This document shows, one piece after another, positions 1 to 64,000 of a stretch of 64,000 nucleotides of DNA; within the stretch, counting starts at the first letter, position 1; every line of letters starts with the position of its first letter. Below the pieces are notes generated by a model, which saw only the letters and a list, made by a program, of their open reading frames with translations, searched no databases and had not been told where the DNA came from. The stretch is from the NCBI GenBank assembly GCA_019359675.1, contig JAHHGX010000087.1:1-64000 (forward strand), written 5' to 3'. Made by a program: the position numbers and the translations under genes. This DNA comes from Calothrix sp. FI2-JRJ7 (GTDB lineage Bacteria; Cyanobacteriota; Cyanobacteriia; Cyanobacteriales; Nostocaceae).

Positions 1-267
1 GCGCCAGTCATGTAGATGCATGAATTTTAGGTAATCTTACCTTTTTGTCTTGCACGTGGGTATATTCCTTTGGTCTGATAATCTTCAAGTGTCAGCTTTC
101 CTTTCTTTTTCAGCATGCCCTAATTAATGGCACATTCCGATTGTCTAATATATTTCAAGTTTTATTACTATTTGTTTAAATATTTATAGTTATATACTTT
201 ATAAAGTAATTTTATACATTACATCCTCGCTTAATATTAAGATTATGGCGCAAAATGTCACTTTCAC

Positions 268-2733
268 TCATCCGTTACATCCGCTCTCATCCGTTGCCAG
301 GGATTTGTGTGGGAATTGTCGCACTAGCAATCTAGGAGGATTCGCAAATTGTTCTGGTTTTAATATAGATGCTATCGGCGCCAGTAGTCCATTAAATAAG
401 TCATCTACAAGTCGTTTATAAATTATGCTAGATGCGAATAATTCCAATTCGGAACGAGTTTGATTATGTTTTGCAAAAATATACAGTTTATCTAATAATT
501 TATAAAATGGTGGCGCCTGTTTTGCTATTATATGTGACCATAATGGTGGTGTTTTTGTTGGTAATTTCTCATCGTCCATGTTTAAACCAAGAGTTACTAT
601 CAACTCAATGCTATTAAATCCAAAGTTGATATATTTTTCTCCAAACATGCCAACAAAGTGACCGCTGCTAGTATCAAATTTGATTATTAAACATGTTCTA
701 TTATCATTCAATAAACACCAACTACCAATATAATCTGTTGGTTGTACGCTATTCAAGTTTAATGTAAAAATTTCTTCTGCTTCATTATTATAAGATTTAA
801 GCAAGTTCGTTAGTTGAATGCGCTCTTCGTGTGTCAAATATTTAATCGCGCTTTGCCACAGATGCAGGTCTTGATTAATTAGTGTTTTTAATTTTACTAC
901 GTTACAATCTTTGATTGCCGCAATGACATCTGATGCTAGTTGCAGCATCTTCATTTGTATCCCAGATACGCGCGCACGGTTGGCTGTAAAGGTATTTACA
1001 TAATCCCATTGTTTTAATGCAACAGCCGCATATGTTAACATGACGTTCGCATTTACTACGTCATTTTCACTCGCGCTCACTACCCGAACACGATATGATT
1101 CAAATACTTCTTCCCATGTTGTATCGGCGCCACACTCAAAGTATTCACACCAATTACTATTATTATTAAAATTTACAGCTTTGTTTCCAAACTCTGCTTC
1201 CATCCAATATTGATACCACCATTCATCACCGAACGGTCGTACCCTTTTTAAATAATCATACCAAACTTGTATTTTTGCGGGTGATTTATCGCCATCGAAC
1301 ACTGCACCTAAGAACCATTCAACAGGTGCCACTTTTCGGTAATGTTCAAAGAATATTCGTACTACTAAGCTAGGGTCACTACCTTTATTAATGATATTAT
1401 GTAACTTCCTGCGTAAGTAAGCGACTTGGTGCCTTTCTTCGAGAGTTAAAAGTTCACCGTATTGGCTAAAATCAGGTTTACGACTTCTCGATTTAATTTC
1501 AGCCGCGAGGTTACTACACTTACTATATATATAGCCGCATTCACAGACTCGCGCGTAACGATTAATTAAAGCATTACACTGTGAGCACGATTTTAATTTT
1601 GGCTCAAATGTTTGTGGTTCTTTTTCAATTGGACATAATGAGATTGGATGATGCTCAGTCACAAATCCTAGTCTTGAAAAATTATCACAAAAGTCAAGCA
1701 AATAAGCGTAGGTTTTACCTGCATACTTTCGTGTTGGGCGCCCGCTCATCTGGTACAGTTTAGATAAGCTGGCTGTAGGGTAAGCCAGTACAGCGGCGTT
1801 ACATATAGGCGCATCGAACCCTTCGGTAAATACTGAAACACCCACTAATGCTTTAATAATACCCGCATTATATTGTTCGTACAGGTCATCGCGCTCTTTA
1901 CTTGATGTCGTTCCTACAATTAAACCCGCACGTAAACCAGCATTATTAAGTTGTGTATATACATCTGTTGCTTGTTTAACAGTGCCACAAAATACTACTG
2001 AATTTAAGTGCCCGTAATGACGTTTGTATTCAAGCACGACTTTTTCGTTAAATGTGGCATCACATACTAATTCTAATGATTCGGCGGTATAATCGTCGGT
2101 GCCCATCGTCAACTTTGAGTAGTCAATTAAACCACCCCAGCCAAAATGGCGTACTGGTGTAACTTCACCCAACGCTGCTAGTTCGTCGAGGTATGGGCCA
2201 ACTACTAGAGAATCATAAAATTGACAAAAACCTTGCTGTTGTTTTGTACGCCAAGGTGAACCAGTTAATCCCAAAAATTTACATTTCGACAGAGCAAATA
2301 CACCACCGCTGTAGTGCAGCATAATATTATATGTAGTGCCCCAGTAACTTGTGGTGTGTGCCTCATCGAAAATTACTAAGTCTATATCGGGTGGTAAGTC
2401 ACGCTTACCAAGGGTCTGTAGCATTGCTACTTGCACAGGCGCCTTATAATTGACAGGGTTGGCGCCGTGGATAACACTTGAGGCAATGCCATAAAATCGT
2501 TGTAGCTTATCTACTGTTTGCCCAACTAACTTGGTACGGTGACAGCAAAACAAAATACGTTTACCGCTTTGTACCCATCGCGCGATTAAATCTGCTGCTA
2601 CCACAGTCTTTCCACCACCTGTAGGCAAAAACAATAAGCATGATTTTTTACCTGAGCGGTAGTGATTTTCAATTTTTTCTAACAACTCTTGCTGTATGCT
2701 AGATAATTGGATGGCGCTTGCAGTAGATGGCAT
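268..2733 (-). CDS. DEAH-box superfamily 2 helicase (SSL2/ResIII-like) with long unknown C-terminus
   Basis: Probable ATP-dependent nucleic-acid helicase or translocase, about 821 aa. Near the N-terminus lie a Walker A loop (PTGGGKT, about residues 37-43), the DEAH box (about 123-126), motif III (LTGSPW) and, after a RecA2 domain, motif VI (QMSGRPTRK). A four-Cys knuckle with CSQC and CECG follows at about 385-405. The remaining ~400 residues match nothing I recognise. An ATG at 2733 is chosen; a GTG two codons upstream is the alternative. The start codon forms one half of a CATATG palindrome whose other half starts the divergent 236-aa gene, so no intergenic DNA remains. No Shine-Dalgarno is visible. 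Helicase identity is clear; the cellular role (repair, plasmid function or defence) is not. Confidence 0.85.
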   Translation of the reverse strand: MPSTASAIQLSSIQQELLEKIENHYRSGKKSCLLFLPTGGGKTVVAADLIARWVQSGKRILFCCHRTKLVGQTVDKLQRFYGIASSVIHGANPVNYKAPVQVAMLQTLGKRDLPPDIDLVIFDEAHTTSYWGTTYNIMLHYSGGVFALSKCKFLGLTGSPWRTKQQQGFCQFYDSLVVGPYLDELAALGEVTPVRHFGWGGLIDYSKLTMGTDDYTAESLELVCDATFNEKVVLEYKRHYGHLNSVVFCGTVKQATDVYTQLNNAGLRAGLIVGTTSSKERDDLYEQYNAGIIKALVGVSVFTEGFDAPICNAAVLAYPTASLSKLYQMSGRPTRKYAGKTYAYLLDFCDNFSRLGFVTEHHPISLCPIEKEPQTFEPKLKSCSQCNALINRYARVCECGYIYSKCSNLAAEIKSRSRKPDFSQYGELLTLEERHQVAYLRRKLHNIINKGSDPSLVVRIFFEHYRKVAPVEWFLGAVFDGDKSPAKIQVWYDYLKRVRPFGDEWWYQYWMEAEFGNKAVNFNNNSNWCEYFECGADTTWEEVFESYRVRVVSASENDVVNANVMLTYAAVALKQWDYVNTFTANRARVSGIQMKMLQLASDVIAAIKDCNVVKLKTLINQDLHLWQSAIKYLTHEERIQLTNLLKSYNNEAEEIFTLNLNSVQPTDYIGSWCLLNDNRTCLIIKFDTSSGHFVGMFGEKYINFGFNSIELIVTLGLNMDDEKLPTKTPPLWSHIIAKQAPPFYKLLDKLYIFAKHNQTRSELELFASSIIYKRLVDDLFNGLLAPIASILKPEQFANPPRLLVRQFPHKSLATDESGCNG

Positions 2734-3417
2734 ATGCACGATAATAACAATGACTTAAGCAACCGGAATAATAAATTTTACCTCAATTTTACGCAAATAG
2801 GTAAAATTATTTTAGTTGATAATCAAAAATATTTTAAGTGCGAATCGGATGGATTGGTTTTCCCGATTAAAATCAAAGGTAATTATCGCTCGCAAGACAC
2901 TGATATTATAGATAAATTAGGATACTTTTCTATAATTCCAAGTTGTGATAGTGGTGGAAAAATTATTTCTTATCACATTATTGAGCTAAATAAAAAAGCT
3001 AAATCAGAAGTGTTTATTATTCAAGCAAGGGTCAAGCAAACAATCCGCACTGGTGCTGTAGAGCTTTTAATGAATGTCGCAGGTAGTACAAATATCACAA
3101 TTCCTGTGCAAACAAATAATAAATTTAAAATGACCAATAATCTAATATACCTTTGTCAAGGATATAGAGAAAATGATAAAATTTATATTTCTAACTATGC
3201 TCTTATTCCTGAAGTAGAAGAAACAACCGTAGTTGAACAATCGAATACAAACGTCAATAAATACGCTGAAATTGTCGCATCGAACCAAGATGGTATCTTA
3301 ATATACATTCCTGCAAGTGAAATTGAAACAACTCAATGGCGCCCGACTGTTGACAAAAAGTATAAGCTAGTAACACTCCCAGATGGCATCAAAATAATTA
3401 ATGATATACCTAAATAA
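2734..3417 (+). CDS. hypothetical protein, beta-rich, partner of divergent helicase
   Basis: Unrecognised protein of 227 aa from the ATG at 2734; a TTG at 2707 would add 9 residues inside the divergent helicase gene. The predicted strand pattern, short alternating hydrophobic segments with Lys and Asn-rich loops in two halves, suggests two small beta-barrel (OB-like) domains, but this is only inference from residue pattern. No signal peptide, membrane segment or catalytic motif is seen. It is AT-rich, as is the following 377-aa gene 119 bp downstream on the same strand, so the two may be cotranscribed. Its immediate abutment on a helicase gene suggests a shared nucleic-acid function. Confidence 0.6.
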   Translation: MHDNNNDLSNRNNKFYLNFTQIGKIILVDNQKYFKCESDGLVFPIKIKGNYRSQDTDIIDKLGYFSIIPSCDSGGKIISYHIIELNKKAKSEVFIIQARVKQTIRTGAVELLMNVAGSTNITIPVQTNNKFKMTNNLIYLCQGYRENDKIYISNYALIPEVEETTVVEQSNTNVNKYAEIVASNQDGILIYIPASEIETTQWRPTVDKKYKLVTLPDGIKIINDIPK

Positions 3418-3536
3418 TAAAATTGATAATGTCGGTGTTCAATTTACGTAAACTTTTTATAACAATTGTTGAATATATTTGCTAAATATGCTATTTCAAG
3501 AATATAAGAATTATAACAATTCTGTCCAGGATTTAA

Positions 3537-4670
3537 ATGGCAACAAGCAAAAAGTTAACGACAGAACAAGAAGAAGCAAAATTAACAGATATTGAAAATC
3601 GTCTATCGCAATTATTGACTAAAAGTCGGGCAGATTGGACAGAGATGGCGAAGCTGACTTTGAATGTACAGCAACAAAAGCTTTATAGACAAGGTGGTTT
3701 TTCTTCGTTTTCGGCTTGGGTGCGACAGTTAGCTGTTACCAATGACCGTGAACCGTCATTACTTTGGCGATTTATCAAAGCTGCAAAGTATTTCCTTAAA
3801 TTAACAGGAAACGACGATTTAGAGGAAGTTCACAAAGCCGCGCGTATACCACCTGAAGCTTTAGAAAAACTTGAAAAACTCCAACGTCAGGCGCCAACTC
3901 CGGTATTTGAGACTTTGAAAAAGCGAGTTTTTTCTGGAGATGCAACGGTTGCAGAGTGTCGGCGCCTAGAAAAAGATTATAGACCACCGATTACAGAAGC
4001 ACGTACAAATCGTGGGCGCCCGCACAAAGGACAAGAAGGGAAAATAGAACATTTAGGGCATTGGAGAGGAACGGCATTTAATACATTTATTGAGCAAACA
4101 CAAGGAGAACTTGAAATTAAAGCGATACCAGCAGCAAGTAGTCGCTTTACAAGTCGTCAAATTGCATCCACAATCAAACGCGCACTTAAAGAAGATTGTA
4201 CTTGGATGCAAAACTATACAAATATTAGACACGCTCCAAAACATTGGGCAACGCACCAAGAAGTACCTATTATCAAATCTCAAGCACTGCGTTTAGATTT
4301 AGTTGGTGTAGTTCGGTGGAATTTTAAACAGCCAAAAGACTTATTTGCCGTCAAAATTATCAGTTGCACCGATGATTTAGAATACTTCGCAAATTGGGAA
4401 AATTATTCAGAATACTGTAATTATCTTTGTTTTGCCAGTCCACTTGATAACACCGAGTTATTAGATACACTTCGAGACACAGCATCACAATTTGACTTCA
4501 TTGGCATTTTAGGTATCGATTTTTCGGCAAAGCTGAGTGACTCTATAGCATATCCTATACAAGTTATTCGCTATTCGCGGCGCCTGACTGGTAACAACAT
4601 CACTTCTGTATACGAAACCTTATACGAACAAGCACTGGGATGGTCAGAAATTGAAACCGATACAATGTAG
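3537..4670 (+). CDS. hypothetical protein, helical N-terminus with nuclease-fold-like C-terminus
   Basis: 377 aa, start ATG with AGGA about 8 nt upstream. The N-terminal ~150 residues are helical and charged (a coiled-coil-like stretch, then a segment with FSAWVRQLA), resembling plasmid- or phage-borne DNA-binding proteins. At about residues 255-345 the spacing of a W, two Y, YC and FASP resembles the MmcB/DUF2204 branch of the PD-(D/E)XK fold, but the expected E-x-K pair reads V-K-I-I, so catalysis is doubtful. The stop codon TAG lies inside a dispersed TGTAGAGACG palindrome (4666-4695), so the original C-terminus may have been longer. It follows the 236-aa gene and may form a unit with it and the divergent helicase. 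Function unknown. Confidence 0.6.
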   Translation: MATSKKLTTEQEEAKLTDIENRLSQLLTKSRADWTEMAKLTLNVQQQKLYRQGGFSSFSAWVRQLAVTNDREPSLLWRFIKAAKYFLKLTGNDDLEEVHKAARIPPEALEKLEKLQRQAPTPVFETLKKRVFSGDATVAECRRLEKDYRPPITEARTNRGRPHKGQEGKIEHLGHWRGTAFNTFIEQTQGELEIKAIPAASSRFTSRQIASTIKRALKEDCTWMQNYTNIRHAPKHWATHQEVPIIKSQALRLDLVGVVRWNFKQPKDLFAVKIISCTDDLEYFANWENYSEYCNYLCFASPLDNTELLDTLRDTASQFDFIGILGIDFSAKLSDSIAYPIQVIRYSRRLTGNNITSVYETLYEQALGWSEIETDTM

Positions 4671-4695
4671 AGACGTTACATATAACGTCTCTACA
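4666..4695. repeat. TGTAGAGACG-family palindrome
   Basis: Near-perfect 30-nt inverted repeat, arms TGTAGAGACGTTA and TAACGTCTCTACA. Its first bases contain the stop codon of the 377-aa gene. Related copies lie at 14839, 40219, 55802 and 57962. It could also act as a hairpin terminator. Confidence 0.85.
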
Positions 4696-4704
4696 CGGTT
4701 ATTA

Positions 4705-4776
4705 TCATTCCATTTTTGAAACAAACAGCGCTGAGAATAATACATATCCACCTAAAAAGGCAAAAATTGCAAACAT
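4705..4776 (-). CDS. possible 23-aa single-span membrane peptide
   Basis: A short ORF reads MFAIFAFLGGYVLFSALFVS followed by KME. It is almost entirely one hydrophobic helix with a charged C-terminal tail, typical of small subunits of membrane complexes. A good Shine-Dalgarno (GGAGG) lies about 6 nt upstream of the ATG. I do not recognise it as any known small photosystem, cytochrome b6f or NDH subunit. Too short for ordinary gene calling; the ribosome binding site is the main support. Confidence 0.4.
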   Translation of the reverse strand: MFAIFAFLGGYVLFSALFVSKME

Positions 4777-5395
4777 CGGTAAGCCTCCTATTAATGAAAA
4801 GAGGAATGTGTAAACTATACCTCTATATATTATTGACAGTAACAAGCTTGTAACATCTACTTAAAAGCGTATTCTTTCAGCCCAGCCCCACGCTTGTTAA
4901 TATCAATATTTTATTCAACGATACAATTTTCAATATAGCACCTCCTTAAATCTTTTGTATCACACCTAATACTAATTTTTGTATCTCTATCTTTTGGATA
5001 TTCCTATTCATATTGGCGCCTGTAAAAACTAACTACATCATGTTTCTACATATACAGAAACCTGGTTTCTTCCTTGATAGCATGTAATAAAAATGACGGT
5101 TTTGCGTAGAAACCACGTTTCTTTGCGTAAGTCATAATATAAATTTACATTCAGTTACATACGTATTTACACTGATGTTAGATTTGTGACAAATGCTTAA
5201 CTTCAATATAATTACTAATGACAAGTAACTGTAAAGAGCAAATAATGAATGTTAACTATAAGCAACTATAGTTTCCTATGCAGTCACAATCAACTAAATG
5301 ATTCTCAACGCCATACATGTACTTGACCTTGTTTGAATTTTATATTCAGACAAGGCATTTATTTGCAATCTGTTATTATTAAGCTTTCGTGCTAT
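4777..5395. other. gene-poor AT-rich intergenic region
   Basis: No convincing gene is seen. It contains a pair of AGAAACC-type palindromes at 5056 and 5108 and presumably promoters for the flanking small ORFs. No tRNA or riboswitch pattern was recognised. Confidence 0.5.
5056..5122. repeat. paired AGAAACC/GGTTTCT palindromes
   Basis: Two 15-nt palindromes (AGAAACCTGGTTTCT at 5056 and AGAAACCACGTTTCT at 5108) lie 52 nt apart, start to start. The same pairing at 50-51 nt occurs at 6482/6532 and 54566/54617. Confidence 0.75.
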
Positions 5396-5536
5396 ATGTA
5401 TTTGAACAAATTATTTTTCATGTTGTTTACGACAGGGTATATATTATCTCCACAATTAGCGCTTGCTCAAATCATACCCGATAGCACCATCGCAAACCCA
5501 ACAAAACTCAATTGCATCATAAAGCTTGATATATAG
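5396..5536 (+). pseudogene. N-terminal remnant of a filamentous-haemagglutinin/TpsA-like secreted protein
   Basis: 46 aa from the ATG; a TTG at 5333 extends the frame. A hydrophobic signal peptide ends ALAQ and is followed by IIPDSTIANPTKLN, the motif that opens the mature TPS (two-partner secretion) domain of cyanobacterial haemagglutinin-like proteins. The frame then stops, and the next 250 bp do not continue the family, so only the first ~20 mature residues survive. Such proteins are normally many hundreds of residues and are exported by a TpsB partner; none is present here. Confidence 0.55.
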
Positions 5537-5784
5537 ACATTTTCGCAAAATTTATAATTTAAACCTGTAAAAATTTGCACCATTGGTAATTACTGTTGTT
5601 TTTATTAATACAGATAGTAATAATACTTAAGAAGTAAGAAGAAGCGTTTACTGATTTAAAGCCGGCGAATATTCAATATTTCCAGTATTATTACGGCTCT
5701 GATTAACTAATATATATACTTATTAACTGAAATACGATTTGTTTATATCAGTAAATTTAGGTGTAGTATAATAATTTCCACGTA

Positions 5785-5807
5785 GCACAGGCATTCGGCG
5801 CCTGTGC
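5785..5807. terminator. hairpin downstream of yqaE-like gene
   Basis: Stem GCACAGGC/GCCTGTGC with a 7-nt loop that includes a GGCGCC site. It lies 18 bp past the stop of the minus-strand 52-aa gene. There is no strong U-tract, so termination is uncertain. A near twin lies at 35462. Confidence 0.4.
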
Positions 5808-5825
5808 TTTGAGTTTTAAGTCAGG

Positions 5826-5984
5826 CTATTTCTTCGCTATAATCCAAACTGCGTGAATTATACCTGGTACATATCCAAACAAAGTTAGTAGTATATTTAT
5901 CCAAAAATCTATACCAATACCAACTTGTAAAAATACACCCAGTGGGGGCAAGAAAATAGCACAGATAATCCGAACTAAATCCAT
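5826..5984 (-). CDS. YqaE/Pmp3 family small membrane protein
   Basis: 52-aa protein with two hydrophobic helices: it begins MDLVRIICAIFLPPLGVFLQ, then has FWINILLTLFGYVPG and a short AVWIIAKK tail. The PPLGVFLQ-G and GYVPGIIHA motifs are the signature of the Pmp3/YqaE (UPF0057) proteolipids, which are linked to membrane potential and salt or cold tolerance in several organisms. A strong AGGAGG ribosome binding site lies 6 nt before the ATG. Length is normal for the family. It stands alone, followed by a hairpin. Confidence 0.9.
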   Translation of the reverse strand: MDLVRIICAIFLPPLGVFLQVGIGIDFWINILLTLFGYVPGIIHAVWIIAKK

Positions 5985-6121
5985 TTACATCCTCCTTAAG
6001 AATGATGGTGCCAGAAATAGCAAACCATCTAACTTGTTATATCTACAAGCTTAATATCAACACGAGAAAACATGATTCCGTTCAAGATTCGGTAAACCGT
6101 ACCAAAGTTTCGTACAATCGT

Positions 6122-6472
6122 TTAACCACCACTAATTTTGGCTTTGTAACCCATTTTGGTGAGAATTTCTAAAAGTTTCTGTTTGTGTTCGCCTTGTATT
6201 TCTATTTCCGAGTCTTTTAAGGCGCCACCTGTACCGCACTGTGTTTTTAACTGTTTTAATAAGGCTTGTAGAGTTTCTGGTTTGGCTTGAAAACCAGTAA
6301 TGACGGTAACAGTTTTACCTTTACGTCCTGCACGTGTTGCTTGCACACGCAAATTTTGCTTTTCAGGTGGTAATTCCTCAACAGGTCGCTCGAATGCTGC
6401 TGAGTTGTTTTTTACACCATCACCAAATTCACGCCAAGCTAAACCGTCTGAAGAATTTCCTTTCTTTGCCAT
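6122..6472 (-). CDS. yciH: SUI1/eIF1-like translation initiation factor YciH
   Basis: 116 aa, with start moved to the ATG at 6472. Longer in-frame starts up to 6565 only translate the palindromic repeats at 6482-6546. The protein has a variable polar N-terminus followed by the compact SUI1 domain (KGKTVTVITGF, then CGTGGALKD). Bacterial YciH homologues resemble eukaryotic eIF1 and can influence start-site fidelity in vitro. It sits 76 bp downstream of ubiD on the same strand, but the repeat pair between them makes shared transcription uncertain. Confidence 0.9.
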   Translation of the reverse strand: MAKKGNSSDGLAWREFGDGVKNNSAAFERPVEELPPEKQNLRVQATRAGRKGKTVTVITGFQAKPETLQALLKQLKTQCGTGGALKDSEIEIQGEHKQKLLEILTKMGYKAKISGG

Positions 6473-6481
6473 GATAATTAA

Positions 6482-6546
6482 GAAACCGGGTTTCTGTTCG
6501 AGATTAGCGTTTTTAATGCAGTTTATCATAAGAAACCCGGTTTCTA
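6482..6546. repeat. paired AGAAACC/GGTTTCT palindromes
   Basis: AGAAACCGGGTTTCT at 6482 and AGAAACCCGGTTTCT at 6532, 50 nt apart start to start, between ubiD and yciH. Translating through them produces a false N-terminal extension of YciH. Confidence 0.8.
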
Positions 6547-6548
6547 GG

Positions 6549-8054
6549 TTACATATCGTAACCAAATAAATTGGGGTTAACTTCTCCTAATTCTAAGTCA
6601 GCTAAACCATATTCAGCCCAACGTCTTTCTACCATTGTGGCAGTATCTGGGTCGGACTCTAAAGGCGCCCCCCATTCGTGTTCTGTTTCTGGTGGTATTT
6701 TCGTAGTAGCGTCAATACCCATGCGTCCACCTAAACCTAATTTTTCGCTAGCGAAGTCTAAGGTGTCGAATGGAGTGTTGGGTAAAATAAAGACATCGCG
6801 TGTGGGGTCTACTTTAGAACTTATTGCCCAGACAACTTGACGTGGGTCACGTATATTTATATCTTTGTCTACGACAATCACAAATTTTGTGTATGTAAAT
6901 TGTGGCAACGCACTCCAAAAAGCTAATGCGGCACGACGCGCTTGTCCTGGATATGCTTTATCTATAGATATAACTGCCGCTTTGTAACTTAATGCTTCCA
7001 TTGGTAGGAAGAAATCTACAATTTCAGAAACCTGTTGGCGCAGAATTGGTGTATATATACGGTTGAGCGCAATAGCCATCATCGCTTCTTCTTTTGGTGG
7101 GCGCCCGCTAAATGTAGTTAAATAAATAGGGTCTTTGCGGTGCGTCATGCATTGAAAGCGTACTAATGGCGAATCTTCAACTACACCGTAATATCCCATA
7201 TGGTCGCCAAATGGTCCATCTGGTAATACTTCACCTGGTGTTATTGTACCTTCAAGTACTATTTCGGAATCGGCAGGAACTTCTAAATCTACTGTTTTAC
7301 ATTTGGCTAAACTTACACCACTACCACCGTACAAACCAGCAAATAACCACTCTGATAAATCTACAGGTATCGGTGTTGCTGCTGCCATGATAATTAACGG
7401 GTCTACACCAAGCGCAATTGCAACCTCTAACTTTTTACCACGTTCGGCTGCTTTGCGTAAATGACGGGCGCCTCCTCTTACCGACAACCAATGTACAGTC
7501 ATCGTATTTTTAGATTGTAGCTGTAAACGATACACACCTACATTGGGTACACCAGTTTCACAATCCCTTGTAATTACCAGCCCAAGCGTAATTATCTTAC
7601 CTGCATCACCTGGATATGGACGTATCATTGGTATCTGATTTAAATCTAAATCATCACCCTGCACAACTACTTGCTGACATGCAGGGAAAAAATCACGTCC
7701 AGGTTTTGCTTTGACGACATCGAATAATACTTTACCAAAATCGATTGCTTGAGAAATTTTCTTTGGTGGTTTTGGTTGTTGCAACATCGCAAGCTTTTTC
7801 CCCAAACCTTCTAACTCTAGGGGATGCTCCATATTCATTGCCCAACATATCCGCTCTACCGTCCCCATTAAATTTACCGCAACAGGGAACGCGGCGCCTT
7901 TGACGTTCTCAAATATTAAACCTGGGCCACCTTTTGCGAGCATTCGGTTGGAAATCTCAGCAATTTCTAAATTTGGGTCAACGGGCGCCGTAATTCGCCG
8001 TAATTGTCCTCTTTCTTCCAATATTTTGATAAATCCACGTAAATCGCGTGCCAT
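6549..8054 (-). CDS. ubiD: UbiD family prenyl-FMN-dependent decarboxylase
   Basis: 501 aa, the usual length. The start ATG at 8054 gives MARDLRGFIKILEERGQLRR, the typical cyanobacterial N-terminus; ten upstream codons are not conserved. TRDCETGVPNVGVYR (about 162-176) and GPFGDHMGYY (about 280-289) are UbiD active-site and cofactor-binding blocks. UbiD enzymes use prenylated FMN to decarboxylate aromatic or alpha,beta-unsaturated acids. In cyanobacteria the likely substrate is a prenylated 4-hydroxybenzoate-type plastoquinone precursor, which is inferred. The prenyltransferase UbiX is not in the window. Cytosolic. Confidence 0.95.
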   Translation of the reverse strand: MARDLRGFIKILEERGQLRRITAPVDPNLEIAEISNRMLAKGGPGLIFENVKGAAFPVAVNLMGTVERICWAMNMEHPLELEGLGKKLAMLQQPKPPKKISQAIDFGKVLFDVVKAKPGRDFFPACQQVVVQGDDLDLNQIPMIRPYPGDAGKIITLGLVITRDCETGVPNVGVYRLQLQSKNTMTVHWLSVRGGARHLRKAAERGKKLEVAIALGVDPLIIMAAATPIPVDLSEWLFAGLYGGSGVSLAKCKTVDLEVPADSEIVLEGTITPGEVLPDGPFGDHMGYYGVVEDSPLVRFQCMTHRKDPIYLTTFSGRPPKEEAMMAIALNRIYTPILRQQVSEIVDFFLPMEALSYKAAVISIDKAYPGQARRAALAFWSALPQFTYTKFVIVVDKDINIRDPRQVVWAISSKVDPTRDVFILPNTPFDTLDFASEKLGLGGRMGIDATTKIPPETEHEWGAPLESDPDTATMVERRWAEYGLADLELGEVNPNLFGYDM

Positions 8055-8153
8055 TCTACTGATATTCCAATAATTAAGAATCATTAAGCGCTTTCTTTAT
8101 TATCGGTCTTTCGGCAACGGATAAGAAACGGATATAGCAGATAGATTATTAGG

Positions 8154-8312
8154 ACTTACGCAATTGGTACATAAAAACCGTAGGGTGTGTGACGCTATGA
8201 ACAAATTGTAACGTAGCGATAAGACTTGTAGCGTCACGCACCAGCCTTACTTACGCAATTGGTACATAAAAACCGTAGGGTGTGTGACGCTATGAACAAA
8301 TTGTAACGTAGC
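8154..8312. repeat. tandem duplicated GTGCGTGACGC-family repeat
   Basis: A 64-nt segment at 8154-8217 recurs exactly at 8249-8312. The first copy continues into a matching inverted arm (GCGTCACGCACC); in the second copy that arm is deleted and the flank resumes at ACCAGCCTTACTTA. Same family as 17891, 25851, 41039 and 53890. Confidence 0.85.
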
Positions 8313-8914
8313 ACCAGCCTTACTTATCGTATTAATGGTGCGTGAAAGCACTTTAAATTTTCGTTACATTGATTGACAGTAATGGCTTTCACGCACCCTA
8401 CCCAATTTTATTGGCGCCGACCAATGCTTAAGGGGTGCGCCAAGCACATGAAACAAACAAACGCTGCCAAGTCGTGGTTAACGAGATTATTCGTCTGCAA
8501 CATCAACTAGATTTAACTCAAAATCATTAAGTTTTTATGTGCATTGGACTTATAGAGGCGCCTGTCAATACTTGTCGGTTAAGGGGGAAAGGGAAAAATA
8601 CGGTAAAACAAGGCTTATAGCCCCTTCCTTAGAAGCAGAGATGCCTTCTCTTGTGAGTTTACGCTTAAGCCACAAGTTTCAACATGCCCTGTCCACCCTG
8701 TTTCATTTAACACTAACGTTGGTTGCTTTGAGGCGGCGATTTATTGTTCCCTAGGGTGGGCACAACAGGCATTTTTATAAGCTAAATTTGCGCTAAATTT
8801 ATTCAGCAATCATCACTAATCATCAATCATATTGCGATTAAACTTTGTTTCACAGGTTATAGTAAAATACCCCTAGAAAGCTCGAAATCGGTAAGTAGTA
8901 TGGGTTTGAAAATA
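8313..8914. other. intergenic region between ubiD and tRNA-Val
   Basis: Holds another hairpin repeat at 8338-8400 (GGTGCGTGAAAGC with GCTTTCACGCACC). A short frame ending near 8529 could be the tail of a lost gene, but I do not recognise it. The 71-aa frame at 8539-8754 shows no protein-like features. No other gene is supported. Confidence 0.5.
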
Positions 8915-8987
<73 letters not shown>

Positions 8988-9156
8988 GTGCTTGACTCGC
9001 CAGAATTAAATATAGCAAAGCTGTTTTAAAAAAGCAAGTCTTTTTTAAAAGTTTTTCGGCAATGTGGTTAATTATGTTTTTTTGCAGCCAGTTTGGGTAA
9101 TATACTTATCGAACGTATCCTTGAATGTTACTTACTTGAGCGTTTAAAAAGTATGT

Positions 9157-9211
9157 TATGTTGGGTTGCGCCTACGGCATACTACGTAAACGCAAAGCCT
9201 CCACCCTACCT
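9157..9211. repeat. 55-nt dispersed repeat, copy 1
   Basis: Begins TATGTTGGGTTGCGCC. The reverse complement with one visible mismatch is present at 20466-20520. Shorter relatives occur at 52552 and 62443. Confidence 0.85.
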
Positions 9212-9218
9212 ACTCTTA

Positions 9219-9252
9219 ACTCAGCACTCAGCACTTTGCACTCAGCACTCTC
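9219..9252. repeat. short tandem CTCAGCA-type heptamers
   Basis: About four imperfect copies of a CTCAGCA/TTTGCA-like 7-mer directly before the ATG of the DUF2227-like gene. Short tandemly repeated heptamers are a known feature of filamentous cyanobacterial genomes. Confidence 0.6.
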
Positions 9253-9254
9253 TT

Positions 9255-9851
9255 ATGCCTTCTGGTCGGACTCATGACCGTATTACTATTTGGGTTTTGC
9301 CTGTTCTCGTTGGCGCCACTTTTTGGCAAACGCGCAATGGGAATATTACGCTGCTTATTGCTACGGGGTTTATGTTGGGTGGGTTAATGTTTGGGCCTGA
9401 CTTGGATATATATTCGGTGCAGTATCAGCGCTGGGGATGGTTCAAGTGGATTTGGTTGCCGTATCAAAAGAGTTTACGTCATCGTTCGTTTTTATCGCAT
9501 GGCCCCGTTATTGGGACTGCGCTACGAGTACTTTATTTTACAAGCTTTATTAGTGTTGTTACAGTTATTGTTTTGTTAATTGCTGAGAAAAGCGGTAATT
9601 TAACGCTAAATTGGCATAGTTTGGGTGATAGCATCGCGAATACAGTAGTTATTCATAAGGCTGAATTTATCGCTTTGTTTCTCGGTCTAGAGTTGGGCGC
9701 CATGAGTCATTATCTCAGCGATTGGACGGGTTCCACTTACAAGCGCATCAAAAAACAAGGAATCCGTCAATATTTAAAGGGACTAGCAAATAATGGCAAA
9801 ATTAAGAAACGTAAACGAGTCGTCAGAAAGCGGAAAGTGAAAAGCAAATAA
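9255..9851 (+). CDS. DUF2227-like membrane protein (putative metal-binding)
   Basis: 198 aa from the ATG at 9255, which gives MPSGRTHDRITIW, the conserved opening of this cyanobacterial family. Upstream in-frame codons translate the repeats at 9157-9252 and are rejected. Conserved His and Asp residues appear in GRTHDR, FGPDLD, LRHRSFLSHGP and MSHYLSDW, a pattern read as metal-binding; two or three hydrophobic segments suggest membrane association. The C-terminus is strongly basic. It ends 2 bp before mazG, so they are probably cotranscribed. Biochemical role unknown. Confidence 0.8.
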   Translation: MPSGRTHDRITIWVLPVLVGATFWQTRNGNITLLIATGFMLGGLMFGPDLDIYSVQYQRWGWFKWIWLPYQKSLRHRSFLSHGPVIGTALRVLYFTSFISVVTVIVLLIAEKSGNLTLNWHSLGDSIANTVVIHKAEFIALFLGLELGAMSHYLSDWTGSTYKRIKKQGIRQYLKGLANNGKIKKRKRVVRKRKVKSK

Positions 9852-9853
9852 TT

Positions 9854-10654
9854 ATGAACGAAAATCTTCAAGCATTACAAGAACTGATCGACGTAGTAGC
9901 AAAACTTCGTAACCCCGATGGGGGATGTCCGTGGGACTTGGAGCAAACACCGCAAACTTTAACACCCTATATTATAGAAGAAGCATACGAAACTGTAGAT
10001 GCAATCAAAAGCGGTGACAAAAATGCTATTGCCGAAGAACTCGGAGATTTACTGTTACAAGTAGTACTACAAGCACAAATAGCTAGTGAACATGGAGATT
10101 TTTCTTTAAAAGAAGTTGCGGAAGGCATTTCACAAAAACTAATTAGGCGCCATCCTCATGTATTTAGTGATACATCAGTACAAAGCGTTGATGAGGTGCG
10201 ACAAAATTGGGAGCAAATAAAAGCCACAGAAAAAGGACAATCTGCCCAAGAACAAGCATTGCTCAGTAACAAACTTAGTCAATACAACAAAAAACTGCCA
10301 CCTTTAACAGCAGCAATGAAAATTTCTCAAAAAGCAGCAGGCGCCGGGTTTGAGTGGGAAAGTATAGATGGAGTATGGAGCAAGTTCGCGGAAGAAGTAG
10401 AAGAATTTAAACAAGCTTTAGCGCACGAAACACCTCAACAGCAAGAAGCAGAATTTGGAGATGTGCTATTTTCACTCGTCCAACTCGCACGCTGGAATAA
10501 TATCGACCCAGCAGAAGCATTACATGGAACAAATCAACGCTTTATTCAAAGACTCAAAAAAATGGAAGCGTTTGCCGACCGTCCACTTGCCGAATATACC
10601 TTGGCAGAATTAGAAGAACTTTGGCAACGTGCAAAAAAAGAATTACTTACCTAA
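9854..10654 (+). CDS. mazG: nucleoside triphosphate pyrophosphohydrolase MazG
   Basis: 266 aa, normal length, with two MazG repeats. The first contains CPWD, EEAYE (42-46) and EELGD (61-65); the second has AEEVEEFKQAL and EFGDVLFSLV (about 178-212). These E-x-x-E and D motifs bind Mg and the triphosphate. The enzyme hydrolyses NTPs or dNTPs to monophosphate and PPi, cleaning non-canonical nucleotides. It follows the DUF2227-like gene by 2 bp and overlaps the convergent proC by 12 bp at the 3' ends. Confidence 0.95.
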   Translation: MNENLQALQELIDVVAKLRNPDGGCPWDLEQTPQTLTPYIIEEAYETVDAIKSGDKNAIAEELGDLLLQVVLQAQIASEHGDFSLKEVAEGISQKLIRRHPHVFSDTSVQSVDEVRQNWEQIKATEKGQSAQEQALLSNKLSQYNKKLPPLTAAMKISQKAAGAGFEWESIDGVWSKFAEEVEEFKQALAHETPQQQEAEFGDVLFSLVQLARWNNIDPAEALHGTNQRFIQRLKKMEAFADRPLAEYTLAELEELWQRAKKELLT

Positions 10655-11455
10655 CTCTTGCGAACGGTTAGTAGCTGCTCTGACAGCTTGAATTAAAGCT
10701 GAACGAAATGCTGCTTTCTCTAATTCAGCTATTCCAGCGATAGTAGTACCACCTGGACTTGTCACCCGGTCTTTTAATTCAGCCGGATGAATTTTGGTTT
10801 CTTGTAGTAATGTAGCTGTACCTAATACTGTTTGTAATGCTAATTGCTGGGCAATAGGACGCGGTAAACCAGATGCAACACCACCATCTGCGAGAGCTTC
10901 CACCATTAATGCTACATACGCAGGTCCACTTCCCGATAACCCCGTCACAGCATCCATCAAACTTTCAGAAACTTCTACTACTTCCCCTACTGCTGAAAAT
11001 AACTGACGCGCTTTCTCCAAATGATTTGCCTGAGTATCTTTACCCGCACAAATTGCTGTAATTCCGGCGCCTACAGTTGCAGGAGTATTAGGCATTGCAC
11101 GTACCACAGGTAAACCTACAAAAGCTGCTTCCAACTGTCCTAAAGTCACCCCTGCCAAAATTGATACAATCAAAGGAAAATGACTTTGACTAATGACACT
11201 AGAAATTTCCTGAGTTACACTAGTGAATACCTGGGGCTTGATGGCTAAAAAGAGTACCTCCCCACCCGAATTAAACACTTCAGTGTTTTCCCCAACCACA
11301 TTTACTGCATATTTTTTAGCTAAAAGTTCCCTCCGTACAAAAGAAGGTTCACTAACAATAATTTCCGAAGATTTATAAATATTTTGATTGATGAGACGGG
11401 ATAACAGCGCTTCACCCATTACCCCGCCACCGATTAAGCCAAATTTTACTGACAA
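10643..11455 (-). CDS. proC: pyrroline-5-carboxylate reductase
   Basis: 270 aa. Catalyses NAD(P)H-dependent reduction of P5C to proline, the last step of proline synthesis. The N-terminal Rossmann motif GLIGGGVMG, the AMPNTPATVG loop, and the dimerisation-domain motif SGSGPAY and CVTSPGGTT-like DRVTSPGGTTIAG are all present. The start appears to be TTG at 11455, supported by AGGGTGA 7 nt upstream; no ATG fits. It is the last gene of the conserved pipX-pipY-sepF-proC order, 167 bp after sepF. Confidence 0.95.
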   Translation of the reverse strand: MSVKFGLIGGGVMGEALLSRLINQNIYKSSEIIVSEPSFVRRELLAKKYAVNVVGENTEVFNSGGEVLFLAIKPQVFTSVTQEISSVISQSHFPLIVSILAGVTLGQLEAAFVGLPVVRAMPNTPATVGAGITAICAGKDTQANHLEKARQLFSAVGEVVEVSESLMDAVTGLSGSGPAYVALMVEALADGGVASGLPRPIAQQLALQTVLGTATLLQETKIHPAELKDRVTSPGGTTIAGIAELEKAAFRSALIQAVRAATNRSQELGK

Positions 11456-11622
11456 GTCGAATTCACCCTAATATACTAAATACTAAATTTGGATAAATGA
11501 TACTCTTTCCAGCCTAAGAAAGATTCATATCGCAAGGATTTTTAATCTATTTTTCCCCTATTAAATCCCGGCGCCCAAATTTGTCCTGATATCACTTAAA
11601 TTGCTGCGAATAAAGGTATTTA

Positions 11623-12231
11623 TTACTGTGCCATACGAACTGGGTCAGAACCCCATGTTTGAGTTGGGTTTGCAGAAGCAGGAGGACGATTTGGACGCGC
11701 TGGATGCTGTGGCACTTCATGTAAAACTCCACCTTGAGTGCTTACTTGTACACAACTTGGTGTGAACAAGAAAATACTTTCACCAATACGTTCTTGATGT
11801 CCATCAAGTGCGTATGTTCCACCTGCGACAAAATCAACCGCTCGCTGCGCTTGATCCGGATCCATTATTGTTAAATTCAATACCACCGATTTACGCTCAC
11901 GTAGTGCCTGAATCGCTTGAGGCATTTCTTCAAACGTCCGTGGTTCAAGCACTAACACTTCCGAAATTCCATTTAAAGCTCCGGGCATACCTATTACATT
12001 ATTCATTGTTTTTGCACCTGCTACACCAGTATTCATTGTAGTCATGGGTTCACGCCAACGTCCATTGTTCGCTGGTGCTTCTGCTGGTTGAGGTGCTGGT
12101 TGTTGTGGTGGGTTTTGCTCTTGGTAGATGTTCTGATAATTATCGTTATCAACTTCTTCGTAGTACTCATACTCTTCTACTGGTTCATTTAAACCAACGA
12201 AGTCTTTTAATTTGGTAAATATGTTGTTCAT
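11623..12231 (-). CDS. sepF: cell division protein SepF (Cdv2)
   Basis: 202 aa. The acidic Tyr-rich N-terminus ([20 protein letters not shown]) carries the membrane-binding helix. A Pro/Gln-rich linker follows, then the SepF core (residues ~85-175; [39 protein letters not shown]). SepF tethers FtsZ to the membrane and aids septum assembly. AGGAG lies 9 nt before the ATG. It is in the classic neighbourhood downstream of pipY and upstream of proC. Confidence 0.95.
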
Positions 12232-12674
12232 TTTGACACGCTCCTGGTACTCAATACCTTGACTTAGTTAGGTAAAAATAGCTTCTCGCTGTCTTCACCA
12301 TATTTTTTCGCACGGACAATTTAAGAATTCTACCGTCATTTGTAGCATTTATCACGCACAAATAAAATCTATGAGTCTTACGCCTTAACGTTAGAACATA
12401 TTTTTATACGTAATAATGAGTCAAGAGTATATCCTAAGTAGTCCGCTCAGGAAAGTTTCTTTTGACCCATATTTTAAATAGGTACACATTTGTAAATACT
12501 ATATTTCGCATACCTTCGTGAATCAGGATGCAATAGTTTTTTTTAGTATCAAATATTCTAAGTACCGAAGTTAATCTTCGATACTTAATACCATGCTATG
12601 CCTTATTTAATCTTATTTTAATGGCTGTATCATTTGTCTAGACTGCCTCTCAGCGTGTGTATAGATTGCTTTCA
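12232..12674. other. intergenic region upstream of sepF
   Basis: AT-rich 443 bp without a recognisable gene, RNA or repeat. It probably holds the sepF promoter and the end of the pipXY transcript. Confidence 0.5.
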
Positions 12675-13340
12675 TTAACGGGTGCCGAAAAGAATCGTTC
12701 CCAATCTGACCATTGTGGCACCTGCTTTGATCCCAAGCTCATAATCACCCGACATTCCCATTGAAAGCTCCTCTATACATATGTTTGACCAATTTTGAGC
12801 GTTGATTTTTTCCGCCAATTCACGGGTTTGGTTAAACACCTCTAAAGTTTGTATTTCGTCCAAACCTAAAGGTGGAATTGTCATTAAACCTTGACATTGT
12901 AAACTTTTACATTCGTTTAATGAAGGCAAATCTTCGAGCAACTGGGGGATGTCCCACCCAGATTTGTTGGGGTCAGGAAGAATTTTGACTTGGAAAAAAA
13001 TGTGGGGATTGAGATTCATTGTAGAGGCGAGTTGGTTGAGACGTTGAGCAATCGTCAGGTTATCAACAGAATGAATCCACTGAAATAGCTCCAGAGCTTT
13101 TTTGGCTTTATTGCTTTGCAAACGACCAATGAAGTGCCAGGTGATATCTGGTAAATCGTGGAGTAAAGCTTGTTTTGCGGCAGCTTCTTGGATGCGACTT
13201 TCGCCAAAATCGCGAATTCCTGCGGTGTAAGCGATGCGAACTACCTCCGCAGGAACTGTCTTTGTAACAGCGATTAATCGAACCTGAGCGGGTAATTGAG
13301 AACGAATTTGGTTGATGCGGTCGTGGTATGGGTTGCTCAT
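12675..13340 (-). CDS. pipY: PLP homeostasis protein PipY (YggS/PROSC family)
   Basis: 221 aa with a single alanine-racemase-like barrel that binds pyridoxal phosphate but has no known catalytic activity. The PLP lysine is K27 in LIAVTKTVP, and IHSVDN, MGMSGDYELGI and RLGTILFG are hallmark blocks of the family. It controls vitamin B6 and amino-acid homeostasis. In cyanobacteria it is cotranscribed with pipX, as the order here suggests, with a 47-bp gap. Confidence 0.95.
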   Translation of the reverse strand: MSNPYHDRINQIRSQLPAQVRLIAVTKTVPAEVVRIAYTAGIRDFGESRIQEAAAKQALLHDLPDITWHFIGRLQSNKAKKALELFQWIHSVDNLTIAQRLNQLASTMNLNPHIFFQVKILPDPNKSGWDIPQLLEDLPSLNECKSLQCQGLMTIPPLGLDEIQTLEVFNQTRELAEKINAQNWSNICIEELSMGMSGDYELGIKAGATMVRLGTILFGTR

Positions 13341-13387
13341 ATGCGCGCGGTTTGGGTGGGAAGCGCGTTTGTTTTAATTAGTGGGTG

Positions 13388-13666
13388 TTAATTAAAAGTG
13401 CGCTGGAAAACACTTTGAAGCTGATTGTATTCTTCTGAGGAGCCAGAACGGCGTAGGGAACGCAGGCGATTTTCGAGCATCATCCGCGCTTCCGTGCGTC
13501 CTATAGACTGGAACTTCATATTTTTGGCTTCGACGGTGACTATAAAGAATAGACGCTGTGCGTAAAGCGTTGTGAAAAGCTCTTGGTTATCATCCACCAA
13601 GCTTATTCGGTAGAGTAAACCCCAAGTTGGATGATTTATATAAGTTTCTGGGCTATCTGAGTTCAT
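13388..13666 (-). CDS. pipX: PII-interacting protein PipX
   Basis: 92 aa, typical. It contains the Tudor-like domain (NHPTWGLLYRISLV, ELFTTLYAQRLFFIV) and two C-terminal helices (GRTEARMMLENRLRSLRR). PipX is a coactivator of the nitrogen regulator NtcA and is sequestered by PII at low 2-oxoglutarate; it links carbon/nitrogen status to transcription. It is cyanobacteria-specific, which fixes the phylum of this window. First gene of the pipX-pipY pair. Confidence 0.97.
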   Translation of the reverse strand: MNSDSPETYINHPTWGLLYRISLVDDNQELFTTLYAQRLFFIVTVEAKNMKFQSIGRTEARMMLENRLRSLRRSGSSEEYNQLQSVFQRTFN

Positions 13667-13807
13667 CTAGTGCCGTTACTTCTTTTTTGTACATATAACC
13701 TTTTCTCTATCTTCAAGGAAAATTCAGCCTAATTATTACCATATTTCGCTGGAAGATTTGCTTAAAATCATATAATTGCGAACTGATAACTGCAAACAGA
13801 GAATTGT

Positions 13808-14209
13808 TTATGTTCCTGGCGCCACAAAAATGGCGGTAGCGGTAGCATAATCTCCATCATGGCTTAAACTAAGTTGGCAATTGTTATCTAGGTCTCCTGA
13901 AGCAGTGACAATAGCTTCTGCTTTGTTGTGGAATACGACAAATGGGACACCAGAAGAATGGCGGCAAATTTCTACATCAGTATATCCAATTCCTCGCCAT
14001 CCTGTGCCCAAAGCTTTAACAACCGCTTCTTTAGCTGCCCAGCGTCCAGCAAGTTTATTTATTGCCATGCGAGTAAGTTCGTTACTTACTCCACAGTGTT
14101 GCTGTTCGTTGGGTGTGTATACACGTTGCAAGAAGCGATCCCCGAAGCGTGTTATTAGTGCTTGTATTCTGGGTATGTAGACTATATCTGTTCCTACTCG
14201 GATGTTCAT
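13808..14209 (-). CDS. acpS: holo-[acyl-carrier-protein] synthase
   Basis: 133 aa. Transfers 4'-phosphopantetheine from CoA to the serine of ACP. Mg-binding residues are D8 (GTDIVYIPRI) and E61 (WAAKEAVVKALG); the final SLSHDGDYATA motif is typical. Length is normal. It lies downstream of the pabB-type gene on the same strand, separated by a 12-bp-stem inverted repeat. Confidence 0.95.
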   Translation of the reverse strand: MNIRVGTDIVYIPRIQALITRFGDRFLQRVYTPNEQQHCGVSNELTRMAINKLAGRWAAKEAVVKALGTGWRGIGYTDVEICRHSSGVPFVVFHNKAEAIVTASGDLDNNCQLSLSHDGDYATATAIFVAPGT

Positions 14210-14222
14210 TTGGATGTTGTTG

Positions 14223-14274
14223 GGGCGGGTTTACAATATGGTAGTGCTGTGTGAAGCATATAGTAAACCCGCCC
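14223..14274. repeat. perfect 12-bp inverted repeat between pabB and acpS
   Basis: Arms GGGCGGGTTTAC and GTAAACCCGCCC with a 28-nt loop. The second arm abuts the pabB stop codon, so it could form a hairpin in the pabB mRNA 3' end or be another dispersed repeat. Confidence 0.7.
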
Positions 14275-15660
14275 TTACAATATACGTAGAGCAGCTAGTT
14301 GAGCTTCGGCTTTTTGTAGTGATTCATACCATTCGCGTTCTGGGTCACTATCTGCGACAATTCCGGCACCAACTTGTCCCCAGACAGTATTATTCTTACC
14401 GTTGGGCACCACGAGTAAAGTTCGGATTAAAATATTCAAATCTAAATAACCTCGCCAGTCAATGTAACCACAGGAACCATAAAATAAACTGCGACGTACT
14501 GGCTCGAGTTCTTCGATAATTTCCATGCAGCGAATTTTAGGACACCCCGTAATCGTACCACCTGGAAACATGGCGCCGATTAAATCGACAGCATCTAATT
14601 CTGGTTTTAAAATTCCCACCACATTACTCACCAAGTGCATAACATGACTGTAGCGCTCAATAGTCAATAGTTCATCAACTTTCACGCTTCCCCACTCACA
14701 CACTCTTCCTAAGTCATTACGTTCCAAGTCAACTAGCATGATATGCTCTGCCAGTTCTTTTGTATTATTTAGTAATTCATGAGCAAGTAGTTCGTCATGT
14801 TCTGGAGTCGTACCACGTCTACGTGTTCCAGCAATAGGACGTGTAGAGACGCGAAATTTCGCGTCTTTACACGTGGATTCAATGAGTCTTTCAGGAGAAC
14901 AACTAACAACTTCTCCCCAAGGTGTTTTATAGTAGCAAGCAAAAGGGGAAGGATTAATTTTTTGTAGCGTTTGGTAAAGATCCCACCCAGAAGCACTAAT
15001 TTCTGTAGTAAAACGCAATGACAAATTAGCTTGGAAAATATCACCTGCTTGAATATACTTTTTAGCTTGTCGTACCGCAGCTTTATATTCTTCCTGGGAA
15101 GATAAAGTATAAAGCTTTGTTGCCACAGAATTTTTATTATCTACTTGATGATATATTTCCTGTTCTAGTTGTGCTTCCATATCATATATATGACTCAGCT
15201 CAGTCGAAAATAGCCAGAGTACTTGGTCAATATGGTCTAATACGGCAAAGCTTTCAGGTTCATACCAATACGCAACCGGAAACGGCAATGAGTCATGTTT
15301 ATTATGAGGCAACTTTTCAATTTCCCATGCTACGTCATAACCCAACCAACCTAACCAACCACCTGTAAAAGGAAGGGATGGAGCTGACGCTGCTATAAAC
15401 TCTACTTTTTGTTGTAGTTGTCGAATAAAACATAAAATTTCCCCTAACTGGGGTGTCCACATTTGTAACTGTCCCTCTACAACTCGTGGGGCGCCTGCAC
15501 AAATAGAATACCGTGCTAATTTTTTATTATCATTATCATTGCCATCAAGATAAGGACTTTCAAGTAGCGTCGCAAAAGTATCATTAGAGAACAAAGCGGC
15601 AAAAATATTTGAACCAGTGCGATTTTTGAGTGGTTGTGAGTGCCAGTACCGAGTTGTCAT
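14275..15660 (-). CDS. pabB: chorismate-binding enzyme, aminodeoxychorismate synthase component I type
   Basis: About 461 aa from the ATG at 15660; a TTG at 15711 is in frame. Anthranilate/aminodeoxychorismate synthase fold: GGWLGWLGYDVAWEIE near the N-terminus, then AGDIFQANLSLRF, SPERLI, RPIAGTRRRG, GGTITGCPKIRCMEIIEELEP and the C-terminal WGQVGAGIVADSDP. It makes aminodeoxychorismate for folate, with a glutaminase partner not seen here. Between SPERL and RPIAGT lies a perfectly in-frame 36-nt palindrome of the TGTAGAGACG repeat family (14839-14874) that codes for 12 residues. The spacing is about four residues longer than in E. coli PabB. PabB rather than TrpE is inferred from overall shape. 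Confidence 0.85.
   Translation of the reverse strand: MTTRYWHSQPLKNRTGSNIFAALFSNDTFATLLESPYLDGNDNDNKKLARYSICAGAPRVVEGQLQMWTPQLGEILCFIRQLQQKVEFIAASAPSLPFTGGWLGWLGYDVAWEIEKLPHNKHDSLPFPVAYWYEPESFAVLDHIDQVLWLFSTELSHIYDMEAQLEQEIYHQVDNKNSVATKLYTLSSQEEYKAAVRQAKKYIQAGDIFQANLSLRFTTEISASGWDLYQTLQKINPSPFACYYKTPWGEVVSCSPERLIESTCKDAKFRVSTRPIAGTRRRGTTPEHDELLAHELLNNTKELAEHIMLVDLERNDLGRVCEWGSVKVDELLTIERYSHVMHLVSNVVGILKPELDAVDLIGAMFPGGTITGCPKIRCMEIIEELEPVRRSLFYGSCGYIDWRGYLDLNILIRTLLVVPNGKNNTVWGQVGAGIVADSDPEREWYESLQKAEAQLAALRIL
14839..14874. repeat. TGTAGAGACG-family palindrome inside pabB
   Basis: 36-nt inverted repeat with 18-nt arms and one mismatch, reading ACGTGTAGAGACGCGAAA in the left arm. It is in frame and encodes TCKDAKFRVSTR. 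The other four family members in the window are intergenic or at gene ends. Confidence 0.85.
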
Positions 15661-15788
15661 GCTTGTGTTAAGGGGGAAAGGAGAAAGGTTTGTTGCATTT
15701 TTAGTAACCAATCACCGAAAGATGGAATATAGATAGTACAACAATTAGAGTTCCTCGTCTGCTTTGTGTAATTCTCTCCAATTGGTGA

Positions 15789-16940
15789 ATGGGTATGAGT
15801 CGTCCTAACAACAACGCTAACAGTATTTTTAATCACACTTCTAAATTTTCTAACAAATTACCTGACTTTAGTGAGTTCGGTTATGCTGTTGAATGTGTAT
15901 TAGGACAAAACCTGAGTGGTGGTAGAGTCACCTACAAAGCCAAAACAGATTCGCAGCATGTAGTTATTAAACAATTTCAATTTGCCACAGTTGGCGCCAG
16001 TTGGTCAGGTTTTGCTGCATTTGAACAAGAAATTAATTTACTGCAACACCTAGACCATCAGCAAATACCCAAATATCTCGACTGCTTTGAGACAGAAAAA
16101 GGTTTTTGCTTAGTCCAAGAGTATATTAATGCTCCTAGTTTGGCTGTATGGATGTTATCTCCCCAACAGTCATTCTCAATTTTAGATAATGCTTTTAGAG
16201 TAGCTTCAGGTGTGTTAGAGATATTAATATACTTACAAGAGCAGGCGCCGTCAGTAATTCATCGCGATATTAAACCTGAGAATATATTAATAGATGAATC
16301 GAGTGTATATCTAGTTGATTTTGGATTAGCGCGGATGAGTGGGGAAGAAATGGGCGCCAGTACAACGGTGAAAGGTACACTAGGGTTTATGCCACCAGAG
16401 CAAATATTAGGTAGGTCATTAACAACAGCTTCAGACCTATATAGTTTGGGTGCAACATTAATATGCTTGTTGACACAAACACCATCTAGTCAAGTTGGAA
16501 ATTTAATAGACGACTCGTTTCGATTCAAAATTCATCAAATATTGCCAGAACTGAACTTGTTTTGGGTTGACTGGTTAGAAAAAATGGTTGCACCCAATCA
16601 GGAACAAAGATTTATCGATGCTGCAACCGCTTTAAAAGCATTATTGGCAATTAATACAAGTAGTTCTATTTGTACTAAGAAAGTAAATCATAGATATCCA
16701 TTAGCAGTTGCACTTAGTGTGAGTGCATTTAGTATAGGGTTACTGAGTGCATTTTCATTACATACAGTTCAACCGCAACCCCTACCGTTACAAGTTCCGA
16801 CCAAGCAACTGATTAAACCAGGTAAAAAACTACACGTACCAAAACAGTTCAAAAAAGCGCATCAATGTTTTGATTGTAGATACAGAACTGCCGATTTACG
16901 CGAAGAAGACTTGAGAGATATGGAATTGGATTCTCCCTAA
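15789..16940 (+). CDS. membrane-anchored Ser/Thr protein kinase
   Basis: 383 aa. Hanks-type kinase with the invariant Lys (K61 in VVIKQF), HRDIKPEN (158-165), DFG (177-179), and MPPEQ activation-segment end (201-205). After the kinase domain come a single membrane span (about 300-320) and a short tail with a CFDC pair and ADLREEDLRDMELDSP. The tail reads like the first one or two units of a pentapeptide-repeat domain; some cyanobacterial kinases carry longer pentapeptide tails, so truncation is possible. It converges on the CbiQ-like gene with a 1-bp gap. An ATG at 15795 is an alternative start. Substrate unknown. Confidence 0.9.
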   Translation: MGMSRPNNNANSIFNHTSKFSNKLPDFSEFGYAVECVLGQNLSGGRVTYKAKTDSQHVVIKQFQFATVGASWSGFAAFEQEINLLQHLDHQQIPKYLDCFETEKGFCLVQEYINAPSLAVWMLSPQQSFSILDNAFRVASGVLEILIYLQEQAPSVIHRDIKPENILIDESSVYLVDFGLARMSGEEMGASTTVKGTLGFMPPEQILGRSLTTASDLYSLGATLICLLTQTPSSQVGNLIDDSFRFKIHQILPELNLFWVDWLEKMVAPNQEQRFIDAATALKALLAINTSSSICTKKVNHRYPLAVALSVSAFSIGLLSAFSLHTVQPQPLPLQVPTKQLIKPGKKLHVPKQFKKAHQCFDCRYRTADLREEDLRDMELDSP

Positions 16941-16941
16941 C

Positions 16942-17889
16942 TTAATTAACATCATTACCATAAACAATTCTAGCACCCCAAAATAGTATAAGTAACATAA
17001 TTGCCAACCAGTCGCGTGGTTTGAGTTTAAAATCGTGCCATTGAACACGGTGCTGGTTGGGACTTGTGAAACCACGTACTGTAATAGCACTTGCCATTTG
17101 TTCTGCACGCAAAAACAAATTATCAAATAATCGTTCTGTAACTGTTAGCCAAATTTTAGCAGCACCTTTGAATCCGATTTTCTTCCAATTGATAGCACGT
17201 GTCATTATCGCTCGAATTAAATTCTGTATTTCTTCTAGTACTAAAGGTATAAACCGCAACGACAGAGTTAACGTTAACGTCACTTCTGTAATTGGTAATT
17301 TTAACATCTTTAACGGCTGCATTAAATCTTCCAGAGCAGCAGTGATTTCTTCCGGGGCCGTTGTAATTAAGTATAGATTACTACTATATAAAACAGTAAA
17401 TAGAATAGTGCTAATTCTGAGGGCTAAATCAAGTGAACGACGAGTAACTTTAAAAACACCGCGTTCAAATAAAACATATGTATATTTTTTACTACTAGTT
17501 TGATTAGAGGTGGTAGGGGTAGATATAGGAGGAGCTTGTGTGGGTGTAGGTTGAGATTGTGTAACAACCTGATATTCAGGTAAACGGGGTTGATAATGTA
17601 AACCGAGTCCATCGGGAGTAAAACATCCAATAACGAACACCAAAAACGTTAAAAACAACAACCCCGCCATTTGTTGAGGTTGTTGCCAAATACGTCGAGG
17701 AATACCAGATAGTAAAGTTGTTAATACTAAAAGTACTACCAATAATAGGCGCCATTCGTTATTGGCAAAAGTGTAGGTAGTCAAAAAACTCATCAACCAA
17801 AAAATCTTGACACGGGGGTCAATTTTATGTAACCAGGTTTGTGGTTGTTCGAGATAAAGACCAAGCGGTAAAGAGCGAAGTAAATCCAT
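16942..17889 (-). CDS. EcfT/CbiQ-type energy-coupling-factor transporter membrane protein
   Basis: 315 aa from the ATG at 17889; longer frames translate the repeat at 17891-17954. Several membrane helices are evident. The coupling helices include a conserved ...LMTRAINWK-like AIMTRAINWKKIGF and SAITVRGFTSP (the A-x-x-x-R-G motif) that contact ECF ATPases. Unlike most family members it has a long insert around a PTPTQAPPISTPTTSNQ low-complexity stretch. No ATPase or substrate-binding subunit is adjacent; it follows der on the same strand. The transported substrate cannot be told, possibly a vitamin. Confidence 0.85.
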   Translation of the reverse strand: MDLLRSLPLGLYLEQPQTWLHKIDPRVKIFWLMSFLTTYTFANNEWRLLLVVLLVLTTLLSGIPRRIWQQPQQMAGLLFLTFLVFVIGCFTPDGLGLHYQPRLPEYQVVTQSQPTPTQAPPISTPTTSNQTSSKKYTYVLFERGVFKVTRRSLDLALRISTILFTVLYSSNLYLITTAPEEITAALEDLMQPLKMLKLPITEVTLTLTLSLRFIPLVLEEIQNLIRAIMTRAINWKKIGFKGAAKIWLTVTERLFDNLFLRAEQMASAITVRGFTSPNQHRVQWHDFKLKPRDWLAIMLLILFWGARIVYGNDVN

Positions 17890-17890
17890 A

Positions 17891-18112
17891 GTAGGGTGCG
17901 TGACGCCATTAACAAGCCATAAACGAAGCGAATAACCTGGTAGCGTCACGCACCTTATAAATCATAATAAGATGTGTGATGCCACCAGATTGTTGGCTTC
18001 GCTGTAAACAATTTATAACTTATAAATCATAATATGGTGCGTGATGATGGTGCGTGATGCCACCAGATTGTTAGCTTCGCTGTAAATTTGTTATGGGCAT
18101 CACGCACCCTAC
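17891..18112. repeat. cluster of GTGCGTGACGC-family palindromes
   Basis: Three related units (about 17891-17954, 17972-18010 and 18034-18112) made of GTGCGTGACGC or GTGCGTGATGC arms separated by GCTTCGCTGT-type loops. They fill the gap between der and the CbiQ-like gene. Confidence 0.8.
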
Positions 18113-18114
18113 GT

Positions 18115-19482
18115 TTAAACTCGCGTTGCGCGGTTTGTGTTAATAACGCTGCCTTCTGCGTCGCGGACTTTCTTACTACGCCATAATATGCGGATAGGTG
18201 TACCTTTGAAACCTAGTTGTTGACGGAATTGACGTTCGATGTAGCGACGATAGTTATCGTTAAAACGCTTGGACTCGTTGACAAATAAGGCAATTGTTGG
18301 CGGCGCCGTTGTTACTTGGGTGCCATAATAGATTTTACCTTGTTTACCACTACGACTAACTGGGGGTGAATGCCAGTGTACTGCGTCTTCGAGTACTTCG
18401 TTGATAACAGATGTACTAACACGGCGCCGATGTGACTCAACGCTGCTAACAACTAGTTCTAAGATTTTTTCAACACGCTGTCCGGTTTGAGCGCTGACGA
18501 AGATTGTGTCTGCCCACTCGGTAAAATGTAATCGTTCTTCAAGCGCTTTCTGATAGTCGTAAATTGTATGAGAGTCTTTTTCAATTGCGTCCCATTTATT
18601 TACAACAATAATACAAGCACGTCCTTCTTCAACGATTCGTCCAGCTAGTTTTTGGTCTTGGTCGGTGACTCCATCAACAGCATCAATTACTAGTAACACT
18701 GCATCTGAACGTCGAATAGCTTTGAATGCACGGTTAATACTAAAGAATTCTGTACCATATTCAATACTTTTCTTTCTGCGAATTCCTGCGGTATCGATAA
18801 GACGATATTTGTGCCCGTTACGTTCAATGAATGTATCAATTGCATCGCGAGTTGTACCCGAAATCGGGCTAACGATGGCGCGTTCTTCACCAACAAATGC
18901 GTTTAATAGACTTGATTTACCGACATTTGGGCGCCCAACAATAGCAATTTTGATTTCTTCGTTTTCTGGTATATTTTGCACCATCGGTAAATGGTTGATT
19001 AACTCGTCGAGTAAATCACCTGTACCACTACCGTGGATAGCAGAAATAGGATATGGTTCACCGAGTCCTAATGTCCAAAACTCAGCAGCTTGCATTAAAC
19101 CTTGTTCGGGAGATTCGCATTTATTAACTGCAAGCAAGACAGGAACTTTTTGAACTCGCAACCAAGAGGCAATTTCTTCATCGGAAGAATTTGGGCCTGT
19201 TTGCCCATCTACTAGAAAAATAGCAGCACTTGCTTCAGAGAGTGCCGTCATCGCTTGCTGGCGAATAAAGGGTAAAAATTCGGTATCATCGTTGAATATC
19301 AAACCACCTGTATCAACGACTGTAAACTCTCTATCACGCCAAAACGCTTTCAAGTAAGTACGGTCACGTGTCACACCTGGTTCATCGTGAACTATAGCAG
19401 TTTGTTCACCAGCGAGACGATTTACAAAAGTTGACTTGCCCACATTGGGGCGCCCGATAATAGCAACAACAGGTAAACTCAT
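18115..19482 (-). CDS. der: ribosome biogenesis GTPase Der (EngA)
   Basis: 455 aa with two tandem G domains: [16 protein letters not shown] with DTGG and NKCE, then [16 protein letters not shown] with DTAGIRRK and NKWD, and the C-terminal KH-like domain ([12 protein letters not shown]). Der is essential for 50S subunit maturation. Length is standard. Start ATG at 19482. The repeat cluster lies immediately downstream of its stop. Confidence 0.97.
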
Positions 19483-19604
19483 AATAGTTTTGTTAACTCC
19501 GTCCGGAATATTGATTTTAGCAACGAGATTTGACAGTTAAATGATTCAAACTTAAAACAGTACAGGGAATATAAAAATAAGTCTAAAAGACTGGAGATTG
19601 AAGG

Positions 19605-20459
19605 TTGATATACTATAAGCAACGCCGTCATACACGCCGAAGGGTATTTCGATTTATCAAGTCAGGCTTATTTATACTAGGAATATGTACCTTACTATAC
19701 GCTTACTTCATAGAACCAAACTGGATTGAGATTAAATCGCTACAATTAAGTCTTCCACACCTTCCACAAGAATTTAACGAATATAGAATTGTACAAATTA
19801 GTGATATCCATGTCAATCGATGGATGACTTCAACAGGTTTAAAGCGTATTTTTCGATTAGTCAATCAGCAAAACCCTGATTCAATAGTAATTACAGGTGA
19901 CTTGGTAACACACGAACAACAACGCTTTATTCCTAAATTACAACAGACACTGGGTGTACTTACCGCAAAAGACGGTAAATTTGGCGTGTTAGGGAATCAT
20001 GACTATGGCGCCAATCCCGAAGCTATTGCAAAAACAATGGCAGAAACTGGTGTCATCAATCTCAATAATACATATTCTATATTACAACGTGGAACAGCAA
20101 AATTGTATATAGCTGGAGTTGATGATGTTTGGGCAGGAAAAGCGCGTTTAGACTTAGTGCTACAAAATTTACCATTAAATGGCGCTACAATATTACTAGC
20201 ACATGAACCAGACTTTTGCGACACCAGCGCCGCAACCAACAGGTTTGATTTACAATTATCAGGACATTCCCACGCTGGACAAATACGCTTACCGTTTTTA
20301 AAACCACCTGTATTGCCCAGTTTAGGCAAAAAATATTACGCAGGACTATATCAACTAGGTGGAATGAAATTATACACAAACCGAGGTATAGGTATGACAG
20401 GACTTCATGTCAGATTAAATTGTCGCCCTGAAATTACCGTAATTACCCTTCACACTTAG
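19605..20459 (+). CDS. membrane-anchored metallophosphoesterase (YaeI-like)
   Basis: 284 aa. A basic N-terminus and one membrane helix (about 16-38) precede a calcineurin-like phosphoesterase domain with DIH (67-69), GDLV (98-101), GNHDYG (130-135), AHEPD and GHSHAGQIRLP. These are all the metal ligands of the two-metal site. Family members remove phosphate from lipid or nucleotide substrates; the substrate here is unknown. The start is apparently TTG at 19605, preceded by GAAGG, since no ATG lies before the first motif. A dispersed repeat begins 6 bp after its stop. Confidence 0.88.
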   Translation: MIYYKQRRHTRRRVFRFIKSGLFILGICTLLYAYFIEPNWIEIKSLQLSLPHLPQEFNEYRIVQISDIHVNRWMTSTGLKRIFRLVNQQNPDSIVITGDLVTHEQQRFIPKLQQTLGVLTAKDGKFGVLGNHDYGANPEAIAKTMAETGVINLNNTYSILQRGTAKLYIAGVDDVWAGKARLDLVLQNLPLNGATILLAHEPDFCDTSAATNRFDLQLSGHSHAGQIRLPFLKPPVLPSLGKKYYAGLYQLGGMKLYTNRGIGMTGLHVRLNCRPEITVITLHT

Positions 20460-20465
20460 AGACAT

Positions 20466-20520
20466 AGGTTGGGTGGAGGCTTTGCGTTTACGTAGTATGC
20501 CGTAGGCGCAACCCAACATA
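20466..20520. repeat. 55-nt dispersed repeat, copy 2 (inverted)
   Basis: Reverse complement of 9157-9211 with one visible mismatch. It adjoins the point where a DUF2809-like coding remnant starts. Confidence 0.85.
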
Positions 20521-20525
20521 TTACT

Positions 20526-20717
20526 AACCTTGCATGTCTTGTTGAAATATTACAGTATTTCAATTTTGTGAATAAATTAGGATTACAAAATAATAGGATT
20601 TTAGCTGTTGCTTTGGGAAGCACATTTGATTGGAAAGATATAATAGCTTATGCAATCGGTACTATAATAATCTTGGCTTTAGATTTTACTGATTGTAAGC
20701 TAAGACGTAGACAATAA
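20526..20717 (+). pseudogene. C-terminal remnant of a DUF2809-type membrane protein
   Basis: An open frame of ~63 codons reads LACLVEILQYF, then LGLQNNRILAV, GSTFDWKDIIAYAIG and a hydrophobic tail ending in a basic CKLRRRQ. This matches the C-terminal part of small DUF2809 membrane proteins. Everything upstream is the 55-nt dispersed repeat and then an unrelated gene, so the N-terminal part is missing. A GTG at 20568 could start a 49-aa fragment. Probably non-functional. Confidence 0.6.
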
Positions 20718-20757
20718 AACTTTAATTATCTCGGTGTCGGCACAATTTTAATATTTT

Positions 20758-21133
20758 TTACAATATCTCAAGTGTAAAAATACCATTTGGCTTATTTATA
20801 ATCAACTGCACAATATCTAACCAAAAAGAACCCAGGATAGTATCAGGGAGGTCATCACCTACATGCACTGGAATAATAATTTCTACAGAATCAATAATAA
20901 TTTTGCCCTCGTATATACTAAATTTTGCTTTCCCCTGTGCTGTCTGAACTTGAACCTGTGAAGTTAATAGTGGCCATGCCAAAGCTTCCAAATCTTGGGG
21001 TATTTATTGCTAACCATCCATCTGTGAAGCCAGTATCCAACAAAGCTTCTATAGGAAATTTTTCACCATTGATAGCAACAAGTTCTATGTCAAACAATAA
21101 TTCCTTGTCATCGGTGAACCGCCCTTCAATCAT
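20758..21133 (-). pseudogene. retropepsin-like aspartyl protease, frameshifted
   Basis: Two frames together give one ~125-aa protein. The first starts at 21133 (MIEGRFTDDKELLFDIEL) and carries the catalytic ALLDTGFTDGWLAIN; the second continues QDLEALAWPLL, FSIYEGKIII, VHVGDDLPDTILGS and ends FTLEIL. The break is a CCCC run (GGGG at 20997-21000 on the plus strand), where one base too many shifts the frame. This could be a true mutation or a sequencing error. The start overlaps the upstream 105-aa gene as ATGA, so they form a translationally coupled pair. A second, more decayed copy lies at 26967-27181. Confidence 0.75.
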
Positions 21134-21447
21134 ATCTTTCCACAGCAACCTGTATCGTTTAACCGAAAGATTGTTAGCTTTGGCTCCGAGGTGTAACCAT
21201 ATGCCTCTACAATTTTTTCTGTTATGCCATTTAAAGTTGGGTCAATAATATATTGTTCTGTATCAGGGTCAATAGCAATGTGCCAGTTGTAATGTGTTTC
21301 TATTAACTGCGGACGCAATCGCTCAAAGATAACGTTACATCGCATTGCAAGTTCATCACTTCGTTGTCGGCGCCTAGCTCTTTCTTCATCTTGCATGGGT
21401 TTCGGTGGCAAGATACGCGAACGTCGTTTTTGGGATAACTGTGTCAT
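21130..21447 (-). CDS. hypothetical protein paired with aspartyl protease
   Basis: 105 aa, charged, with an Arg/Lys/Glu-rich N-terminal half (PKPMQDEERARRRQRSDE) and a compact C-terminal half (YNWHIAIDPDTEQYIIDP, then FRLNDTGCCGKI). No known domain is recognised. It overlaps the protease start by ATGA, so the two are probably translated together, which gives it the layout of a small two-gene module such as a toxin-antitoxin pair. That role is only inference. Confidence 0.6.
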   Translation of the reverse strand: MTQLSQKRRSRILPPKPMQDEERARRRQRSDELAMRCNVIFERLRPQLIETHYNWHIAIDPDTEQYIIDPTLNGITEKIVEAYGYTSEPKLTIFRLNDTGCCGKI

Positions 21448-21651
21448 GTAAGTAATATTTTACGTCAATTCTATAATTTTACCTTAACTGAACTGTACCT
21501 CAAACGAGAAAAGGCATAGGAATGCTAGTTCTGGACACAAAAGTTTAAAAATTTAAACTATTTAGGTGATTTGGTCGGTATTGGTGTATTAGTGGAATAT
21601 TAGCAAAATATATACAAATCTGTTTTTTATCCACAGGCGCCTACTTAATAT

Positions 21652-24600
21652 ATGTTTACCGTAAATCCTTCTGGGACTGACATCAAAAGAAAACGAGTGC
21701 AACTCCGGGTTATATACGAAGAGTTACCACCTGTTGAAAAGCAGATAGTGCAATTGTTCTCAATAATTTATGAACCTGTGAGTAAAAAGCAGTTTTTTAG
21801 CTGTTTTAGCAAAATAGGCGCCGTAGATAGTAAAACTTTAGATGTATATATAGATGGGTTAGTTAAAGCAGAGCTCTTGGTCAAAAATAATGAGTTGATT
21901 CAATGTCATGATTTATTGGTAGAAATTGTTACACGAGATGCAGTGTCTAATGGAAAATTTGAAGTTTTTGCTGACTTGGTTCAAGTTGGGATACCAATAA
22001 GGAATTATGAAATAAATGGTTCTCGATATTTCTCGAATGATACGCAGTTAATACGCGAAGTTCGTATTGGTATTTACCGTGGTAATTTAAATTTTGTAGA
22101 TAAACAGTTTATAGACTACGAACAATGTAGACAAATTAAAAATAAAATATCACGGCAGGAAGTTATTTATAAAATATGTAACAACCCTTTTGATGCTAAG
22201 TGGATTCAAGCTTTACCTCAAGAATTATATGAGAATTGCTTACAAATCATTTTACTAGATTCTGCTCTCAAGTTATCGGCTGCTGACGAAGCATTTAATT
22301 TGCTTAAAGAAGAATGCTTTTCTCAAGGTGAGCATTGTTCTGATTATTTACGGATACTTTTAACTGAACAGTTGTTACTGCGTGGTCGTTTACAAGAAGC
22401 ACAGCAGTGTTTAGAGTCTATATCTGAATCATATCAAGATATTACTCTTGTTTATTGGGGATGGTTGAATTTTTTACGCGATGATGTTGATGAAGCTATT
22501 GTATATTATAACAATGCCCTCAAAGCTTTAAATCCAGGTCGAGGTAAACGTCAAAGCTATTTTAATAATTTGGCTGGGTTGTTTTTTATACTCGCTTTAA
22601 TTAAAGAAGGTTCAAAAAAGAATTTAGAAAAAGCTTTAGATTATTGTAGCTTGATGTCGCACGGTAATCATTGGCTGCGAATGGTTTACTCTCAGTTAAA
22701 AATTTTACTTGAAGTTCAGTTAGGTGATATTTCACAAAAACATCTTATTCTCACTAACCGCATCATCTTTCCTGGAGAACACAATATTATCGAAGCATTA
22801 TTTTTTATGCTTTGTCATTATTGGACAGATGCCAATAGTGCGAAAAGACATTTACTTGGTTTGGTAGAGCGGTGTTATTCGCAAGCGATGACAAACGATT
22901 ATACTTGGTTGGCAATGGAAAGTGTAGAACTATTATCGCGACTCAGGTCAGATGATAATTTGGAAACTCAGGCAGAAAATCTCAACGAAGAATTAGGGAT
23001 AACTAGTATTATTAATACTATTGCACCGCAATCTTCGTGGCAACGCTGTTTGAATGCTCTTGCTAATTTAAAGAAACAGGCGCCTACTATTAAAGAAGGT
23101 ACTACAAGGTTAGCGTGGTTTATTACTCATTATGCATACAAATGTACACTTCAACCACGCGAACAAAAGGTGAATAATAAGGGAGAATGGGGTAAAGGGC
23201 GCCCGATAGCTTTGAAGCGTTTAAAAACTGAGTTGGATGAATTTGATTATTTGACGACGCAGGATATTAAAGCTTGTGCTTGTATTGAAGCTTATTATGA
23301 TGGGCATTATTATGGTAAAACCGAATATTCGTTTCCCGATAGAGCGATAACAGCTTTGGTTGGTCATCCTTTAGTATTTTGGGACGATGCAGCTTGTACA
23401 CGAGTAGAAGTTGTAAAGGGAGAACCAGAGTTAATAGTTAAGAAAGGTCGGAAAGGTAAATTAACTATCGAGTTTTCGCCAAAACTATCGCATAGCCAAA
23501 ATGTTTTAGCTATCAAAGAAACTCCTACACGTATTAAAGTAATTGAAATTACCAGCGAACATCGACGTATTACTGAAATAATTGGGAATGATAATCGATT
23601 AGTTGTACCGATTAGTGCCGAAAAGCAAGTATTAGAGGCAATTAATGGAGTTTCAGAAATTGTAACAGTACATTCAGATATTGGTGGTGGGGTTGGAGGC
23701 GCCGAGGAGGTAGCTGCACAAACAATACCATATATTATATTGTTACCAGATAAAGAAGGGTTGAAAGTAAGTTTATTAGCTTGTCCATTTGGTAGCGGTG
23801 GTCCTTATTATCGTCCGGGTACAGGTGGCGAAACTGTCATTGCTGAAATTAATAATAGGCGCCTACAAACACGACGTAATCTAAAAGAAGAGAAGTTGCT
23901 GACAGATAATGCTATTGCAGCTTGTCCGACTTTAGCAAATATTGAAACAGAAGATGGGGAATGGCAAATAAATAACCCAGAAGATTGTTTAGAACTTTTA
24001 TTAGAACTGCAAGCGTTGGGAGATAGTGTTGTTATTGAGTGGCCCGAAGGAGAAAAGCTGCGGGTAAGTCATCGCGCTGACCTGAAAGATTTACAAATGT
24101 CGATTCAACGCTCCTCTGATTGGTTCGGCATTAGTGGTGAGTTAAAATTAAATGATAATTTAGTGTTAGATATGCGACAGTTGTTAGAACTGCTCGATAA
24201 TACACCTGGTAGATTTATTCCCCTTGGTGATGGTCAATTTTTAGCGTTGACACAAGCATTCCGTAGGCGCCTAGATGAGTTAAAGACATTTTCGGAAATA
24301 TCTAATAAAGGTATAAGGTTTCATCCGTTAGCAACATTGGGGTTAGAAGACTTTGTTGACGAAGTAGGTACACTCAAAGCAGATAAACATTGGAAAGCGC
24401 ATGTACAACGTTTAAAAGAAAGTCAAAACTTACAGCCTAAATTACCAAGTACCTTTCAAGCAGAGTTACGCGACTATCAAGTTGAAGGTTTTAATTGGAT
24501 GTCACGTTTAGCACATTGGGGAGTAGGCGCCTGTTTAGCAGACCAAATGGGATTAGGAAAAACAATACAAGCATTAGCAGTAATTTTAAATCGTGCTAGT

Positions 24601-25839
24601 GCTGGGGCAACTTTAATTATTGCACCAACATCTGTATGCATGAATTGGATTAGCGAGGCACAGAAATTTGCGCCGACTTTAAATATTATTCAATTTGGTA
24701 ATAATAAACGGCAACAAGTTCTCGATAATTTAAAACCGTTTGACATGTTTATTTGTAGCTACGGATTATTACAGCAAGAAGAAGTTTCGCAAATGCTATC
24801 TCAAATCGAATGGCAAACCATAGTATTAGACGAAGCGCAAGCGATAAAAAACATGTCAACCAAACGCTCGCAAGCAGCAATGAATTTAAAAGCAGGTTTT
24901 AAACTAATTACAACCGGAACTCCAATAGAAAATCATCTTGGTGAATTGTGGAATTTATTTAGATTTATTAATCCTGGTTTACTTGGTTCATTTGAAAGCT
25001 TTAACGAGCGCTTTGCTAACCCGATCGAAAAATTTCAAGATAAAGGTGCCCGTACCAAGTTGAAAAAACTCATTCAACCATTTATACTGCGTCGTACAAA
25101 GAACCAAGTCTTAGAATCATTACCATCTCGTACCGAAATATTATTGCATGTAGAACTAAGTCGAGAAGAAATGGCGTTTTACGAAGCATTACGACGTGAA
25201 GCAGTAGCAAAACTTACGGACGAAGAGGCGCCAGCAGGTCAAAAACATCTACAAGTATTAGCAGAAATAATGAAACTACGTCGTTCTTGTTGTAATGCTC
25301 GGTTAGTGGCAAAAGACACTAAATTACCAAGTGCCAAACTACAACTTTTTGGCGAAGTGCTAGGAGACTTACTAGAAAATCGTCACAAAGTACTGGTATT
25401 TAGTCAATTTGTAGACCACTTACATATTATTCGCCATTATTTAGACACACAAAACATTAGCTATCAATATTTAGATGGCAGCACACCTGTAGCAAACCGT
25501 AAAAAAGCAGTTGATGCATTCCAAGCAGGAGAAGGAGACGTATTTTTAATAAGTTTAAAAGCAGGAGGAACAGGCTTAAATCTTACTGCTGCCGACTATG
25601 TAATTCATATGGACCCGTGGTGGAACCCAGCAGTCGAAGACCAAGCATCTGACCGCGCGCACCGCATAGGACAACAACGTCCAGTTACTATATATAGACT
25701 AGTTGCCAAAGACACCATCGAAGACAAAATCGTAGAATTACACCATCACAAACGTGACTTAGCAGATAGTTTACTCGAAGGCGCCGACATTAGCGGCAAA
25801 ATGTCCACAGAAGTATTACTAGAATTAATGGGCGCCTGA
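21652..25839 (+). CDS. SNF2-family DNA helicase/translocase with large N-terminal extension
   Basis: 1395 aa. The C-terminal ~470 residues are a full SNF2 motor: DYQVEGFNWM, Walker A DQMGLGKT (about 960-968), VLDEAQAIKN (DEAQ, about 1058), GTPIENHLGELWNLF, then helicase C with VFSQF, YLDGSTP, AGGTGLNLTAADYVIHMDPWWNPAVEDQ-type motifs and DRAHRIGQ. The first ~900 residues are a long extension including helical-repeat-like sequence (residues ~150-420) and a beta-rich part typical of bacterial HepA-like SNF2 proteins. It probably remodels DNA-protein or RNA polymerase complexes. It stands alone between repeat-rich gaps and ends before a hairpin repeat. Confidence 0.93.
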   Translation: MFTVNPSGTDIKRKRVQLRVIYEELPPVEKQIVQLFSIIYEPVSKKQFFSCFSKIGAVDSKTLDVYIDGLVKAELLVKNNELIQCHDLLVEIVTRDAVSNGKFEVFADLVQVGIPIRNYEINGSRYFSNDTQLIREVRIGIYRGNLNFVDKQFIDYEQCRQIKNKISRQEVIYKICNNPFDAKWIQALPQELYENCLQIILLDSALKLSAADEAFNLLKEECFSQGEHCSDYLRILLTEQLLLRGRLQEAQQCLESISESYQDITLVYWGWLNFLRDDVDEAIVYYNNALKALNPGRGKRQSYFNNLAGLFFILALIKEGSKKNLEKALDYCSLMSHGNHWLRMVYSQLKILLEVQLGDISQKHLILTNRIIFPGEHNIIEALFFMLCHYWTDANSAKRHLLGLVERCYSQAMTNDYTWLAMESVELLSRLRSDDNLETQAENLNEELGITSIINTIAPQSSWQRCLNALANLKKQAPTIKEGTTRLAWFITHYAYKCTLQPREQKVNNKGEWGKGRPIALKRLKTELDEFDYLTTQDIKACACIEAYYDGHYYGKTEYSFPDRAITALVGHPLVFWDDAACTRVEVVKGEPELIVKKGRKGKLTIEFSPKLSHSQNVLAIKETPTRIKVIEITSEHRRITEIIGNDNRLVVPISAEKQVLEAINGVSEIVTVHSDIGGGVGGAEEVAAQTIPYIILLPDKEGLKVSLLACPFGSGGPYYRPGTGGETVIAEINNRRLQTRRNLKEEKLLTDNAIAACPTLANIETEDGEWQINNPEDCLELLLELQALGDSVVIEWPEGEKLRVSHRADLKDLQMSIQRSSDWFGISGELKLNDNLVLDMRQLLELLDNTPGRFIPLGDGQFLALTQAFRRRLDELKTFSEISNKGIRFHPLATLGLEDFVDEVGTLKADKHWKAHVQRLKESQNLQPKLPSTFQAELRDYQVEGFNWMSRLAHWGVGACLADQMGLGKTIQALAVILNRASAGATLIIAPTSVCMNWISEAQKFAPTLNIIQFGNNKRQQVLDNLKPFDMFICSYGLLQQEEVSQMLSQIEWQTIVLDEAQAIKNMSTKRSQAAMNLKAGFKLITTGTPIENHLGELWNLFRFINPGLLGSFESFNERFANPIEKFQDKGARTKLKKLIQPFILRRTKNQVLESLPSRTEILLHVELSREEMAFYEALRREAVAKLTDEEAPAGQKHLQVLAEIMKLRRSCCNARLVAKDTKLPSAKLQLFGEVLGDLLENRHKVLVFSQFVDHLHIIRHYLDTQNISYQYLDGSTPVANRKKAVDAFQAGEGDVFLISLKAGGTGLNLTAADYVIHMDPWWNPAVEDQASDRAHRIGQQRPVTIYRLVAKDTIEDKIVELHHHKRDLADSLLEGADISGKMSTEVLLELMGA

Positions 25840-25850
25840 TTTTAACGCAA

Positions 25851-25913
25851 GTAGGGTGCGTGACGCAATGAAAAAACCTGAAACGAAGTGAAGAACTTCC
25901 AGCGTCACGCACC
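25851..25913. repeat. GTGCGTGACGC-family hairpin after the SNF2 gene
   Basis: Arms GTGCGTGACGC and GCGTCACGCAC enclose about 40 nt. It lies 12 bp after the SNF2 stop and may double as a terminator. Confidence 0.8.
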
Positions 25914-26059
25914 ACAATATACGGTTATAGCTTAATTTTTCTTTCTTCGTGTCCTCTATAACGAGCGTGGTTAAAATTTTGCAGCAACAAACAAAGCTTA
26001 CCCTTGAACGCTAATAATTGGACACAAAGAACACAAAAAAGAATAGATTATATGTAGAT

Positions 26060-26881
26060 TTACTCGCTTAACTTTCCTGAATCAATTAATTTGTCAATTT
26101 CCTCCTGCACCAATGGAGATGGTGGAATTTCTTTGCTGATAATTTTGTTACAGATATCCACACACGTATCGCAAATAAATACACCTGGTCCTGCAATAAG
26201 AATATTAACTTGTTCTCGGCTTTTGTGACAAAATGAGCAGCACAATTCTATCTTGGTCTCGGCAATACTACTAGTCATAGTTTTTGTTTCCTTAAGTAAA
26301 GTAGGTTGAATTTGTTCTTGAAGAGGAGATAATCGTTCTCTCAGTTGATGGCGAGATCTCTGTAGGCGCCCTTTTACAGCATTAACTGAAATATTTAAGC
26401 GATTTGCTACTTCTTGTAAGCTAAATTGCTCGTTGTAAAACAGTAAAACTACTGAACGATTCTTGGGAGATAGAGTGTCAACTGCATTTTGTAATACAGT
26501 CTGTAATTCTTCCTGTTCTGCCACAAGCTGAGGGTCAGGCGAACTCCCAACAATTGGTAGCGGTTTATCTATAAAATTCCCTATCATTGCTTCCAGGGAA
26601 AAACAGACTAATTTACGGCGCCGCAAATCGTTCCGGCAAACATTGAGTACAATGCCGTACAGCCAACTCTTAAAGCGTGTTGGGTCATTGAGTTTATCTA
26701 GCGAGAGATAAGCTTGCAGCATGGCATCTTGTACAAGCTCTTGCGCCAAATCTCCATTGCCCACCACACGTGTAGCTAGGCGTTGCGCCATTTGTTGATA
26801 ACGCGACACAAGCAAACCGAATGCAGCTTTATTTCCCTGTCGCGATAGAAAAACTAACTCCAGATCACTGTGTTCGGACAT
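26060..26881 (-). CDS. ECF-type sigma factor fused to a ClpX-type C4 zinc finger
   Basis: 273 aa from the ATG at 26881, which has GAGGGA just upstream; a start at 26899 adds 6 residues. Sigma region 2 (about 15-90, with [16 protein letters not shown] and [12 protein letters not shown]) and region 4 (about 130-185, [36 protein letters not shown]) are clear. After a ~25-residue linker comes [20 protein letters not shown] followed by CDTC, an almost exact copy of the ClpX N-terminal zinc ribbon (Cys at about 215, 218, 237, 240). That ribbon dimerises and binds substrates or adaptors in ClpX, so the fusion may couple this sigma factor to proteolysis or redox/zinc sensing (inference). No anti-sigma gene is adjacent. 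An internal ATG at 26278 preceded by AAGGA could yield the zinc finger alone. Confidence 0.88.
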
Positions 26882-26966
26882 GTCTCCCTCGCTAAACAAC
26901 TCTATCTATATAGTGGCAAGCCAGAGGAAAAAGGTTACCTTGATAAAAAAATATGTTGATTAAATT

Positions 26967-27181
26967 ATGGACAAAATTAAAATAACTGGTATTGACCATA
27001 TTGTAATTCGATGGAATGGGTGGCTTGTCATTAATAGGCAAGACTTAGAAGCACTATTATGGTCTATGTTGGACGTGATATTCCCGAAACTGCAATGGGG
27101 TCAGCATGGTTAGACATCATGAAGCTGATTATCAACAAATCGGAAGGTGTACTGACTTTAGAATTTATCGAGCCTTCCTGA
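26967..27181 (+). pseudogene. second aspartyl protease remnant
   Basis: From an ATG at 26967 the frame reads GWLVINRQDLEALLW, equivalent to the region after the catalytic DTG of the protease at 20758-21133. The frame then shifts to VGRDIPETAMGSAWLDIMKL and ends LTLEFIEPS. The DTG and the middle beta strands are lost, and the frame is broken near 27060. The gene is dead. Confidence 0.65.
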
Positions 27182-27508
27182 AAAACAGCTTTATGAGATA
27201 AAAATACATCTAAATAGGCAATAATATATAGATAGCAATATAGATTTTTTCGCTCAGGCGCCGCGAACCATAGGGTGTTTTTTTGGCAGAGTCCAAATTT
27301 ATTGTGTAAACGCTTGTCCAGTATAGCTTTGAAGTATTCCATCTATTTACAAGGTTCGCGGTAACTCTGAAACCCTTAGCATAAAAACGTTTTAGTCATT
27401 TTGAACAGCGCCTGTCTTGACACATTAGCCTTTGAAACGCTATTCTTAGTCTAGGTTCGCGGAACAGCACCTTGAAAACTAAATACAGCAAAGCTTCTAT
27501 GCCTAGCC
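27182..27508 (+). promoter_or_regulatory. probable CRISPR leader region
   Basis: AT-rich non-coding DNA directly before the first repeat. GGTTCGCGG occurs twice in direct orientation (about 27353 and 27454) and once inverted (CCGCGAACC, about 27255). By repeat orientation (GATTGAAAC at the 3' end) the leader should be on this side. Promoter position not assignable by eye. Confidence 0.45.
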
Positions 27509-29711
27509 ATTGCAATATTAAATAATCCCTGAAAGGGATTGAAACCAGCATAACCAACACGTGAACCTGTATTAACAATATTGCAATATTAAATAATCCC
27601 TGAAAGGGATTGAAACTTAGAATCAGAAAATATGGTATAGAACCAAATATAATTGCAATATTAAATAATCCCTGAAAGGGATTGAAACCCGCTTTTTCTG
27701 CATACCTCGAAGCTTGTGTTGATGCTATTGCAATATTAAATAATCCCTGAAAGGGATTGAAACTAGTTGAAAAACTAATTCAAACAAAAGTAGAAGAATT
27801 GCAATATTAAATAATCCCTGAAAGGGATTGAAACCTTACGTTGGTATGGTAAAGAAAATAATAAAAAAGATTGCAATATTAAATAATCCCTGAAAGGGAT
27901 TGAAACTGATTGCAATATTTCTTTTGTTCCCTTTTCTGTAAATTGCAATATTAAATAATCCCTGAAAGGGATTGAAACAAGCTCAAAGAAGAAGTAAAAG
28001 TTCTGGCGCCTATTGCAATATTAAATAATCCCTGAAAGGGATTGAAACTCAATCCCGCACGCAGGATTCGTGTGTGTGCTGCAATTGCAATATTAAATAA
28101 TCCCTGAAAGGGATTGAAACAGAGAATTATTATCTCCTCCCTTATTCCCCTTAAATTGCAATATTAAATAATCCCTGAAAGGGATTGAAACGTTATGCCA
28201 GCCATAATCGAAACAATCGCGACGAAGAATTGCAATATTAAATAATCCCTGAAAGGGATTGAAACATTCAGCGTGTTAGCACTGCTACTACTAAAGAAAT
28301 TGCAATATTAAATAATCCCTGAAAGGGATTGAAACCCTCGTTTTACCCAGTATTCCTCGACCCAATGGGTATTGCAATATTAAATAATCCCTGAAAGGGA
28401 TTGAAACTTTTCGCCTTTCTGGAGTTCGTAAATAGTGTGTATTGCAATATTAAATAATCCCTGAAAGGGATTGAAACGGCAATAAGAAGTGTATCTATCA
28501 TAATGTTGAGCAAATTGCAATATTAAATAATCCCTGAAAGGGATTGAAACGAAAAATTTGGGTCGTAAAATATGTAATTGTAAGTATTGCAATATTAAAT
28601 AATCCCTGAAAGGGATTGAAACAAAAAGATAACGAATCATCAAGTGCCTCGGATAAAATTGCAATATTAAATAATCCCTGAAAGGGATTGAAACAGAAAA
28701 ATCCTGATAAACCTCAGAAACTCTTTCTATAGATTGCAATATTAAATAATCCCTGAAAGGGATTGAAACGTATTCTGTTGCATCATCTCTTTCAAAGCTA
28801 GATATTGCAATATTAAATAATCCCTGAAAGGGATTGAAACCCTTCTTTTTTATTTGCTTCATATAATCTAAATACAATTGCAATATTAAATAATCCCTGA
28901 AAGGGATTGAAACATTGGATATTCTGCCATATTTACCTTTGTTTGTATTGCAATATTAAATAATCCCTGAAAGGGATTGAAACTGAAGCGATTCGTAAAC
29001 TGCTTGACACTCCTGTAAAAAATTGCAATATTAAATAATCCCTGAAAGGGATTGAAACACTACTACTTGAATTACCATGAAAGGCGCCATTTAATTGCAA
29101 TATTAAATAATCCCTGAAAGGGATTGAAACTGAAAAATTATGGCAGTTAACAAAAAACATTATTGCAATATTAAATAATCCCTGAAAGGGATTGAAACCA
29201 AGTTGTTGCATGGTGTAAGACTTGATGCTGTGATATTGCAATATTAAATAATCCCTGAAAGGGATTGAAACTGATTCTGATTTTCAAAAGCATCTTGACC
29301 GTACAAAAAAATTGCAATATTAAATAATCCCTGAAAGGGATTGAAACTCCTACAGTAGAAACTCAAAACTTTGTAGTTCAAATTGCAATATTAAATAATC
29401 CCTGAAAGGGATTGAAACAAGGCTAGATTCCACGGTAACGAGTCATTACCTGTAGATTGCAATATTAAATAATCCCTGAAAGGGATTGAAACTACTACTG
29501 CCCTTGCTTTACCGCGCTCTTTAACAAATTGCAATATTAAATAATCCCTGAAAGGGATTGAAACCTTTAAACCCCGTGTACTCTAAACCATCTTCACTTA
29601 ATTGCAATATTAAATAATCCCTGAAAGGGATTGAAACGAGCAAAGAAAAAGTGCATACGAGAAAATCATCAAACATTGCAATATTAAATAATCCCTGAAA
29701 GGGATTGAAAC
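27509..29711 (+). CRISPR. CRISPR array, 31 identical repeats and 30 spacers
   Basis: The 37-nt repeat starts ATTGCAATATTAAATAATC and ends GGGATTGAAAC, with a short internal CCCTGAAAGGG stem. I counted 31 copies with no visible variation and 30 spacers of 31-39 nt, mostly 33-37. The ATTGAAAC end is the usual 8-nt crRNA 5' handle of cyanobacterial type I-D, I-B or III arrays, so the crRNA strand is plus and the leader lies before 27509. No cas gene is in the 64-kb window; the array depends on Cas proteins encoded elsewhere or is orphaned. Uniform repeats argue for recent activity. Two spacers contain GGCGCC. Confidence 0.98.
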
Positions 29712-29978
29712 AGCCTGGTGGCGATACTGGTGGTTAGTTCGGAATTTGATTTTAAGTTGCTCTTATTATACCAGAAACTGGTTAAAACTAGACTTTTAAA
29801 TAAAATCAAAATCTTTTAGATGGTAAGAAAGCGAGAAAACTGCGTTAACGTTCGCGACTCATGACATAGGTCTACATTTTACTCGTTTGAAGTATAATTG
29901 GCACGCTTTGTATTTAGTATCCAATAGGGTGCCACATTTATTATGTAAGATAAAGAAGAAAAATAATATTACTATATT

Positions 29979-30293
29979 ATGATTGTTACAACAGGGAACG
30001 ATGTTGCAGGACGCGCAATCAAAAATTACGTTGGTATAGTACGAGGTATTGTTGTACGCTCACCAACGATTGGACAAGGAATAATGGGTGGGTTGAAGCA
30101 ATTAGTTGGTGGAAACATTGAAGCATATGCAGTAGCTTGTGAACAAGCACGGCAAGAAGCATATGACCGTATGATAAAACAAGCACAAAGTTTAGGCGCC
30201 GATGCTGTAATTTGTATGCGTTATGATGCCACAGAATTTGCTGAGGGAGTGACAGAAGTACTAGCTTATGGGACAGCAGTAAAACTTGAATAA
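29979..30293 (+). CDS. YbjQ family (UPF0145) protein
   Basis: 104 aa, normal length. The family pattern is clear: a beta strand ITTG-like VTTGNDVAG, then YVGIVRG, the Ala/Glu-rich helix ACEQARQEAYDRM, and SLGADAVICMRYD. The fold is a small pentameric alpha/beta protein called heavy-metal-binding in databases, without firm biochemical proof. It stands alone downstream of the CRISPR array. Confidence 0.9.
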   Translation: MIVTTGNDVAGRAIKNYVGIVRGIVVRSPTIGQGIMGGLKQLVGGNIEAYAVACEQARQEAYDRMIKQAQSLGADAVICMRYDATEFAEGVTEVLAYGTAVKLE

Positions 30294-30399
30294 TGCACAA
30301 TTATAGTATGAAAAAAGAATTCTATGAAGAAGGATATCATTTTAAAGAAGGCGCCATACGAGTACTTTTGAATTGATGGGCGCCTGACAAGCGTAAAAC

Positions 30400-30636
30400 T
30401 TATGCAATATTTTTAACACTGTTAATACCAGCACTCAACCACTGACTAGTATCTTGATCTAGCACAGGCATAATGCGAAAATTAAATACTTCTTGCCAAA
30501 CATCTTCGCCATGTTGAGACACAAAACTGCTTTCCAGGTCTTGGAAACTGGTATAATCATGGTTTCTTACGGCCGTAATCATCTCAATTAAGTCGAATAC
30601 AGGAATTTTTATTGCTGTCAACTGTGCTTCAGTCAT
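30400..30636 (-). CDS. conserved-looking hypothetical protein
   Basis: 78 aa, mildly acidic, alpha-helical in appearance (PVFDLIEMITAVRNHD, EDVWQEVFNFRIM). No signal peptide, membrane segment or known motif. The ATG has AAAGGG upstream. Isolated between the YbjQ and AlkB-like genes. Function unknown. Confidence 0.6.
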   Translation of the reverse strand: MTEAQLTAIKIPVFDLIEMITAVRNHDYTSFQDLESSFVSQHGEDVWQEVFNFRIMPVLDQDTSQWLSAGINSVKNIA

Positions 30637-30820
30637 CGCCCTTTGTCCTTAAAAATAGAAATATATCTGAGTGAACTACGTTTAGTCTCTATATTTAAGC
30701 ATTTATTTTTACAGGATTAAATTTCATTAATATATATTATTGGCAACATATATAAAGTTAAATTTTTTACATAGCTGAAATTAAAATTTTTCTCTCTTAT
30801 TTACGATTTTTTACATCAAT

Positions 30821-31420
30821 ATGCTTAATACTCAGATATTTACATTACATCAACTTGATGAGAGGCATGAGTTTTGGACGGCATGTTTACCTAATGAAAT
30901 AAATTTTAACCAATCACAGTTTGATGAACTTTGGGATATGCATCCTTGTGACTTTAAAGAACTTAAAATACACGGGCGCCTAGTAAAAACACCACGTTGG
31001 CAAGAGGTTTATGGTGTTGATTATCATTATACAGGGGTAGTAAACAAAGCTTTACCTATACCACCGTTACTTAAACCGCTTCATCAATGGAGTCAAGATA
31101 ATATAGATAGTTGTCTAAATGGGATGGTGATAAATTGGTACGATGGGCAGTTGGGTCACTATATGGGTAAGCACCGTGATTCTACTGTGAATATGGTACA
31201 AGGCGCCTCTATAGTGATTATTTCATTTGGAGAGGAGCGCATATTTAGGTTAAGACCTTGGAAAGGCAGTGGTTATAAAGATTTTATGACGACGCAGGGC
31301 AGTGTGTTTGTTATTCCTTATCAAACGAATAAAGCTTGGACTCATGAGGTTACTTCATCTAAGCGTCATCTAGGTAAAAGAATATCTATCACGTTTCGAG
31401 GGTTTGAAGTTGATACATAA
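30821..31420 (+). CDS. AlkB-like 2-oxoglutarate/Fe(II) dioxygenase
   Basis: 199 aa. The iron triad is visible as H118-x-D120 (KHRDST) and H175 (WTHEV), with the 2OG-binding R187 and R193 in GKRISITFRGF. WYDGQLGHYMGKHRD and FGEERIFRLRPW are typical of AlkB homologues. Such enzymes reverse N-alkyl damage on DNA or RNA bases by oxidative demethylation. A hairpin (31441-31496) follows the stop. Confidence 0.85.
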   Translation: MLNTQIFTLHQLDERHEFWTACLPNEINFNQSQFDELWDMHPCDFKELKIHGRLVKTPRWQEVYGVDYHYTGVVNKALPIPPLLKPLHQWSQDNIDSCLNGMVINWYDGQLGHYMGKHRDSTVNMVQGASIVIISFGEERIFRLRPWKGSGYKDFMTTQGSVFVIPYQTNKAWTHEVTSSKRHLGKRISITFRGFEVDT

Positions 31421-31440
31421 GGTGATTTCCATATAAATAC

Positions 31441-31496
31441 TTCTCTTGTGGGGTGGGTGTCCCCGCCCGCCCGCTTATTTAGACAGGGCAAGAGAA
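31441..31496. terminator. hairpin after the AlkB-like gene
   Basis: Arms TTCTCTTG and CAAGAGAA around a GC-rich loop with GGGTGGG and CCCGCCC. No U-tract. A similar CTCTTGTGGGGTGGGC motif occurs near 62318, so it may be a dispersed repeat. Confidence 0.45.
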
Positions 31497-31682
31497 AGCC
31501 CATTCTACTCTTATATGTCCATTTCATTTGGAAGTATATAAGGCGCCTATACAATGTTTTTGCAATTAACTGCATAAGTCTTCTATCGCTAGAAATAGTC
31601 TATTTTTACATTCTAAGCACAGGCAAGATGCCAGGAGATGCATCTTTATATATCAACAATTTAGTAATACTGAGGTGAAACA

Positions 31683-31991
31683 ATGCCAGACGATAAAGAT
31701 ATTGATACTAGTAATAATTCTCCTGTTGAATTATCTCAAGAAGAACTTGATGGAATTTCTGGAGGTATTAGTATTTTTGTTTCGGGTTCGACTTTCCAAA
31801 GGAGTGATGTGTTCGCACAGTCACGAAGACGTTCGCGTCGTGGAAGTAGAAGTTCTAGTTTCGGGTCTTCGCAGATATCTTCATCGGGTTTTCAAATTAT
31901 GGGCATCGGTTTAAATGGAGCGGAGGATATTATGACCTTATTTCTCTTCCCCAAGGGAGGGAAAAATACTACCAAAATTGTTTTAATATAG
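31683..31991 (+). CDS. double-glycine-leader peptide, candidate RiPP or bacteriocin-like precursor
   Basis: 102 aa. The N-terminus has an acidic leader ending ELSQEELDGISGG (residues 16-28), the consensus of double-Gly leaders cleaved by C39-peptidase ABC exporters. The putative core (29-102) is rich in Ser and Arg (SRRRSRRGSRSSSFGSS at ~47-63), then Gly/Ser, with no Cys. GAGGTG lies just before the ATG. No modification enzyme, C39 transporter or HlyD partner is in the window; the next gene, 40 bp downstream, is a sensor kinase. It could also be one of the many cyanobacterial proteins with a bacteriocin-type leader and unknown role. Confidence 0.65.
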   Translation: MPDDKDIDTSNNSPVELSQEELDGISGGISIFVSGSTFQRSDVFAQSRRRSRRGSRSSSFGSSQISSSGFQIMGIGLNGAEDIMTLFLFPKGGKNTTKIVLI

Positions 31992-32031
31992 GTAAGTTTG
32001 AACCAGTGTTTGGTGGAGATGGAGATTAGCA

Positions 32032-34278
32032 ATGACCTGTAATGGGAAAAAAGAAATAGATTTAGAAGATATTCTCATTACAGAGGAATTAATTCATCGT
32101 TTGCCCAAAACGCCTAATTTACAAGCCGAAAACCAAGCCATGCATACCCTGGCTCGGCAACTAGCCTCGGCACCTCAAACTATGCTCAAAACCCTTGTAA
32201 CTATGGCAAGGGATTTATGTAAAGCTGGAACTGCTGGAGTTAGCTTATTAGAAACTATACCCAATGGAGAAGAAATTTTTCGTTGGGTGGCATTGGCCGG
32301 GGAGTTGGAGCAATATGAGATGATGGAAGCTTCAGTCAATTTTAGCCCTTGTGGGGTGTGTTTAGAACATCAGGCTCCTATACTTTATTCTTACCCAGCA
32401 CGGTATTTTACTTATTTTCAACAGACGAAACGCGCAATTGTTGAGAGCTTAGTTATTCCTTTAATTATTGATGAGCAGCCACTAGGTACGATTTGGATTT
32501 TATCTCACGATGAGCAACAGCACTTCGATAGCGAAGATGTAAGGATAATGACAAGCCTTGCGGACTTTACTGCTGCTGCTTTACAAAGTAGTCAAGCTCG
32601 CCAAAAAGCTGAATTAGCAAAACTTGCACTACAGCAAAGCCAAGCACAAGTGCAAAGTTTAATCGCGAATATGCCAGGGATGGTTTATCGTTATCTACCC
32701 TGCAATGATATATCTAAGCAATTTAGTTTTGTTAGTTCCGGCTGTCGTGATTTATTTGAAGTAGAGCCATCAGTCGCATTACAGGATGCTGGCTCAATTT
32801 TGAATTTGATTCATCCTGATGATTTAGCTTCTTTTACTGCATCTGTTGGCGCCGCAATTGAGAATTTTTTACCTTGGGATTGGCAGGGTAGAATTATCAC
32901 ACCTAGTGGTCAACTAAAGTGGATTCACGGTCGGTCGAGTGCGTTGCAAGTAGAAGGCCAAGAAGTTTGGGATGGTTTGCTTATTGATATTACCGAGACT
33001 AAGCAGGCAGCAGAAGCTTTGCGAGAAAGCGAGGAATTAAAACAACGCATTTTAGAAAGTAGTACTGATTGTATTAAAGTTTTAACTTTGAACAGCGAAA
33101 TTATCTATATTAATACAGGTGGACTGTGCCTTTTAGAAGTTGATGAACCTGAGTCTATTATCGGCGCCAATTGGTCTTGTTTCTGGAAAGGCAAAGACTA
33201 TGAAAATGCATTATCCGCACTCGCAACCGCTAAAGCAGGAAACACAGGTCAATTTCAAGGCTACCTCCCCACTACTTTGAATACACCGAAATGGTGGGAC
33301 ATTATTATTTCGCCAATTCGAGATGCTTCAGGAAAAGTTGTACAACTGCTTTCAATTTCACGCGATATTACCGAATTTAAGCGTATTGAAGCTAAACGAG
33401 AACAAGCTGAAATTGCTTTGCGAGAAGCACATGTACAATTAGAATCAGCTTTAGTAGCTGGGGCAGTTTACACTTGGCGTTGGAACATTTCTACAAATTG
33501 CGTCATTGTTAATAAGGCTTTTGCTCACTTGTTTGGTGTAGACCCTACGCTTGCCTCTACATCTGGGTTGCCTATCTATTTGTATGTTAATGCCATGCAC
33601 GAAGAAGACCGCTCTCGTGTTTGGGCGGCAATTGAGCGAGCAATTAAATCTGGTGAACCATATAGTGCTGAGTACCGCGTTCACACTGCCAATGGCGAGG
33701 AGCGATGGGTATCAGCACGGGGACAAGTTGAGTATGATGTAGATGGCAACCCCGTCTCGTTACCTGGCGCCTTAATTGATATTACCGAACTCAAACTTGC
33801 AGAAGTTGCTTTGCGGCACCTTAGTAAAGAAATTCAGCAGCAATTACGAAAGTTCGATGCGGTTACGTCTTCCGTGTCCGATTTAATTTATACCTTTGAT
33901 TTATCGGGATGCTTTACTTACGCTAATCAGTCATTGCTAAACATTTTGCAAAAAACTTTAGCTGAGTTGGTTGGTAAAAACTTTTTTGAATTAGATTATC
34001 CAACAGATTTTGCCGAGCGATTACAACGACAAATTCAAGAAGTCATTACTACACGTCAATCAGTCAAAGACGAAACCCCGTATACAAGCGCGTTTGGCAC
34101 AAGAGCATACGAATATATTTTTGTTCCGCTTCTTGCTTTGGACGGTACAGTAGAAGGAGTGGCAGGAACAACACGTGATATTACTGAGCGTAAGCTCATT
34201 GAAATCGAGCGAGAGCAAATTTTACAACGAGAGCAAGATGCGCGAGAAGCCAGCCGCCGAAACTGCAAATCGAATTAA
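32032..34278 (+). CDS. GAF/PAS sensor module of a split hybrid histidine kinase
   Basis: 748 aa without any kinase core. A GAF domain (about 50-195) is followed by four PAS domains, each ending in a D-I-T-E-x-K motif (about 205-325, 330-450, 465-590, 605-735). The frame ends EQDAREASRRNCKSN, exactly where the coiled helix leading to HisKA should continue. The missing HisKA, ATPase and receiver domains are encoded in the +2 frame in the overlapping ORF at 34175-35422. One extra base near 34247-34256 would explain this, so the two are probably halves of one ~1120-aa kinase. Cytosolic; the ligand is unknown. Confidence 0.85.
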   Translation: MTCNGKKEIDLEDILITEELIHRLPKTPNLQAENQAMHTLARQLASAPQTMLKTLVTMARDLCKAGTAGVSLLETIPNGEEIFRWVALAGELEQYEMMEASVNFSPCGVCLEHQAPILYSYPARYFTYFQQTKRAIVESLVIPLIIDEQPLGTIWILSHDEQQHFDSEDVRIMTSLADFTAAALQSSQARQKAELAKLALQQSQAQVQSLIANMPGMVYRYLPCNDISKQFSFVSSGCRDLFEVEPSVALQDAGSILNLIHPDDLASFTASVGAAIENFLPWDWQGRIITPSGQLKWIHGRSSALQVEGQEVWDGLLIDITETKQAAEALRESEELKQRILESSTDCIKVLTLNSEIIYINTGGLCLLEVDEPESIIGANWSCFWKGKDYENALSALATAKAGNTGQFQGYLPTTLNTPKWWDIIISPIRDASGKVVQLLSISRDITEFKRIEAKREQAEIALREAHVQLESALVAGAVYTWRWNISTNCVIVNKAFAHLFGVDPTLASTSGLPIYLYVNAMHEEDRSRVWAAIERAIKSGEPYSAEYRVHTANGEERWVSARGQVEYDVDGNPVSLPGALIDITELKLAEVALRHLSKEIQQQLRKFDAVTSSVSDLIYTFDLSGCFTYANQSLLNILQKTLAELVGKNFFELDYPTDFAERLQRQIQEVITTRQSVKDETPYTSAFGTRAYEYIFVPLLALDGTVEGVAGTTRDITERKLIEIEREQILQREQDAREASRRNCKSN

Positions 34279-35422
34279 AGACGAGTTTTTAGCGGTACTC
34301 TCTCATGAGTTGCGCTCACCCCTGAATCCAATTTTGGGCTGGTCTAACTTGCTTCGTAAAGGTAAATTAGATGCCGAAAAAACGGCTTATGGTTTGGAGA
34401 CAATTGAGCGTAACGCCAAGTTACAGGTGCAACTAATTGAAGATTTGTTAGATGTGTCTCGCATATTGCGTGGTAAACTTAGCCTTAACGTGGTGCCTCA
34501 AAACCTAGCTTCAATTATTACAGCCGCAATGGAAACCGTACAGTTAGCGGCAGAAGCCAAATCAATTCAAGTTGAAAAAATTTTTGATTCAGATGTGCTG
34601 CAAATTCTAGGAGATTCTACTCGCTTACAGCAAATTGTCTGGAACTTAATTTCTAACGCCGTTAAATTTACTCCTTCTGGGGGAAACGTAAAAATTCAAC
34701 TTAGCAAAGTAGATAAAGAAGCTCAAATTCAAGTTAGCGATAATGGCAAAGGCATTTCTTCGGACTTTCTTCCTTACGTATTTGAATATTTCCGTCAAGC
34801 TGATAGTACAACAACTCGAACCTTTGGAGGACTAGGGTTAGGGTTGGCAATAGTTCATCATTTGGTAGAGCTACATGGGGGAACTGTGAAAGTAGAAAGT
34901 CCTGGAGTTGGGCAGGGAGCTACATTCACTGTTAAATTACCGCTTTTAAAGTCTGGAAACTCTGGAAATGTGGAACTTGAATCAAGTTTATTATCGACCA
35001 TGCACCCATCCCTTTGCCTTGCAGGAGTGCGAATTTTGCTAGTCGATGACGAAACAGACACACGGGATTTAATTGCTTTTATATTAAAGCAAAGCGGCGC
35101 CGTGGTTACATCAGTAGAAAATGCAGTCCAAGCTATACAAGCTTTTGAGCAAAGTAAGTTTGATATGCTTCTAAGCGATATTGGAATGCCTCAAATGGAC
35201 GGTTACGCGCTGATACGACACATTCGGGCAATAAGATATGGGCAAAACGCACTAATTGTAGCTGTAGCACTGACTGCCTATGCTGGAGAAATGAATCAAC
35301 AGCAAGCACTCGCAGCAGGATTTCAAAGACATGTTACCAAACCAGTTGACCCAGAGCATCTGGTAAACGTTATTGTTGATTTAAAAAATAAAAGTAGAAA
35401 TATTTCCAAAAGTGCATATTGA
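34175..35422 (+). CDS. HisKA-HATPase-receiver part of the split hybrid histidine kinase
   Basis: Up to 415 aa; an ATG at 34238 is a more credible internal start. Contains HisKA with the phospho-acceptor (FLAVLSHELRSPLNPILGW), HATPase motifs (NLISNAVKFTPSGG, GLGLGLAIV) and a C-terminal receiver with ILLVDDE and the phospho-Asp in LLSDIGMPQMDGY. It overlaps the sensor ORF by ~100 nt in another frame. If both are translated separately, it would be a kinase without sensor; otherwise the gene is a frameshift mutant. A hairpin at 35462 follows. Confidence 0.85.
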   Translation: MILLSVSSLKSSESKFYNESKMREKPAAETANRIKDEFLAVLSHELRSPLNPILGWSNLLRKGKLDAEKTAYGLETIERNAKLQVQLIEDLLDVSRILRGKLSLNVVPQNLASIITAAMETVQLAAEAKSIQVEKIFDSDVLQILGDSTRLQQIVWNLISNAVKFTPSGGNVKIQLSKVDKEAQIQVSDNGKGISSDFLPYVFEYFRQADSTTTRTFGGLGLGLAIVHHLVELHGGTVKVESPGVGQGATFTVKLPLLKSGNSGNVELESSLLSTMHPSLCLAGVRILLVDDETDTRDLIAFILKQSGAVVTSVENAVQAIQAFEQSKFDMLLSDIGMPQMDGYALIRHIRAIRYGQNALIVAVALTAYAGEMNQQQALAAGFQRHVTKPVDPEHLVNVIVDLKNKSRNISKSAY

Positions 35423-35461
35423 TTCCAACCTCTACCCTATATTGAATGGTAAAAAATATTA

Positions 35462-35484
35462 TGCACAGGCAGAACACCTGTGCA
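35462..35484. terminator. bidirectional hairpin between convergent genes
   Basis: Stem TGCACAGG/CCTGTGCA with a 7-nt loop between the convergent kinase and dynamin-J genes. Same stem sequence as the hairpin at 5785. No clear U-tract. Confidence 0.45.
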
Positions 35485-35499
35485 ACTGTCGCGCGAAAA

Positions 35500-37602
35500 T
35501 TAATTTTCTGATAATAAATTATATGCTTCGTTAATTTGATGCATTTTTTCTTGTGCTTGTCGTTGTTGTAATTTATCTGTGAATAAGTCAGGGTGCCATT
35601 GTTTTACAAGTTTTCGGTATGCTTGTTTAATATCTGTAATTGAGGCGCCTTCTTTTAACCCTAACACACTTAGGCTATACGTTTGATTGATATTAATGGG
35701 AGGGGTGTTTGGTTTTTGATTACCTGGCACACCCATATTAGCTTTCATTCGTGCAATTTCTTCATCTAATTCCCAATTGCGGAATTTTGCCTCAACTTCT
35801 GCTACACTTGTTTTTGGTAACGGTTGTTTTGGTAATGGCGCCTCGGGAACAGGTGTTTGATTTTGCTTCGGTATTCCTACAGATTCTTTGGCACCAACTC
35901 CTTGAGAACGATATACTGTTTGAGTATTTGTATTTTTAGTTACTTCATTAGTTACTGCAACTTTGTATTGATTCGGTGTTGATATTCCTAAATTGTTTTC
36001 TAGTGCTTGGTTGAGTTGAAGTAAAGTATTTTGCCACTGTTGCAATTCTTGACGCTTCTGGATAATATCTGATGTATCGGTAGGTTCGACAAAACGAATA
36101 ACGAGGTTTGCTTTGCGTTCGTAGTCATTTAATATAGATAAGCTTTCACGACTAAAGCTACTCAGATAATTATCGATTGCATCCAAACATAATGTTGCAA
36201 CCTGTTGATGATATGATTGAGTAGATAATTCTTTTCCTTGTTCTTGAATGGTTTTATTGGCTAAATAAGCAATACTACCTAAAACTGCGGCGCCTAATGG
36301 ACCACCAAGAACCCAACCTATACCGCTACCTACTGCTAATGAACCAGGTTCACTCAAATCACTACTATTATTAGTACGAGGTGGTAGAGTTACTTTAGGA
36401 TGTTTGGGTAAAGGTAATACTAAATCTTCTTTTTGCTGAGATGAGAAAAACTCGTAAGCTTGGTCTAACCATTTAGTGACTGCTAGCTGTAAATTCTTCA
36501 AATCTGATTTAAAAGTATTTTCCCAAGTGGTAAAATTTTCTTGTGCTAAAGCGACAGCTGCATCACTTTGATATTTTTCCCGCAGCTTACTCAACTCTAA
36601 ATGCGAACGTACTTTATTAAGACTTTGAGAAAAACCTTGTTGTATCAAGCTTTTTGCACGTCTTTTAATTTCATTCGCAGCATTATTTTTATCGGTGATT
36701 TTTTTAATCTCGTTTTCAAGGGGGGTTATTTTTGCTTGCAAAGCTTGCTGAAACTGTTGTGTTACTGCTATAACTCGCGGCGCCACAACCTCTTTTCGGT
36801 TACGCTTGAGTATAGTAGCCACATTTTGCAGCGCTGTTTCAAATTCCACTAACCCGCTACTATTAGCCAAATTAGTATCACCCTTAATTCTCGCACGTAA
36901 AGCGGGTAATGCATCAACTCGATATAAGTTACTAAAACCGGGTGGAATATCCGCACGAAAACTTTCGGCAACGAACCGTAAACGGTTTTGCACCTCTTTT
37001 TGTTCATCGGGTTCAAGCAAATTAATAAAGTTAGCGACAAAAATAACTGTCTTAATACCCCTATCGAGTAACCAGTCGCGTAAATTCTCACGCTCACCCA
37101 AAGTCATCAACTTGCGAGCGTCTAATAACTGTACAACTAAGTCGGTGCCTAAAAGTTGTTCTTTAACTAAATTATCCTGTGCTTCGCGGTCATTAGTACC
37201 AGGTAAATCAAGAAATTCAATTCCCGTTTCTAAAAATGGATGGGGATAAAACACTTCCACAGAGGTAACATCACCTCGCATCCGTCTATTACCATCTAAA
37301 ACAGCAAACTCTTTGAGGATATCTGTACCGCTACGATATATCTCACTCCCATTACTAAGTAAAATACGAGTTCGTATATCTGTACCATATTTTACTGTAA
37401 TAGCGGCGCCTGTAGTTGGAATTAAATCGATGGGTAAAGTCTTGCTACCCAACATGGCATTTAATAATGTAGACTTGCCGTGGTTGAAGGGTCCAAATAC
37501 CGCAATGCGAAAATTGGGATTGGTAAGATAGTTACAAATGGCAGTTACATCATGGTTGAGTAACTTTGATATATTTTTAAGGATGTTTATTAAATCTTGC
37601 AT
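35500..37602 (-). CDS. dynamin-like GTPase with C-terminal J domain
   Basis: 700 aa. The P-loop GPFNHGKST (37-45), switch-type DLPGTND (132-138) and a NKxD-like region give a dynamin GTPase. A long helical stalk follows, with a hydrophobic paddle-like stretch (about 430-460, GSGIGWVLGGPLGAAVLG). Then comes a Pro/Gln-rich linker and a J domain (about 645-700) with the HPD motif at ~670-672 that activates Hsp70/DnaK. Bacterial dynamins bind and remodel membranes; the J domain implies DnaK recruitment (inference). It is the last gene of an operon, 40 bp after a second dynamin. Confidence 0.9.
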   Translation of the reverse strand: MQDLINILKNISKLLNHDVTAICNYLTNPNFRIAVFGPFNHGKSTLLNAMLGSKTLPIDLIPTTGAAITVKYGTDIRTRILLSNGSEIYRSGTDILKEFAVLDGNRRMRGDVTSVEVFYPHPFLETGIEFLDLPGTNDREAQDNLVKEQLLGTDLVVQLLDARKLMTLGERENLRDWLLDRGIKTVIFVANFINLLEPDEQKEVQNRLRFVAESFRADIPPGFSNLYRVDALPALRARIKGDTNLANSSGLVEFETALQNVATILKRNRKEVVAPRVIAVTQQFQQALQAKITPLENEIKKITDKNNAANEIKRRAKSLIQQGFSQSLNKVRSHLELSKLREKYQSDAAVALAQENFTTWENTFKSDLKNLQLAVTKWLDQAYEFFSSQQKEDLVLPLPKHPKVTLPPRTNNSSDLSEPGSLAVGSGIGWVLGGPLGAAVLGSIAYLANKTIQEQGKELSTQSYHQQVATLCLDAIDNYLSSFSRESLSILNDYERKANLVIRFVEPTDTSDIIQKRQELQQWQNTLLQLNQALENNLGISTPNQYKVAVTNEVTKNTNTQTVYRSQGVGAKESVGIPKQNQTPVPEAPLPKQPLPKTSVAEVEAKFRNWELDEEIARMKANMGVPGNQKPNTPPININQTYSLSVLGLKEGASITDIKQAYRKLVKQWHPDLFTDKLQQRQAQEKMHQINEAYNLLSEN

Positions 37603-37642
37603 ATAACCCGGTTTTAAAATCTCCCCGTATCGGGGAGAAGAG

Positions 37643-39697
37643 TTAGTTGTAATATGTGAGGAGATTAGAGAAAGCTGATTCGATGTTGTTTAATTGGGTG
37701 AACACGTTTTCAGTGAGTTTGTTCAACCGTTTTAATTCAGCTTCGTTATTAATTTCGCGTGTTTCTTTCTGTTTGAGTAAGTTATCGAGTTCAGACTTAC
37801 GTGATGATATATCCTCGTTTATCCGTTTGCTCACTTCACGCTCATAAGCATCGAAACATTCTTTCACAGCATCGTATACTGTTTTAGATTGCTCCTGCGC
37901 TACTTGGGGTAAATACTTAACAAGTTCTTTCTTCGCAGTTTTGACTAACTCTTTTCGTGCTTGGTCTGCTTGTAACATTCCTACACCTAAACCAAGTACT
38001 GCAAAACCTATTGGTCCTAGGAATATACCAGTAACGGTAGATAACAATCCACCGACACCTAATACTGTAAAATAATTTAATAATATATTCTTCCAATCAA
38101 ATCCGGCACCTGCCATTGCAAAACCTGCTAAATTACCCCTAGATAACGATAAAAGTCCCATTGCCCATTTTGCCCAACTTGGTGCATCTTCTTCACCCGA
38201 TACATTTGTATTGAGTTGAACTTTTTCACCAGTGAGTTTTTCGGTGATTTGATTGGTAATTTGATTATATGAGTCACCGTATTTAGCTGCGCTTCTACCT
38301 AGCTGTACAAAAGCACTATTAATATCGCGTTCAGCAGTAAGACTCCATGCAGCAAGTTTATCTGTAATATATTGTTCAAATGCTTTTTGGAGTGCAGCAT
38401 TAAATGCTTCGCGTTTACCACTGCTGAGAAAGTCGAGTATATTTAACTCTGGTTGATAACGCAGAAAGTCTGTTTCAAAGGTATTACCCAGGTTTAAAAC
38501 GTAGCTGCGGAACGAGTCGGAGATATTATGTGCTTGGATATCACGGGTTTTGAGAATTTCTTTTTGGAAGTCGTCACGAATAATGGTAAGTTTATTAAAT
38601 TCGGGTTCAACGGAGTTTATTCGGTTCCGAAGTTCTTCAACACCCTGTTCAAGTAGAGGTATTCGTCGTTCGACACTTTCTTTAGTGTTGTTACTTACAG
38701 TACGTGCGAGTGTACGAACTTGTCGTAGTTCTGAAACAGCACGTTCACGGGTGAGGAAAGTATTTAAGGCGCCCATAAACTGTGGAAATCCTGTACCATC
38801 TAAATCAGCTTGAGGATTTTTTAAGCGTTTACGAAGCGCTTGGATAGAGGAAAGCTCGAATACTCGTTCATCATATATATTATGACCATCGATATCGCAG
38901 TATTCTGCTAAGTTAGCGTGGAAAACTTTGCGTAACCGTTCTTCAGCTTCACGTAACTCGTCTTCATCGTCGGGGTCAATAAGTGCTTCTTTTACTTGGT
39001 CCCAAGCATTTATCAGGAAAAATACAGAAAGACCACGATTTTTAATATAGTTCTCTAAATATCGTCGTTCACCTAACGTACAAGGTTGTGACGCACGTAG
39101 AACGAATAGAATAGCGTGACAGTTATTAATGTAGCCCAATGATAACTCGTTCCGTGCTTCAGTATCATTCAAACCAGGACTATCGACAATTTCAATTCCT
39201 TTTTCGAGCAAAGGTAAAGGATATTCCACTATGGCATGACTAACACCAGGGAAAGCTTGTTTATTATCTTGCTCTAACCTCTTTGCTTCGGCAGGGTCGA
39301 TGGTATATTTTACCTTGAAGGTTTCAAAGTCCATTGTTTGAGGTGGTTTGCCATCGTCAAAATGAACCGTGACCTTTTTCTCAGCGCCATAGCGAAGTAC
39401 AGTTAAGATGGCAGTACAAGGATTAACGTCACTGGGTAATATCCGCTCTCCAATCAAAGCGTTAAGAAAAGTACTCTTACCTCGCTTCATATCACCCAAC
39501 ACCATTAAGCGAAATACTCCTGTACGGAGATTATTACTTGCCACACGTATATCATCAATATCACGTGTGCTATCCCCCAATACCTCAGCTTGATTAATGG
39601 TATCAGCCATTTTATCAAGGGATGCAGCAACTTGTGCGCGTACCTGAATTACACGCTCTAAATCATTGAGAAAAGTATCAGTCCCATTTCCTGCCAT
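37643..39697 (-). CDS. dynamin-like GTPase
   Basis: 684 aa from the ATG at 39697, which has AGGAAGG 10 nt upstream; a TTG two codons earlier is too close. P-loop GDMKRGKST (~68-76), DSPGLND (~172-178) and INAWDQ match dynamin GTPases. The helical stalk carries two hydrophobic segments (about 555-600, VGGLLSTVTGIFLGPIGFAV), the likely membrane paddle. The end is coiled coil. Paired bacterial dynamins usually act as heteropartners in membrane remodelling, and the J-domain dynamin directly downstream is the obvious partner. Confidence 0.9.
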   Translation of the reverse strand: MAGNGTDTFLNDLERVIQVRAQVAASLDKMADTINQAEVLGDSTRDIDDIRVASNNLRTGVFRLMVLGDMKRGKSTFLNALIGERILPSDVNPCTAILTVLRYGAEKKVTVHFDDGKPPQTMDFETFKVKYTIDPAEAKRLEQDNKQAFPGVSHAIVEYPLPLLEKGIEIVDSPGLNDTEARNELSLGYINNCHAILFVLRASQPCTLGERRYLENYIKNRGLSVFFLINAWDQVKEALIDPDDEDELREAEERLRKVFHANLAEYCDIDGHNIYDERVFELSSIQALRKRLKNPQADLDGTGFPQFMGALNTFLTRERAVSELRQVRTLARTVSNNTKESVERRIPLLEQGVEELRNRINSVEPEFNKLTIIRDDFQKEILKTRDIQAHNISDSFRSYVLNLGNTFETDFLRYQPELNILDFLSSGKREAFNAALQKAFEQYITDKLAAWSLTAERDINSAFVQLGRSAAKYGDSYNQITNQITEKLTGEKVQLNTNVSGEEDAPSWAKWAMGLLSLSRGNLAGFAMAGAGFDWKNILLNYFTVLGVGGLLSTVTGIFLGPIGFAVLGLGVGMLQADQARKELVKTAKKELVKYLPQVAQEQSKTVYDAVKECFDAYEREVSKRINEDISSRKSELDNLLKQKETREINNEAELKRLNKLTENVFTQLNNIESAFSNLLTYYN

Positions 39698-39712
39698 CTT
39701 CAATAATCCTTC

Positions 39713-40060
39713 CTATATATTTTTCTTTTTATCGAAAAACACTTTATACCCTACAAATAATAATGTTCCCACAATTAGCAAATTAGCAACAACCACAGCA
39801 ACTCTAACCAAAGCAAGTGCCACAACCCCAACACCAAATAACTTTAACCCTAGAATTACCTTGGGTTTCCATAATTTTCCCTTCGCTTGTTCGCTTTGGT
39901 TATGCGGAACTCTGCTAGTTTGATAAAATTGAATCTCTTGCTTATTAGACTTTGACTCTAAATCGCGTAAACGTGATTCAGTTTCACGCTGACGAATTTC
40001 GCGTTCGATACGTTCGAGTTCTTTACTGTGTTCCTCCGGTGTCATTTTAGATACCCCCAT
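39713..40060 (-). CDS. small coiled-coil membrane protein of the dynamin operon
   Basis: 115 aa. Residues ~6-48 form a highly charged coiled coil (EEHSKELERIEREIRQRE), then a basic linker and two adjacent hydrophobic segments (~70-108, ending VGYKVFFDKKKNI). No known family recognised. It ends ~15 bp before the first dynamin gene on the same strand, so it is probably cotranscribed. It may be a membrane anchor or adaptor for the dynamins (inference). The ATG encoding M6 is an alternative start. Confidence 0.65.
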   Translation of the reverse strand: MGVSKMTPEEHSKELERIEREIRQRETESRLRDLESKSNKQEIQFYQTSRVPHNQSEQAKGKLWKPKVILGLKLFGVGVVALALVRVAVVVANLLIVGTLLFVGYKVFFDKKKNI

Positions 40061-40218
40061 TAGGCATTCAAAGCATTAATTGCAAAATAGCGTACATAGA
40101 AACTAAAAATCATCAGTGCAACCACTACTTAATAAATAAATATTTGGTGACTTTTGATTAAAGGTTAGATACAAAATATAAATCAGCAGTTCCGGGTAAA
40201 TTAAAAATTGGACGTTAT

Positions 40219-40247
40219 TGTAGAGACGTGTAAATCACGTCTTTACA
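40219..40247. repeat. TGTAGAGACG-family palindrome
   Basis: 29-nt inverted repeat TGTAGAGACGTG with CACGTCTTTACA, directly adjoining the stop of the 145-aa gene on the minus strand. Possible terminator. Confidence 0.8.
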
Positions 40248-40685
40248 TCAATGGTATATCAATGATGCGTTATTGTGTATATATTGCACGGCGCCGTTGT
40301 CAGAAGTACCGATACAACCGATACCATCAGTGCTACTAATACCGCAACGCATCGAAGAGTTCCAGTCAGAAACGATACTGCTTGCTTGTTGCCATGACAT
40401 CTGATAAACATAGAAGTCTCGTTGTGAAGCAACATTTGCGAGTTGAGAAGCAGTTAGTTCTAAAATTAAACAATATTGTTGTGAACATAGCTTTAAATTA
40501 CCACTACCATCATTGAAAGCTCCTACAACTACATAATCACAAAAGTATGTAGTTCCATTTAAAGTAAGTCTACAAGTTGACGGATAAAAGCTTTTATATA
40601 CAGTAAAATTCTCAGTTGGTCTAGAATCATGTTGGCGCCATATTAACACAAAATAGACCAACGGATGTAAGTGCGGCTTTCTCAA
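40248..40685 (-). CDS. hypothetical protein with conserved-looking Cys residues
   Basis: 145 aa. The body has several Cys (STCRLTL, YFCDYVVVGAF, LCSQQYCLILEL, MRCGISS, GIGCIG) that could pair as disulfides, suggesting an exported or periplasmic protein. The N-terminus (MRKPHLHPLVYFVLIW) is only a weak signal peptide, and the true start may differ. No family recognised. Its stop abuts a palindromic repeat. Confidence 0.5.
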   Translation of the reverse strand: MRKPHLHPLVYFVLIWRQHDSRPTENFTVYKSFYPSTCRLTLNGTTYFCDYVVVGAFNDGSGNLKLCSQQYCLILELTASQLANVASQRDFYVYQMSWQQASSIVSDWNSSMRCGISSTDGIGCIGTSDNGAVQYIHNNASLIYH

Positions 40686-40869
40686 GTTTCTTCAGCATAT
40701 AATAGTACCTGAATAATTAGTTTTAATTGCTTGTACTTTTATTGGTCTCTACCGAAGTGAATTTATGCAGGTTATATACATTGTTACAAAACTATATAAC
40801 TTGCCTCTGCGAACTCTGTGTCTCTGTGGTAAATTAATACTAATAATATGATAAGAAAGGTTTATTTAG

Positions 40870-41076
40870 ATGAAATGGCGTGTAATTCTTGAGCAAGACC
40901 AAGAAACTGGTGACTGGGCAATTTGGTGTCCGGAATTACCAGGTTGTGTTTCAGCAGGTGAAACCGAAGAAGAAGCGTTAGAAAATATCCGTGAAGCTAT
41001 CCAACTTTATTTAGAACCAGTAGTGACATTAACGTTGAGGGGTGCGTCACAGCAGAAAGATTTTTTGCTTTGCTGA
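40870..41076 (+). CDS. HicB-like antitoxin-type protein with repeat-derived C-terminus
   Basis: 68 aa. The partial RNase-H-like fold of HicB antitoxins is plain: WRVILEQDQETGDWAIWCPE, LPGCVSAGETEEEALENIREA and IQLYLE. The last ~14 residues (from TLRGAS to LLC) are translated from the palindromic repeat at 41039-41105, so the native C-terminus, usually a DNA-binding segment or short strand, has been replaced. No HicA mRNA interferase gene is next to it. It is either an orphan HicB or a decaying gene. Confidence 0.7.
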   Translation: MKWRVILEQDQETGDWAIWCPELPGCVSAGETEEEALENIREAIQLYLEPVVTLTLRGASQQKDFLLC

Positions 41077-41105
41077 AAATTGTTGTAGCTGTGACGCACC
41101 CTACA
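41039..41105. repeat. GTGCGTCAC-family palindrome overlapping the HicB 3' end
   Basis: Arms GGGGTGCGTCACAGC and GCTGTGACGCACCC. It contains the final codons and stop of the HicB-like gene. Confidence 0.85.
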
Positions 41106-41143
41106 GATGCTAAAATAAATCTGTACAGGTATTTTTATAAAAT

Positions 41144-41368
41144 TTGCTATCTCAAAATCAATCATCTTCTAATCAAACGTGGAATGCTGTCATCAATCAA
41201 ATTCGTGATGAAGATTTTCAACACAAAGCGGCACGTCAGCAAGCTCTTAGTGAATTGTTACAATCATGGGAAGAAGAGGGAGACGAGCAAGAACAAAATG
41301 AAACTTTACAATTTATTCAACAAGCTTTAAATGAAGATAGACTTTCAAATCGTCCTTTATTTCCATAA
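41144..41368 (+). CDS. small antitoxin-like hypothetical protein
   Basis: 74 aa, acidic, helical. The C-terminal pattern EEEGDEQEQNETLQFIQQAL followed by NEDRLSNRPLFP resembles small cyanobacterial antitoxin-like proteins. The first possible start is a TTG just after an in-frame stop at 41138, so the N-terminus is uncertain or truncated. No toxin partner is adjacent. Confidence 0.55.
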   Translation: MLSQNQSSSNQTWNAVINQIRDEDFQHKAARQQALSELLQSWEEEGDEQEQNETLQFIQQALNEDRLSNRPLFP

Positions 41369-41387
41369 GTCAGGTAATTTTATTAAA

Positions 41388-42290
41388 TTATTTTATCGCT
41401 GCTGTGGGTGTTTGTTGTTTGTTTTGCAGTTCTAAGAGTTCTGGAACTGTAACGAATTTATAGCCTTGTTGTTTAAGTTTACTTATAATTTGTGGTAAAG
41501 CTGTTACTGTATGACTACGATTTCCTCCTCCATCGTGCATAAGTACTATACCACCCGGCGCCACTTTCATGACTCGTTGAATTAATGTTGCTACAGAGGG
41601 TATACGATAGTCTTCGGAGTCTGCGGACCAAAGAATAACTGAGTGGTTTTGATTTTTAGCGTAGTCTACTAAACCGTTGTTTAAAATTCCTCCGGGTGGA
41701 CGAAATAGAGTTGTTTTGGCGCCTGTAGTTTTGTATATTATGTCTACTGTACTTTCGATTTCAGACGCTGCTAACTGTGGATTCATATGCATGTACCAGT
41801 GGTGCCATGTATGGTTGCCAAGAACATGACCGTCTGTCAGTACATTTTTTGCTTGCTGGGGATAAATTTTGACGTTTTGTCCTATCATGAAGAAAGTGGC
41901 TTTGATTTGATTTTGACGCAGTATTTTTAATATTTGGTCTGTGGTGTTAGGCCAGGGACCGTCATCAAACGTTAAAGCTACATATTTCTCTGTTTTAGGA
42001 AGTTTTACGTCATGTACTACTGTTCCAGCAAAATTTGATGGTGCGTTAAAAGATATACTATGTACTGACGCCTCTGTTGGAGATGGTAATGTTTGATTTA
42101 ATACTTCGGATGACAAAGTATCTGGTGGCATTTGAATAGGATATTGCGCTTGCCCAAATACTTCTTGTTGATTTCGTTTACTTAATAGTGTGTAAGTTAA
42201 TATACTGCTACCGATAATAAGTGATATTAGTATTAATCGGCGCCAAAAGAACTTTCTTTTAACTCTAATTTTTTTTATTCGAGTTTTCAT
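41388..42290 (-). CDS. membrane-anchored polysaccharide deacetylase (NodB domain)
   Basis: 300 aa. A basic N-terminus and membrane helix (17-37) precede a NodB domain with TFDDGP (107-112, catalytic Asp and metal Asp), NHTWHH (159-164, metal His), FRPPGG, ILWSADSEDY and LMHDGGGNR. It deacetylates an N-acetylated glycan, probably peptidoglycan or an extracellular polysaccharide, on the outer face of the membrane. It lies 64 bp after cbiO on the same strand but is unrelated to cobalt uptake. Confidence 0.92.
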   Translation of the reverse strand: MKTRIKKIRVKRKFFWRRLILISLIIGSSILTYTLLSKRNQQEVFGQAQYPIQMPPDTLSSEVLNQTLPSPTEASVHSISFNAPSNFAGTVVHDVKLPKTEKYVALTFDDGPWPNTTDQILKILRQNQIKATFFMIGQNVKIYPQQAKNVLTDGHVLGNHTWHHWYMHMNPQLAASEIESTVDIIYKTTGAKTTLFRPPGGILNNGLVDYAKNQNHSVILWSADSEDYRIPSVATLIQRVMKVAPGGIVLMHDGGGNRSHTVTALPQIISKLKQQGYKFVTVPELLELQNKQQTPTAAIK

Positions 42291-42354
42291 ACATTTGTAC
42301 CCAAATAACCAGGCTCAATAGTATCACATTTAAGGTAATTCTTCTGTGGGCGCC

Positions 42355-43176
42355 TTAAAGGGTATATTTGGATATTTGATATTTTAATTTTTCTAAGGTT
42401 TTTTCGTCATTAGTTTCGAGAGTGGATAATATATCATGGATGAGCGGCACTTCTAAATCTAAGCTTTCAATGATGTTACGCTGGTTGAATACTTGTTTGG
42501 GTTCTCCTTCTAATATTAATACTCCAGAATCCATGACAAATACCCAGTTTGCCCAACGATATATTAAGTCGAGGTCATGCGATGCCATCAGTATTGTTGT
42601 ACCATTTTGATGAATGTTTTTTAGAGTTGTTATAAGTTTACGGGAATGTAATTTGTCTAGGTATGCGGTTGGTTCGTCGAGAAGAAGTAGTTGGGGTTGT
42701 AATACCATTACGTCTGCTATAGAAACTCGTTTTTTTTGACCTAAGCTCATATGATGAACTGGTGTTTGTGCGAGTTCTATGAGGTCAAACTCTTCTAATG
42801 CTTGTTCGACTCGTGTTTTAATTTCTAATTCTGGTAAATTTAAATTACACAAACCGTAAGAAATATCTTCTTCGACGGTTGAGGCAACTAGCTGTTGTTC
42901 GGGGTCTTGGAAGATTAAACCAACTTGTTGACGCAGTTGCATTAAAGATTTACGATTATACTGTATTGGTTTACCTCGCCAAATAACAGAACCTTTGTTA
43001 GGTTTATATAATCCGTTTGCTAGTAAAAATAAAGTCGTTTTGCCACAACCGTTTTGTCCAATTAACGCGCACTTCTTACCTATGGGTATTTTTAATGTTA
43101 ATCCGTTTAAGGCGTTTTTCTTGGCACCTGTATATGTATAATATACCTGTTCAAGTTCAAGTAAATATTCATGCAT
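42355..43176 (-). CDS. cbiO: cobalt ECF transporter ATPase CbiO
   Basis: 273 aa ABC ATPase: Walker A GQNGCGKT (40-47), Q-loop IFQDPEQQ, signature MSLGQKKR, Walker B LLLLDEPTAYLD and switch His (MASHDLD). It powers Co(II) uptake with CbiMNQ. It starts 2 bp after the cbiQ stop. Confidence 0.93.
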   Translation of the reverse strand: MHEYLLELEQVYYTYTGAKKNALNGLTLKIPIGKKCALIGQNGCGKTTLFLLANGLYKPNKGSVIWRGKPIQYNRKSLMQLRQQVGLIFQDPEQQLVASTVEEDISYGLCNLNLPELEIKTRVEQALEEFDLIELAQTPVHHMSLGQKKRVSIADVMVLQPQLLLLDEPTAYLDKLHSRKLITTLKNIHQNGTTILMASHDLDLIYRWANWVFVMDSGVLILEGEPKQVFNQRNIIESLDLEVPLIHDILSTLETNDEKTLEKLKYQISKYTL

Positions 43177-43178
43177 TG

Positions 43179-43976
43179 TTAAATATCTCTAAGAAAAATT
43201 TCTAATATAATTAATAATGTACAGCCTAAAATAGATTCTATTAAATAACGCTTGGATGATTTATAGCGTTCTGGATACCAAACACGAAATTCTCCATTAA
43301 AACCACGCGATTCTATACTTAATGACATTTGACGATAATTTTGAATTGTGCGTTGAAATAATTGTCCAATTAATAGCGCTAAACTTTTCATGCCAGAATT
43401 AAAAGTGCGGTACCCAAACCTTGCTTGCTGTGCTGTCCATAGTTCGCTTGCTGTGTTTAGTAAAACAAAAATAAAACGATACATTAATAATAATAGTTCT
43501 GTTAAAAGTTGGGGAAAGCCAAATTTACGTAGAGCTTGCAGCAATTCAGCAAAAGGAACCGTTAACATGATAAAGTATAAACACGAAAGTGCAGCCAATG
43601 CCCGCGTTAATATTGTAAGTACTTGAATTATTCCTTGAGAACTTATATATATATAGTATGAGCCAATTGTGAAACCTGCTAATGAATCAAGTTGTATGCT
43701 GGTTAAATCAGTAGTATTAACTGCATTGATAGCTAAAGCAGGTACACTTGTTAACCAAAATAACAAAGCAACATAAATTAATCTCAAAAAAGTTTTTATT
43801 GGAATACGTGCGTATCCGACAATCCAAATACTCATCCAGATAGAAATTAGGATTTGTACAGGGGGATGAGAAACATAAGTAATTATAAAAAGAGTGGTTG
43901 CTAATATTAATTTATGTTTAACTGGCAACCACCGCAATTTATTTGTGTATGCCAGTGTGTCTATCTGTATTTTCAT
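43179..43976 (-). CDS. cbiQ: cobalt ECF transporter T component CbiQ
   Basis: 265 aa with about five hydrophobic helices and the coupling motif MSLSIESRGFNGE (A/S-x-x-x-R-G). It connects CbiM to the CbiO ATPase. Its start overlaps the cbiN end by 38 bp, typical of tight translational coupling. A second, unlinked CbiQ-like protein is at 16942-17889. Confidence 0.92.
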   Translation of the reverse strand: MKIQIDTLAYTNKLRWLPVKHKLILATTLFIITYVSHPPVQILISIWMSIWIVGYARIPIKTFLRLIYVALLFWLTSVPALAINAVNTTDLTSIQLDSLAGFTIGSYYIYISSQGIIQVLTILTRALAALSCLYFIMLTVPFAELLQALRKFGFPQLLTELLLLMYRFIFVLLNTASELWTAQQARFGYRTFNSGMKSLALLIGQLFQRTIQNYRQMSLSIESRGFNGEFRVWYPERYKSSKRYLIESILGCTLLIILEIFLRDI

Positions 43977-44259
43977 TGCGTTGTTTGCTTTCGGTGCGTC
44001 CTTTATATAGACCTATTACGTAACCTATTACACCTGCACCACCTGCTGCTTGTACCGAGAATAACAAACTTGCAACTTCTGAGCTAGGTAACTCGAATAC
44101 AGGTTGAAACCAAGGTTTATACTGTGGGTGTAGTTCGGTTATCGCTTCTTTAGCTTTGTCGTCTGAACCTGTATATTCTCCTTTTACGAATAATAATGGC
44201 GCCACTGCTAGTGCTATGACTCCAAGGAATAGTAACCAGTTGTTGGTTTTGTTTGACAT
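43939..44259 (-). CDS. cbiN: cobalt transporter auxiliary protein CbiN
   Basis: 106 aa with two membrane helices (about 9-24 and 64-85) flanking a periplasmic loop with EYTGSDDKAKEAI and PWFQPVFELPSSEV. This is the standard CbiN layout. CbiN assists metal loading of CbiM. It lies 43 bp after cbiM. Confidence 0.92.
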   Translation of the reverse strand: MSNKTNNWLLFLGVIALAVAPLLFVKGEYTGSDDKAKEAITELHPQYKPWFQPVFELPSSEVASLLFSVQAAGGAGVIGYVIGLYKGRTESKQRNENTDRHTGIHK

Positions 44260-44288
44260 AATAAATCCTTTTATATTGTAATGAACCA

Positions 44289-44318
44289 GAGAAACCCGGT
44301 TTCTAGAAACCAGGTTTC
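44289..44318. repeat. tandem AGAAACC/GGTTTCT palindromes at the cbiM 3' end
   Basis: AGAAACCCGGTTTCT directly followed by AGAAACCAGGTTTCT. The second palindrome encodes, on the minus strand, the last residues (KKPGF) and stop of CbiM. Confidence 0.85.
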
Positions 44319-45082
44319 TTTATTAAATTCAGCATTTCTAATTCTTGGCGCCCATAATTAGTCAACCAGTTCCATACTAAAACAGTTAGTAATCCTTCAC
44401 TAATAGCTAATGGTATTTGTGTGATTGCGAAAATACCTGCGAATTTTAGAAATGAGGCAATGAAACCACCTGTTGCGGCAGGAAATGCTAGGGCTAATTG
44501 TATAGATGTGACTATATATGTAACTAAGTCAGCTACAGCAGATGCTAAGAATATTGCTAATCTTTGTTTACCTGTTGGCACAATTAAACGATATATCCAA
44601 AAGGCAACGATTGGCCCAACTATTGCCATTGAAAATGCATTGGCACCTAATGTCGTTAAACCACCGTGTGCTAATAATAATGCTTGAAATATTAATACTA
44701 GTGTCCCTAATACTGACATTGTTAGTGGGCCAAATAAAACGGCGCCTAGTCCTGTACCTGTTGGGTGCGAACAACTACCCGTGACTGAGGGTATTTTTAA
44801 TGCAGATAGTACAAATGTGAAGGCGCCTGATAATGCTAAGAGTAATTTTAACTCAGGTTTTTCGTTGGTGATGCGTGTGATGCTGCGTAAACCTAATACA
44901 AAAAACGGCAAGGCAACTACAAACCAGAATATTGCCCACTCTGGCGGTAAAAACCCTTCCATAATGTGCATTGCATGTGCTTTTGCTTCTGAACCGACAA
45001 CTAAGTAAAAGCTTAAAAACGTCATTAAACTCAAATTGATTAGGCGCCACTTTCGTGATGATATTGAAATATTACTTAACAT
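44303..45082 (-). CDS. cbiM: cobalt ECF transporter S component CbiM
   Basis: 259 aa with a ~37-residue signal-like leader ending KAHA before [13 protein letters not shown]. In the CbiM/NikM family the mature N-terminal Met-His helps coordinate the metal, so processing at this point makes sense. [17 protein letters not shown] is the family metal-site loop. The last residues KKPGF are encoded by a dispersed palindrome. AAAGGTG precedes the ATG. No cobalamin riboswitch was recognised in the 326 bp upstream. First gene of cbiMNQO; it supplies Co(II) for vitamin B12 synthesis. Confidence 0.93.
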
Positions 45083-45408
45083 TTTTTACACCTTTGATGA
45101 TAATCCTGAAAAAGTATACCCAAAGAATATATGATATATCCCCATTTCAAGATATGCCAGTTGAAATAAATTATGATTATGAACTTTAGTGTCCGAAAAA
45201 GCAAATAATTTTTGAGTGCAAATTTAGTGATTATAACGTGTATAGTTACATCTGACCATGTAAATTATAAAAATAAAAATTTGAGAAATTGAGAAACATT
45301 TAGGCGCCTATTTTAGTCAAGGACGGGTATTCTGTTAATTAATAGCTTGACCATGACATAGGTTATCGAATAATCTAGGCGGTCAGGCTTGTTTTTTTAA
45401 GGAAGGCT
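45083..45408. other. divergent promoter region cbiM / secreted Cys protein
   Basis: AT-rich, non-coding. I looked for a B12-box or NiCo riboswitch pattern on the cbiM side and did not find one. It presumably contains both promoters. Confidence 0.45.
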
Positions 45409-45792
45409 ATGAACAAGAAATTCATTCTCATTTTACTTTCAAGTTCTACAGTGTTTACCTCATTAATGTCAACACTATCGGTAATTAATCCTGCACACGC
45501 AGCGGAAGCACGTCTAGAGCAGAAATTAATTCATACACGCGACAATAAAACATGTATAACCAATCCTCACGGACATCATAATTTTATTTGTATTCGTGAC
45601 TCTGAGAGAAGCCCAGGCGCCAAACCTTCTGTATCGCAAACTGTTGTGAATGGGGTAACAAATACAAATGTTGCAATGCTAGATTTTACAGAAGAAGAGA
45701 GCGATGCTGCAATTAAGCTATTTGGCTGTGACTGTCCCTATTGCCTTAATTCTTTACGTCAGTTAACAGGTACAGGTAACTTGGTATATTAA
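45409..45792 (+). CDS. secreted cyanobacterial protein with CDCPYC motif
   Basis: 127 aa. A Sec signal peptide ends PAHA before AEARLEQ (cleavage near residue 31). The mature protein has two Cys in TCITNPHGHHNFICI and a C-terminal FGCDCPYCLNSLRQL motif with GTGNLVY, a likely metal or disulfide site. AAGGAAGG lies just before the ATG. I know no function; the layout suggests a periplasmic or envelope protein. Confidence 0.7.
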   Translation: MNKKFILILLSSSTVFTSLMSTLSVINPAHAAEARLEQKLIHTRDNKTCITNPHGHHNFICIRDSERSPGAKPSVSQTVVNGVTNTNVAMLDFTEEESDAAIKLFGCDCPYCLNSLRQLTGTGNLVY

Positions 45793-45870
45793 AACGCATA
45801 TCGATTGGGTGCGTCGTCACAGACAGACCCTCTTTAAAATTGGCGCCACTAATTCTAGTTGTTTGTCTTT

Positions 45871-46486
45871 AGCGAACCGAGAGCTATATCGCCACGGGAA
45901 CAGGAACGCGAAAAGCTTTTGGCAGAAGCAGAAGGCGCCAATCGTAGTAAAGATGAATTTGTAATTGTTACGTACTCGTAATTTTGATGCTGCCGCGACT
46001 AAAAAAGCGCTCTTAACTATTGAGCGTAATACCCAAGCACTATTGCCACTGCTAAAAGATTCTGTAAAAGAGTCTCCAGACAATGTAGTTGTTTCAGAAG
46101 AGGCTTGTTTGGCTGGAATTCGTGTTCTCGTAGTTGATGATGAAGTGGATATACTTAACTTAATTATCTATGTTTTAAAATAAACTGGCGCCGAAGTACA
46201 ATCAGCAACATCAGGTTTTGAGGCACTCCAACGCTTACCCCAGTTCAAACATGATATTGTGGTAAGTGATATTGTCATGCCACAAAGTGATGGCTATGAA
46301 TTAGTACAAAAAATGAAGTCGTATCCAGAAGGGCAAATCCCGGCTATTGCACTCACTGCTTATGCTAGTACTACCCATCAAAAACGCTCGTTGCAGGCTG
46401 GGTTTGCACGACACCTGACTAAACCTGTAGAACCTGTTGACTTAGTTGCAGCAATTATTAATTTGGTAAAAGGAAAAATAAAGTAA
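45871..46486 (+). pseudogene. decayed hybrid histidine kinase (coiled coil and receiver remnants)
   Basis: The remnant begins with PREQEREKLLAEAEGANRSK (the helix before HisKA), jumps with a frameshift to NFDAAATKKALLTIERNTQ (a mid-HisKA piece), then directly to a receiver domain with VLVVDDEVDI. The receiver is interrupted by TAA at 46181-46183, probably from CAA, and resumes VVSDIVMPQSDGYEL to its end. The H-box, all ATPase motifs and part of the receiver are lost. The parts resemble the intact kinase at 49213-51558. Its final stop overlaps the start of the next kinase as TAATG. Confidence 0.8.
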
Positions 46487-49116
46487 TGCCTGGGTTGTTG
46501 TTAATGTCAGTATTGCTGTTCCTAATTTCGCTTTTCCTAATCGGGCAAAGTATTATGATTATCAATCGGGTAAAGATTACCGAGCGTGATCAAAATCAAG
46601 AAATCATTCGGCGCCAGTTAGGAGAAATAGAGGCAATATACCAAACAGCACCTATTGGTCTAGCTATACTTGATTGCGATTTGCGTTTTGTACGGCTTAA
46701 TCAACGGCTAGCAGAAATTAATGGTATCTCAATTAAAGAACATATTGGTCGCACTGTTCGTGAAATTGTACCAGACTTGGCAGACACAACAGAACCACTG
46801 TTTCGTCAAATTCTCGAAACAGGAAAACCGCTACTAGATTTAGAAATTAACGGTGAGACACCTGCACAACCTGGCATACAGCGTACCTGGATTCAAAGCT
46901 GGTTTCCTTTAAAAGATACTTCAGGAAAAATTATTGGCATTAATGCCGTTGTTCAGGAAATTACTGAGCGCAAGCAGGCAGAAATTACCCTGCGTGATAA
47001 AGAACAACAGTTGCAAGAACTAAGCGACTCGATGCCACAATTCGTTTGGACATCAAATGCATTGGGAGAGTTGGAGTACATCAACCGCCAGTGGTGCGAA
47101 TTTTCGGGTATTACATTAGAGCAAAGTCGCGATGCCAATATCATGCGAGAGTGTTTTCATCCCGACGAAGCACAGCTTTTATTTAACCAATGGGCAATCG
47201 CAAAAGAAACAAAACAAAAGTACGAATTTGAGGGACGGTTAAAGCGTTCAATAGATGGCGCCTATCGATGGTTTTTAATTCGTAGTATCCCAGTGATGGA
47301 TGAATTTGGGCAAGTGCAACGCTGGTATGGCACTTCCACTGATATTCATGAGCGCAAAATCGCTCAACTCAACGAGCAATTTCTTACCAAACTCGATTCG
47401 CGGTTGCGGAAACTCTCCGATGCAGATGCAATGGCTTGGGAAGTAGTGAGCAGCGTCGGCGAATACCTCAATGTTGACCGTTGTGTGTGGAATGAAATTG
47501 ATGCCAAAGCAAATTTAGCGTTCGTTAAGCAAGACTGGTTTGTGCAAAATGATATTCCTAGTGTCATCGGGACTTATAAATTGTCAGACTTTGCTCTACC
47601 TAACCTAATCAAGCTGTACCACGCAGGTCAACCTGTTGTGGTAGCAGATGTTACTACCCATCCGGAGACGGCGCCCTTCGTTGATAACTATATTCCCTAT
47701 GGCATGAGTGCTTATGTCGCAGTTCCTTGTGTTATCCAGGGAAATTGGCTAGCACTGCTTGTAGTTAATGCCAAAACAGTACGGAATTGGCGCCAAGACG
47801 AAATTACTCTGCTCAAAGAAACCGTGGCTCGTCTTTGGACGCTGATAGAAAACACGCGAGTCGTACAAGTACTGCGCGCGCAAACCGAAGAACTGAGCCA
47901 CACAAACCGTCTCAAAGATGAATTTTTAGCAGCGCTTTCCCACGAACTGCGAACACCGCTTAATCCCATCCTTGGCTGGACTCAATTAATGAAAGTGCAG
48001 AAACTAACACCAGCTAAAACTGCCCAAGCGTTAGAAACGATTGAACGTAATGTAAAGCAGCAAATTAAACTTGTAGATGATTTGTTAGATGTTTCGAGTG
48101 TAATTAAAGGCAAACTAAAGTTAGAATTTGATAAAGTTGATATAGCCAGCACAATTAAATGTGCAATTGAAACACTGCATTTTGCTGCCCAAGCAAAAGA
48201 TATCACAATTAAGTTTCACGGTTTACCTTCACTAACTACAATTGCAGATAGTAGTCGCTTAGAACAAATATTTTGGAATTTGTTATCAAATGCAATCAAA
48301 TTTACACCCGAAGGTGGGCGTGTTGATGTAGATTTATCGATTGTCAGTAATAGTAACACCACCCCAATAGCTCAAATTTGCGTTACAGACACTGGAATTG
48401 GGATGGCGCCTGAATTTCTCCCCCATGCCTTTGAACGTTTCCGACAAGCCGACGGCAGTACAACACGCCAATATGGTGGTTTAGGATTAGGGCTTGCAAT
48501 AGTAAGTCATTTAGTCGAGTTGCATGGGGGCAAAGTTGAAGTAGAAAGTCCCGGTGTGGGGCAAGGGTCAACATTTACCGTTAAGTTACCTTTGCTCGAG
48601 AACTTTGAAATATTAGGCGCCGATGCTTCACAGTTTTCCTTATTGAGTAATAATGCAGCAACCTTAATTGGCTTAGAGTATCAAAACGCACTTTCGCTAT
48701 CAAAAGAACCTCTTACTGCTTGCTCTAATAAAGGGCTAATGGGAATTCGCATTATCTTAGTCGATGATGACCCAGATAATTTAGACTTGTTGCGCTTTTT
48801 ACTTCAAGAAGATGGCGCCATCGTAACGGCTGTACCCTTACCGCTACAAGCGCTCGAACTCTTGAGCGCAAATCCTCCAAATCTAATTATCAGCGATATT
48901 GGAATGCCACAAATCAATGGTTACGAATTAATACGTCGAGTTAGAGCATTGCCACAAGGTCAAAAAATTCCTGCCCTTGCTCTCACAGCTTTTGCTCAGA
49001 AAGAAGACCAAGAGGAAGCACTAAAAGCTGGCTTTTGGGAATACATTTCTAAACCTGTTGACCCACTCCAATTGTTGGCAACCGTCACGCAACTTATACA
49101 AACTCATCTATCTTGA
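46486..49116 (+). CDS. hybrid histidine kinase: TM-PAS-PAS-GAF-HisKA-HATPase-receiver
   Basis: 876 aa. One membrane helix (about 4-27), PAS (44-165, ending EITERKQAE), PAS (175-290, ending DIHERKIAQ), GAF (310-460), HisKA with FLAALSHELRTPLNPILGW (about 485), HATPase (LLSNAIKFTPEGG, GLGLGLAIVSH) and receiver (about 745-870, IILVDDDPDN, LIISDIGMPQING). All catalytic residues are present. The start overlaps the stop of the upstream kinase pseudogene as TAATG, so translation may once have been coupled. Signal and target unknown. Confidence 0.9.
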   Translation: MPGLLLMSVLLFLISLFLIGQSIMIINRVKITERDQNQEIIRRQLGEIEAIYQTAPIGLAILDCDLRFVRLNQRLAEINGISIKEHIGRTVREIVPDLADTTEPLFRQILETGKPLLDLEINGETPAQPGIQRTWIQSWFPLKDTSGKIIGINAVVQEITERKQAEITLRDKEQQLQELSDSMPQFVWTSNALGELEYINRQWCEFSGITLEQSRDANIMRECFHPDEAQLLFNQWAIAKETKQKYEFEGRLKRSIDGAYRWFLIRSIPVMDEFGQVQRWYGTSTDIHERKIAQLNEQFLTKLDSRLRKLSDADAMAWEVVSSVGEYLNVDRCVWNEIDAKANLAFVKQDWFVQNDIPSVIGTYKLSDFALPNLIKLYHAGQPVVVADVTTHPETAPFVDNYIPYGMSAYVAVPCVIQGNWLALLVVNAKTVRNWRQDEITLLKETVARLWTLIENTRVVQVLRAQTEELSHTNRLKDEFLAALSHELRTPLNPILGWTQLMKVQKLTPAKTAQALETIERNVKQQIKLVDDLLDVSSVIKGKLKLEFDKVDIASTIKCAIETLHFAAQAKDITIKFHGLPSLTTIADSSRLEQIFWNLLSNAIKFTPEGGRVDVDLSIVSNSNTTPIAQICVTDTGIGMAPEFLPHAFERFRQADGSTTRQYGGLGLGLAIVSHLVELHGGKVEVESPGVGQGSTFTVKLPLLENFEILGADASQFSLLSNNAATLIGLEYQNALSLSKEPLTACSNKGLMGIRIILVDDDPDNLDLLRFLLQEDGAIVTAVPLPLQALELLSANPPNLIISDIGMPQINGYELIRRVRALPQGQKIPALALTAFAQKEDQEEALKAGFWEYISKPVDPLQLLATVTQLIQTHLS

Positions 49117-49127
49117 GTTGCAATTTT

Positions 49128-49226
49128 TCAAATTTTATTTAACCAAGCCACCAATAAAGGCGTACCAATCGCGGCGAACATTAATCGTCGTGCGAAAGTT
49201 CTACCTATCGAATTATTGGTAGGCAT
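49128..49226 (-). CDS. possible 32-aa small membrane protein overlapping a kinase stop
   Basis: A short frame (MPTNNSIGRTFARRLMF, then AAIGTPLLVAWLNKI) overlaps the last 14 nt of the minus-strand kinase. It has a good AGGAAGG about 7 nt before its ATG. An Arg-rich segment precedes one hydrophobic helix. Not recognised in any family. Confidence 0.4.
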   Translation of the reverse strand: MPTNNSIGRTFARRLMFAAIGTPLLVAWLNKI

Positions 49227-51558
49227 TAATTTCCTTCCTTCTTATTAAGCTGACAATGCCTTGTATTAAATGTTCTGGCTCAACTGGCTTAGAAAAGTAT
49301 TGCTCAAAGCCTAAGCGGAGCGCATATTCTCTATCTGAGGAACTAGCATAAGCGGTAAGGGCAATAGCAGGTATTTTTAAATCTGGGTGAAGAGTTCTGA
49401 TTTTTTGTAGCAATTCATGACCATTCATTTCTGGCATGGAGATATCACTAACTAGAAGATTAGGGCTAAATTGCGGTAACAGAGCTAAAGCAACTGAGCT
49501 ATTAGAAGCTGTTTGTACCTCAGCTCCGGCATCTTCTAATATAAACTGAAGTAGTGAGAGAGAATCTGGCTCATCATCGACAGCCAGTACGCGCATACCT
49601 GATAGAGGCGCCACATCAGAAATGATTGGAACCTCGGAAACAACTGTAACTGGAGCAACTGGTAGTAATGGCAACTTAACGGTGAAAGTGGCTCCCAGTC
49701 CAATGCCAAAACTATGTGCTGTAATTGTACCATTATGTAGTTCAACAAGATTCTTGACTATTGCTAATCCTAGTCCCAACCCATCCTTGGCGCCTGTACT
49801 TTTTTGTGCTTGCTGAAATAGCTCGAAAATTTGCGGTAAGAATTCAGCACTAATACCCTTACCTGTATCAGTAACTTGAATTTGTACTTGTTCCTCAACC
49901 AATTCTAAAGCTACGGTAACTAAGCCTTGTTTAGGTGTAAACTTAATAGCATTGGTGAGTAAGTTTACCAAAATTTGTTGTAAACGATTTTCATCTCCCA
50001 ATACTTGTGCGTTTGCAGCAAATTGGGTTTCAAGATGAATTTGTTTAGAGTCTGCCATTGGACGCACAGTGTCTAATGCTGATTGTATCACCGTCATTAA
50101 GTTGACTGGGGCAAACGTTAACCGTAAGGCGCCGCGAACCATGCGAGAAATATCTAGCAAATCTTCGATTAATTGCACTTGAGTTTGAGTCCCACGCTCA
50201 ATAGCTTCAAGCGCGCGCTTGGTAGTAGCTGCATCAAATTCTCGCATTTGCAAAAGTTTCACCCACCCAGCAACAGAATTAAGTGGTGAGCGTAGTTCGT
50301 GGGCAACCATCGCGATAAACTCGTCTTTACTACGGTTAGCCGCTTCTGCTGCTTCACGAGCAACTTGTGCTTCATGAAGTAATTTATCTCGTTCCGCTTG
50401 TAAACGCGCACGCTCAGTAATATCTGTAGAAATTCCGCAAATTGCATACGGTACACCTTCACTATCATACAAGGGAAACTTGACGGCAATATAAGTGTGA
50501 ATACCATCTTCAAGAGGAACTTCTTCTTCGAGCGTTATAGCGGTGCCATTATTAATAACTTGTTGGTCATTGAGGCGTAAAGTATCTGCAATTTCTTTTG
50601 GAAAAACATCATAATCAGTTTTACCGCGAATCCAATCATTGGTAATTTTAAAAAGACGTTCACACTCATGATTCATGAGTAAATAACGTCCCTCCATATC
50701 TTTCAGGAAAATGGCAGCTTTAGAATTATCAATAATTGCCAAAAGCCTTTGTTCACTTTCTCGCAATGCTGTTTCTACTTGTTTGTGAGCCCTAATATTT
50801 CGCCCCACTGCTTGAAATTCCACAAGCTGACCGTTTTTATCAAAACTTGCGCGGTTTGTCCACTGCAGCCAAGCTATTTCGCCATTGGGTTTAAGAACAG
50901 GATGCTCCAGAGTTATCACGGCATTCTCAGTCTGTGATAAAGCTAATTCAGCAATTTGCTGTTGCACAATAGACCGATGGCTTGCTGGAATTAGGTTAAG
51001 AAAATTTTGACCAATTAATGTGTCAGGTGCAAAGTTAAAATAGCGGTTATACGCCTGATTTACAAACGTTAAAGTACAATCTGGTAAAAATCGGCAAATC
51101 AATTCGGTTTGGTCTTCGACAATACCTCGGTAGCGTTCTTCACTCGCACGCTGCTTTTGCCGCAACTGAAAATTCTCAATAGCAGTTCTGGTAACATATC
51201 TTAAATTTTCTGCTGTAACGTCTTTTTTAAGAATATAATCTTCTACACCCGCTTTAAATGCTCGAATTGCTACAGTTTCATTACCTAAATTATTAAACAT
51301 AATTATTGGCGGACAGTTTTCGCCAACACGGGTTTTCAATTCAAGCAAAAATTGTAACCCATCTCCATCAAGGAGAAAATAATCCAACAGAATAACATTG
51401 GGTAGCTGCTGACAGCACAACCGTAATGCTTCGTCCCTAGACTCTGCCTGCCAAATATCGTAAACAAAGCTTGCTTCGTGAAGCAAATAGCTTTGATAAA
51501 GCTCTTGCTCCATCCGGGAATGATTTACAATCAAAATTGTTCGCTCAACCCTAGCCAT
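49213..51558 (-). CDS. hybrid histidine kinase: receiver-PAS-PAS-HisKA-HATPase-receiver
   Basis: 781 aa, no membrane helix. An N-terminal receiver (about 8-125, LLDYFLLDGDG), two PAS domains (140-265 and 270-390, the second ending STDITERARLQ), HisKA with FIAMVAHELRSPLNSVAGW (about 410), HATPase (LLTNAIKFTPKQG, GLGLGLAIVKN) and C-terminal receiver (about 655-775, LLVSDISMPEMNGHEL) are all intact. Convergent with the kinase at 46486. The pseudogene at 45871 derives from a close relative. Two receivers suggest a phosphorelay hub. Confidence 0.9.
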   Translation of the reverse strand: MARVERTILIVNHSRMEQELYQSYLLHEASFVYDIWQAESRDEALRLCCQQLPNVILLDYFLLDGDGLQFLLELKTRVGENCPPIIMFNNLGNETVAIRAFKAGVEDYILKKDVTAENLRYVTRTAIENFQLRQKQRASEERYRGIVEDQTELICRFLPDCTLTFVNQAYNRYFNFAPDTLIGQNFLNLIPASHRSIVQQQIAELALSQTENAVITLEHPVLKPNGEIAWLQWTNRASFDKNGQLVEFQAVGRNIRAHKQVETALRESEQRLLAIIDNSKAAIFLKDMEGRYLLMNHECERLFKITNDWIRGKTDYDVFPKEIADTLRLNDQQVINNGTAITLEEEVPLEDGIHTYIAVKFPLYDSEGVPYAICGISTDITERARLQAERDKLLHEAQVAREAAEAANRSKDEFIAMVAHELRSPLNSVAGWVKLLQMREFDAATTKRALEAIERGTQTQVQLIEDLLDISRMVRGALRLTFAPVNLMTVIQSALDTVRPMADSKQIHLETQFAANAQVLGDENRLQQILVNLLTNAIKFTPKQGLVTVALELVEEQVQIQVTDTGKGISAEFLPQIFELFQQAQKSTGAKDGLGLGLAIVKNLVELHNGTITAHSFGIGLGATFTVKLPLLPVAPVTVVSEVPIISDVAPLSGMRVLAVDDEPDSLSLLQFILEDAGAEVQTASNSSVALALLPQFSPNLLVSDISMPEMNGHELLQKIRTLHPDLKIPAIALTAYASSSDREYALRLGFEQYFSKPVEPEHLIQGIVSLIRRKEINAYQ

Positions 51559-51618
51559 TTGCCCCCATGCACACCAAATATCCTAGTATAGATTAAAATT
51601 AAGTGTGTTAACGTGATA

Positions 51619-52005
51619 TTACATTATCAATTTTTCCACTCGTTGCTTTACCTGGTCGCGGACAGTACGGAACTTTTCTATATCGTGTCCTTCTGGGTCA
51701 TCGAGTTGCCAGTCTTCAAATATTTCTCTAGTCACCCAAGCGGATGGTAGGTTAACACCACATCCACATAAAGAAATTACGACATCGTAATCTTGAGGAT
51801 TAAATTCACTTAATGGTTTTGATTTTTGATTACTAATATCAACACCTATTTCTGACATAACATTAACAGACATAGGGTCTACATGACTCGCTTCCAAACC
51901 AGAACTTGATACTTCTATTTTACCTTCACCCAATGTACGCGCAAACCCTTCTGCCATTTGCGAACGACGAGAATTTTTGTTACAGACAAACATCACTTTT
52001 TTCAT
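51619..52005 (-). CDS. arsC: arsenate reductase, low-molecular-weight phosphatase type
   Basis: 128 aa from the ATG at 52005 (MKKVMFVCNKNSRRSQMAEG). The P-loop Cys-x5-Arg is C8 to R14, and the paired Cys of the redox relay lie in SLCGCGVNLP; DDPEGHD is the acid loop. This is the cyanobacterial ArsC type, which reduces arsenate to arsenite. A start at 52032 would add nine unconserved residues. It follows the half-aquaporin gene on the same strand, a pairing that elsewhere exports the arsenite product. Confidence 0.9.
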   Translation of the reverse strand: MKKVMFVCNKNSRRSQMAEGFARTLGEGKIEVSSSGLEASHVDPMSVNVMSEIGVDISNQKSKPLSEFNPQDYDVVISLCGCGVNLPSAWVTREIFEDWQLDDPEGHDIEKFRTVRDQVKQRVEKLIM

Positions 52006-52036
52006 AATTTTATTAGGTATAAATAAAAACAATTAA

Positions 52037-52348
52037 TTACTTAAGGTCTTGAAACTGGTTAGAAAGTATTTTATATACAATTACAGCTATTTGTGCCCCT
52101 AAAATCGGCGCCACCCAATAAACCCACTGATGCTGCCACATACTTGCTACTAACGCGGGTGCAAATGAGCGCGCAGGGTTCATACTGCCGCCTGTTATGG
52201 GGCCTATACACGCAGCTTCAACAAAAACTGTTAACCCAATAGCTAAACCCGCAAACCCAGAAGGCGCCCGTTTATCTAGTCCAGAACCAAAAATTACAAA
52301 CATCAAAATAAACGTTAGCACTGTTTCTAACGCAAGGAGTAAAAACAT
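52037..52348 (-). pseudogene. C-terminal half of an MIP/aquaporin channel
   Basis: 103 aa containing only the second half-repeat of an aquaporin: helix 4 (ALETVLTFILMFVIFG), helix 5 with VFVEAACIGPITGGSMNPAR (the second NPA) and helix 6 (WVYWVAPILGAQIAVIVYKIL). Full channels need two such halves with two NPA motifs (~230-250 aa). The 250 bp upstream do not encode the first half. It has its own ATG and an intact frame, so it may still be translated. Context upstream of arsC resembles aqpS-arsC operons in which the channel releases arsenite. Confidence 0.75.
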
Positions 52349-52551
52349 TACTTTAAAAACCCAAAAATATTTGAAAGCCTGTAATTTTTTAACTAAGCCA
52401 GAAAGAGTGTGGCTAGAATGGGAAATAAATAGTTTTTTGCTAAAAAAATAAGTGGAAATGCAACAGTCTAAAGCTGTGGTACTGAGAATATTACACCTGA
52501 ACGTTCGGGACGTTGGGCATCAAAGATGAAAAATAATTGCAAGTTGCTGTA

Positions 52552-52586
52552 TGTTGGGTTACGCCTGCGGCTTCACCCAACCTACG
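52552..52586. repeat. GTTGGGT/ACCCAAC hairpin repeat
   Basis: Stem GTTGGGT with ACCCAAC just downstream of the FKBP gene. Related to the 55-nt repeat at 9157 and 20466. Possible terminator. Confidence 0.6.
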
Positions 52587-52598
52587 ATATTACGAAAC

Positions 52599-53030
52599 TT
52601 AGGCGCCGATACCAACTAGTTCAATATCAAAGACTAAATCTTCGCCAGCGAGAGGATGATTTGCGTCTAGAGTAATGGTAGAGTCTGATATTTCGGTGAT
52701 AACGACGGGTATAACTTGACCTGTGGGTTGCTGGAGTTGTAACTGTTGACCAATTTCTGGTTCTAGTTCGGGTGGCATTTGTTCACGGTCTACCTCAATA
52801 ACCATGTCATCACGATATGTACCATATGCTTGGTCTACGGGGATATGAGTAGTTTTTGAGTCACCAGCGTTCATCCCTACAACTGCATCCTCAAATCCAG
52901 GTATTAACTGTCCTGTACCAATTGTAAACTCTAACGGGTCGCCCCCTGACGAAGAGTCAAAAACTGTGCCATCAGTCAATTTACCTGTGTAGTGTACTGT
53001 TACTGTGTCACCTACTTTTGCTTGTCCCAT
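52599..53030 (-). CDS. FKBP-type peptidyl-prolyl isomerase (SlyD-like)
   Basis: 143 aa. FKBP core motifs VGDTVTVHYTGKLTDGTVFD, GTGQLIPGFEDAVVGM and the inserted-flap region (AYGTYRDDMVIEVDREQMP) place it with SlyD/FkpA-like short FKBPs; the C-terminus returns to the FKBP strand (NHPLAGEDLVFDIEL). Catalyses cis-trans proline isomerisation and acts as a chaperone. No His-rich metal tail as in E. coli SlyD. Cytosolic, no signal peptide. Confidence 0.93.
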   Translation of the reverse strand: MGQAKVGDTVTVHYTGKLTDGTVFDSSSGGDPLEFTIGTGQLIPGFEDAVVGMNAGDSKTTHIPVDQAYGTYRDDMVIEVDREQMPPELEPEIGQQLQLQQPTGQVIPVVITEISDSTITLDANHPLAGEDLVFDIELVGIGA

Positions 53031-53338
53031 TGATGTTTCTCCAAAACTTTTGTAATCATGTCAACCTTGAGGTACAGGCTTTGCATACCATCTGACCAAC
53101 TTTAGGAAGCTATTGACATCCCTCTTTAGTCGGGTATTCGCTCCTACTGCACTCAAGTGATTTGAAGGTGTAATTTAATACTTTTGTGAGTAAATTAAAT
53201 TAACTCTCGAACCACATTACCCTAGAAATACAGCAGGGTTTGCAGACTCAACAAAAATTTAAGACGTGATACTAGATTAACGTTAATTCATCTATAGCTA
53301 TATGGCAGTGCGATAATTTATGAATTTAGATGCTTGAG
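53031..53338. other. intergenic region, nothing recognised
   Basis: No gene, RNA or repeat family was found in these 308 bp. Confidence 0.5.
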
Positions 53339-53800
53339 CTAGGTAATTGCTGTATCTGTAATAATTGCTTGAATTTCTTCTGGAGTCAAACAAGGATTTG
53401 CATTTAACATCAATGCTGCAACTCCTGAAACATAAGCCGTGGCCATTGAGATACCGTTTTCAAATTGATAGTTGTTGGGCTTCATTCCTGCTGCCATAAC
53501 TACAACACTGCCACGCTCAGTTGCGTATTTGATTGCATTTGCTAGTACTTCTGTATATATTCCGCCGAGACTGAGATTTATGACATTGGCGCCGTTATCT
53601 ACGGCATAAATAACGCCCTTGGCAATATTTTCATGACTAGCCTTACCGTCTGCATCACATACTTTGATGGGCATGATTTTAGCATCACCATAACCGTAAG
53701 TTTCACTATATTGGTACGATTGCGTACTATAATATGGGTCAGAGCTTGAGGTACTATTACTAATGTTTAATTGATGCCTATCAGTGTTGAATAGGTTCAC
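53339..53800 (-). pseudogene. subtilase (S8 peptidase) remnant
   Basis: 153 aa covering only the middle and C-terminal part of a subtilisin-like domain. KIMPIKVCDADGKA, INLSLGG and the catalytic-Ser motif GISMATAYVSGVAALML are present. The catalytic Asp and His regions are absent, the expected G-T-S-M-A reads G-I-S-M-A, and only ~14 residues separate AAG from the Ser motif where functional enzymes have about 60. At least two deletions are needed, so it is non-functional. Confidence 0.75.
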
Positions 53801-53889
53801 TAAGCAGAATTACTAACAACCACTATTTGTAGATAATTTTACTTATGCATTTACAAAAAAGAGGCGCTTTGTGGAGAATATCAAGTTTT

Positions 53890-53954
53890 GGTGCGTGACG
53901 CTATTTGATTTTGGGCTATGTTGCAAGATTTTTATTGGCGTCACGCACCCTACG
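53890..53954. repeat. GTGCGTGACGC-family palindrome
   Basis: Arms GGTGCGTGACGC and GCGTCACGCACC, just downstream of the fur gene stop on the minus strand. Possible terminator. Confidence 0.8.
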
Positions 53955-53957
53955 TAT

Positions 53958-54479
53958 TTATAAAAAAGAGGCGCCTTCTTCAAGTTCTGCGGCTCTTATT
54001 GCACGCGAACATACCCAGTCAGATGAAACAACGGCTGGCCATCCTTTGCGTACTGCTTCGGGACATATTGTGTAAATGGTTAGTTGACAGTCGATTAGTT
54101 CTAAGCCTGATTTTTCTACTTGCTTTGTTGCTTGTTTGAGAATTGAAGTGTTTTCAAATTCAATTGTCATGTTACACTGGGCACACACCATGTGGTGATG
54201 ATGATTGGGTGATGATGTGTTAAGTTCGTAATGTTTGTGTACTTCTGCTAACTCTAGTTCCCGCAATATCCCCATCCGCGTCATCAGCTTTAAGGTACGG
54301 TAAATAGTAGACAAGCTAATTCCTTCTTGACGCTTTTCCAGCAGAGCGAATAACTCCTCTGCACTTAGGTGCTTTCCTTGTGGCAAATTTTGAAACACTT
54401 CTAATATTACTTCCCGTTGGGGTGTCAATCGCCACCCTTTGGAGTTTAGTTCGGCTTTGAGAGAATTTGCTGTATACAT
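53958..54479 (-). CDS. furA: ferric uptake regulator, FurA-like
   Basis: 173 aa. N-terminal winged helix (GWRLTPQREVILEVF, then SLSTIYRTLKLMTRMGI) and C-terminal dimerisation domain with HHHHMVCAQC and CPEA. Only one CxxC is present; cyanobacterial Zur (FurB) has a second, so the FurA (iron) type fits best, which is inferred. It has a ~25-residue tail with GWPAVVSSDWVCSRAI. Represses iron-uptake genes when loaded with Fe(II). The divergent promoter region carries an AGAAACC palindrome pair. No Fur box was identified by eye. Confidence 0.88.
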   Translation of the reverse strand: MYTANSLKAELNSKGWRLTPQREVILEVFQNLPQGKHLSAEELFALLEKRQEGISLSTIYRTLKLMTRMGILRELELAEVHKHYELNTSSPNHHHHMVCAQCNMTIEFENTSILKQATKQVEKSGLELIDCQLTIYTICPEAVRKGWPAVVSSDWVCSRAIRAAELEEGASFL

Positions 54480-54565
54480 AAATTACAACTCACTCGCTAT
54501 GGTATATCGATTCATCATACTCATAAACGGCGCCGAGTTGCAATAAACATTCGCTATTGAGAAAT

Positions 54566-54631
54566 AGAAACCCGGTTTCTACGCAAAATAGTGATTGTTA
54601 TTACAATATTCAACAAAGAAACCGGGTTTCT
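54566..54631. repeat. paired AGAAACC/GGTTTCT palindromes upstream of furA
   Basis: AGAAACCCGGTTTCT at 54566 and AGAAACCGGGTTTCT at 54617, 51 nt apart, in the furA upstream region. Confidence 0.8.
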
Positions 54632-54753
54632 GTTAAATAGAATTCTTGACAATACAAATATTGTTAAATACGATGGTTTCTCGATTGCATTTTTTTAATG
54701 ACACGCTTTTTTGATTGCGTGTTACATCTCTGTGTTCCTGACACAATATACAC

Positions 54754-55788
54754 ATGAAATCTAATTTTTTATTACTTACTTGTTTAAGTGTTATCCTGTT
54801 TCCATTCACAGTAAAAGCGGAGCAAACAATAAAGGTTAACGAGCTAGCTAGTTCATTCAGCACAAATACGATACCATTACCAGGACTTCGATTCATTCCC
54901 CCAACGGAGCGAAATAACTCTGTTCCTATCCCGGTTCCGGAAGTAAATAGAAATAATTCTAAATTTGCTGGTGTTATTAGTTTAAGGCAAGAAATGTCAT
55001 TGTTAGAAACTCAAATCAAAACATTGATGAATCGCTACAAGTCGCTGACACCAGGAATCTTTTTCTTAGATTTACAAACAGGTGATTATTTAAATATTAA
55101 TGGAGAAAAAATATTTCCTGCTGCCAGTACAATAAAATATCCAGTTTTGATTGCATTGTTTGAAGAAGTTGATGCGGGTAGAATTCGATTGGATGAAACA
55201 ATGGTAATGCAGCGCAGACATTTAGCGGGTGGTTCGGGGAATATGCGTTTTCGTCGGACTGGAACTAAATTTAGTTTGCTAGAGACGGCAACTCGGATGA
55301 TGACTATTAGCGATAATACTGCAACCAATATGGTCATCGAACGTTTAGGAGGTATTGCAAAATTAAATCAACGCTTCCGCAAGTGGGGACTTGAGCAGAC
55401 TGCAATGCGAAATATGTTAGGAGACTTTGGGGGAACGAATAGAACGAGTGCGAAAGACTTGGTACGTTTATCAGCTTTAGTGACAAACAGCAATTTACTT
55501 AGTGATGCGAGTCGCACTCAAGTTTTAAATATAATGTATCGATGCCAAAACCGTAGATTATTACCTTCCGGTTTAGGGAAAGGCGCCAATATTGCTCACA
55601 AAACTGGTACTTTAAGATTTGTGCTGGGAGATGCGGGTATTATTCAAACACCTTCGGGTAGAAAATATTTGGCTGGTATTTTAGTGAGAAGACCTCATCA
55701 TAGTCCGCAAGCTAGAGATTTTATTCGTCAAGTTTCTCAATTGGTATATAACTATCTCGACCAACCGACCATCACACGTTTGCCGTAA
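54754..55788 (+). CDS. secreted serine hydrolase, class A beta-lactamase-like
   Basis: 344 aa. A Sec signal peptide ends near KAEQ (residue ~23), a Pro-rich linker follows, then a beta-lactamase/transpeptidase fold with S125-x-x-K128 (STIK), SDN (186-188) and KTG (283-285). All three catalytic motifs are present. Cyanobacterial members probably act on peptidoglycan or as esterases or beta-lactamases; activity on antibiotics is unproven. Divergent from furA. Confidence 0.87.
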   Translation: MKSNFLLLTCLSVILFPFTVKAEQTIKVNELASSFSTNTIPLPGLRFIPPTERNNSVPIPVPEVNRNNSKFAGVISLRQEMSLLETQIKTLMNRYKSLTPGIFFLDLQTGDYLNINGEKIFPAASTIKYPVLIALFEEVDAGRIRLDETMVMQRRHLAGGSGNMRFRRTGTKFSLLETATRMMTISDNTATNMVIERLGGIAKLNQRFRKWGLEQTAMRNMLGDFGGTNRTSAKDLVRLSALVTNSNLLSDASRTQVLNIMYRCQNRRLLPSGLGKGANIAHKTGTLRFVLGDAGIIQTPSGRKYLAGILVRRPHHSPQARDFIRQVSQLVYNYLDQPTITRLP

Positions 55789-55801
55789 TTATGCCGTAAA
55801 C

Positions 55802-55829
55802 GTAGAGACGTTACATGTAATGTCTCTAC
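55802..55829. repeat. TGTAGAGACG-family palindrome
   Basis: GTAGAGACGTTACA with TGTAATGTCTCTAC, about 13 bp after the serine hydrolase stop. Possible terminator. Confidence 0.75.
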
Positions 55830-56427
55830 AACAACATTGATTAAATTCTATCTTCATAATCTTCGCGCTTAATGCGGGGTCCAAATATTGCCGTCAACCG
55901 CTACTCCACAATAAGGTTTTTTCGTCAAGTCTCTATACCCCAATAGAAGTACTACTTTAGATAGAGATACATATACACCGAGATATTCCTTTGGAGCGAA
56001 GATATACTTGCGAATTATGCGTAGTCTAGTAATTGTCAATTCACGCTATAGCCACTTCACGCATAGTTATGAGTTATGAATGTCATGACTCATAGCTGTT
56101 TTTTTTTGTTTATAACAGTATTTCTAATATTTTTATTTTATTCTAGACTAATTTTTGTAAAATTTGACTTTTTTTTAGATATTATATCCTGGGCGGTAAA
56201 AAATTAGTATATCTCTCTTTAGAGCGAAGCTTTGAAATTATTTGATAGATAGCATAATAAGTATCAAAAATCGTCAACTAGCTCCTTGATATTTATGGGC
56301 TATAAGTAAGGATAATTGATATGTCTTATATTGGTTATTTAGACTTGTAGCTCATATATTTCTTCTTGAAGCGAGTTGTATATGTAGATTTGTAATGCAC
56401 TAAAAATATATATCCTCAACCAAGATT
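55830..56427. other. non-coding region with a strong terminator, possible small RNA
   Basis: No ORF is convincing. GGAGCGAAGATAT and AGAGCGAAGCTTT are two similar short motifs (about 55994 and 56221). A strong terminator at 56068-56107 lies ~280 bp after the nearest gene, so an independent short transcript may end there. Confidence 0.4.
56068..56107 (+). terminator. rho-independent terminator
   Basis: An 11-bp stem (ATGAGTTATGA with TCATGACTCAT, one wobble pair) with a 3-nt loop is followed within five bases by a run of nine T. This is the clearest intrinsic terminator in the window and points plus. Confidence 0.7.
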
Positions 56428-56826
56428 ATGAAGTACGACGAGTTTATTAAGAAAGTACAGGATGGAGCTGGGTTAAATTCCCGTGAAGAAGCGATAAATG
56501 CTACTCGTGCAACATTGGAAACTATTCGCGAACGTATTGTTGGTGATGAGGCGAAAGATTTAGCTTCACAACTACCTAAAGAATTAGGTGAGTTTTTACA
56601 TGGACGTGAAGGTCAAAACGGGAATTACTTCAAGTGTGATGAATTTATCAAAATGGTGAGCGAAAAAGAAGGTGTTTCTACGGAAGTCGCGACCAGTCAC
56701 GCTCGTGCGGTATTTAGTGTTGTGGAAAGTGCAGTATCCGCAGGTGAGTTTGAAGATGTACGTTTAAATTTCTCTGATGATTACAGCGAAATATTACCTG
56801 CTGTAAAAAATGAAGTTAAAGCATAG
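56428..56826 (+). CDS. DUF2267 protein
   Basis: 132 aa, two similar helical halves: MKYDEFIKKVQDGAGLNSRE and CDEFIKMVSEKEGVSTE, each followed by ATRAT/SHARAVF helices. DUF2267 proteins are found in stress-related cyanobacterial clusters, and their biochemical role is unknown. First gene of the stress-type cluster; 31 bp before the DJ-1 gene, so cotranscribed. Confidence 0.85.
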   Translation: MKYDEFIKKVQDGAGLNSREEAINATRATLETIRERIVGDEAKDLASQLPKELGEFLHGREGQNGNYFKCDEFIKMVSEKEGVSTEVATSHARAVFSVVESAVSAGEFEDVRLNFSDDYSEILPAVKNEVKA

Positions 56827-56857
56827 TTGATATTGTAGAGCAACAATTGGAGACAAT

Positions 56858-57949
56858 ATGTCAAGTAATAGTCATCATAAGAAGAAAATAGGTATTCTCA
56901 TTGAAGCAGATGTAGAAGATGCGGAGTTTGAGGTACCTTATAATGCTTTAAAGCAAGCAGGAATGGATGTCGTTGTTCTCGGTTCTCGAATGAGCGAGAC
57001 TTATAAAGGTAAGCGTGGCAAAGTCTCTGTAAAACCCGATGCTACGACAAGCGAAGCTATAGCTGCTGAATTTGACGCAGTGATTATACCTGGTGGTATG
57101 GCGCCTGATAAAATGCGCTGTAACCGTAATACAGTAAGATTTGTGCAGGAAGCGATGGCACAAAACAAGATAGTCGCTGCTGTTTGTCACGGGCCTCAGT
57201 TATTGATAGAAGGTGACTTGCTTAAGGGTAAGAAAGCCACTGGATATATGGCTATCCGTAAGGATATGATTAACGCAGGCGCCAATTATCTGGATGAAGC
57301 ATTAGTAGTTGATGGTAATTTAATTACATCACGTCAACCTGGCGACTTAGCTGTATTTAGTACAGCAATTTTGAGTCGCTTAGGCTATGGTGGTAAGGAT
57401 GTAGCTTTACCTTCGGAACGTGATAAAGACGCGGAATGGTGGAAATTAGCTGATGCTTGGGGTGGTTCAACCAAGGGTGAAATAGTTAAAGCACTCAATA
57501 CAGCTTTAGCAGGTGAAAAATATTCGCTCGAAGCACTCGAACAATATTCGCAAAAAGAATCTGATTCTCAAATCAAATCACTCTTTGGAGAGATGATTCA
57601 AAATAAAGGGCGCCATATTCAATATTTAGAAGCGCGATTAAATCAACTTGGTGAAAAACCTTCGTTGACTGCGAATATTGCTAACCAGTATGCAAAAGTG
57701 AAAACAGCGCTAACAGGTAGTGATAATATATTCCAGCTACGTTCAGCATTAGGTGACGTACAAACCGGTATTGGCGACCTTAGCAATTTAATGCCTTCTA
57801 CTACTGACCCAATATCAACTGCTATTTTTGCAGAAATTGTCAAAGACTTAATGATGTCCGAGCAGCGTTTAGTTGAATTATATCGTGCCAAAGTTGGCGC
57901 CGATATGAAACCAGCTAACCCAACAGCTGGCGCCGCTGTTACTATGTAG
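56858..57949 (+). CDS. DJ-1/PfpI domain fused to a ferritin-like helical domain
   Basis: 363 aa. Residues ~10-180 are a DJ-1/PfpI domain with E16-type acid (GILIEADVED), IIPGGMAPD and the nucleophile C110 in AAVCHGPQ. Residues ~205-355 are helical, with E-rich segments (GEKYSLEALEQYS, IQNKGRHIQYLEARLNQLGE, MMSEQRLVELYR), suggesting a DUF892/ferritin-like four-helix bundle. DJ-1 domains act as proteases, deglycases or glyoxalases in stress; the helical part may bind metal (inference). The next gene starts after a palindromic repeat. Confidence 0.85.
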   Translation: MSSNSHHKKKIGILIEADVEDAEFEVPYNALKQAGMDVVVLGSRMSETYKGKRGKVSVKPDATTSEAIAAEFDAVIIPGGMAPDKMRCNRNTVRFVQEAMAQNKIVAAVCHGPQLLIEGDLLKGKKATGYMAIRKDMINAGANYLDEALVVDGNLITSRQPGDLAVFSTAILSRLGYGGKDVALPSERDKDAEWWKLADAWGGSTKGEIVKALNTALAGEKYSLEALEQYSQKESDSQIKSLFGEMIQNKGRHIQYLEARLNQLGEKPSLTANIANQYAKVKTALTGSDNIFQLRSALGDVQTGIGDLSNLMPSTTDPISTAIFAEIVKDLMMSEQRLVELYRAKVGADMKPANPTAGAAVTM

Positions 57950-57961
57950 ACCTTTTGTTTA

Positions 57962-58013
57962 TGTAGAGACGCGTTCACGTAGTGTCCCGCAGGGAATATA
58001 TTACGTCTCTACA
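57962..58013. repeat. TGTAGAGACG-family palindrome
   Basis: Outer arms TGTAGAGACG and CGTCTCTACA with an inner part containing a GTCCCGCAGGGA hairpin, in the gap between the DJ-1 and SRPBCC genes. Confidence 0.8.
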
Positions 58014-58048
58014 AACAGAAATATTATTAATAAGTATGGAGTAGAAAA

Positions 58049-58741
58049 GTGGCATCAACATCAGAAAATATTAGTAGTAACCAAAACGAAGCAGGCGATA
58101 CCGAACGCTGGGCTTCGTTAATTGGTGGTGGTACTATGGTATTAATGGGCTTGAAGCAGCGTTCACTACGAGGAGTATTGACTGCTATAGCTGGAGGTGG
58201 CCTACTTTACCAAGGTGTAAAGAAAAAAAGTACTATTCAACAAGCACAAGAAGCTATAGGAATAGGGCAAGTCATTAAAGTTGAAAAAACCGTAACTATT
58301 AATAAAGCTGTTGAAGAGTTATACAGTTTTTGGCACAACTTTGAGAATTTGCCCAATTTTATGAAGCACCTCAAAGAAGTTAAAGTGCTTGATAACAAAC
58401 GGTCGCACTGGGTCGCAACGGCGCCACTAGGTACAAGTATTGAATGGGATGCTGAAATTCTCGAAGACCGCGAAAACGAGTTTATTTCTTGGGCTTCAGC
58501 AGAAGATGCCGATGTGGAAAACTCTGGGTTTGTAAGGTTTAAAAAAGCACCTGGTGATAGAGGTACTGAAGTTAAAGTAGTTATGGAATATACCCCACCA
58601 GGAGGTGCCTTAACAGCAGTTTTCGCAAAACTCTTTGGAGAAGAGCCAGAACAGCAAATAGGTGATGACCTACGTCGCTTCAAAATGCTAATGGAAGCAG
58701 GGGAAATAGCCACAACTGAAGGACAACCACGCGGACAGTAA
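58049..58741 (+). CDS. SRPBCC/cyclase-dehydrase protein with DUF2892-like membrane segment
   Basis: 230 aa, GTG start with GGAG upstream. The N-terminal ~75 residues contain two short hydrophobic segments (LIGGGTMVLMG and GVLTAIAGGGLLYQGV), a DUF2892-like hairpin. Residues ~80-215 are a START/SRPBCC lipid- or polyketide-cyclase-like domain (VEKTVTINKAVEELYSFW, NFMKHLKEV, HWVATAPLG, FVRFKKAPGDRGTEVKV). It probably binds a hydrophobic ligand at the membrane; the ligand is unknown. Part of the stress-type operon, 13 bp before an alcohol dehydrogenase. Confidence 0.85.
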   Translation: MASTSENISSNQNEAGDTERWASLIGGGTMVLMGLKQRSLRGVLTAIAGGGLLYQGVKKKSTIQQAQEAIGIGQVIKVEKTVTINKAVEELYSFWHNFENLPNFMKHLKEVKVLDNKRSHWVATAPLGTSIEWDAEILEDRENEFISWASAEDADVENSGFVRFKKAPGDRGTEVKVVMEYTPPGGALTAVFAKLFGEEPEQQIGDDLRRFKMLMEAGEIATTEGQPRGQ

Positions 58742-58754
58742 CAAAATAAAAAAT

Positions 58755-59924
58755 ATGAAAGCAGTTTGTTGGCGCAAAGCAAATGAGGTGCGGGTCGAAA
58801 ATGTACCCGACCCAAAAATTCTCAACCCGCGTGATGTAATTCTCAAAATTACATCTACTGCCATATGTGGTTCAGACTTACACGTCTATGGTGGTTATAT
58901 TCCTACCGTTCAGGCTGGTGATATCATCGGTCATGAATTCATGGGAGAAGTAGTTGAAGTTGGTAGTAAAGTTACTAACCTAAAAATTGGTGACAGAGTA
59001 GTTGTACCTTCGACTATTGGTTGCGGTCATTGTAACTACTGCTCACGTGATATGTGGTCGCTATGTGACAACTCTATTCCAGAAGGTTGGATTGAAGAGA
59101 AATTATTCGGTAATATCACTTCAGCGATTTACGGATATTCTCATGCTTTTGGTGGATATGCAGGCGCCCAAGCTGAGTATATACGAGTTCCATTTGCAGA
59201 TGTAGGCGTAGTTAAAGTACCCAAGGATATACCCGACGAGAAATTACTATTTATCTCGGATGCTATTCCTACAGGATATATGGGCGCTGAGTTATGTGAT
59301 ATTCAACCTGGTGATACTGTGGCTGTATGGGGATGCGGTGCAGTCGGTCAATTTGCTATGATTAGCGCTTATATGATGGGCGCCGAAAGAGTTATTGGCA
59401 TCGACCGCTTTCCAGAACGGTTAGAGCTAGCTTCTAAATTTGCCAAAGCAGAAGTTATCAATTACGAAGAAGTAGACGCAGGTGAAGCATTAAAAGAGAT
59501 GACGGGTGGTCGTGGGCCTGATGCTTGTATTGATGCTGTAGGTTTAGAAGCACATGGCATAGGTTTTGAAGACTTTTACGATCAAACCAAACAAAAACTG
59601 CGCTTAGAAACCGACCGTCCCCATGTTTTACGACAAATGATGTTAGCTTGTCGCAAAGGTGGCACCCTCTCGATTATGGGTGTGTATGGAGGTTTTATAG
59701 ATAAAGTGCCTCTCGGAGCCGCATTCAATAAAGGTTTAACTTTCCGTATGGGACAAATGCATGGTCAAAAGTACATGCATAAGCTGCTTGACATGATAAT
59801 GGAAGGTAAATTAGACCCATCACAAGTAGTTACACATCAACTACCATTAGACCAGGCAGCGCACGGTTACGAAATATTTCAGCAAAAGAAAGATAAGTGT
59901 ATTAAAGTAGTCTTGAAGCCGTAA
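58755..59924 (+). CDS. Zn-dependent alcohol/formaldehyde-type dehydrogenase, copy 1
   Basis: 389 aa MDR enzyme. Catalytic Zn ligands C38, H60, E61 ([16 protein letters not shown]); structural Zn Cys C90, C93, C96, C104 (CGHCNYCSRDMWSLC); Rossmann motif AVWGCGAVGQFA. Resembles glutathione-independent formaldehyde dehydrogenase-like oxidoreductases. A close paralogue of the same length is at 60716, and a repeat-containing secreted protein lies between them. Substrate unknown, probably an aldehyde or alcohol formed during stress. Confidence 0.9.
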   Translation: MKAVCWRKANEVRVENVPDPKILNPRDVILKITSTAICGSDLHVYGGYIPTVQAGDIIGHEFMGEVVEVGSKVTNLKIGDRVVVPSTIGCGHCNYCSRDMWSLCDNSIPEGWIEEKLFGNITSAIYGYSHAFGGYAGAQAEYIRVPFADVGVVKVPKDIPDEKLLFISDAIPTGYMGAELCDIQPGDTVAVWGCGAVGQFAMISAYMMGAERVIGIDRFPERLELASKFAKAEVINYEEVDAGEALKEMTGGRGPDACIDAVGLEAHGIGFEDFYDQTKQKLRLETDRPHVLRQMMLACRKGGTLSIMGVYGGFIDKVPLGAAFNKGLTFRMGQMHGQKYMHKLLDMIMEGKLDPSQVVTHQLPLDQAAHGYEIFQQKKDKCIKVVLKP

Positions 59925-60009
59925 AGAAAGTTTTTTGGCAAGCTTTTTGACAGATTTTGCGGATATTAAGCTCAAATTTTCAACATCTATCCAATGGAGG
60001 AACTTTTCG

Positions 60010-60612
60010 ATGAATATATTACGTAGAGCATTGACTCTATTAGTAGCAGCATTTACATTCTTCACAATTCAATTTGGTTACAACAACATCCAGCCAGCAA
60101 TTGCTGACAACACAGTAGTATCACCCGAAGGCATATACTACAAAGGTACGCCAGATGATGTTCACAAAAGCTTCAACCAAAATAACTCCGGTAGCGGTAG
60201 CAACAAAAATTTCAAACAAAATAACTCTAGCGATACCGAGTACAACACAACCAAAGTTGACGACGGTACTGTTCCAGACCAAGTTAAAAACAAATCTCAA
60301 CAAAGTGGTGGAACAGTAGTATCACCTGAAGGCGTATACTATAAAGGTGTGCCAGATGATGATGTTCACAAAAGCCTCAGACAAAATAACTCTGGTAGCG
60401 ATACCGAGAACTACAAAACTAGCAGCGGCAACATCATAGAAGAAATTAAAGAAAAAATCGAAGAAACCGCTGGAACAGTAACAGAAAAACTTAACCTGAA
60501 CGAAGAAACACCCCGTGCGACCAAAGAGTTCTTACGAGAGACTGAAAAGCAAGTAGAAAAAACAGTTGAACCTGTAACAGGTACTCGTAGCGGTTACTAC
60601 CAACTTCCATAA
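60010..60612 (+). CDS. secreted protein with internal VVSPEGxYYKGxPDD duplication
   Basis: 200 aa from the ATG at 60010, backed by GGAGG 9 nt upstream. A Sec signal peptide (to about residue 32, cleavage near AIADNT) is followed by two copies of a ~40-residue unit: TVVSPEGIYYKGTPDDVHKS and TVVSPEGVYYKGVPDDDVHK, each followed by a Gln/Asn/Ser-rich QNNSGS stretch. The tail is a charged amphipathic helix (EEIKEKIEETAG, LRETEKQVEKTVEPV), LEA-like in composition. No family recognised. Its place between two dehydrogenases in a stress-type cluster suggests a desiccation or envelope role (inference). Confidence 0.75.
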   Translation: MNILRRALTLLVAAFTFFTIQFGYNNIQPAIADNTVVSPEGIYYKGTPDDVHKSFNQNNSGSGSNKNFKQNNSSDTEYNTTKVDDGTVPDQVKNKSQQSGGTVVSPEGVYYKGVPDDDVHKSLRQNNSGSDTENYKTSSGNIIEEIKEKIEETAGTVTEKLNLNEETPRATKEFLRETEKQVEKTVEPVTGTRSGYYQLP

Positions 60613-60626
60613 CTCTTAGTTTGTGA

Positions 60627-60682
60627 CCTTTGTGTTCTTTGTGGTTCAAGTGTATAAACCACAAAGGCACAAAAAACACAAA
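60627..60682. repeat. CTTTGTGTTCTTTGTGG inverted repeat
   Basis: Imperfect inverted repeat with arms rich in CTTTGTG and CACAAAG, between the repeat protein and ADH copy 2. Longer in-frame start codons of ADH copy 2 translate it. Related CACAAAG sequence lies near 26025. Confidence 0.7.
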
Positions 60683-60715
60683 GAAAAGAAATATAAAAAA
60701 TTAGGAATAATAATT

Positions 60716-61885
60716 ATGAAAGCACTATGCTGGCACGGCACCAATAAAGTCCAAGTAGATACAGTGCCAGACCCAAAAATATTAAATCCGCGCGATGCAA
60801 TAATAAAAATCACTTCAACAGCAATCTGCGGTTCAGACTTACACTTATTCAATGGCTTTATTCCTACAGTTCAGAAAGGGGATATATTAGGTCATGAATT
60901 TATGGGAGAAGTCGTTGAAGTTGGAACATCTGTTAAAAACATAAAAATTGGAGATAGAGTAGTTGTTCCATTTACTATTGCTTGCGGAAACTGTTATTTC
61001 TGTCATAAAGACTTATGGTCATTATGTGATAACTCTAACCCCAACGGATGGTTAGCAGAGAAGATAATGGGTCATTCACCTTCGGGTTTATTCGGATATT
61101 CGCACATCTTCGGAGGATACGCTGGTGGACAAGCAGAATACGCGCGTGTACCATTTGCAGACACAGGTTTACTCAAAATACCTGATGGAATGACTGATGA
61201 GCAAGTCTTATTTTTAACAGATATTTTCCCAACTGGATACATGGCAGCTGAGAACTGTCATATCAAACCAGGTGATATCGTCGCTGTATGGGGATGTGGA
61301 CCCGTTGGACAGTTTGCCATAAAAAGCGCGTTTATGTTAGGCGCCGAAAGAGTTATTGCTATTGACCGTATTCCTGAACGTTTACAAATGGCGAAAGACA
61401 TATGTAAAGCAGAGGTTCTTAACTACGAAGAACTAGATGTAGGTGAAGCGCTTAAAGAAATGACAGGTGGTCGTGGTCCAGATGCAGTTATCGACGCAGT
61501 GGGACTTGAGGCACATGGTACAGATTTTATGGCATTGCACGACCAAGTTTTGCAAGCCGTCAAAATAGAACCCGACCGTCCTACAGCATTACGTCAAGTC
61601 ATTCTATCTTGTGGTAAAGGTGGTCACGTATCAATAGCAGGCGCCTACGCTGGATTTGTTGATAAACTACCAATGGGCGCCGCAATGAACAAAGGTCTAA
61701 CTTTTAAAATGGGACAAACACACGTTCATAAATATTTAAAACCTTTACTCGAACGTATTCAAAACGGTGATATTGACCCCACCTTTGTAATCACACACAC
61801 TTTACCACTCGATCAGGCGCCGCACGGTTACGACATATTCAAACACAAAAAAGACAACTGCATCAAAATTGTCTTAAAACCTTAG
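60716..61885 (+). CDS. Zn-dependent alcohol/formaldehyde-type dehydrogenase, copy 2
   Basis: 389 aa from the ATG at 60716; AGGA lies upstream. Clear paralogue of the enzyme at 58755: [36 protein letters not shown] and [12 protein letters not shown] keep all Zn and NAD motifs. The structural-Zn loop and several internal positions differ, so it may have a different substrate range. The shared length and order imply tandem duplication with the secreted repeat gene caught between. A cupin gene follows. Confidence 0.9.
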
Positions 61886-61939
61886 CAAAAGTAGGAATAA
61901 CAGTAGGTGCCGCTTCTATTATAAAAGGAGAAAATAATC

Positions 61940-62281
61940 ATGGCTGACACAAGCGTTAAAAAAGTAGATTCTGCTTACTCACCCACAGGTCAACTCGGAC
62001 AAAAATATTTAGCATCTGGAAAAACCGTTTCAATGCGACTTTGGGAAGACGAACAACCAGGTGAAGCTAAAGAATCAACAGCACGCGAGTATGAAACAGT
62101 TGGTTACGTCATAAAAGGTACAGCAGAATTACATATCGAAGGTCAAGTAGTAAAACTCGAACCAGGTAATTCATGGGTAGTTCCAAAAGGAGCATCCCAC
62201 ACCTACAAAATCTTAGAATCATTTACCGCAGTCGAAGCAACAAGTCCACCAGCACAAGTACACGGACGCGACGAAAATTAA
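61940..62281 (+). CDS. cupin domain protein
   Basis: 113 aa, single cupin: YVIKGTAELHIEGQVVKLEPG and SWVVPKGASHTYKI contain the two cupin motifs, although the usual first-motif His residues are mostly replaced (only one H). It may bind a small ligand or metal. AAAGGAG lies before the ATG. Last plus-strand gene of the stress-type cluster, 54 bp after ADH copy 2. Confidence 0.85.
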   Translation: MADTSVKKVDSAYSPTGQLGQKYLASGKTVSMRLWEDEQPGEAKESTAREYETVGYVIKGTAELHIEGQVVKLEPGNSWVVPKGASHTYKILESFTAVEATSPPAQVHGRDEN

Positions 62282-62442
62282 ACTGTTATTCTTTTCCAAA
62301 TAAAAAACAATCAAAATCTCTTGTGGGGTGGGCAGAAAAACCCGCCTCAGAATTTCCTCCATTCGCTCTACTGAGTCATCAATTCTTTGCTTTAAATGCA
62401 TGATACTCGTTAAATCTATAATAAAAATTAAATGTTGGTTGT

Positions 62443-62470
62443 GTTGGGTTACGCTGTCGCTACACCCAAC
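62443..62470. terminator. hairpin between convergent cupin and SDR genes
   Basis: Stem GTTGGGT/ACCCAAC with a 14-nt loop. Relative of the repeat at 52552. No U-tract. Confidence 0.4.
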
Positions 62471-62484
62471 CTACAATTGCAATA

Positions 62485-63267
62485 TTATCCTTTTAATAGA
62501 GATTCTCCACCGTCAATCCAAACTTCTGTTCCTGTGATTAAGTTGGATGCATCTGATGCTAGGAAAAGTACGAGTTGTGCTACTTGCTCTGAACTTCCTG
62601 GTTCTCCGTCGGTTAAGGGAATTTTGCCTTCTGGAAATACGACGGGTTCTTGTGCTTTTTCTAAGTTTCTTTGTTCTGTATTTTCAGATATATTAGTATC
62701 TATGGCGCCAGGACATATGACGTTGACGCGAATTTTATGTTTGGCAAGTTCTAGTGCTGTCATTTTTGCAAATGCTACTTGTGCTGCTTTAGAACATCCG
62801 TATGCTGTGGCGCCTGATTTACTAAAGGTGCGTGTACCATTAATGGATGAGGTAATAATAATTGAGCCACCCTGTTTTTTTAAGTAAGGTACTGTATATT
62901 TAACTGTTAAAAAAGTTCCTTTAAGGTTAACTTCGATAGTTTTATCCCATTCTTCGGGTTCTAATTCATCAATCGGCGCCCAAACTCCATTAATACCAGC
63001 ATTTGCAAATACTATATCTAATCTTCCCCATTTATTAATAACTTCTTGAGTCGCTCGCTGCATATCCTCAACTTTAGAAATATCAGCAATTACTGCAATA
63101 GCTTCTCCGTTGGCTTGATTTATTTCTGCAACTGCTGCTTCAAGCTCGTCTTTTGTACGCCCTAACGCTGCAATTTTTGCTCCTTCTTTGGCAAATAATA
63201 TTGCTGCCGCTTTGGCTATTCCTGAACCTGCACCCGTTATTAATGCGACTTTATTAGCTAATTGCAT
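62485..63267 (-). CDS. short-chain dehydrogenase/reductase (SDR)
   Basis: 260 aa classical SDR: TGAGSGIA (11-18) coenzyme loop, FANAGI, ITSSING with catalytic Ser, YGCSK (Tyr-x-x-x-Lys) and the C-terminal TGTEVWIDGG. Glucose/3-oxoacyl-type reductases share this form; the substrate cannot be told. Convergent with the cupin gene and probably belongs to the same stress-related neighbourhood. Confidence 0.92.
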   Translation of the reverse strand: MQLANKVALITGAGSGIAKAAAILFAKEGAKIAALGRTKDELEAAVAEINQANGEAIAVIADISKVEDMQRATQEVINKWGRLDIVFANAGINGVWAPIDELEPEEWDKTIEVNLKGTFLTVKYTVPYLKKQGGSIIITSSINGTRTFSKSGATAYGCSKAAQVAFAKMTALELAKHKIRVNVICPGAIDTNISENTEQRNLEKAQEPVVFPEGKIPLTDGEPGSSEQVAQLVLFLASDASNLITGTEVWIDGGESLLKG

Positions 63268-63478
63268 AAAATTTTAGTGACTTTTTGCATAAATTAGCAA
63301 ATATAGGAGTCATAAATCATACTGCTATTGGTATAAATTACAAATATTTGTATACCTTTAGTCGTAGATTAACTATATCTACTATAAAAGAAAACAATTG
63401 TATATTATGCCGTTAGCACGATGACTTGGGGTAAAAATAGTTGGATATTGTTTAATGATGCGGCGCAGGTAACAATAC

Positions 63479-64000
63479 ATGGTAGTGAATCAACTTTTGT
63501 TTAAACAGCATATTGAACGCATTGCAATAGTGCGCGCGTTGCCTGGTTTGGAAAATTTGATGTGTATTATTCCAGCTTTGCGAGTATTACGTGCAGCATT
63601 CCCTAATGCTCATATAACTTTGATTGGATTATTCTCTCCAGAGATTATAAAACAGCGATGGCGCCACTTAATTGACGATTTTATTGAATTTCCAGGCTAT
63701 CCAGGTATTCCAGAATCACCCTCAGTTGAAAAAATCCCAGAATTTTTAGCCAAAGTTCACGCTTTACACTTTGACTTAGCGTTACAAATGCACGATAACG
63801 GTACTATTATAAATAGCTTTACTTCTTTACTCGGCGCCCGTATTAACGCCGGATTTTATATTCCCGGTTATTATTGTCCAGACCCCACCTATTTTATACA
63901 CTATCCTGATAACCAACCGGAAATATGGCGCCATCTACAATTAATGAAATTTTTAGGTATCCCAGTTCAAGACGACGAATTAGAATTTCCACTTTTACAA
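63479..64000 (+). CDS. glycosyltransferase family 9 (heptosyltransferase-like), partial
   Basis: The first 174 codons of a gene cut by the window end. ATG at 63479, weak GCAGGT upstream. IAIVRALPGLENLMCIIPAL and LRAAFPNAHITLIG are the N-terminal GT9 fold; FDLALQMHDNGTIINSF is the conserved substrate-facing loop. GT9 enzymes add heptose or related sugars to lipopolysaccharide or glycan chains. Upstream are 211 bp of non-coding DNA. Confidence 0.85.
   Translation, partial: MVVNQLLFKQHIERIAIVRALPGLENLMCIIPALRVLRAAFPNAHITLIGLFSPEIIKQRWRHLIDDFIEFPGYPGIPESPSVEKIPEFLAKVHALHFDLALQMHDNGTIINSFTSLLGARINAGFYIPGYYCPDPTYFIHYPDNQPEIWRHLQLMKFLGIPVQDDELEFPLLQ

What the first reader, a model, noticed from the sequence alone, without database searches (positions are those of the whole stretch)
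1..64000. GGCGCC replaces HIP1 as the over-represented palindrome
By eye I count about 120 GGCGCC sites, roughly one per 500 bp, in coding regions, gaps and CRISPR spacers. At the low GC content here a few would be expected by chance. I saw no GCGATCGC (HIP1). Alternate highly iterated palindromes paired with a matching methyltransferase are described for some cyanobacteria; this window looks like a clear case. In frame 1 it reads Gly-Ala, but it appears in all frames and in non-coding DNA, so it is not a codon effect.
Basis: partly seen in the sequence, partly recalled or inferred. Interest (0 to 1): 0.7.

Follow-up and report, generated by a model that had tools for sequence, protein, structure and literature searches.

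The report
GGCGCC replaces HIP1 across one genus
This cyanobacterium and its close relatives have swapped the usual repeated DNA word of their kin for another, GGCGCC, and comparing the relatives suggests that the word is chemically marked at its central C and kept in place, which offers a way to test what such repeated words are for.

Summary
In detail: the window holds 123 GGCGCC (5.6 expected, order-1) and no HIP1; the genome holds 14,889 and 31. The kind is already published: Elhai 2015 (PMC4390886) described GGCGCC replacing HIP1 in Calothrix PCC 7103, here a congener. New here: (1) it is genus-wide, 7 of 7 genomes at 1150-1719 per Mb, against at most 111 in the 210 other family genomes held. 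(2) The best candidate writer is an m5C methyltransferase of GRCGYC (BsaHI/HindVP) type, in 7 of 7; its usual partner endonuclease is found in 0 of 7. (3) Relatives' sites differ mostly by C3>T (99 of 128 one-step differences, G000/G061), as expected if C3 is 5-methylcytosine, while outer bases are nearly frozen even at synonymous positions; non-coding sites point the same way, weakly. C3>T discordance stays flat (0.13-0.23) from 6% to 18% divergence while other CpGs rise from 0.16 to 0.48. So the word looks maintained, not merely accumulated by a gain ratchet. Selection and site-directed repair are not separated; methylation was not measured.

The parts
1..64000 (.). 123 GGCGCC sites spread through the window; no GCGATCGC
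28005..28010 (.). GGCGCC inside a CRISPR spacer (spacer about 27979-28011)
29083..29088 (.). GGCGCC inside a CRISPR spacer (spacer about 29059-29093)
27509..29711 (+). CRISPR array, 37-base repeat; 31 exact matches to the repeat core and 30 spacers; the repeat consensus lacks GGCGCC

Best explanation
GGCGCC is an alternate highly iterated palindrome (HIP) shared by the whole genus that holds Calothrix PCC 7103 and Dulcicalothrix desertica PCC 7102. An ancestor had a GRCGYC restriction-modification pair of the BsaHI/HgiDI/HindVP type, lost the endonuclease and kept the m5C methyltransferase (G000:C79:135475-136428) as a solitary chromosomal gene. HIP1 was lost, probably driven out by avoidance of GATC, and GGCGCC, the all-G/C form of GRCGYC, took its place. 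Each site is methylated on the third base, GG(m5C)GCC. That base mutates to T by deamination, but T-states stay transient at roughly one site in ten per genome, because a force that acts on the whole word restores or purges changes. SHOWN: abundance, spread over the 7 genomes held, near-absence of HIP1, MTase present without a detected HindVP-type endonuclease, C3>T spectrum, frozen synonymous outer bases, flat C3>T discordance. INFERRED: methylation itself, MTase specificity and target base (by homology to M.BsaHI), the history and its order, and whether the force is selection or site-directed repair. I lean to purifying selection on the marked word.
For: Abundance and clade. MTase C79: relatives 81-97% identical in 6 of the 6 other genus genomes (in G062 an 83% copy plus a 97% fragment at a contig edge); beside the same RuBisCO-like gene at 6 of 7 genus loci (all but the G062 locus) and with no RE_HindVP-type neighbour at any of the 7, within about 1.5 kb. 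Outside the genus 17 of the 23 loci examined (of 55 genomes with a match) have a RE_HindVP-type neighbour; PF09519 matches 43 of 217 family genomes and 0 of 7 of the genus. M.BsaHI methylates the central C of GRCGYC (PMC2413257); C79 has the PCQ and ENV motifs and the matching TL-region residues. Where MTase and endonuclease matches coexist GGCGCC is nearly absent: median 0.71 per Mb in 39 genomes against 5.07 in 151 with neither (p=1.7e-6, relatedness not corrected), and in two of the 39, 100 kb each, all four GRCGYC forms sum to 1 against about 59 expected. Spectrum: pos3 C>T is 99/128, 55/79, 65/83, 43/65, 26/38 of one-step differences for G000/G061, G000/G065, G061/G065, G000/G063, G000/G064. 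Synonymous C6>T in GGC|GCC 4/351 against 122/1142 in other GCC codons (G061), 7/337 against 109/936 (G065), 3/261 against 167/689 (G063), 3/121 against 145/434 (G064); in another frame G1>A 0/112 against 350/3123 (G061). C3>T discordance flat against divergence.
Against: No methylation data. The MTase is GRCGYC-type, yet only one of the four forms is enriched. It is not sufficient: 16 outside genomes have an MTase match without a PF09519 match and keep GGCGCC at a median of 8.5 per Mb. C3>T inside sites is above other CpGs only in comparisons with G061 (34/224 against 380/4493; 0.226 against 0.159 and 0.195 against 0.174); against other silent GGC|G positions it is not higher in any of four comparisons (48/393 against 46/280, p=0.14; lower in the other three). 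Its hotness is thus relative to the frozen outer bases, and other CpGs of these genomes may be methylated too. Polarised C3 changes are 67 losses to 5 gains, 8 mixed, 19 without outgroup, which alone could mean decay, though the flat curve argues against that. Non-coding support is weak: outer bases changed at 8/71, 10/61, 11/31, 7/16 of sites against 85/360, 80/279, 129/248, 80/140 of GC-rich CpG hexamers (p 0.026, 0.055, 0.09, 0.43), and whole-word survival in non-coding DNA between G000 and G065 is 22/32 against 61/87 for other G/C-only words. Family f9 genomes without this MTase and with abundant HIP1 (such as G377) also show raised GGCGCC. Species pairs share branches and read each pair in both directions, so p-values are too small.
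Confidence: 0.66

Rival explanations
1. Gain-only ratchet (Elhai 2015): a GmeC-directed mismatch repair favours mutations that create methylated GC, so GGCGCC builds up to about one per kb as a by-product with no function of its own.
For: The MTase covers the word; sites reach 1.1-1.7 per kb. Some one-off neighbours are low in the pooled genus sample and not in two outside genomes: CGCGCC 0.59x against 1.83x, TGCGCC 0.44x against 1.51x (order-1); AGCGCC, GGAGCC and GGGGCC are low in both and say nothing.
Against: As I read the model, it protects bases near a site alike and so predicts no special protection of the site itself, yet outer-base changes at synonymous positions are roughly 5 to 20 times below control codons of the same genomes. 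A second GRCGYC-type MTase, which Elhai says may have been critical, has no match at E<=1e-60 in G060 and G064. His argument that alternate HIPs do not persist in clades fails here, 7 of 7.
Confidence: 0.15
2. Site-directed T:G (or wider) repair restores GGCGCC from GGTGCC, in the manner of Vsr at Dcm sites, so that the word is held by biased repair and not by fitness.
For: T-states do not accumulate with divergence, and most GGT|GCC codon pairs in one genome are GGC|GCC in the other, 48/56 for G000/G061, against 42/1215 for other GGT|G.
Against: No Vsr, PF03852, in 0 of 7 genomes. GGTGCC is 1.3-1.6x over expectation in the pooled genus sample, not depleted. T:G repair alone would not explain frozen C6 and G1.
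Confidence: 0.15
3. The word is a codon or amino-acid effect (Gly-Ala).
For: GGC|GCC is 266 of 490 Gly-Ala codon pairs in the G000 blocks.
Against: GGC is 985 of 5979 Gly codons and GCC 1143 of 7543 Ala codons, so about 12 pairs are expected; 52 of 108 coding sites in the window are in the other two frames and 15 of 123 are non-coding.
Confidence: 0.01
4. Another MTase writes the mark, for example the C31 m5C enzyme, also in 7 of 7 genus genomes, or an unsorted N4/N6 enzyme.
For: C31 is conserved in the genus; PF01555 enzymes are present in 7 of 7.
Against: C31 is in 164 of 217 family genomes at E<=1e-100, so in 157 outside the genus, none of which has more than 1053 GGCGCC.
Confidence: 0.07

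Closest known systems
Alternate HIP GGCGCC of Calothrix PCC 7103 and D253 (Elhai 2015, PMC4390886)
   Same: Same word, same loss of HIP1, other GRCGYC forms depleted, GATC depleted, GRCGYC MTases present; PCC 7103 is G061 here.
   Different: There one genome plus 19 kb and described as sporadic; here all 7 genomes held of the genus, one solitary MTase at a conserved locus, and evolutionary evidence for the marked base and for maintenance.
HIP1 GCGATCGC
   Same: Similar density, palindromic, GC-rich, associated MTases; HIP1 is reported as maintained by selection (Xu et al. 2018, seen only as cited in PMC6604393).
   Different: Different word and different MTase; HIP1 is near background here.
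BsaHI / HgiDI / HindVP GRCGYC restriction-modification systems (PMC2413257)
   Same: C79 MTase type and, outside the genus, a RE_HindVP-type neighbour at most loci examined.
   Different: No PF09519 endonuclease in 7 of 7 genus genomes.
Dcm/Vsr of E. coli (recalled)
   Same: Solitary m5C MTase whose sites are deamination hot spots.
   Different: No Vsr found; sites here are enriched about 22-fold in the window.

Membership tests
Alternate HIP (Elhai class) | GC-rich palindrome at about 1000-2000 per Mb, far over expectation | tested here: met
   1150-1719 per Mb in 7 of 7 genomes; 13-22x order-1 in 6 samples from 5 genomes
Alternate HIP (Elhai class) | HIP1 low or absent | tested here: met
   31-163 per genome against reversed control 37-75; G061 and G064 are about 3-4 times their control, still far below the thousands of most relatives
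Alternate HIP (Elhai class) | MTase predicted to recognise the word | tested here: met
   C79 type in 7 of 7, by homology only
Alternate HIP (Elhai class) | Word methylated in the cell | not testable with these tools
   Indirect only: C3>T spectrum
GRCGYC m5C MTase (BsaHI type) | m5C MTase fold and catalytic motifs | tested here: met
   PF00145 E=6.9e-66; PCQ and ENV present
GRCGYC m5C MTase (BsaHI type) | TL-region residues: R eleven before TL, G or A near position nine | tested here: met
   QRRG..TI..NRP, G or A variants against PMC2413257 section 6; register read by eye, the G/A is one residue off the stated nine
GRCGYC m5C MTase (BsaHI type) | Relatives paired with RE_HindVP endonuclease | tested here: met
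   17 of 23 outside loci (two neighbours scanned in Pfam); 59 of 80 named loci, the 6 genus loci among the 21 without
GRCGYC m5C MTase (BsaHI type) | Methylates the central C of GRCGYC | not tested
   Biochemistry seen for M.BsaHI only
Type II restriction-modification system | Cognate endonuclease present | tested here: not met
   PF09519 0 of 7
Vsr-coupled Dcm-like system | Vsr endonuclease | tested here: not met
   PF03852 0 of 7
HIP1 | GCGATCGC over-represented | tested here: not met
   0 in window, 31 in genome against a control of 51

The most novel reading that the evidence does not exclude
The HIP switch is stable at genus level and the replacement word is an actively maintained epigenetic mark: a domesticated restriction-system MTase took over the HIP role, and GG(m5C)GCC is held by selection against loss at every base, in spite of steady deamination at C3. 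HIPs would then be functional as methylated words, whatever their sequence.
Probability: 0.45. Interest if true: 0.75.

Novelty: new member of a known kind. Interest (0 to 1): 0.5.

Why it matters
Why cyanobacteria carry thousands of copies of one short palindrome is an old open question. A whole genus that changed the word gives a natural experiment: same kind of cell, different word, different methyltransferase. Alternate HIPs had been called sporadic and perhaps functionless; here one persists across a genus and its bases are conserved beyond synonymous controls. If methylation at C3 is confirmed, what is kept would be a methylated word and not HIP1 as such, and deletion of one solitary methyltransferase gene in a culture-collection strain (PCC 7102, 7103 or 7716) becomes a direct test of HIP function.

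Tried and rejected
Codon or Gly-Ala effect: rejected. HIP1 at normal density: rejected. C31 as the writer: unlikely, as it is common across the family. Vsr-type repair: no Vsr found. N6/N4 MTases of family PF01555 were listed but not sorted by specificity, so an additional writer among them is not excluded. A first polarised gain/loss analysis needing three agreeing relatives was too sparse (1 gain, 0.5 expected; 13 losses, 19.5 expected, a weaker suppression than in the later tests) and was replaced. MTase presence alone as the cause: rejected as sufficient, 16 outside genomes have a match without an endonuclease match and no rise in GGCGCC (MTase and endonuclease sets there include fragments). 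A second independent case was sought in the order. G273 has a 54% identical MTase, 9489 GGCGCC in 3.8 Mb but also 2450 of the reversed control, few HIP1 (74, control 174), GC 0.549 and only 3.4x order-1 in a 46 kb sample, with the other GRCGYC forms also up 1.4-1.9x: suggestive, not counted. G346 has an MTase match and little HIP1, but its small sample (17.7 kb, 3.6 kb of it counted twice) points to RCCGGY as its frequent word. Family f9 outliers lack the MTase and were not followed further. No structure prediction was run; it would not have told specificity. Absence from print rests on searches only, in a library without most subscription journals; Xu et al. 2018 was not fetched and is known from a citation and recall. 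Papers: PMC4390886 abstract and outline, the whole Discussion and passages of the rest; PMC2413257 passages and section 6 (found); PMC8565308 one passage; PMC6604393 passages.
Full report
OBSERVATION. The window (64,000 bp, GC 0.387) holds 123 GGCGCC against 5.6 expected from an order-1 Markov model, and no GCGATCGC. It lies on contig 87 of an 8.66 Mb genome (G000) with 14,889 GGCGCC and 31 HIP1. The reversed-pattern control for GGCGCC, CCGCGG, is 8, but it is not neutral because CCGCGG is probably a restriction target here (an MTase beside a RE_Eco29kI gene; the enzyme's target is recalled). Of the 123 sites, 108 are in called ORFs (56, 26 and 26 by phase) and 15 are outside. Two of 30 CRISPR spacers carry the word.

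EXTENT. In the own family (217 genomes held) all 7 genomes of the own genus have 7,475-20,380 GGCGCC, 1150-1719 per Mb. None of the other 210 exceeds 1053 per genome or 111 per Mb; the highest, G084, has 1053 against 1270 of its control. HIP1 is 31-163 per genome in the genus (control 37-75); in the other 210 it ranges from 30 to 8,803 and is above 1,000 in 206 (the four exceptions are G182 with 30, G194 with 535, G191 with 574 and G184 with 990). Contig lengths identify six genus members as Dulcicalothrix desertica PCC 7102 (G060), Calothrix PCC 7103 (G061), HK-06 (G062), NIES-4105 (G063), a MAG C42_A2020_038 (G064) and PCC 7716 (G065). The own genome is not among the named records listed. 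An order-wide draw of 388 genomes, with 2 of the 7 genus members in it, shows the genus as extreme but not alone in having an excess over the control: for example G377 3403 against 13, G224 2493 against 38, three genomes of one genus 1031-1121 against 10-21, G346 872 against 9, and G273 9489 against 2450.

PRIOR ART. Elhai 2015 (PMC4390886; abstract, Discussion and passages read) reported GGCGCC replacing HIP1 in Calothrix PCC 7103 and in 19 kb of Calothrix D253, two GRCGYC MTases in PCC 7103, depletion of the other GRCGYC forms and of GATC, and a gain-ratchet model in which alternate HIPs need no function. He held that alternate HIPs occur sporadically and not in clades, and that the methylated base was known for no GRCGYC enzyme. 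The first point does not hold for this genus (7 of 7). [quoted passage not shown]

THE METHYLTRANSFERASE. The genus has several m5C MTases. Sorting them leaves two types seen in 7 of 7: C31 (370 aa) and C79 (317 aa). C31 is in 164 of 217 family genomes and so is not specific. C79 belongs to the BsaHI type: PF00145, intact PCQ and ENV motifs, and the TL-region residues described for GRCGYC enzymes, with one position a residue off. It has matches at E<=1e-60 in 62 of 217 family genomes, 55 of them outside the genus. Outside the genus, 17 of the 23 loci examined have a neighbour of the type that Pfam calls RE_HindVP (two of these neighbours were scanned), and 59 of 80 named loci have one within 3 kb. 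In the genus, C79 lies beside a RuBisCO-like gene at 6 of the 7 loci examined (not at the G062 locus), no RE_HindVP-type neighbour was found at any of the 7, and PF09519 is found in 0 of 7 genomes. G060 and G064 have one C79-type match each; G000, G061, G063 and G065 have two or three, full or partial, and G062 has copies and fragments. Among outside genomes, 39 with MTase and endonuclease matches have a median of 0.71 GGCGCC per Mb, 16 with MTase only 8.51, 4 with endonuclease only 1.16, and 151 with neither 5.07 (fragments are included and relatedness is not corrected). In two of the 39 (100 kb each) the four GRCGYC forms sum to 1 observed against about 59 expected from the order-1 figures; GGTGCC is also low there (6 against 51, both strands), so a second avoided word of GGYRCC type may contribute. 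This supports the specificity, and it also shows that a solitary MTase alone does not raise GGCGCC.

EVOLUTION OF THE SITES. I aligned two G000 blocks (360 kb) to orthologous blocks of G061, G065 and G063, and the first block also to G064 (covered 255, 207, 179 and 120 kb; identity to G000 0.943, 0.935, 0.871, 0.819). One-step differences at sites are mostly C3>T on either strand: 99 of 128 (G000/G061), 55 of 79 (G000/G065), 65 of 83 (G061/G065), 43 of 65 (G000/G063), 55 of 76 (G061/G063), 25 of 47 (G065/G063), 26 of 38 (G000/G064), 30 of 42 (G063/G064). In frame GGC|GCC both C3 and C6 are silent third positions. C6>T inside sites is 4/351, 7/337, 3/261 and 3/121 for G061, G065, G063 and G064, against 122/1142, 109/936, 167/689 and 145/434 in other GCC codons; C3>T inside is 48/393, 29/357, 29/285 and 17/135 against 46/280, 43/227, 71/193 and 54/134 in other GGC|G contexts. 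A second frame repeats this: G1>A 0/112, 1/111, 2/68, 1/41 inside against 350/3123, 333/2516, 457/1697, 353/931; G4>A 26/170, 7/149, 8/109, 6/64 against 171/1318, 135/1057, 185/781, 133/397. Each pair was read in both directions and species pairs share branches, so p-values are anticonservative; block-bootstrap intervals for the C6 ratio end at 0.41 or lower in all four comparisons. In non-coding DNA the trend is the same but weak: outer bases changed at 8/71, 10/61, 11/31 and 7/16 of sites against 85/360, 80/279, 129/248 and 80/140 of GC-rich CpG hexamers (p 0.026, 0.055, 0.09, 0.43), and whole-word survival against other G/C-only words is 27/36 to 74/118 (G061) and 22/32 to 61/87 (G065). C3>T discordance is 0.226, 0.195, 0.149 at 6% divergence, 0.155, 0.208, 0.128 at 13% and 0.182, 0.209, 0.201 at 18%, while other CpGs go 0.159-0.174, 0.345-0.360, 0.458-0.479. 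Polarised with G065, C3 changes between G000 and G061 are 67 losses, 5 gains, 8 mixed and 19 without outgroup, against 493 losses and 451 gains for other CpGs. In the pooled genus sample GGTGCC is 1.3-1.6 times over expectation; CGCGCC and TGCGCC are low there and not in two outside genomes, while AGCGCC, GGAGCC and GGGGCC are low in both.

READING. A base that changes often but never drifts far, inside a word whose other bases hardly change even when silent, fits a methylated cytosine in a word that is kept. Pure decay would make discordance grow with divergence. A pure gain ratchet would leave loss rates at background. What keeps the word, selection or a repair directed at the site, is open; T:G-directed repair alone would not protect C6 and G1, and no Vsr was found. 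C3 is hot relative to the rest of the word, not clearly above other CpGs of these genomes, so the methylation inference rests on the contrast within the word together with the homology to M.BsaHI. The most economical history is loss of a GRCGYC endonuclease, retention of its MTase, loss of HIP1 with GATC avoidance (GATC 0.09-0.16x in G000, G061 and G065; 0.25x in G063; 0.43x in G064), and rise of GGCGCC. The order of these steps is inference.

VERDICT. Observation confirmed; interpretation supported; kind already known; extension to a whole genus, the solitary enzyme and the evolutionary footprint are, as far as the searches show, not in the library that was searched.

Noticed in passing
genus samples, e.g. 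L169-L178 (G063) and L179-L188 (G064): CGCGCG is a second enriched palindrome: 8.2x in G063, 7.2x in G064, 5.0x in G065, 3.9x in G061, 2.2-3.2x in G000; between G000 and G061 it is not conserved (30 shared, 21 polarised losses, 8 gains).
   Followed up: partly
G273 (L320-L323): A genome of another family with a GRCGYC-type MTase without a HindVP-type neighbour seen in the ORFs of its 3.9 kb locus, few HIP1 and many GGCGCC (9489 in 3.8 Mb, control 2450), in a genus whose other sampled member G251 has HIP1: possible second independent switch.
   Followed up: partly
G377, G224, G252, G274, G398 (family f9): Raised GGCGCC (1031-3403, control 10-38) without a C79-type MTase match; HIP1 abundant (2362-15293).
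   Followed up: no
L069 (G000:C61), 580-7132: m5C MTase and RE_Eco29kI gene beside genes with pPIWI_RE island domains, near a contig end.
   Followed up: no
window and genus samples: GATC (0.09-0.43x) and GGCC (0.10-0.17x) are strongly avoided in the 6 genus samples; GATC avoidance is weaker in the two most distant members G063 and G064.
   Followed up: partly
window 27979-28011 and 29059-29093: Two CRISPR spacers contain GGCGCC although spacers usually come from foreign DNA; their sources were not sought.
   Followed up: no
G194 (family f1, genus g49): Low HIP1 (535 in 10.7 Mb) and no C79-type MTase match; its frequent word, if any, was not determined.
   Followed up: no
G204 and G006 samples (L189-L198): GGTGCC/GGCACC is strongly depleted (6 against 51 expected, both strands), as if GGYRCC were also avoided in these genomes.
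   Followed up: no
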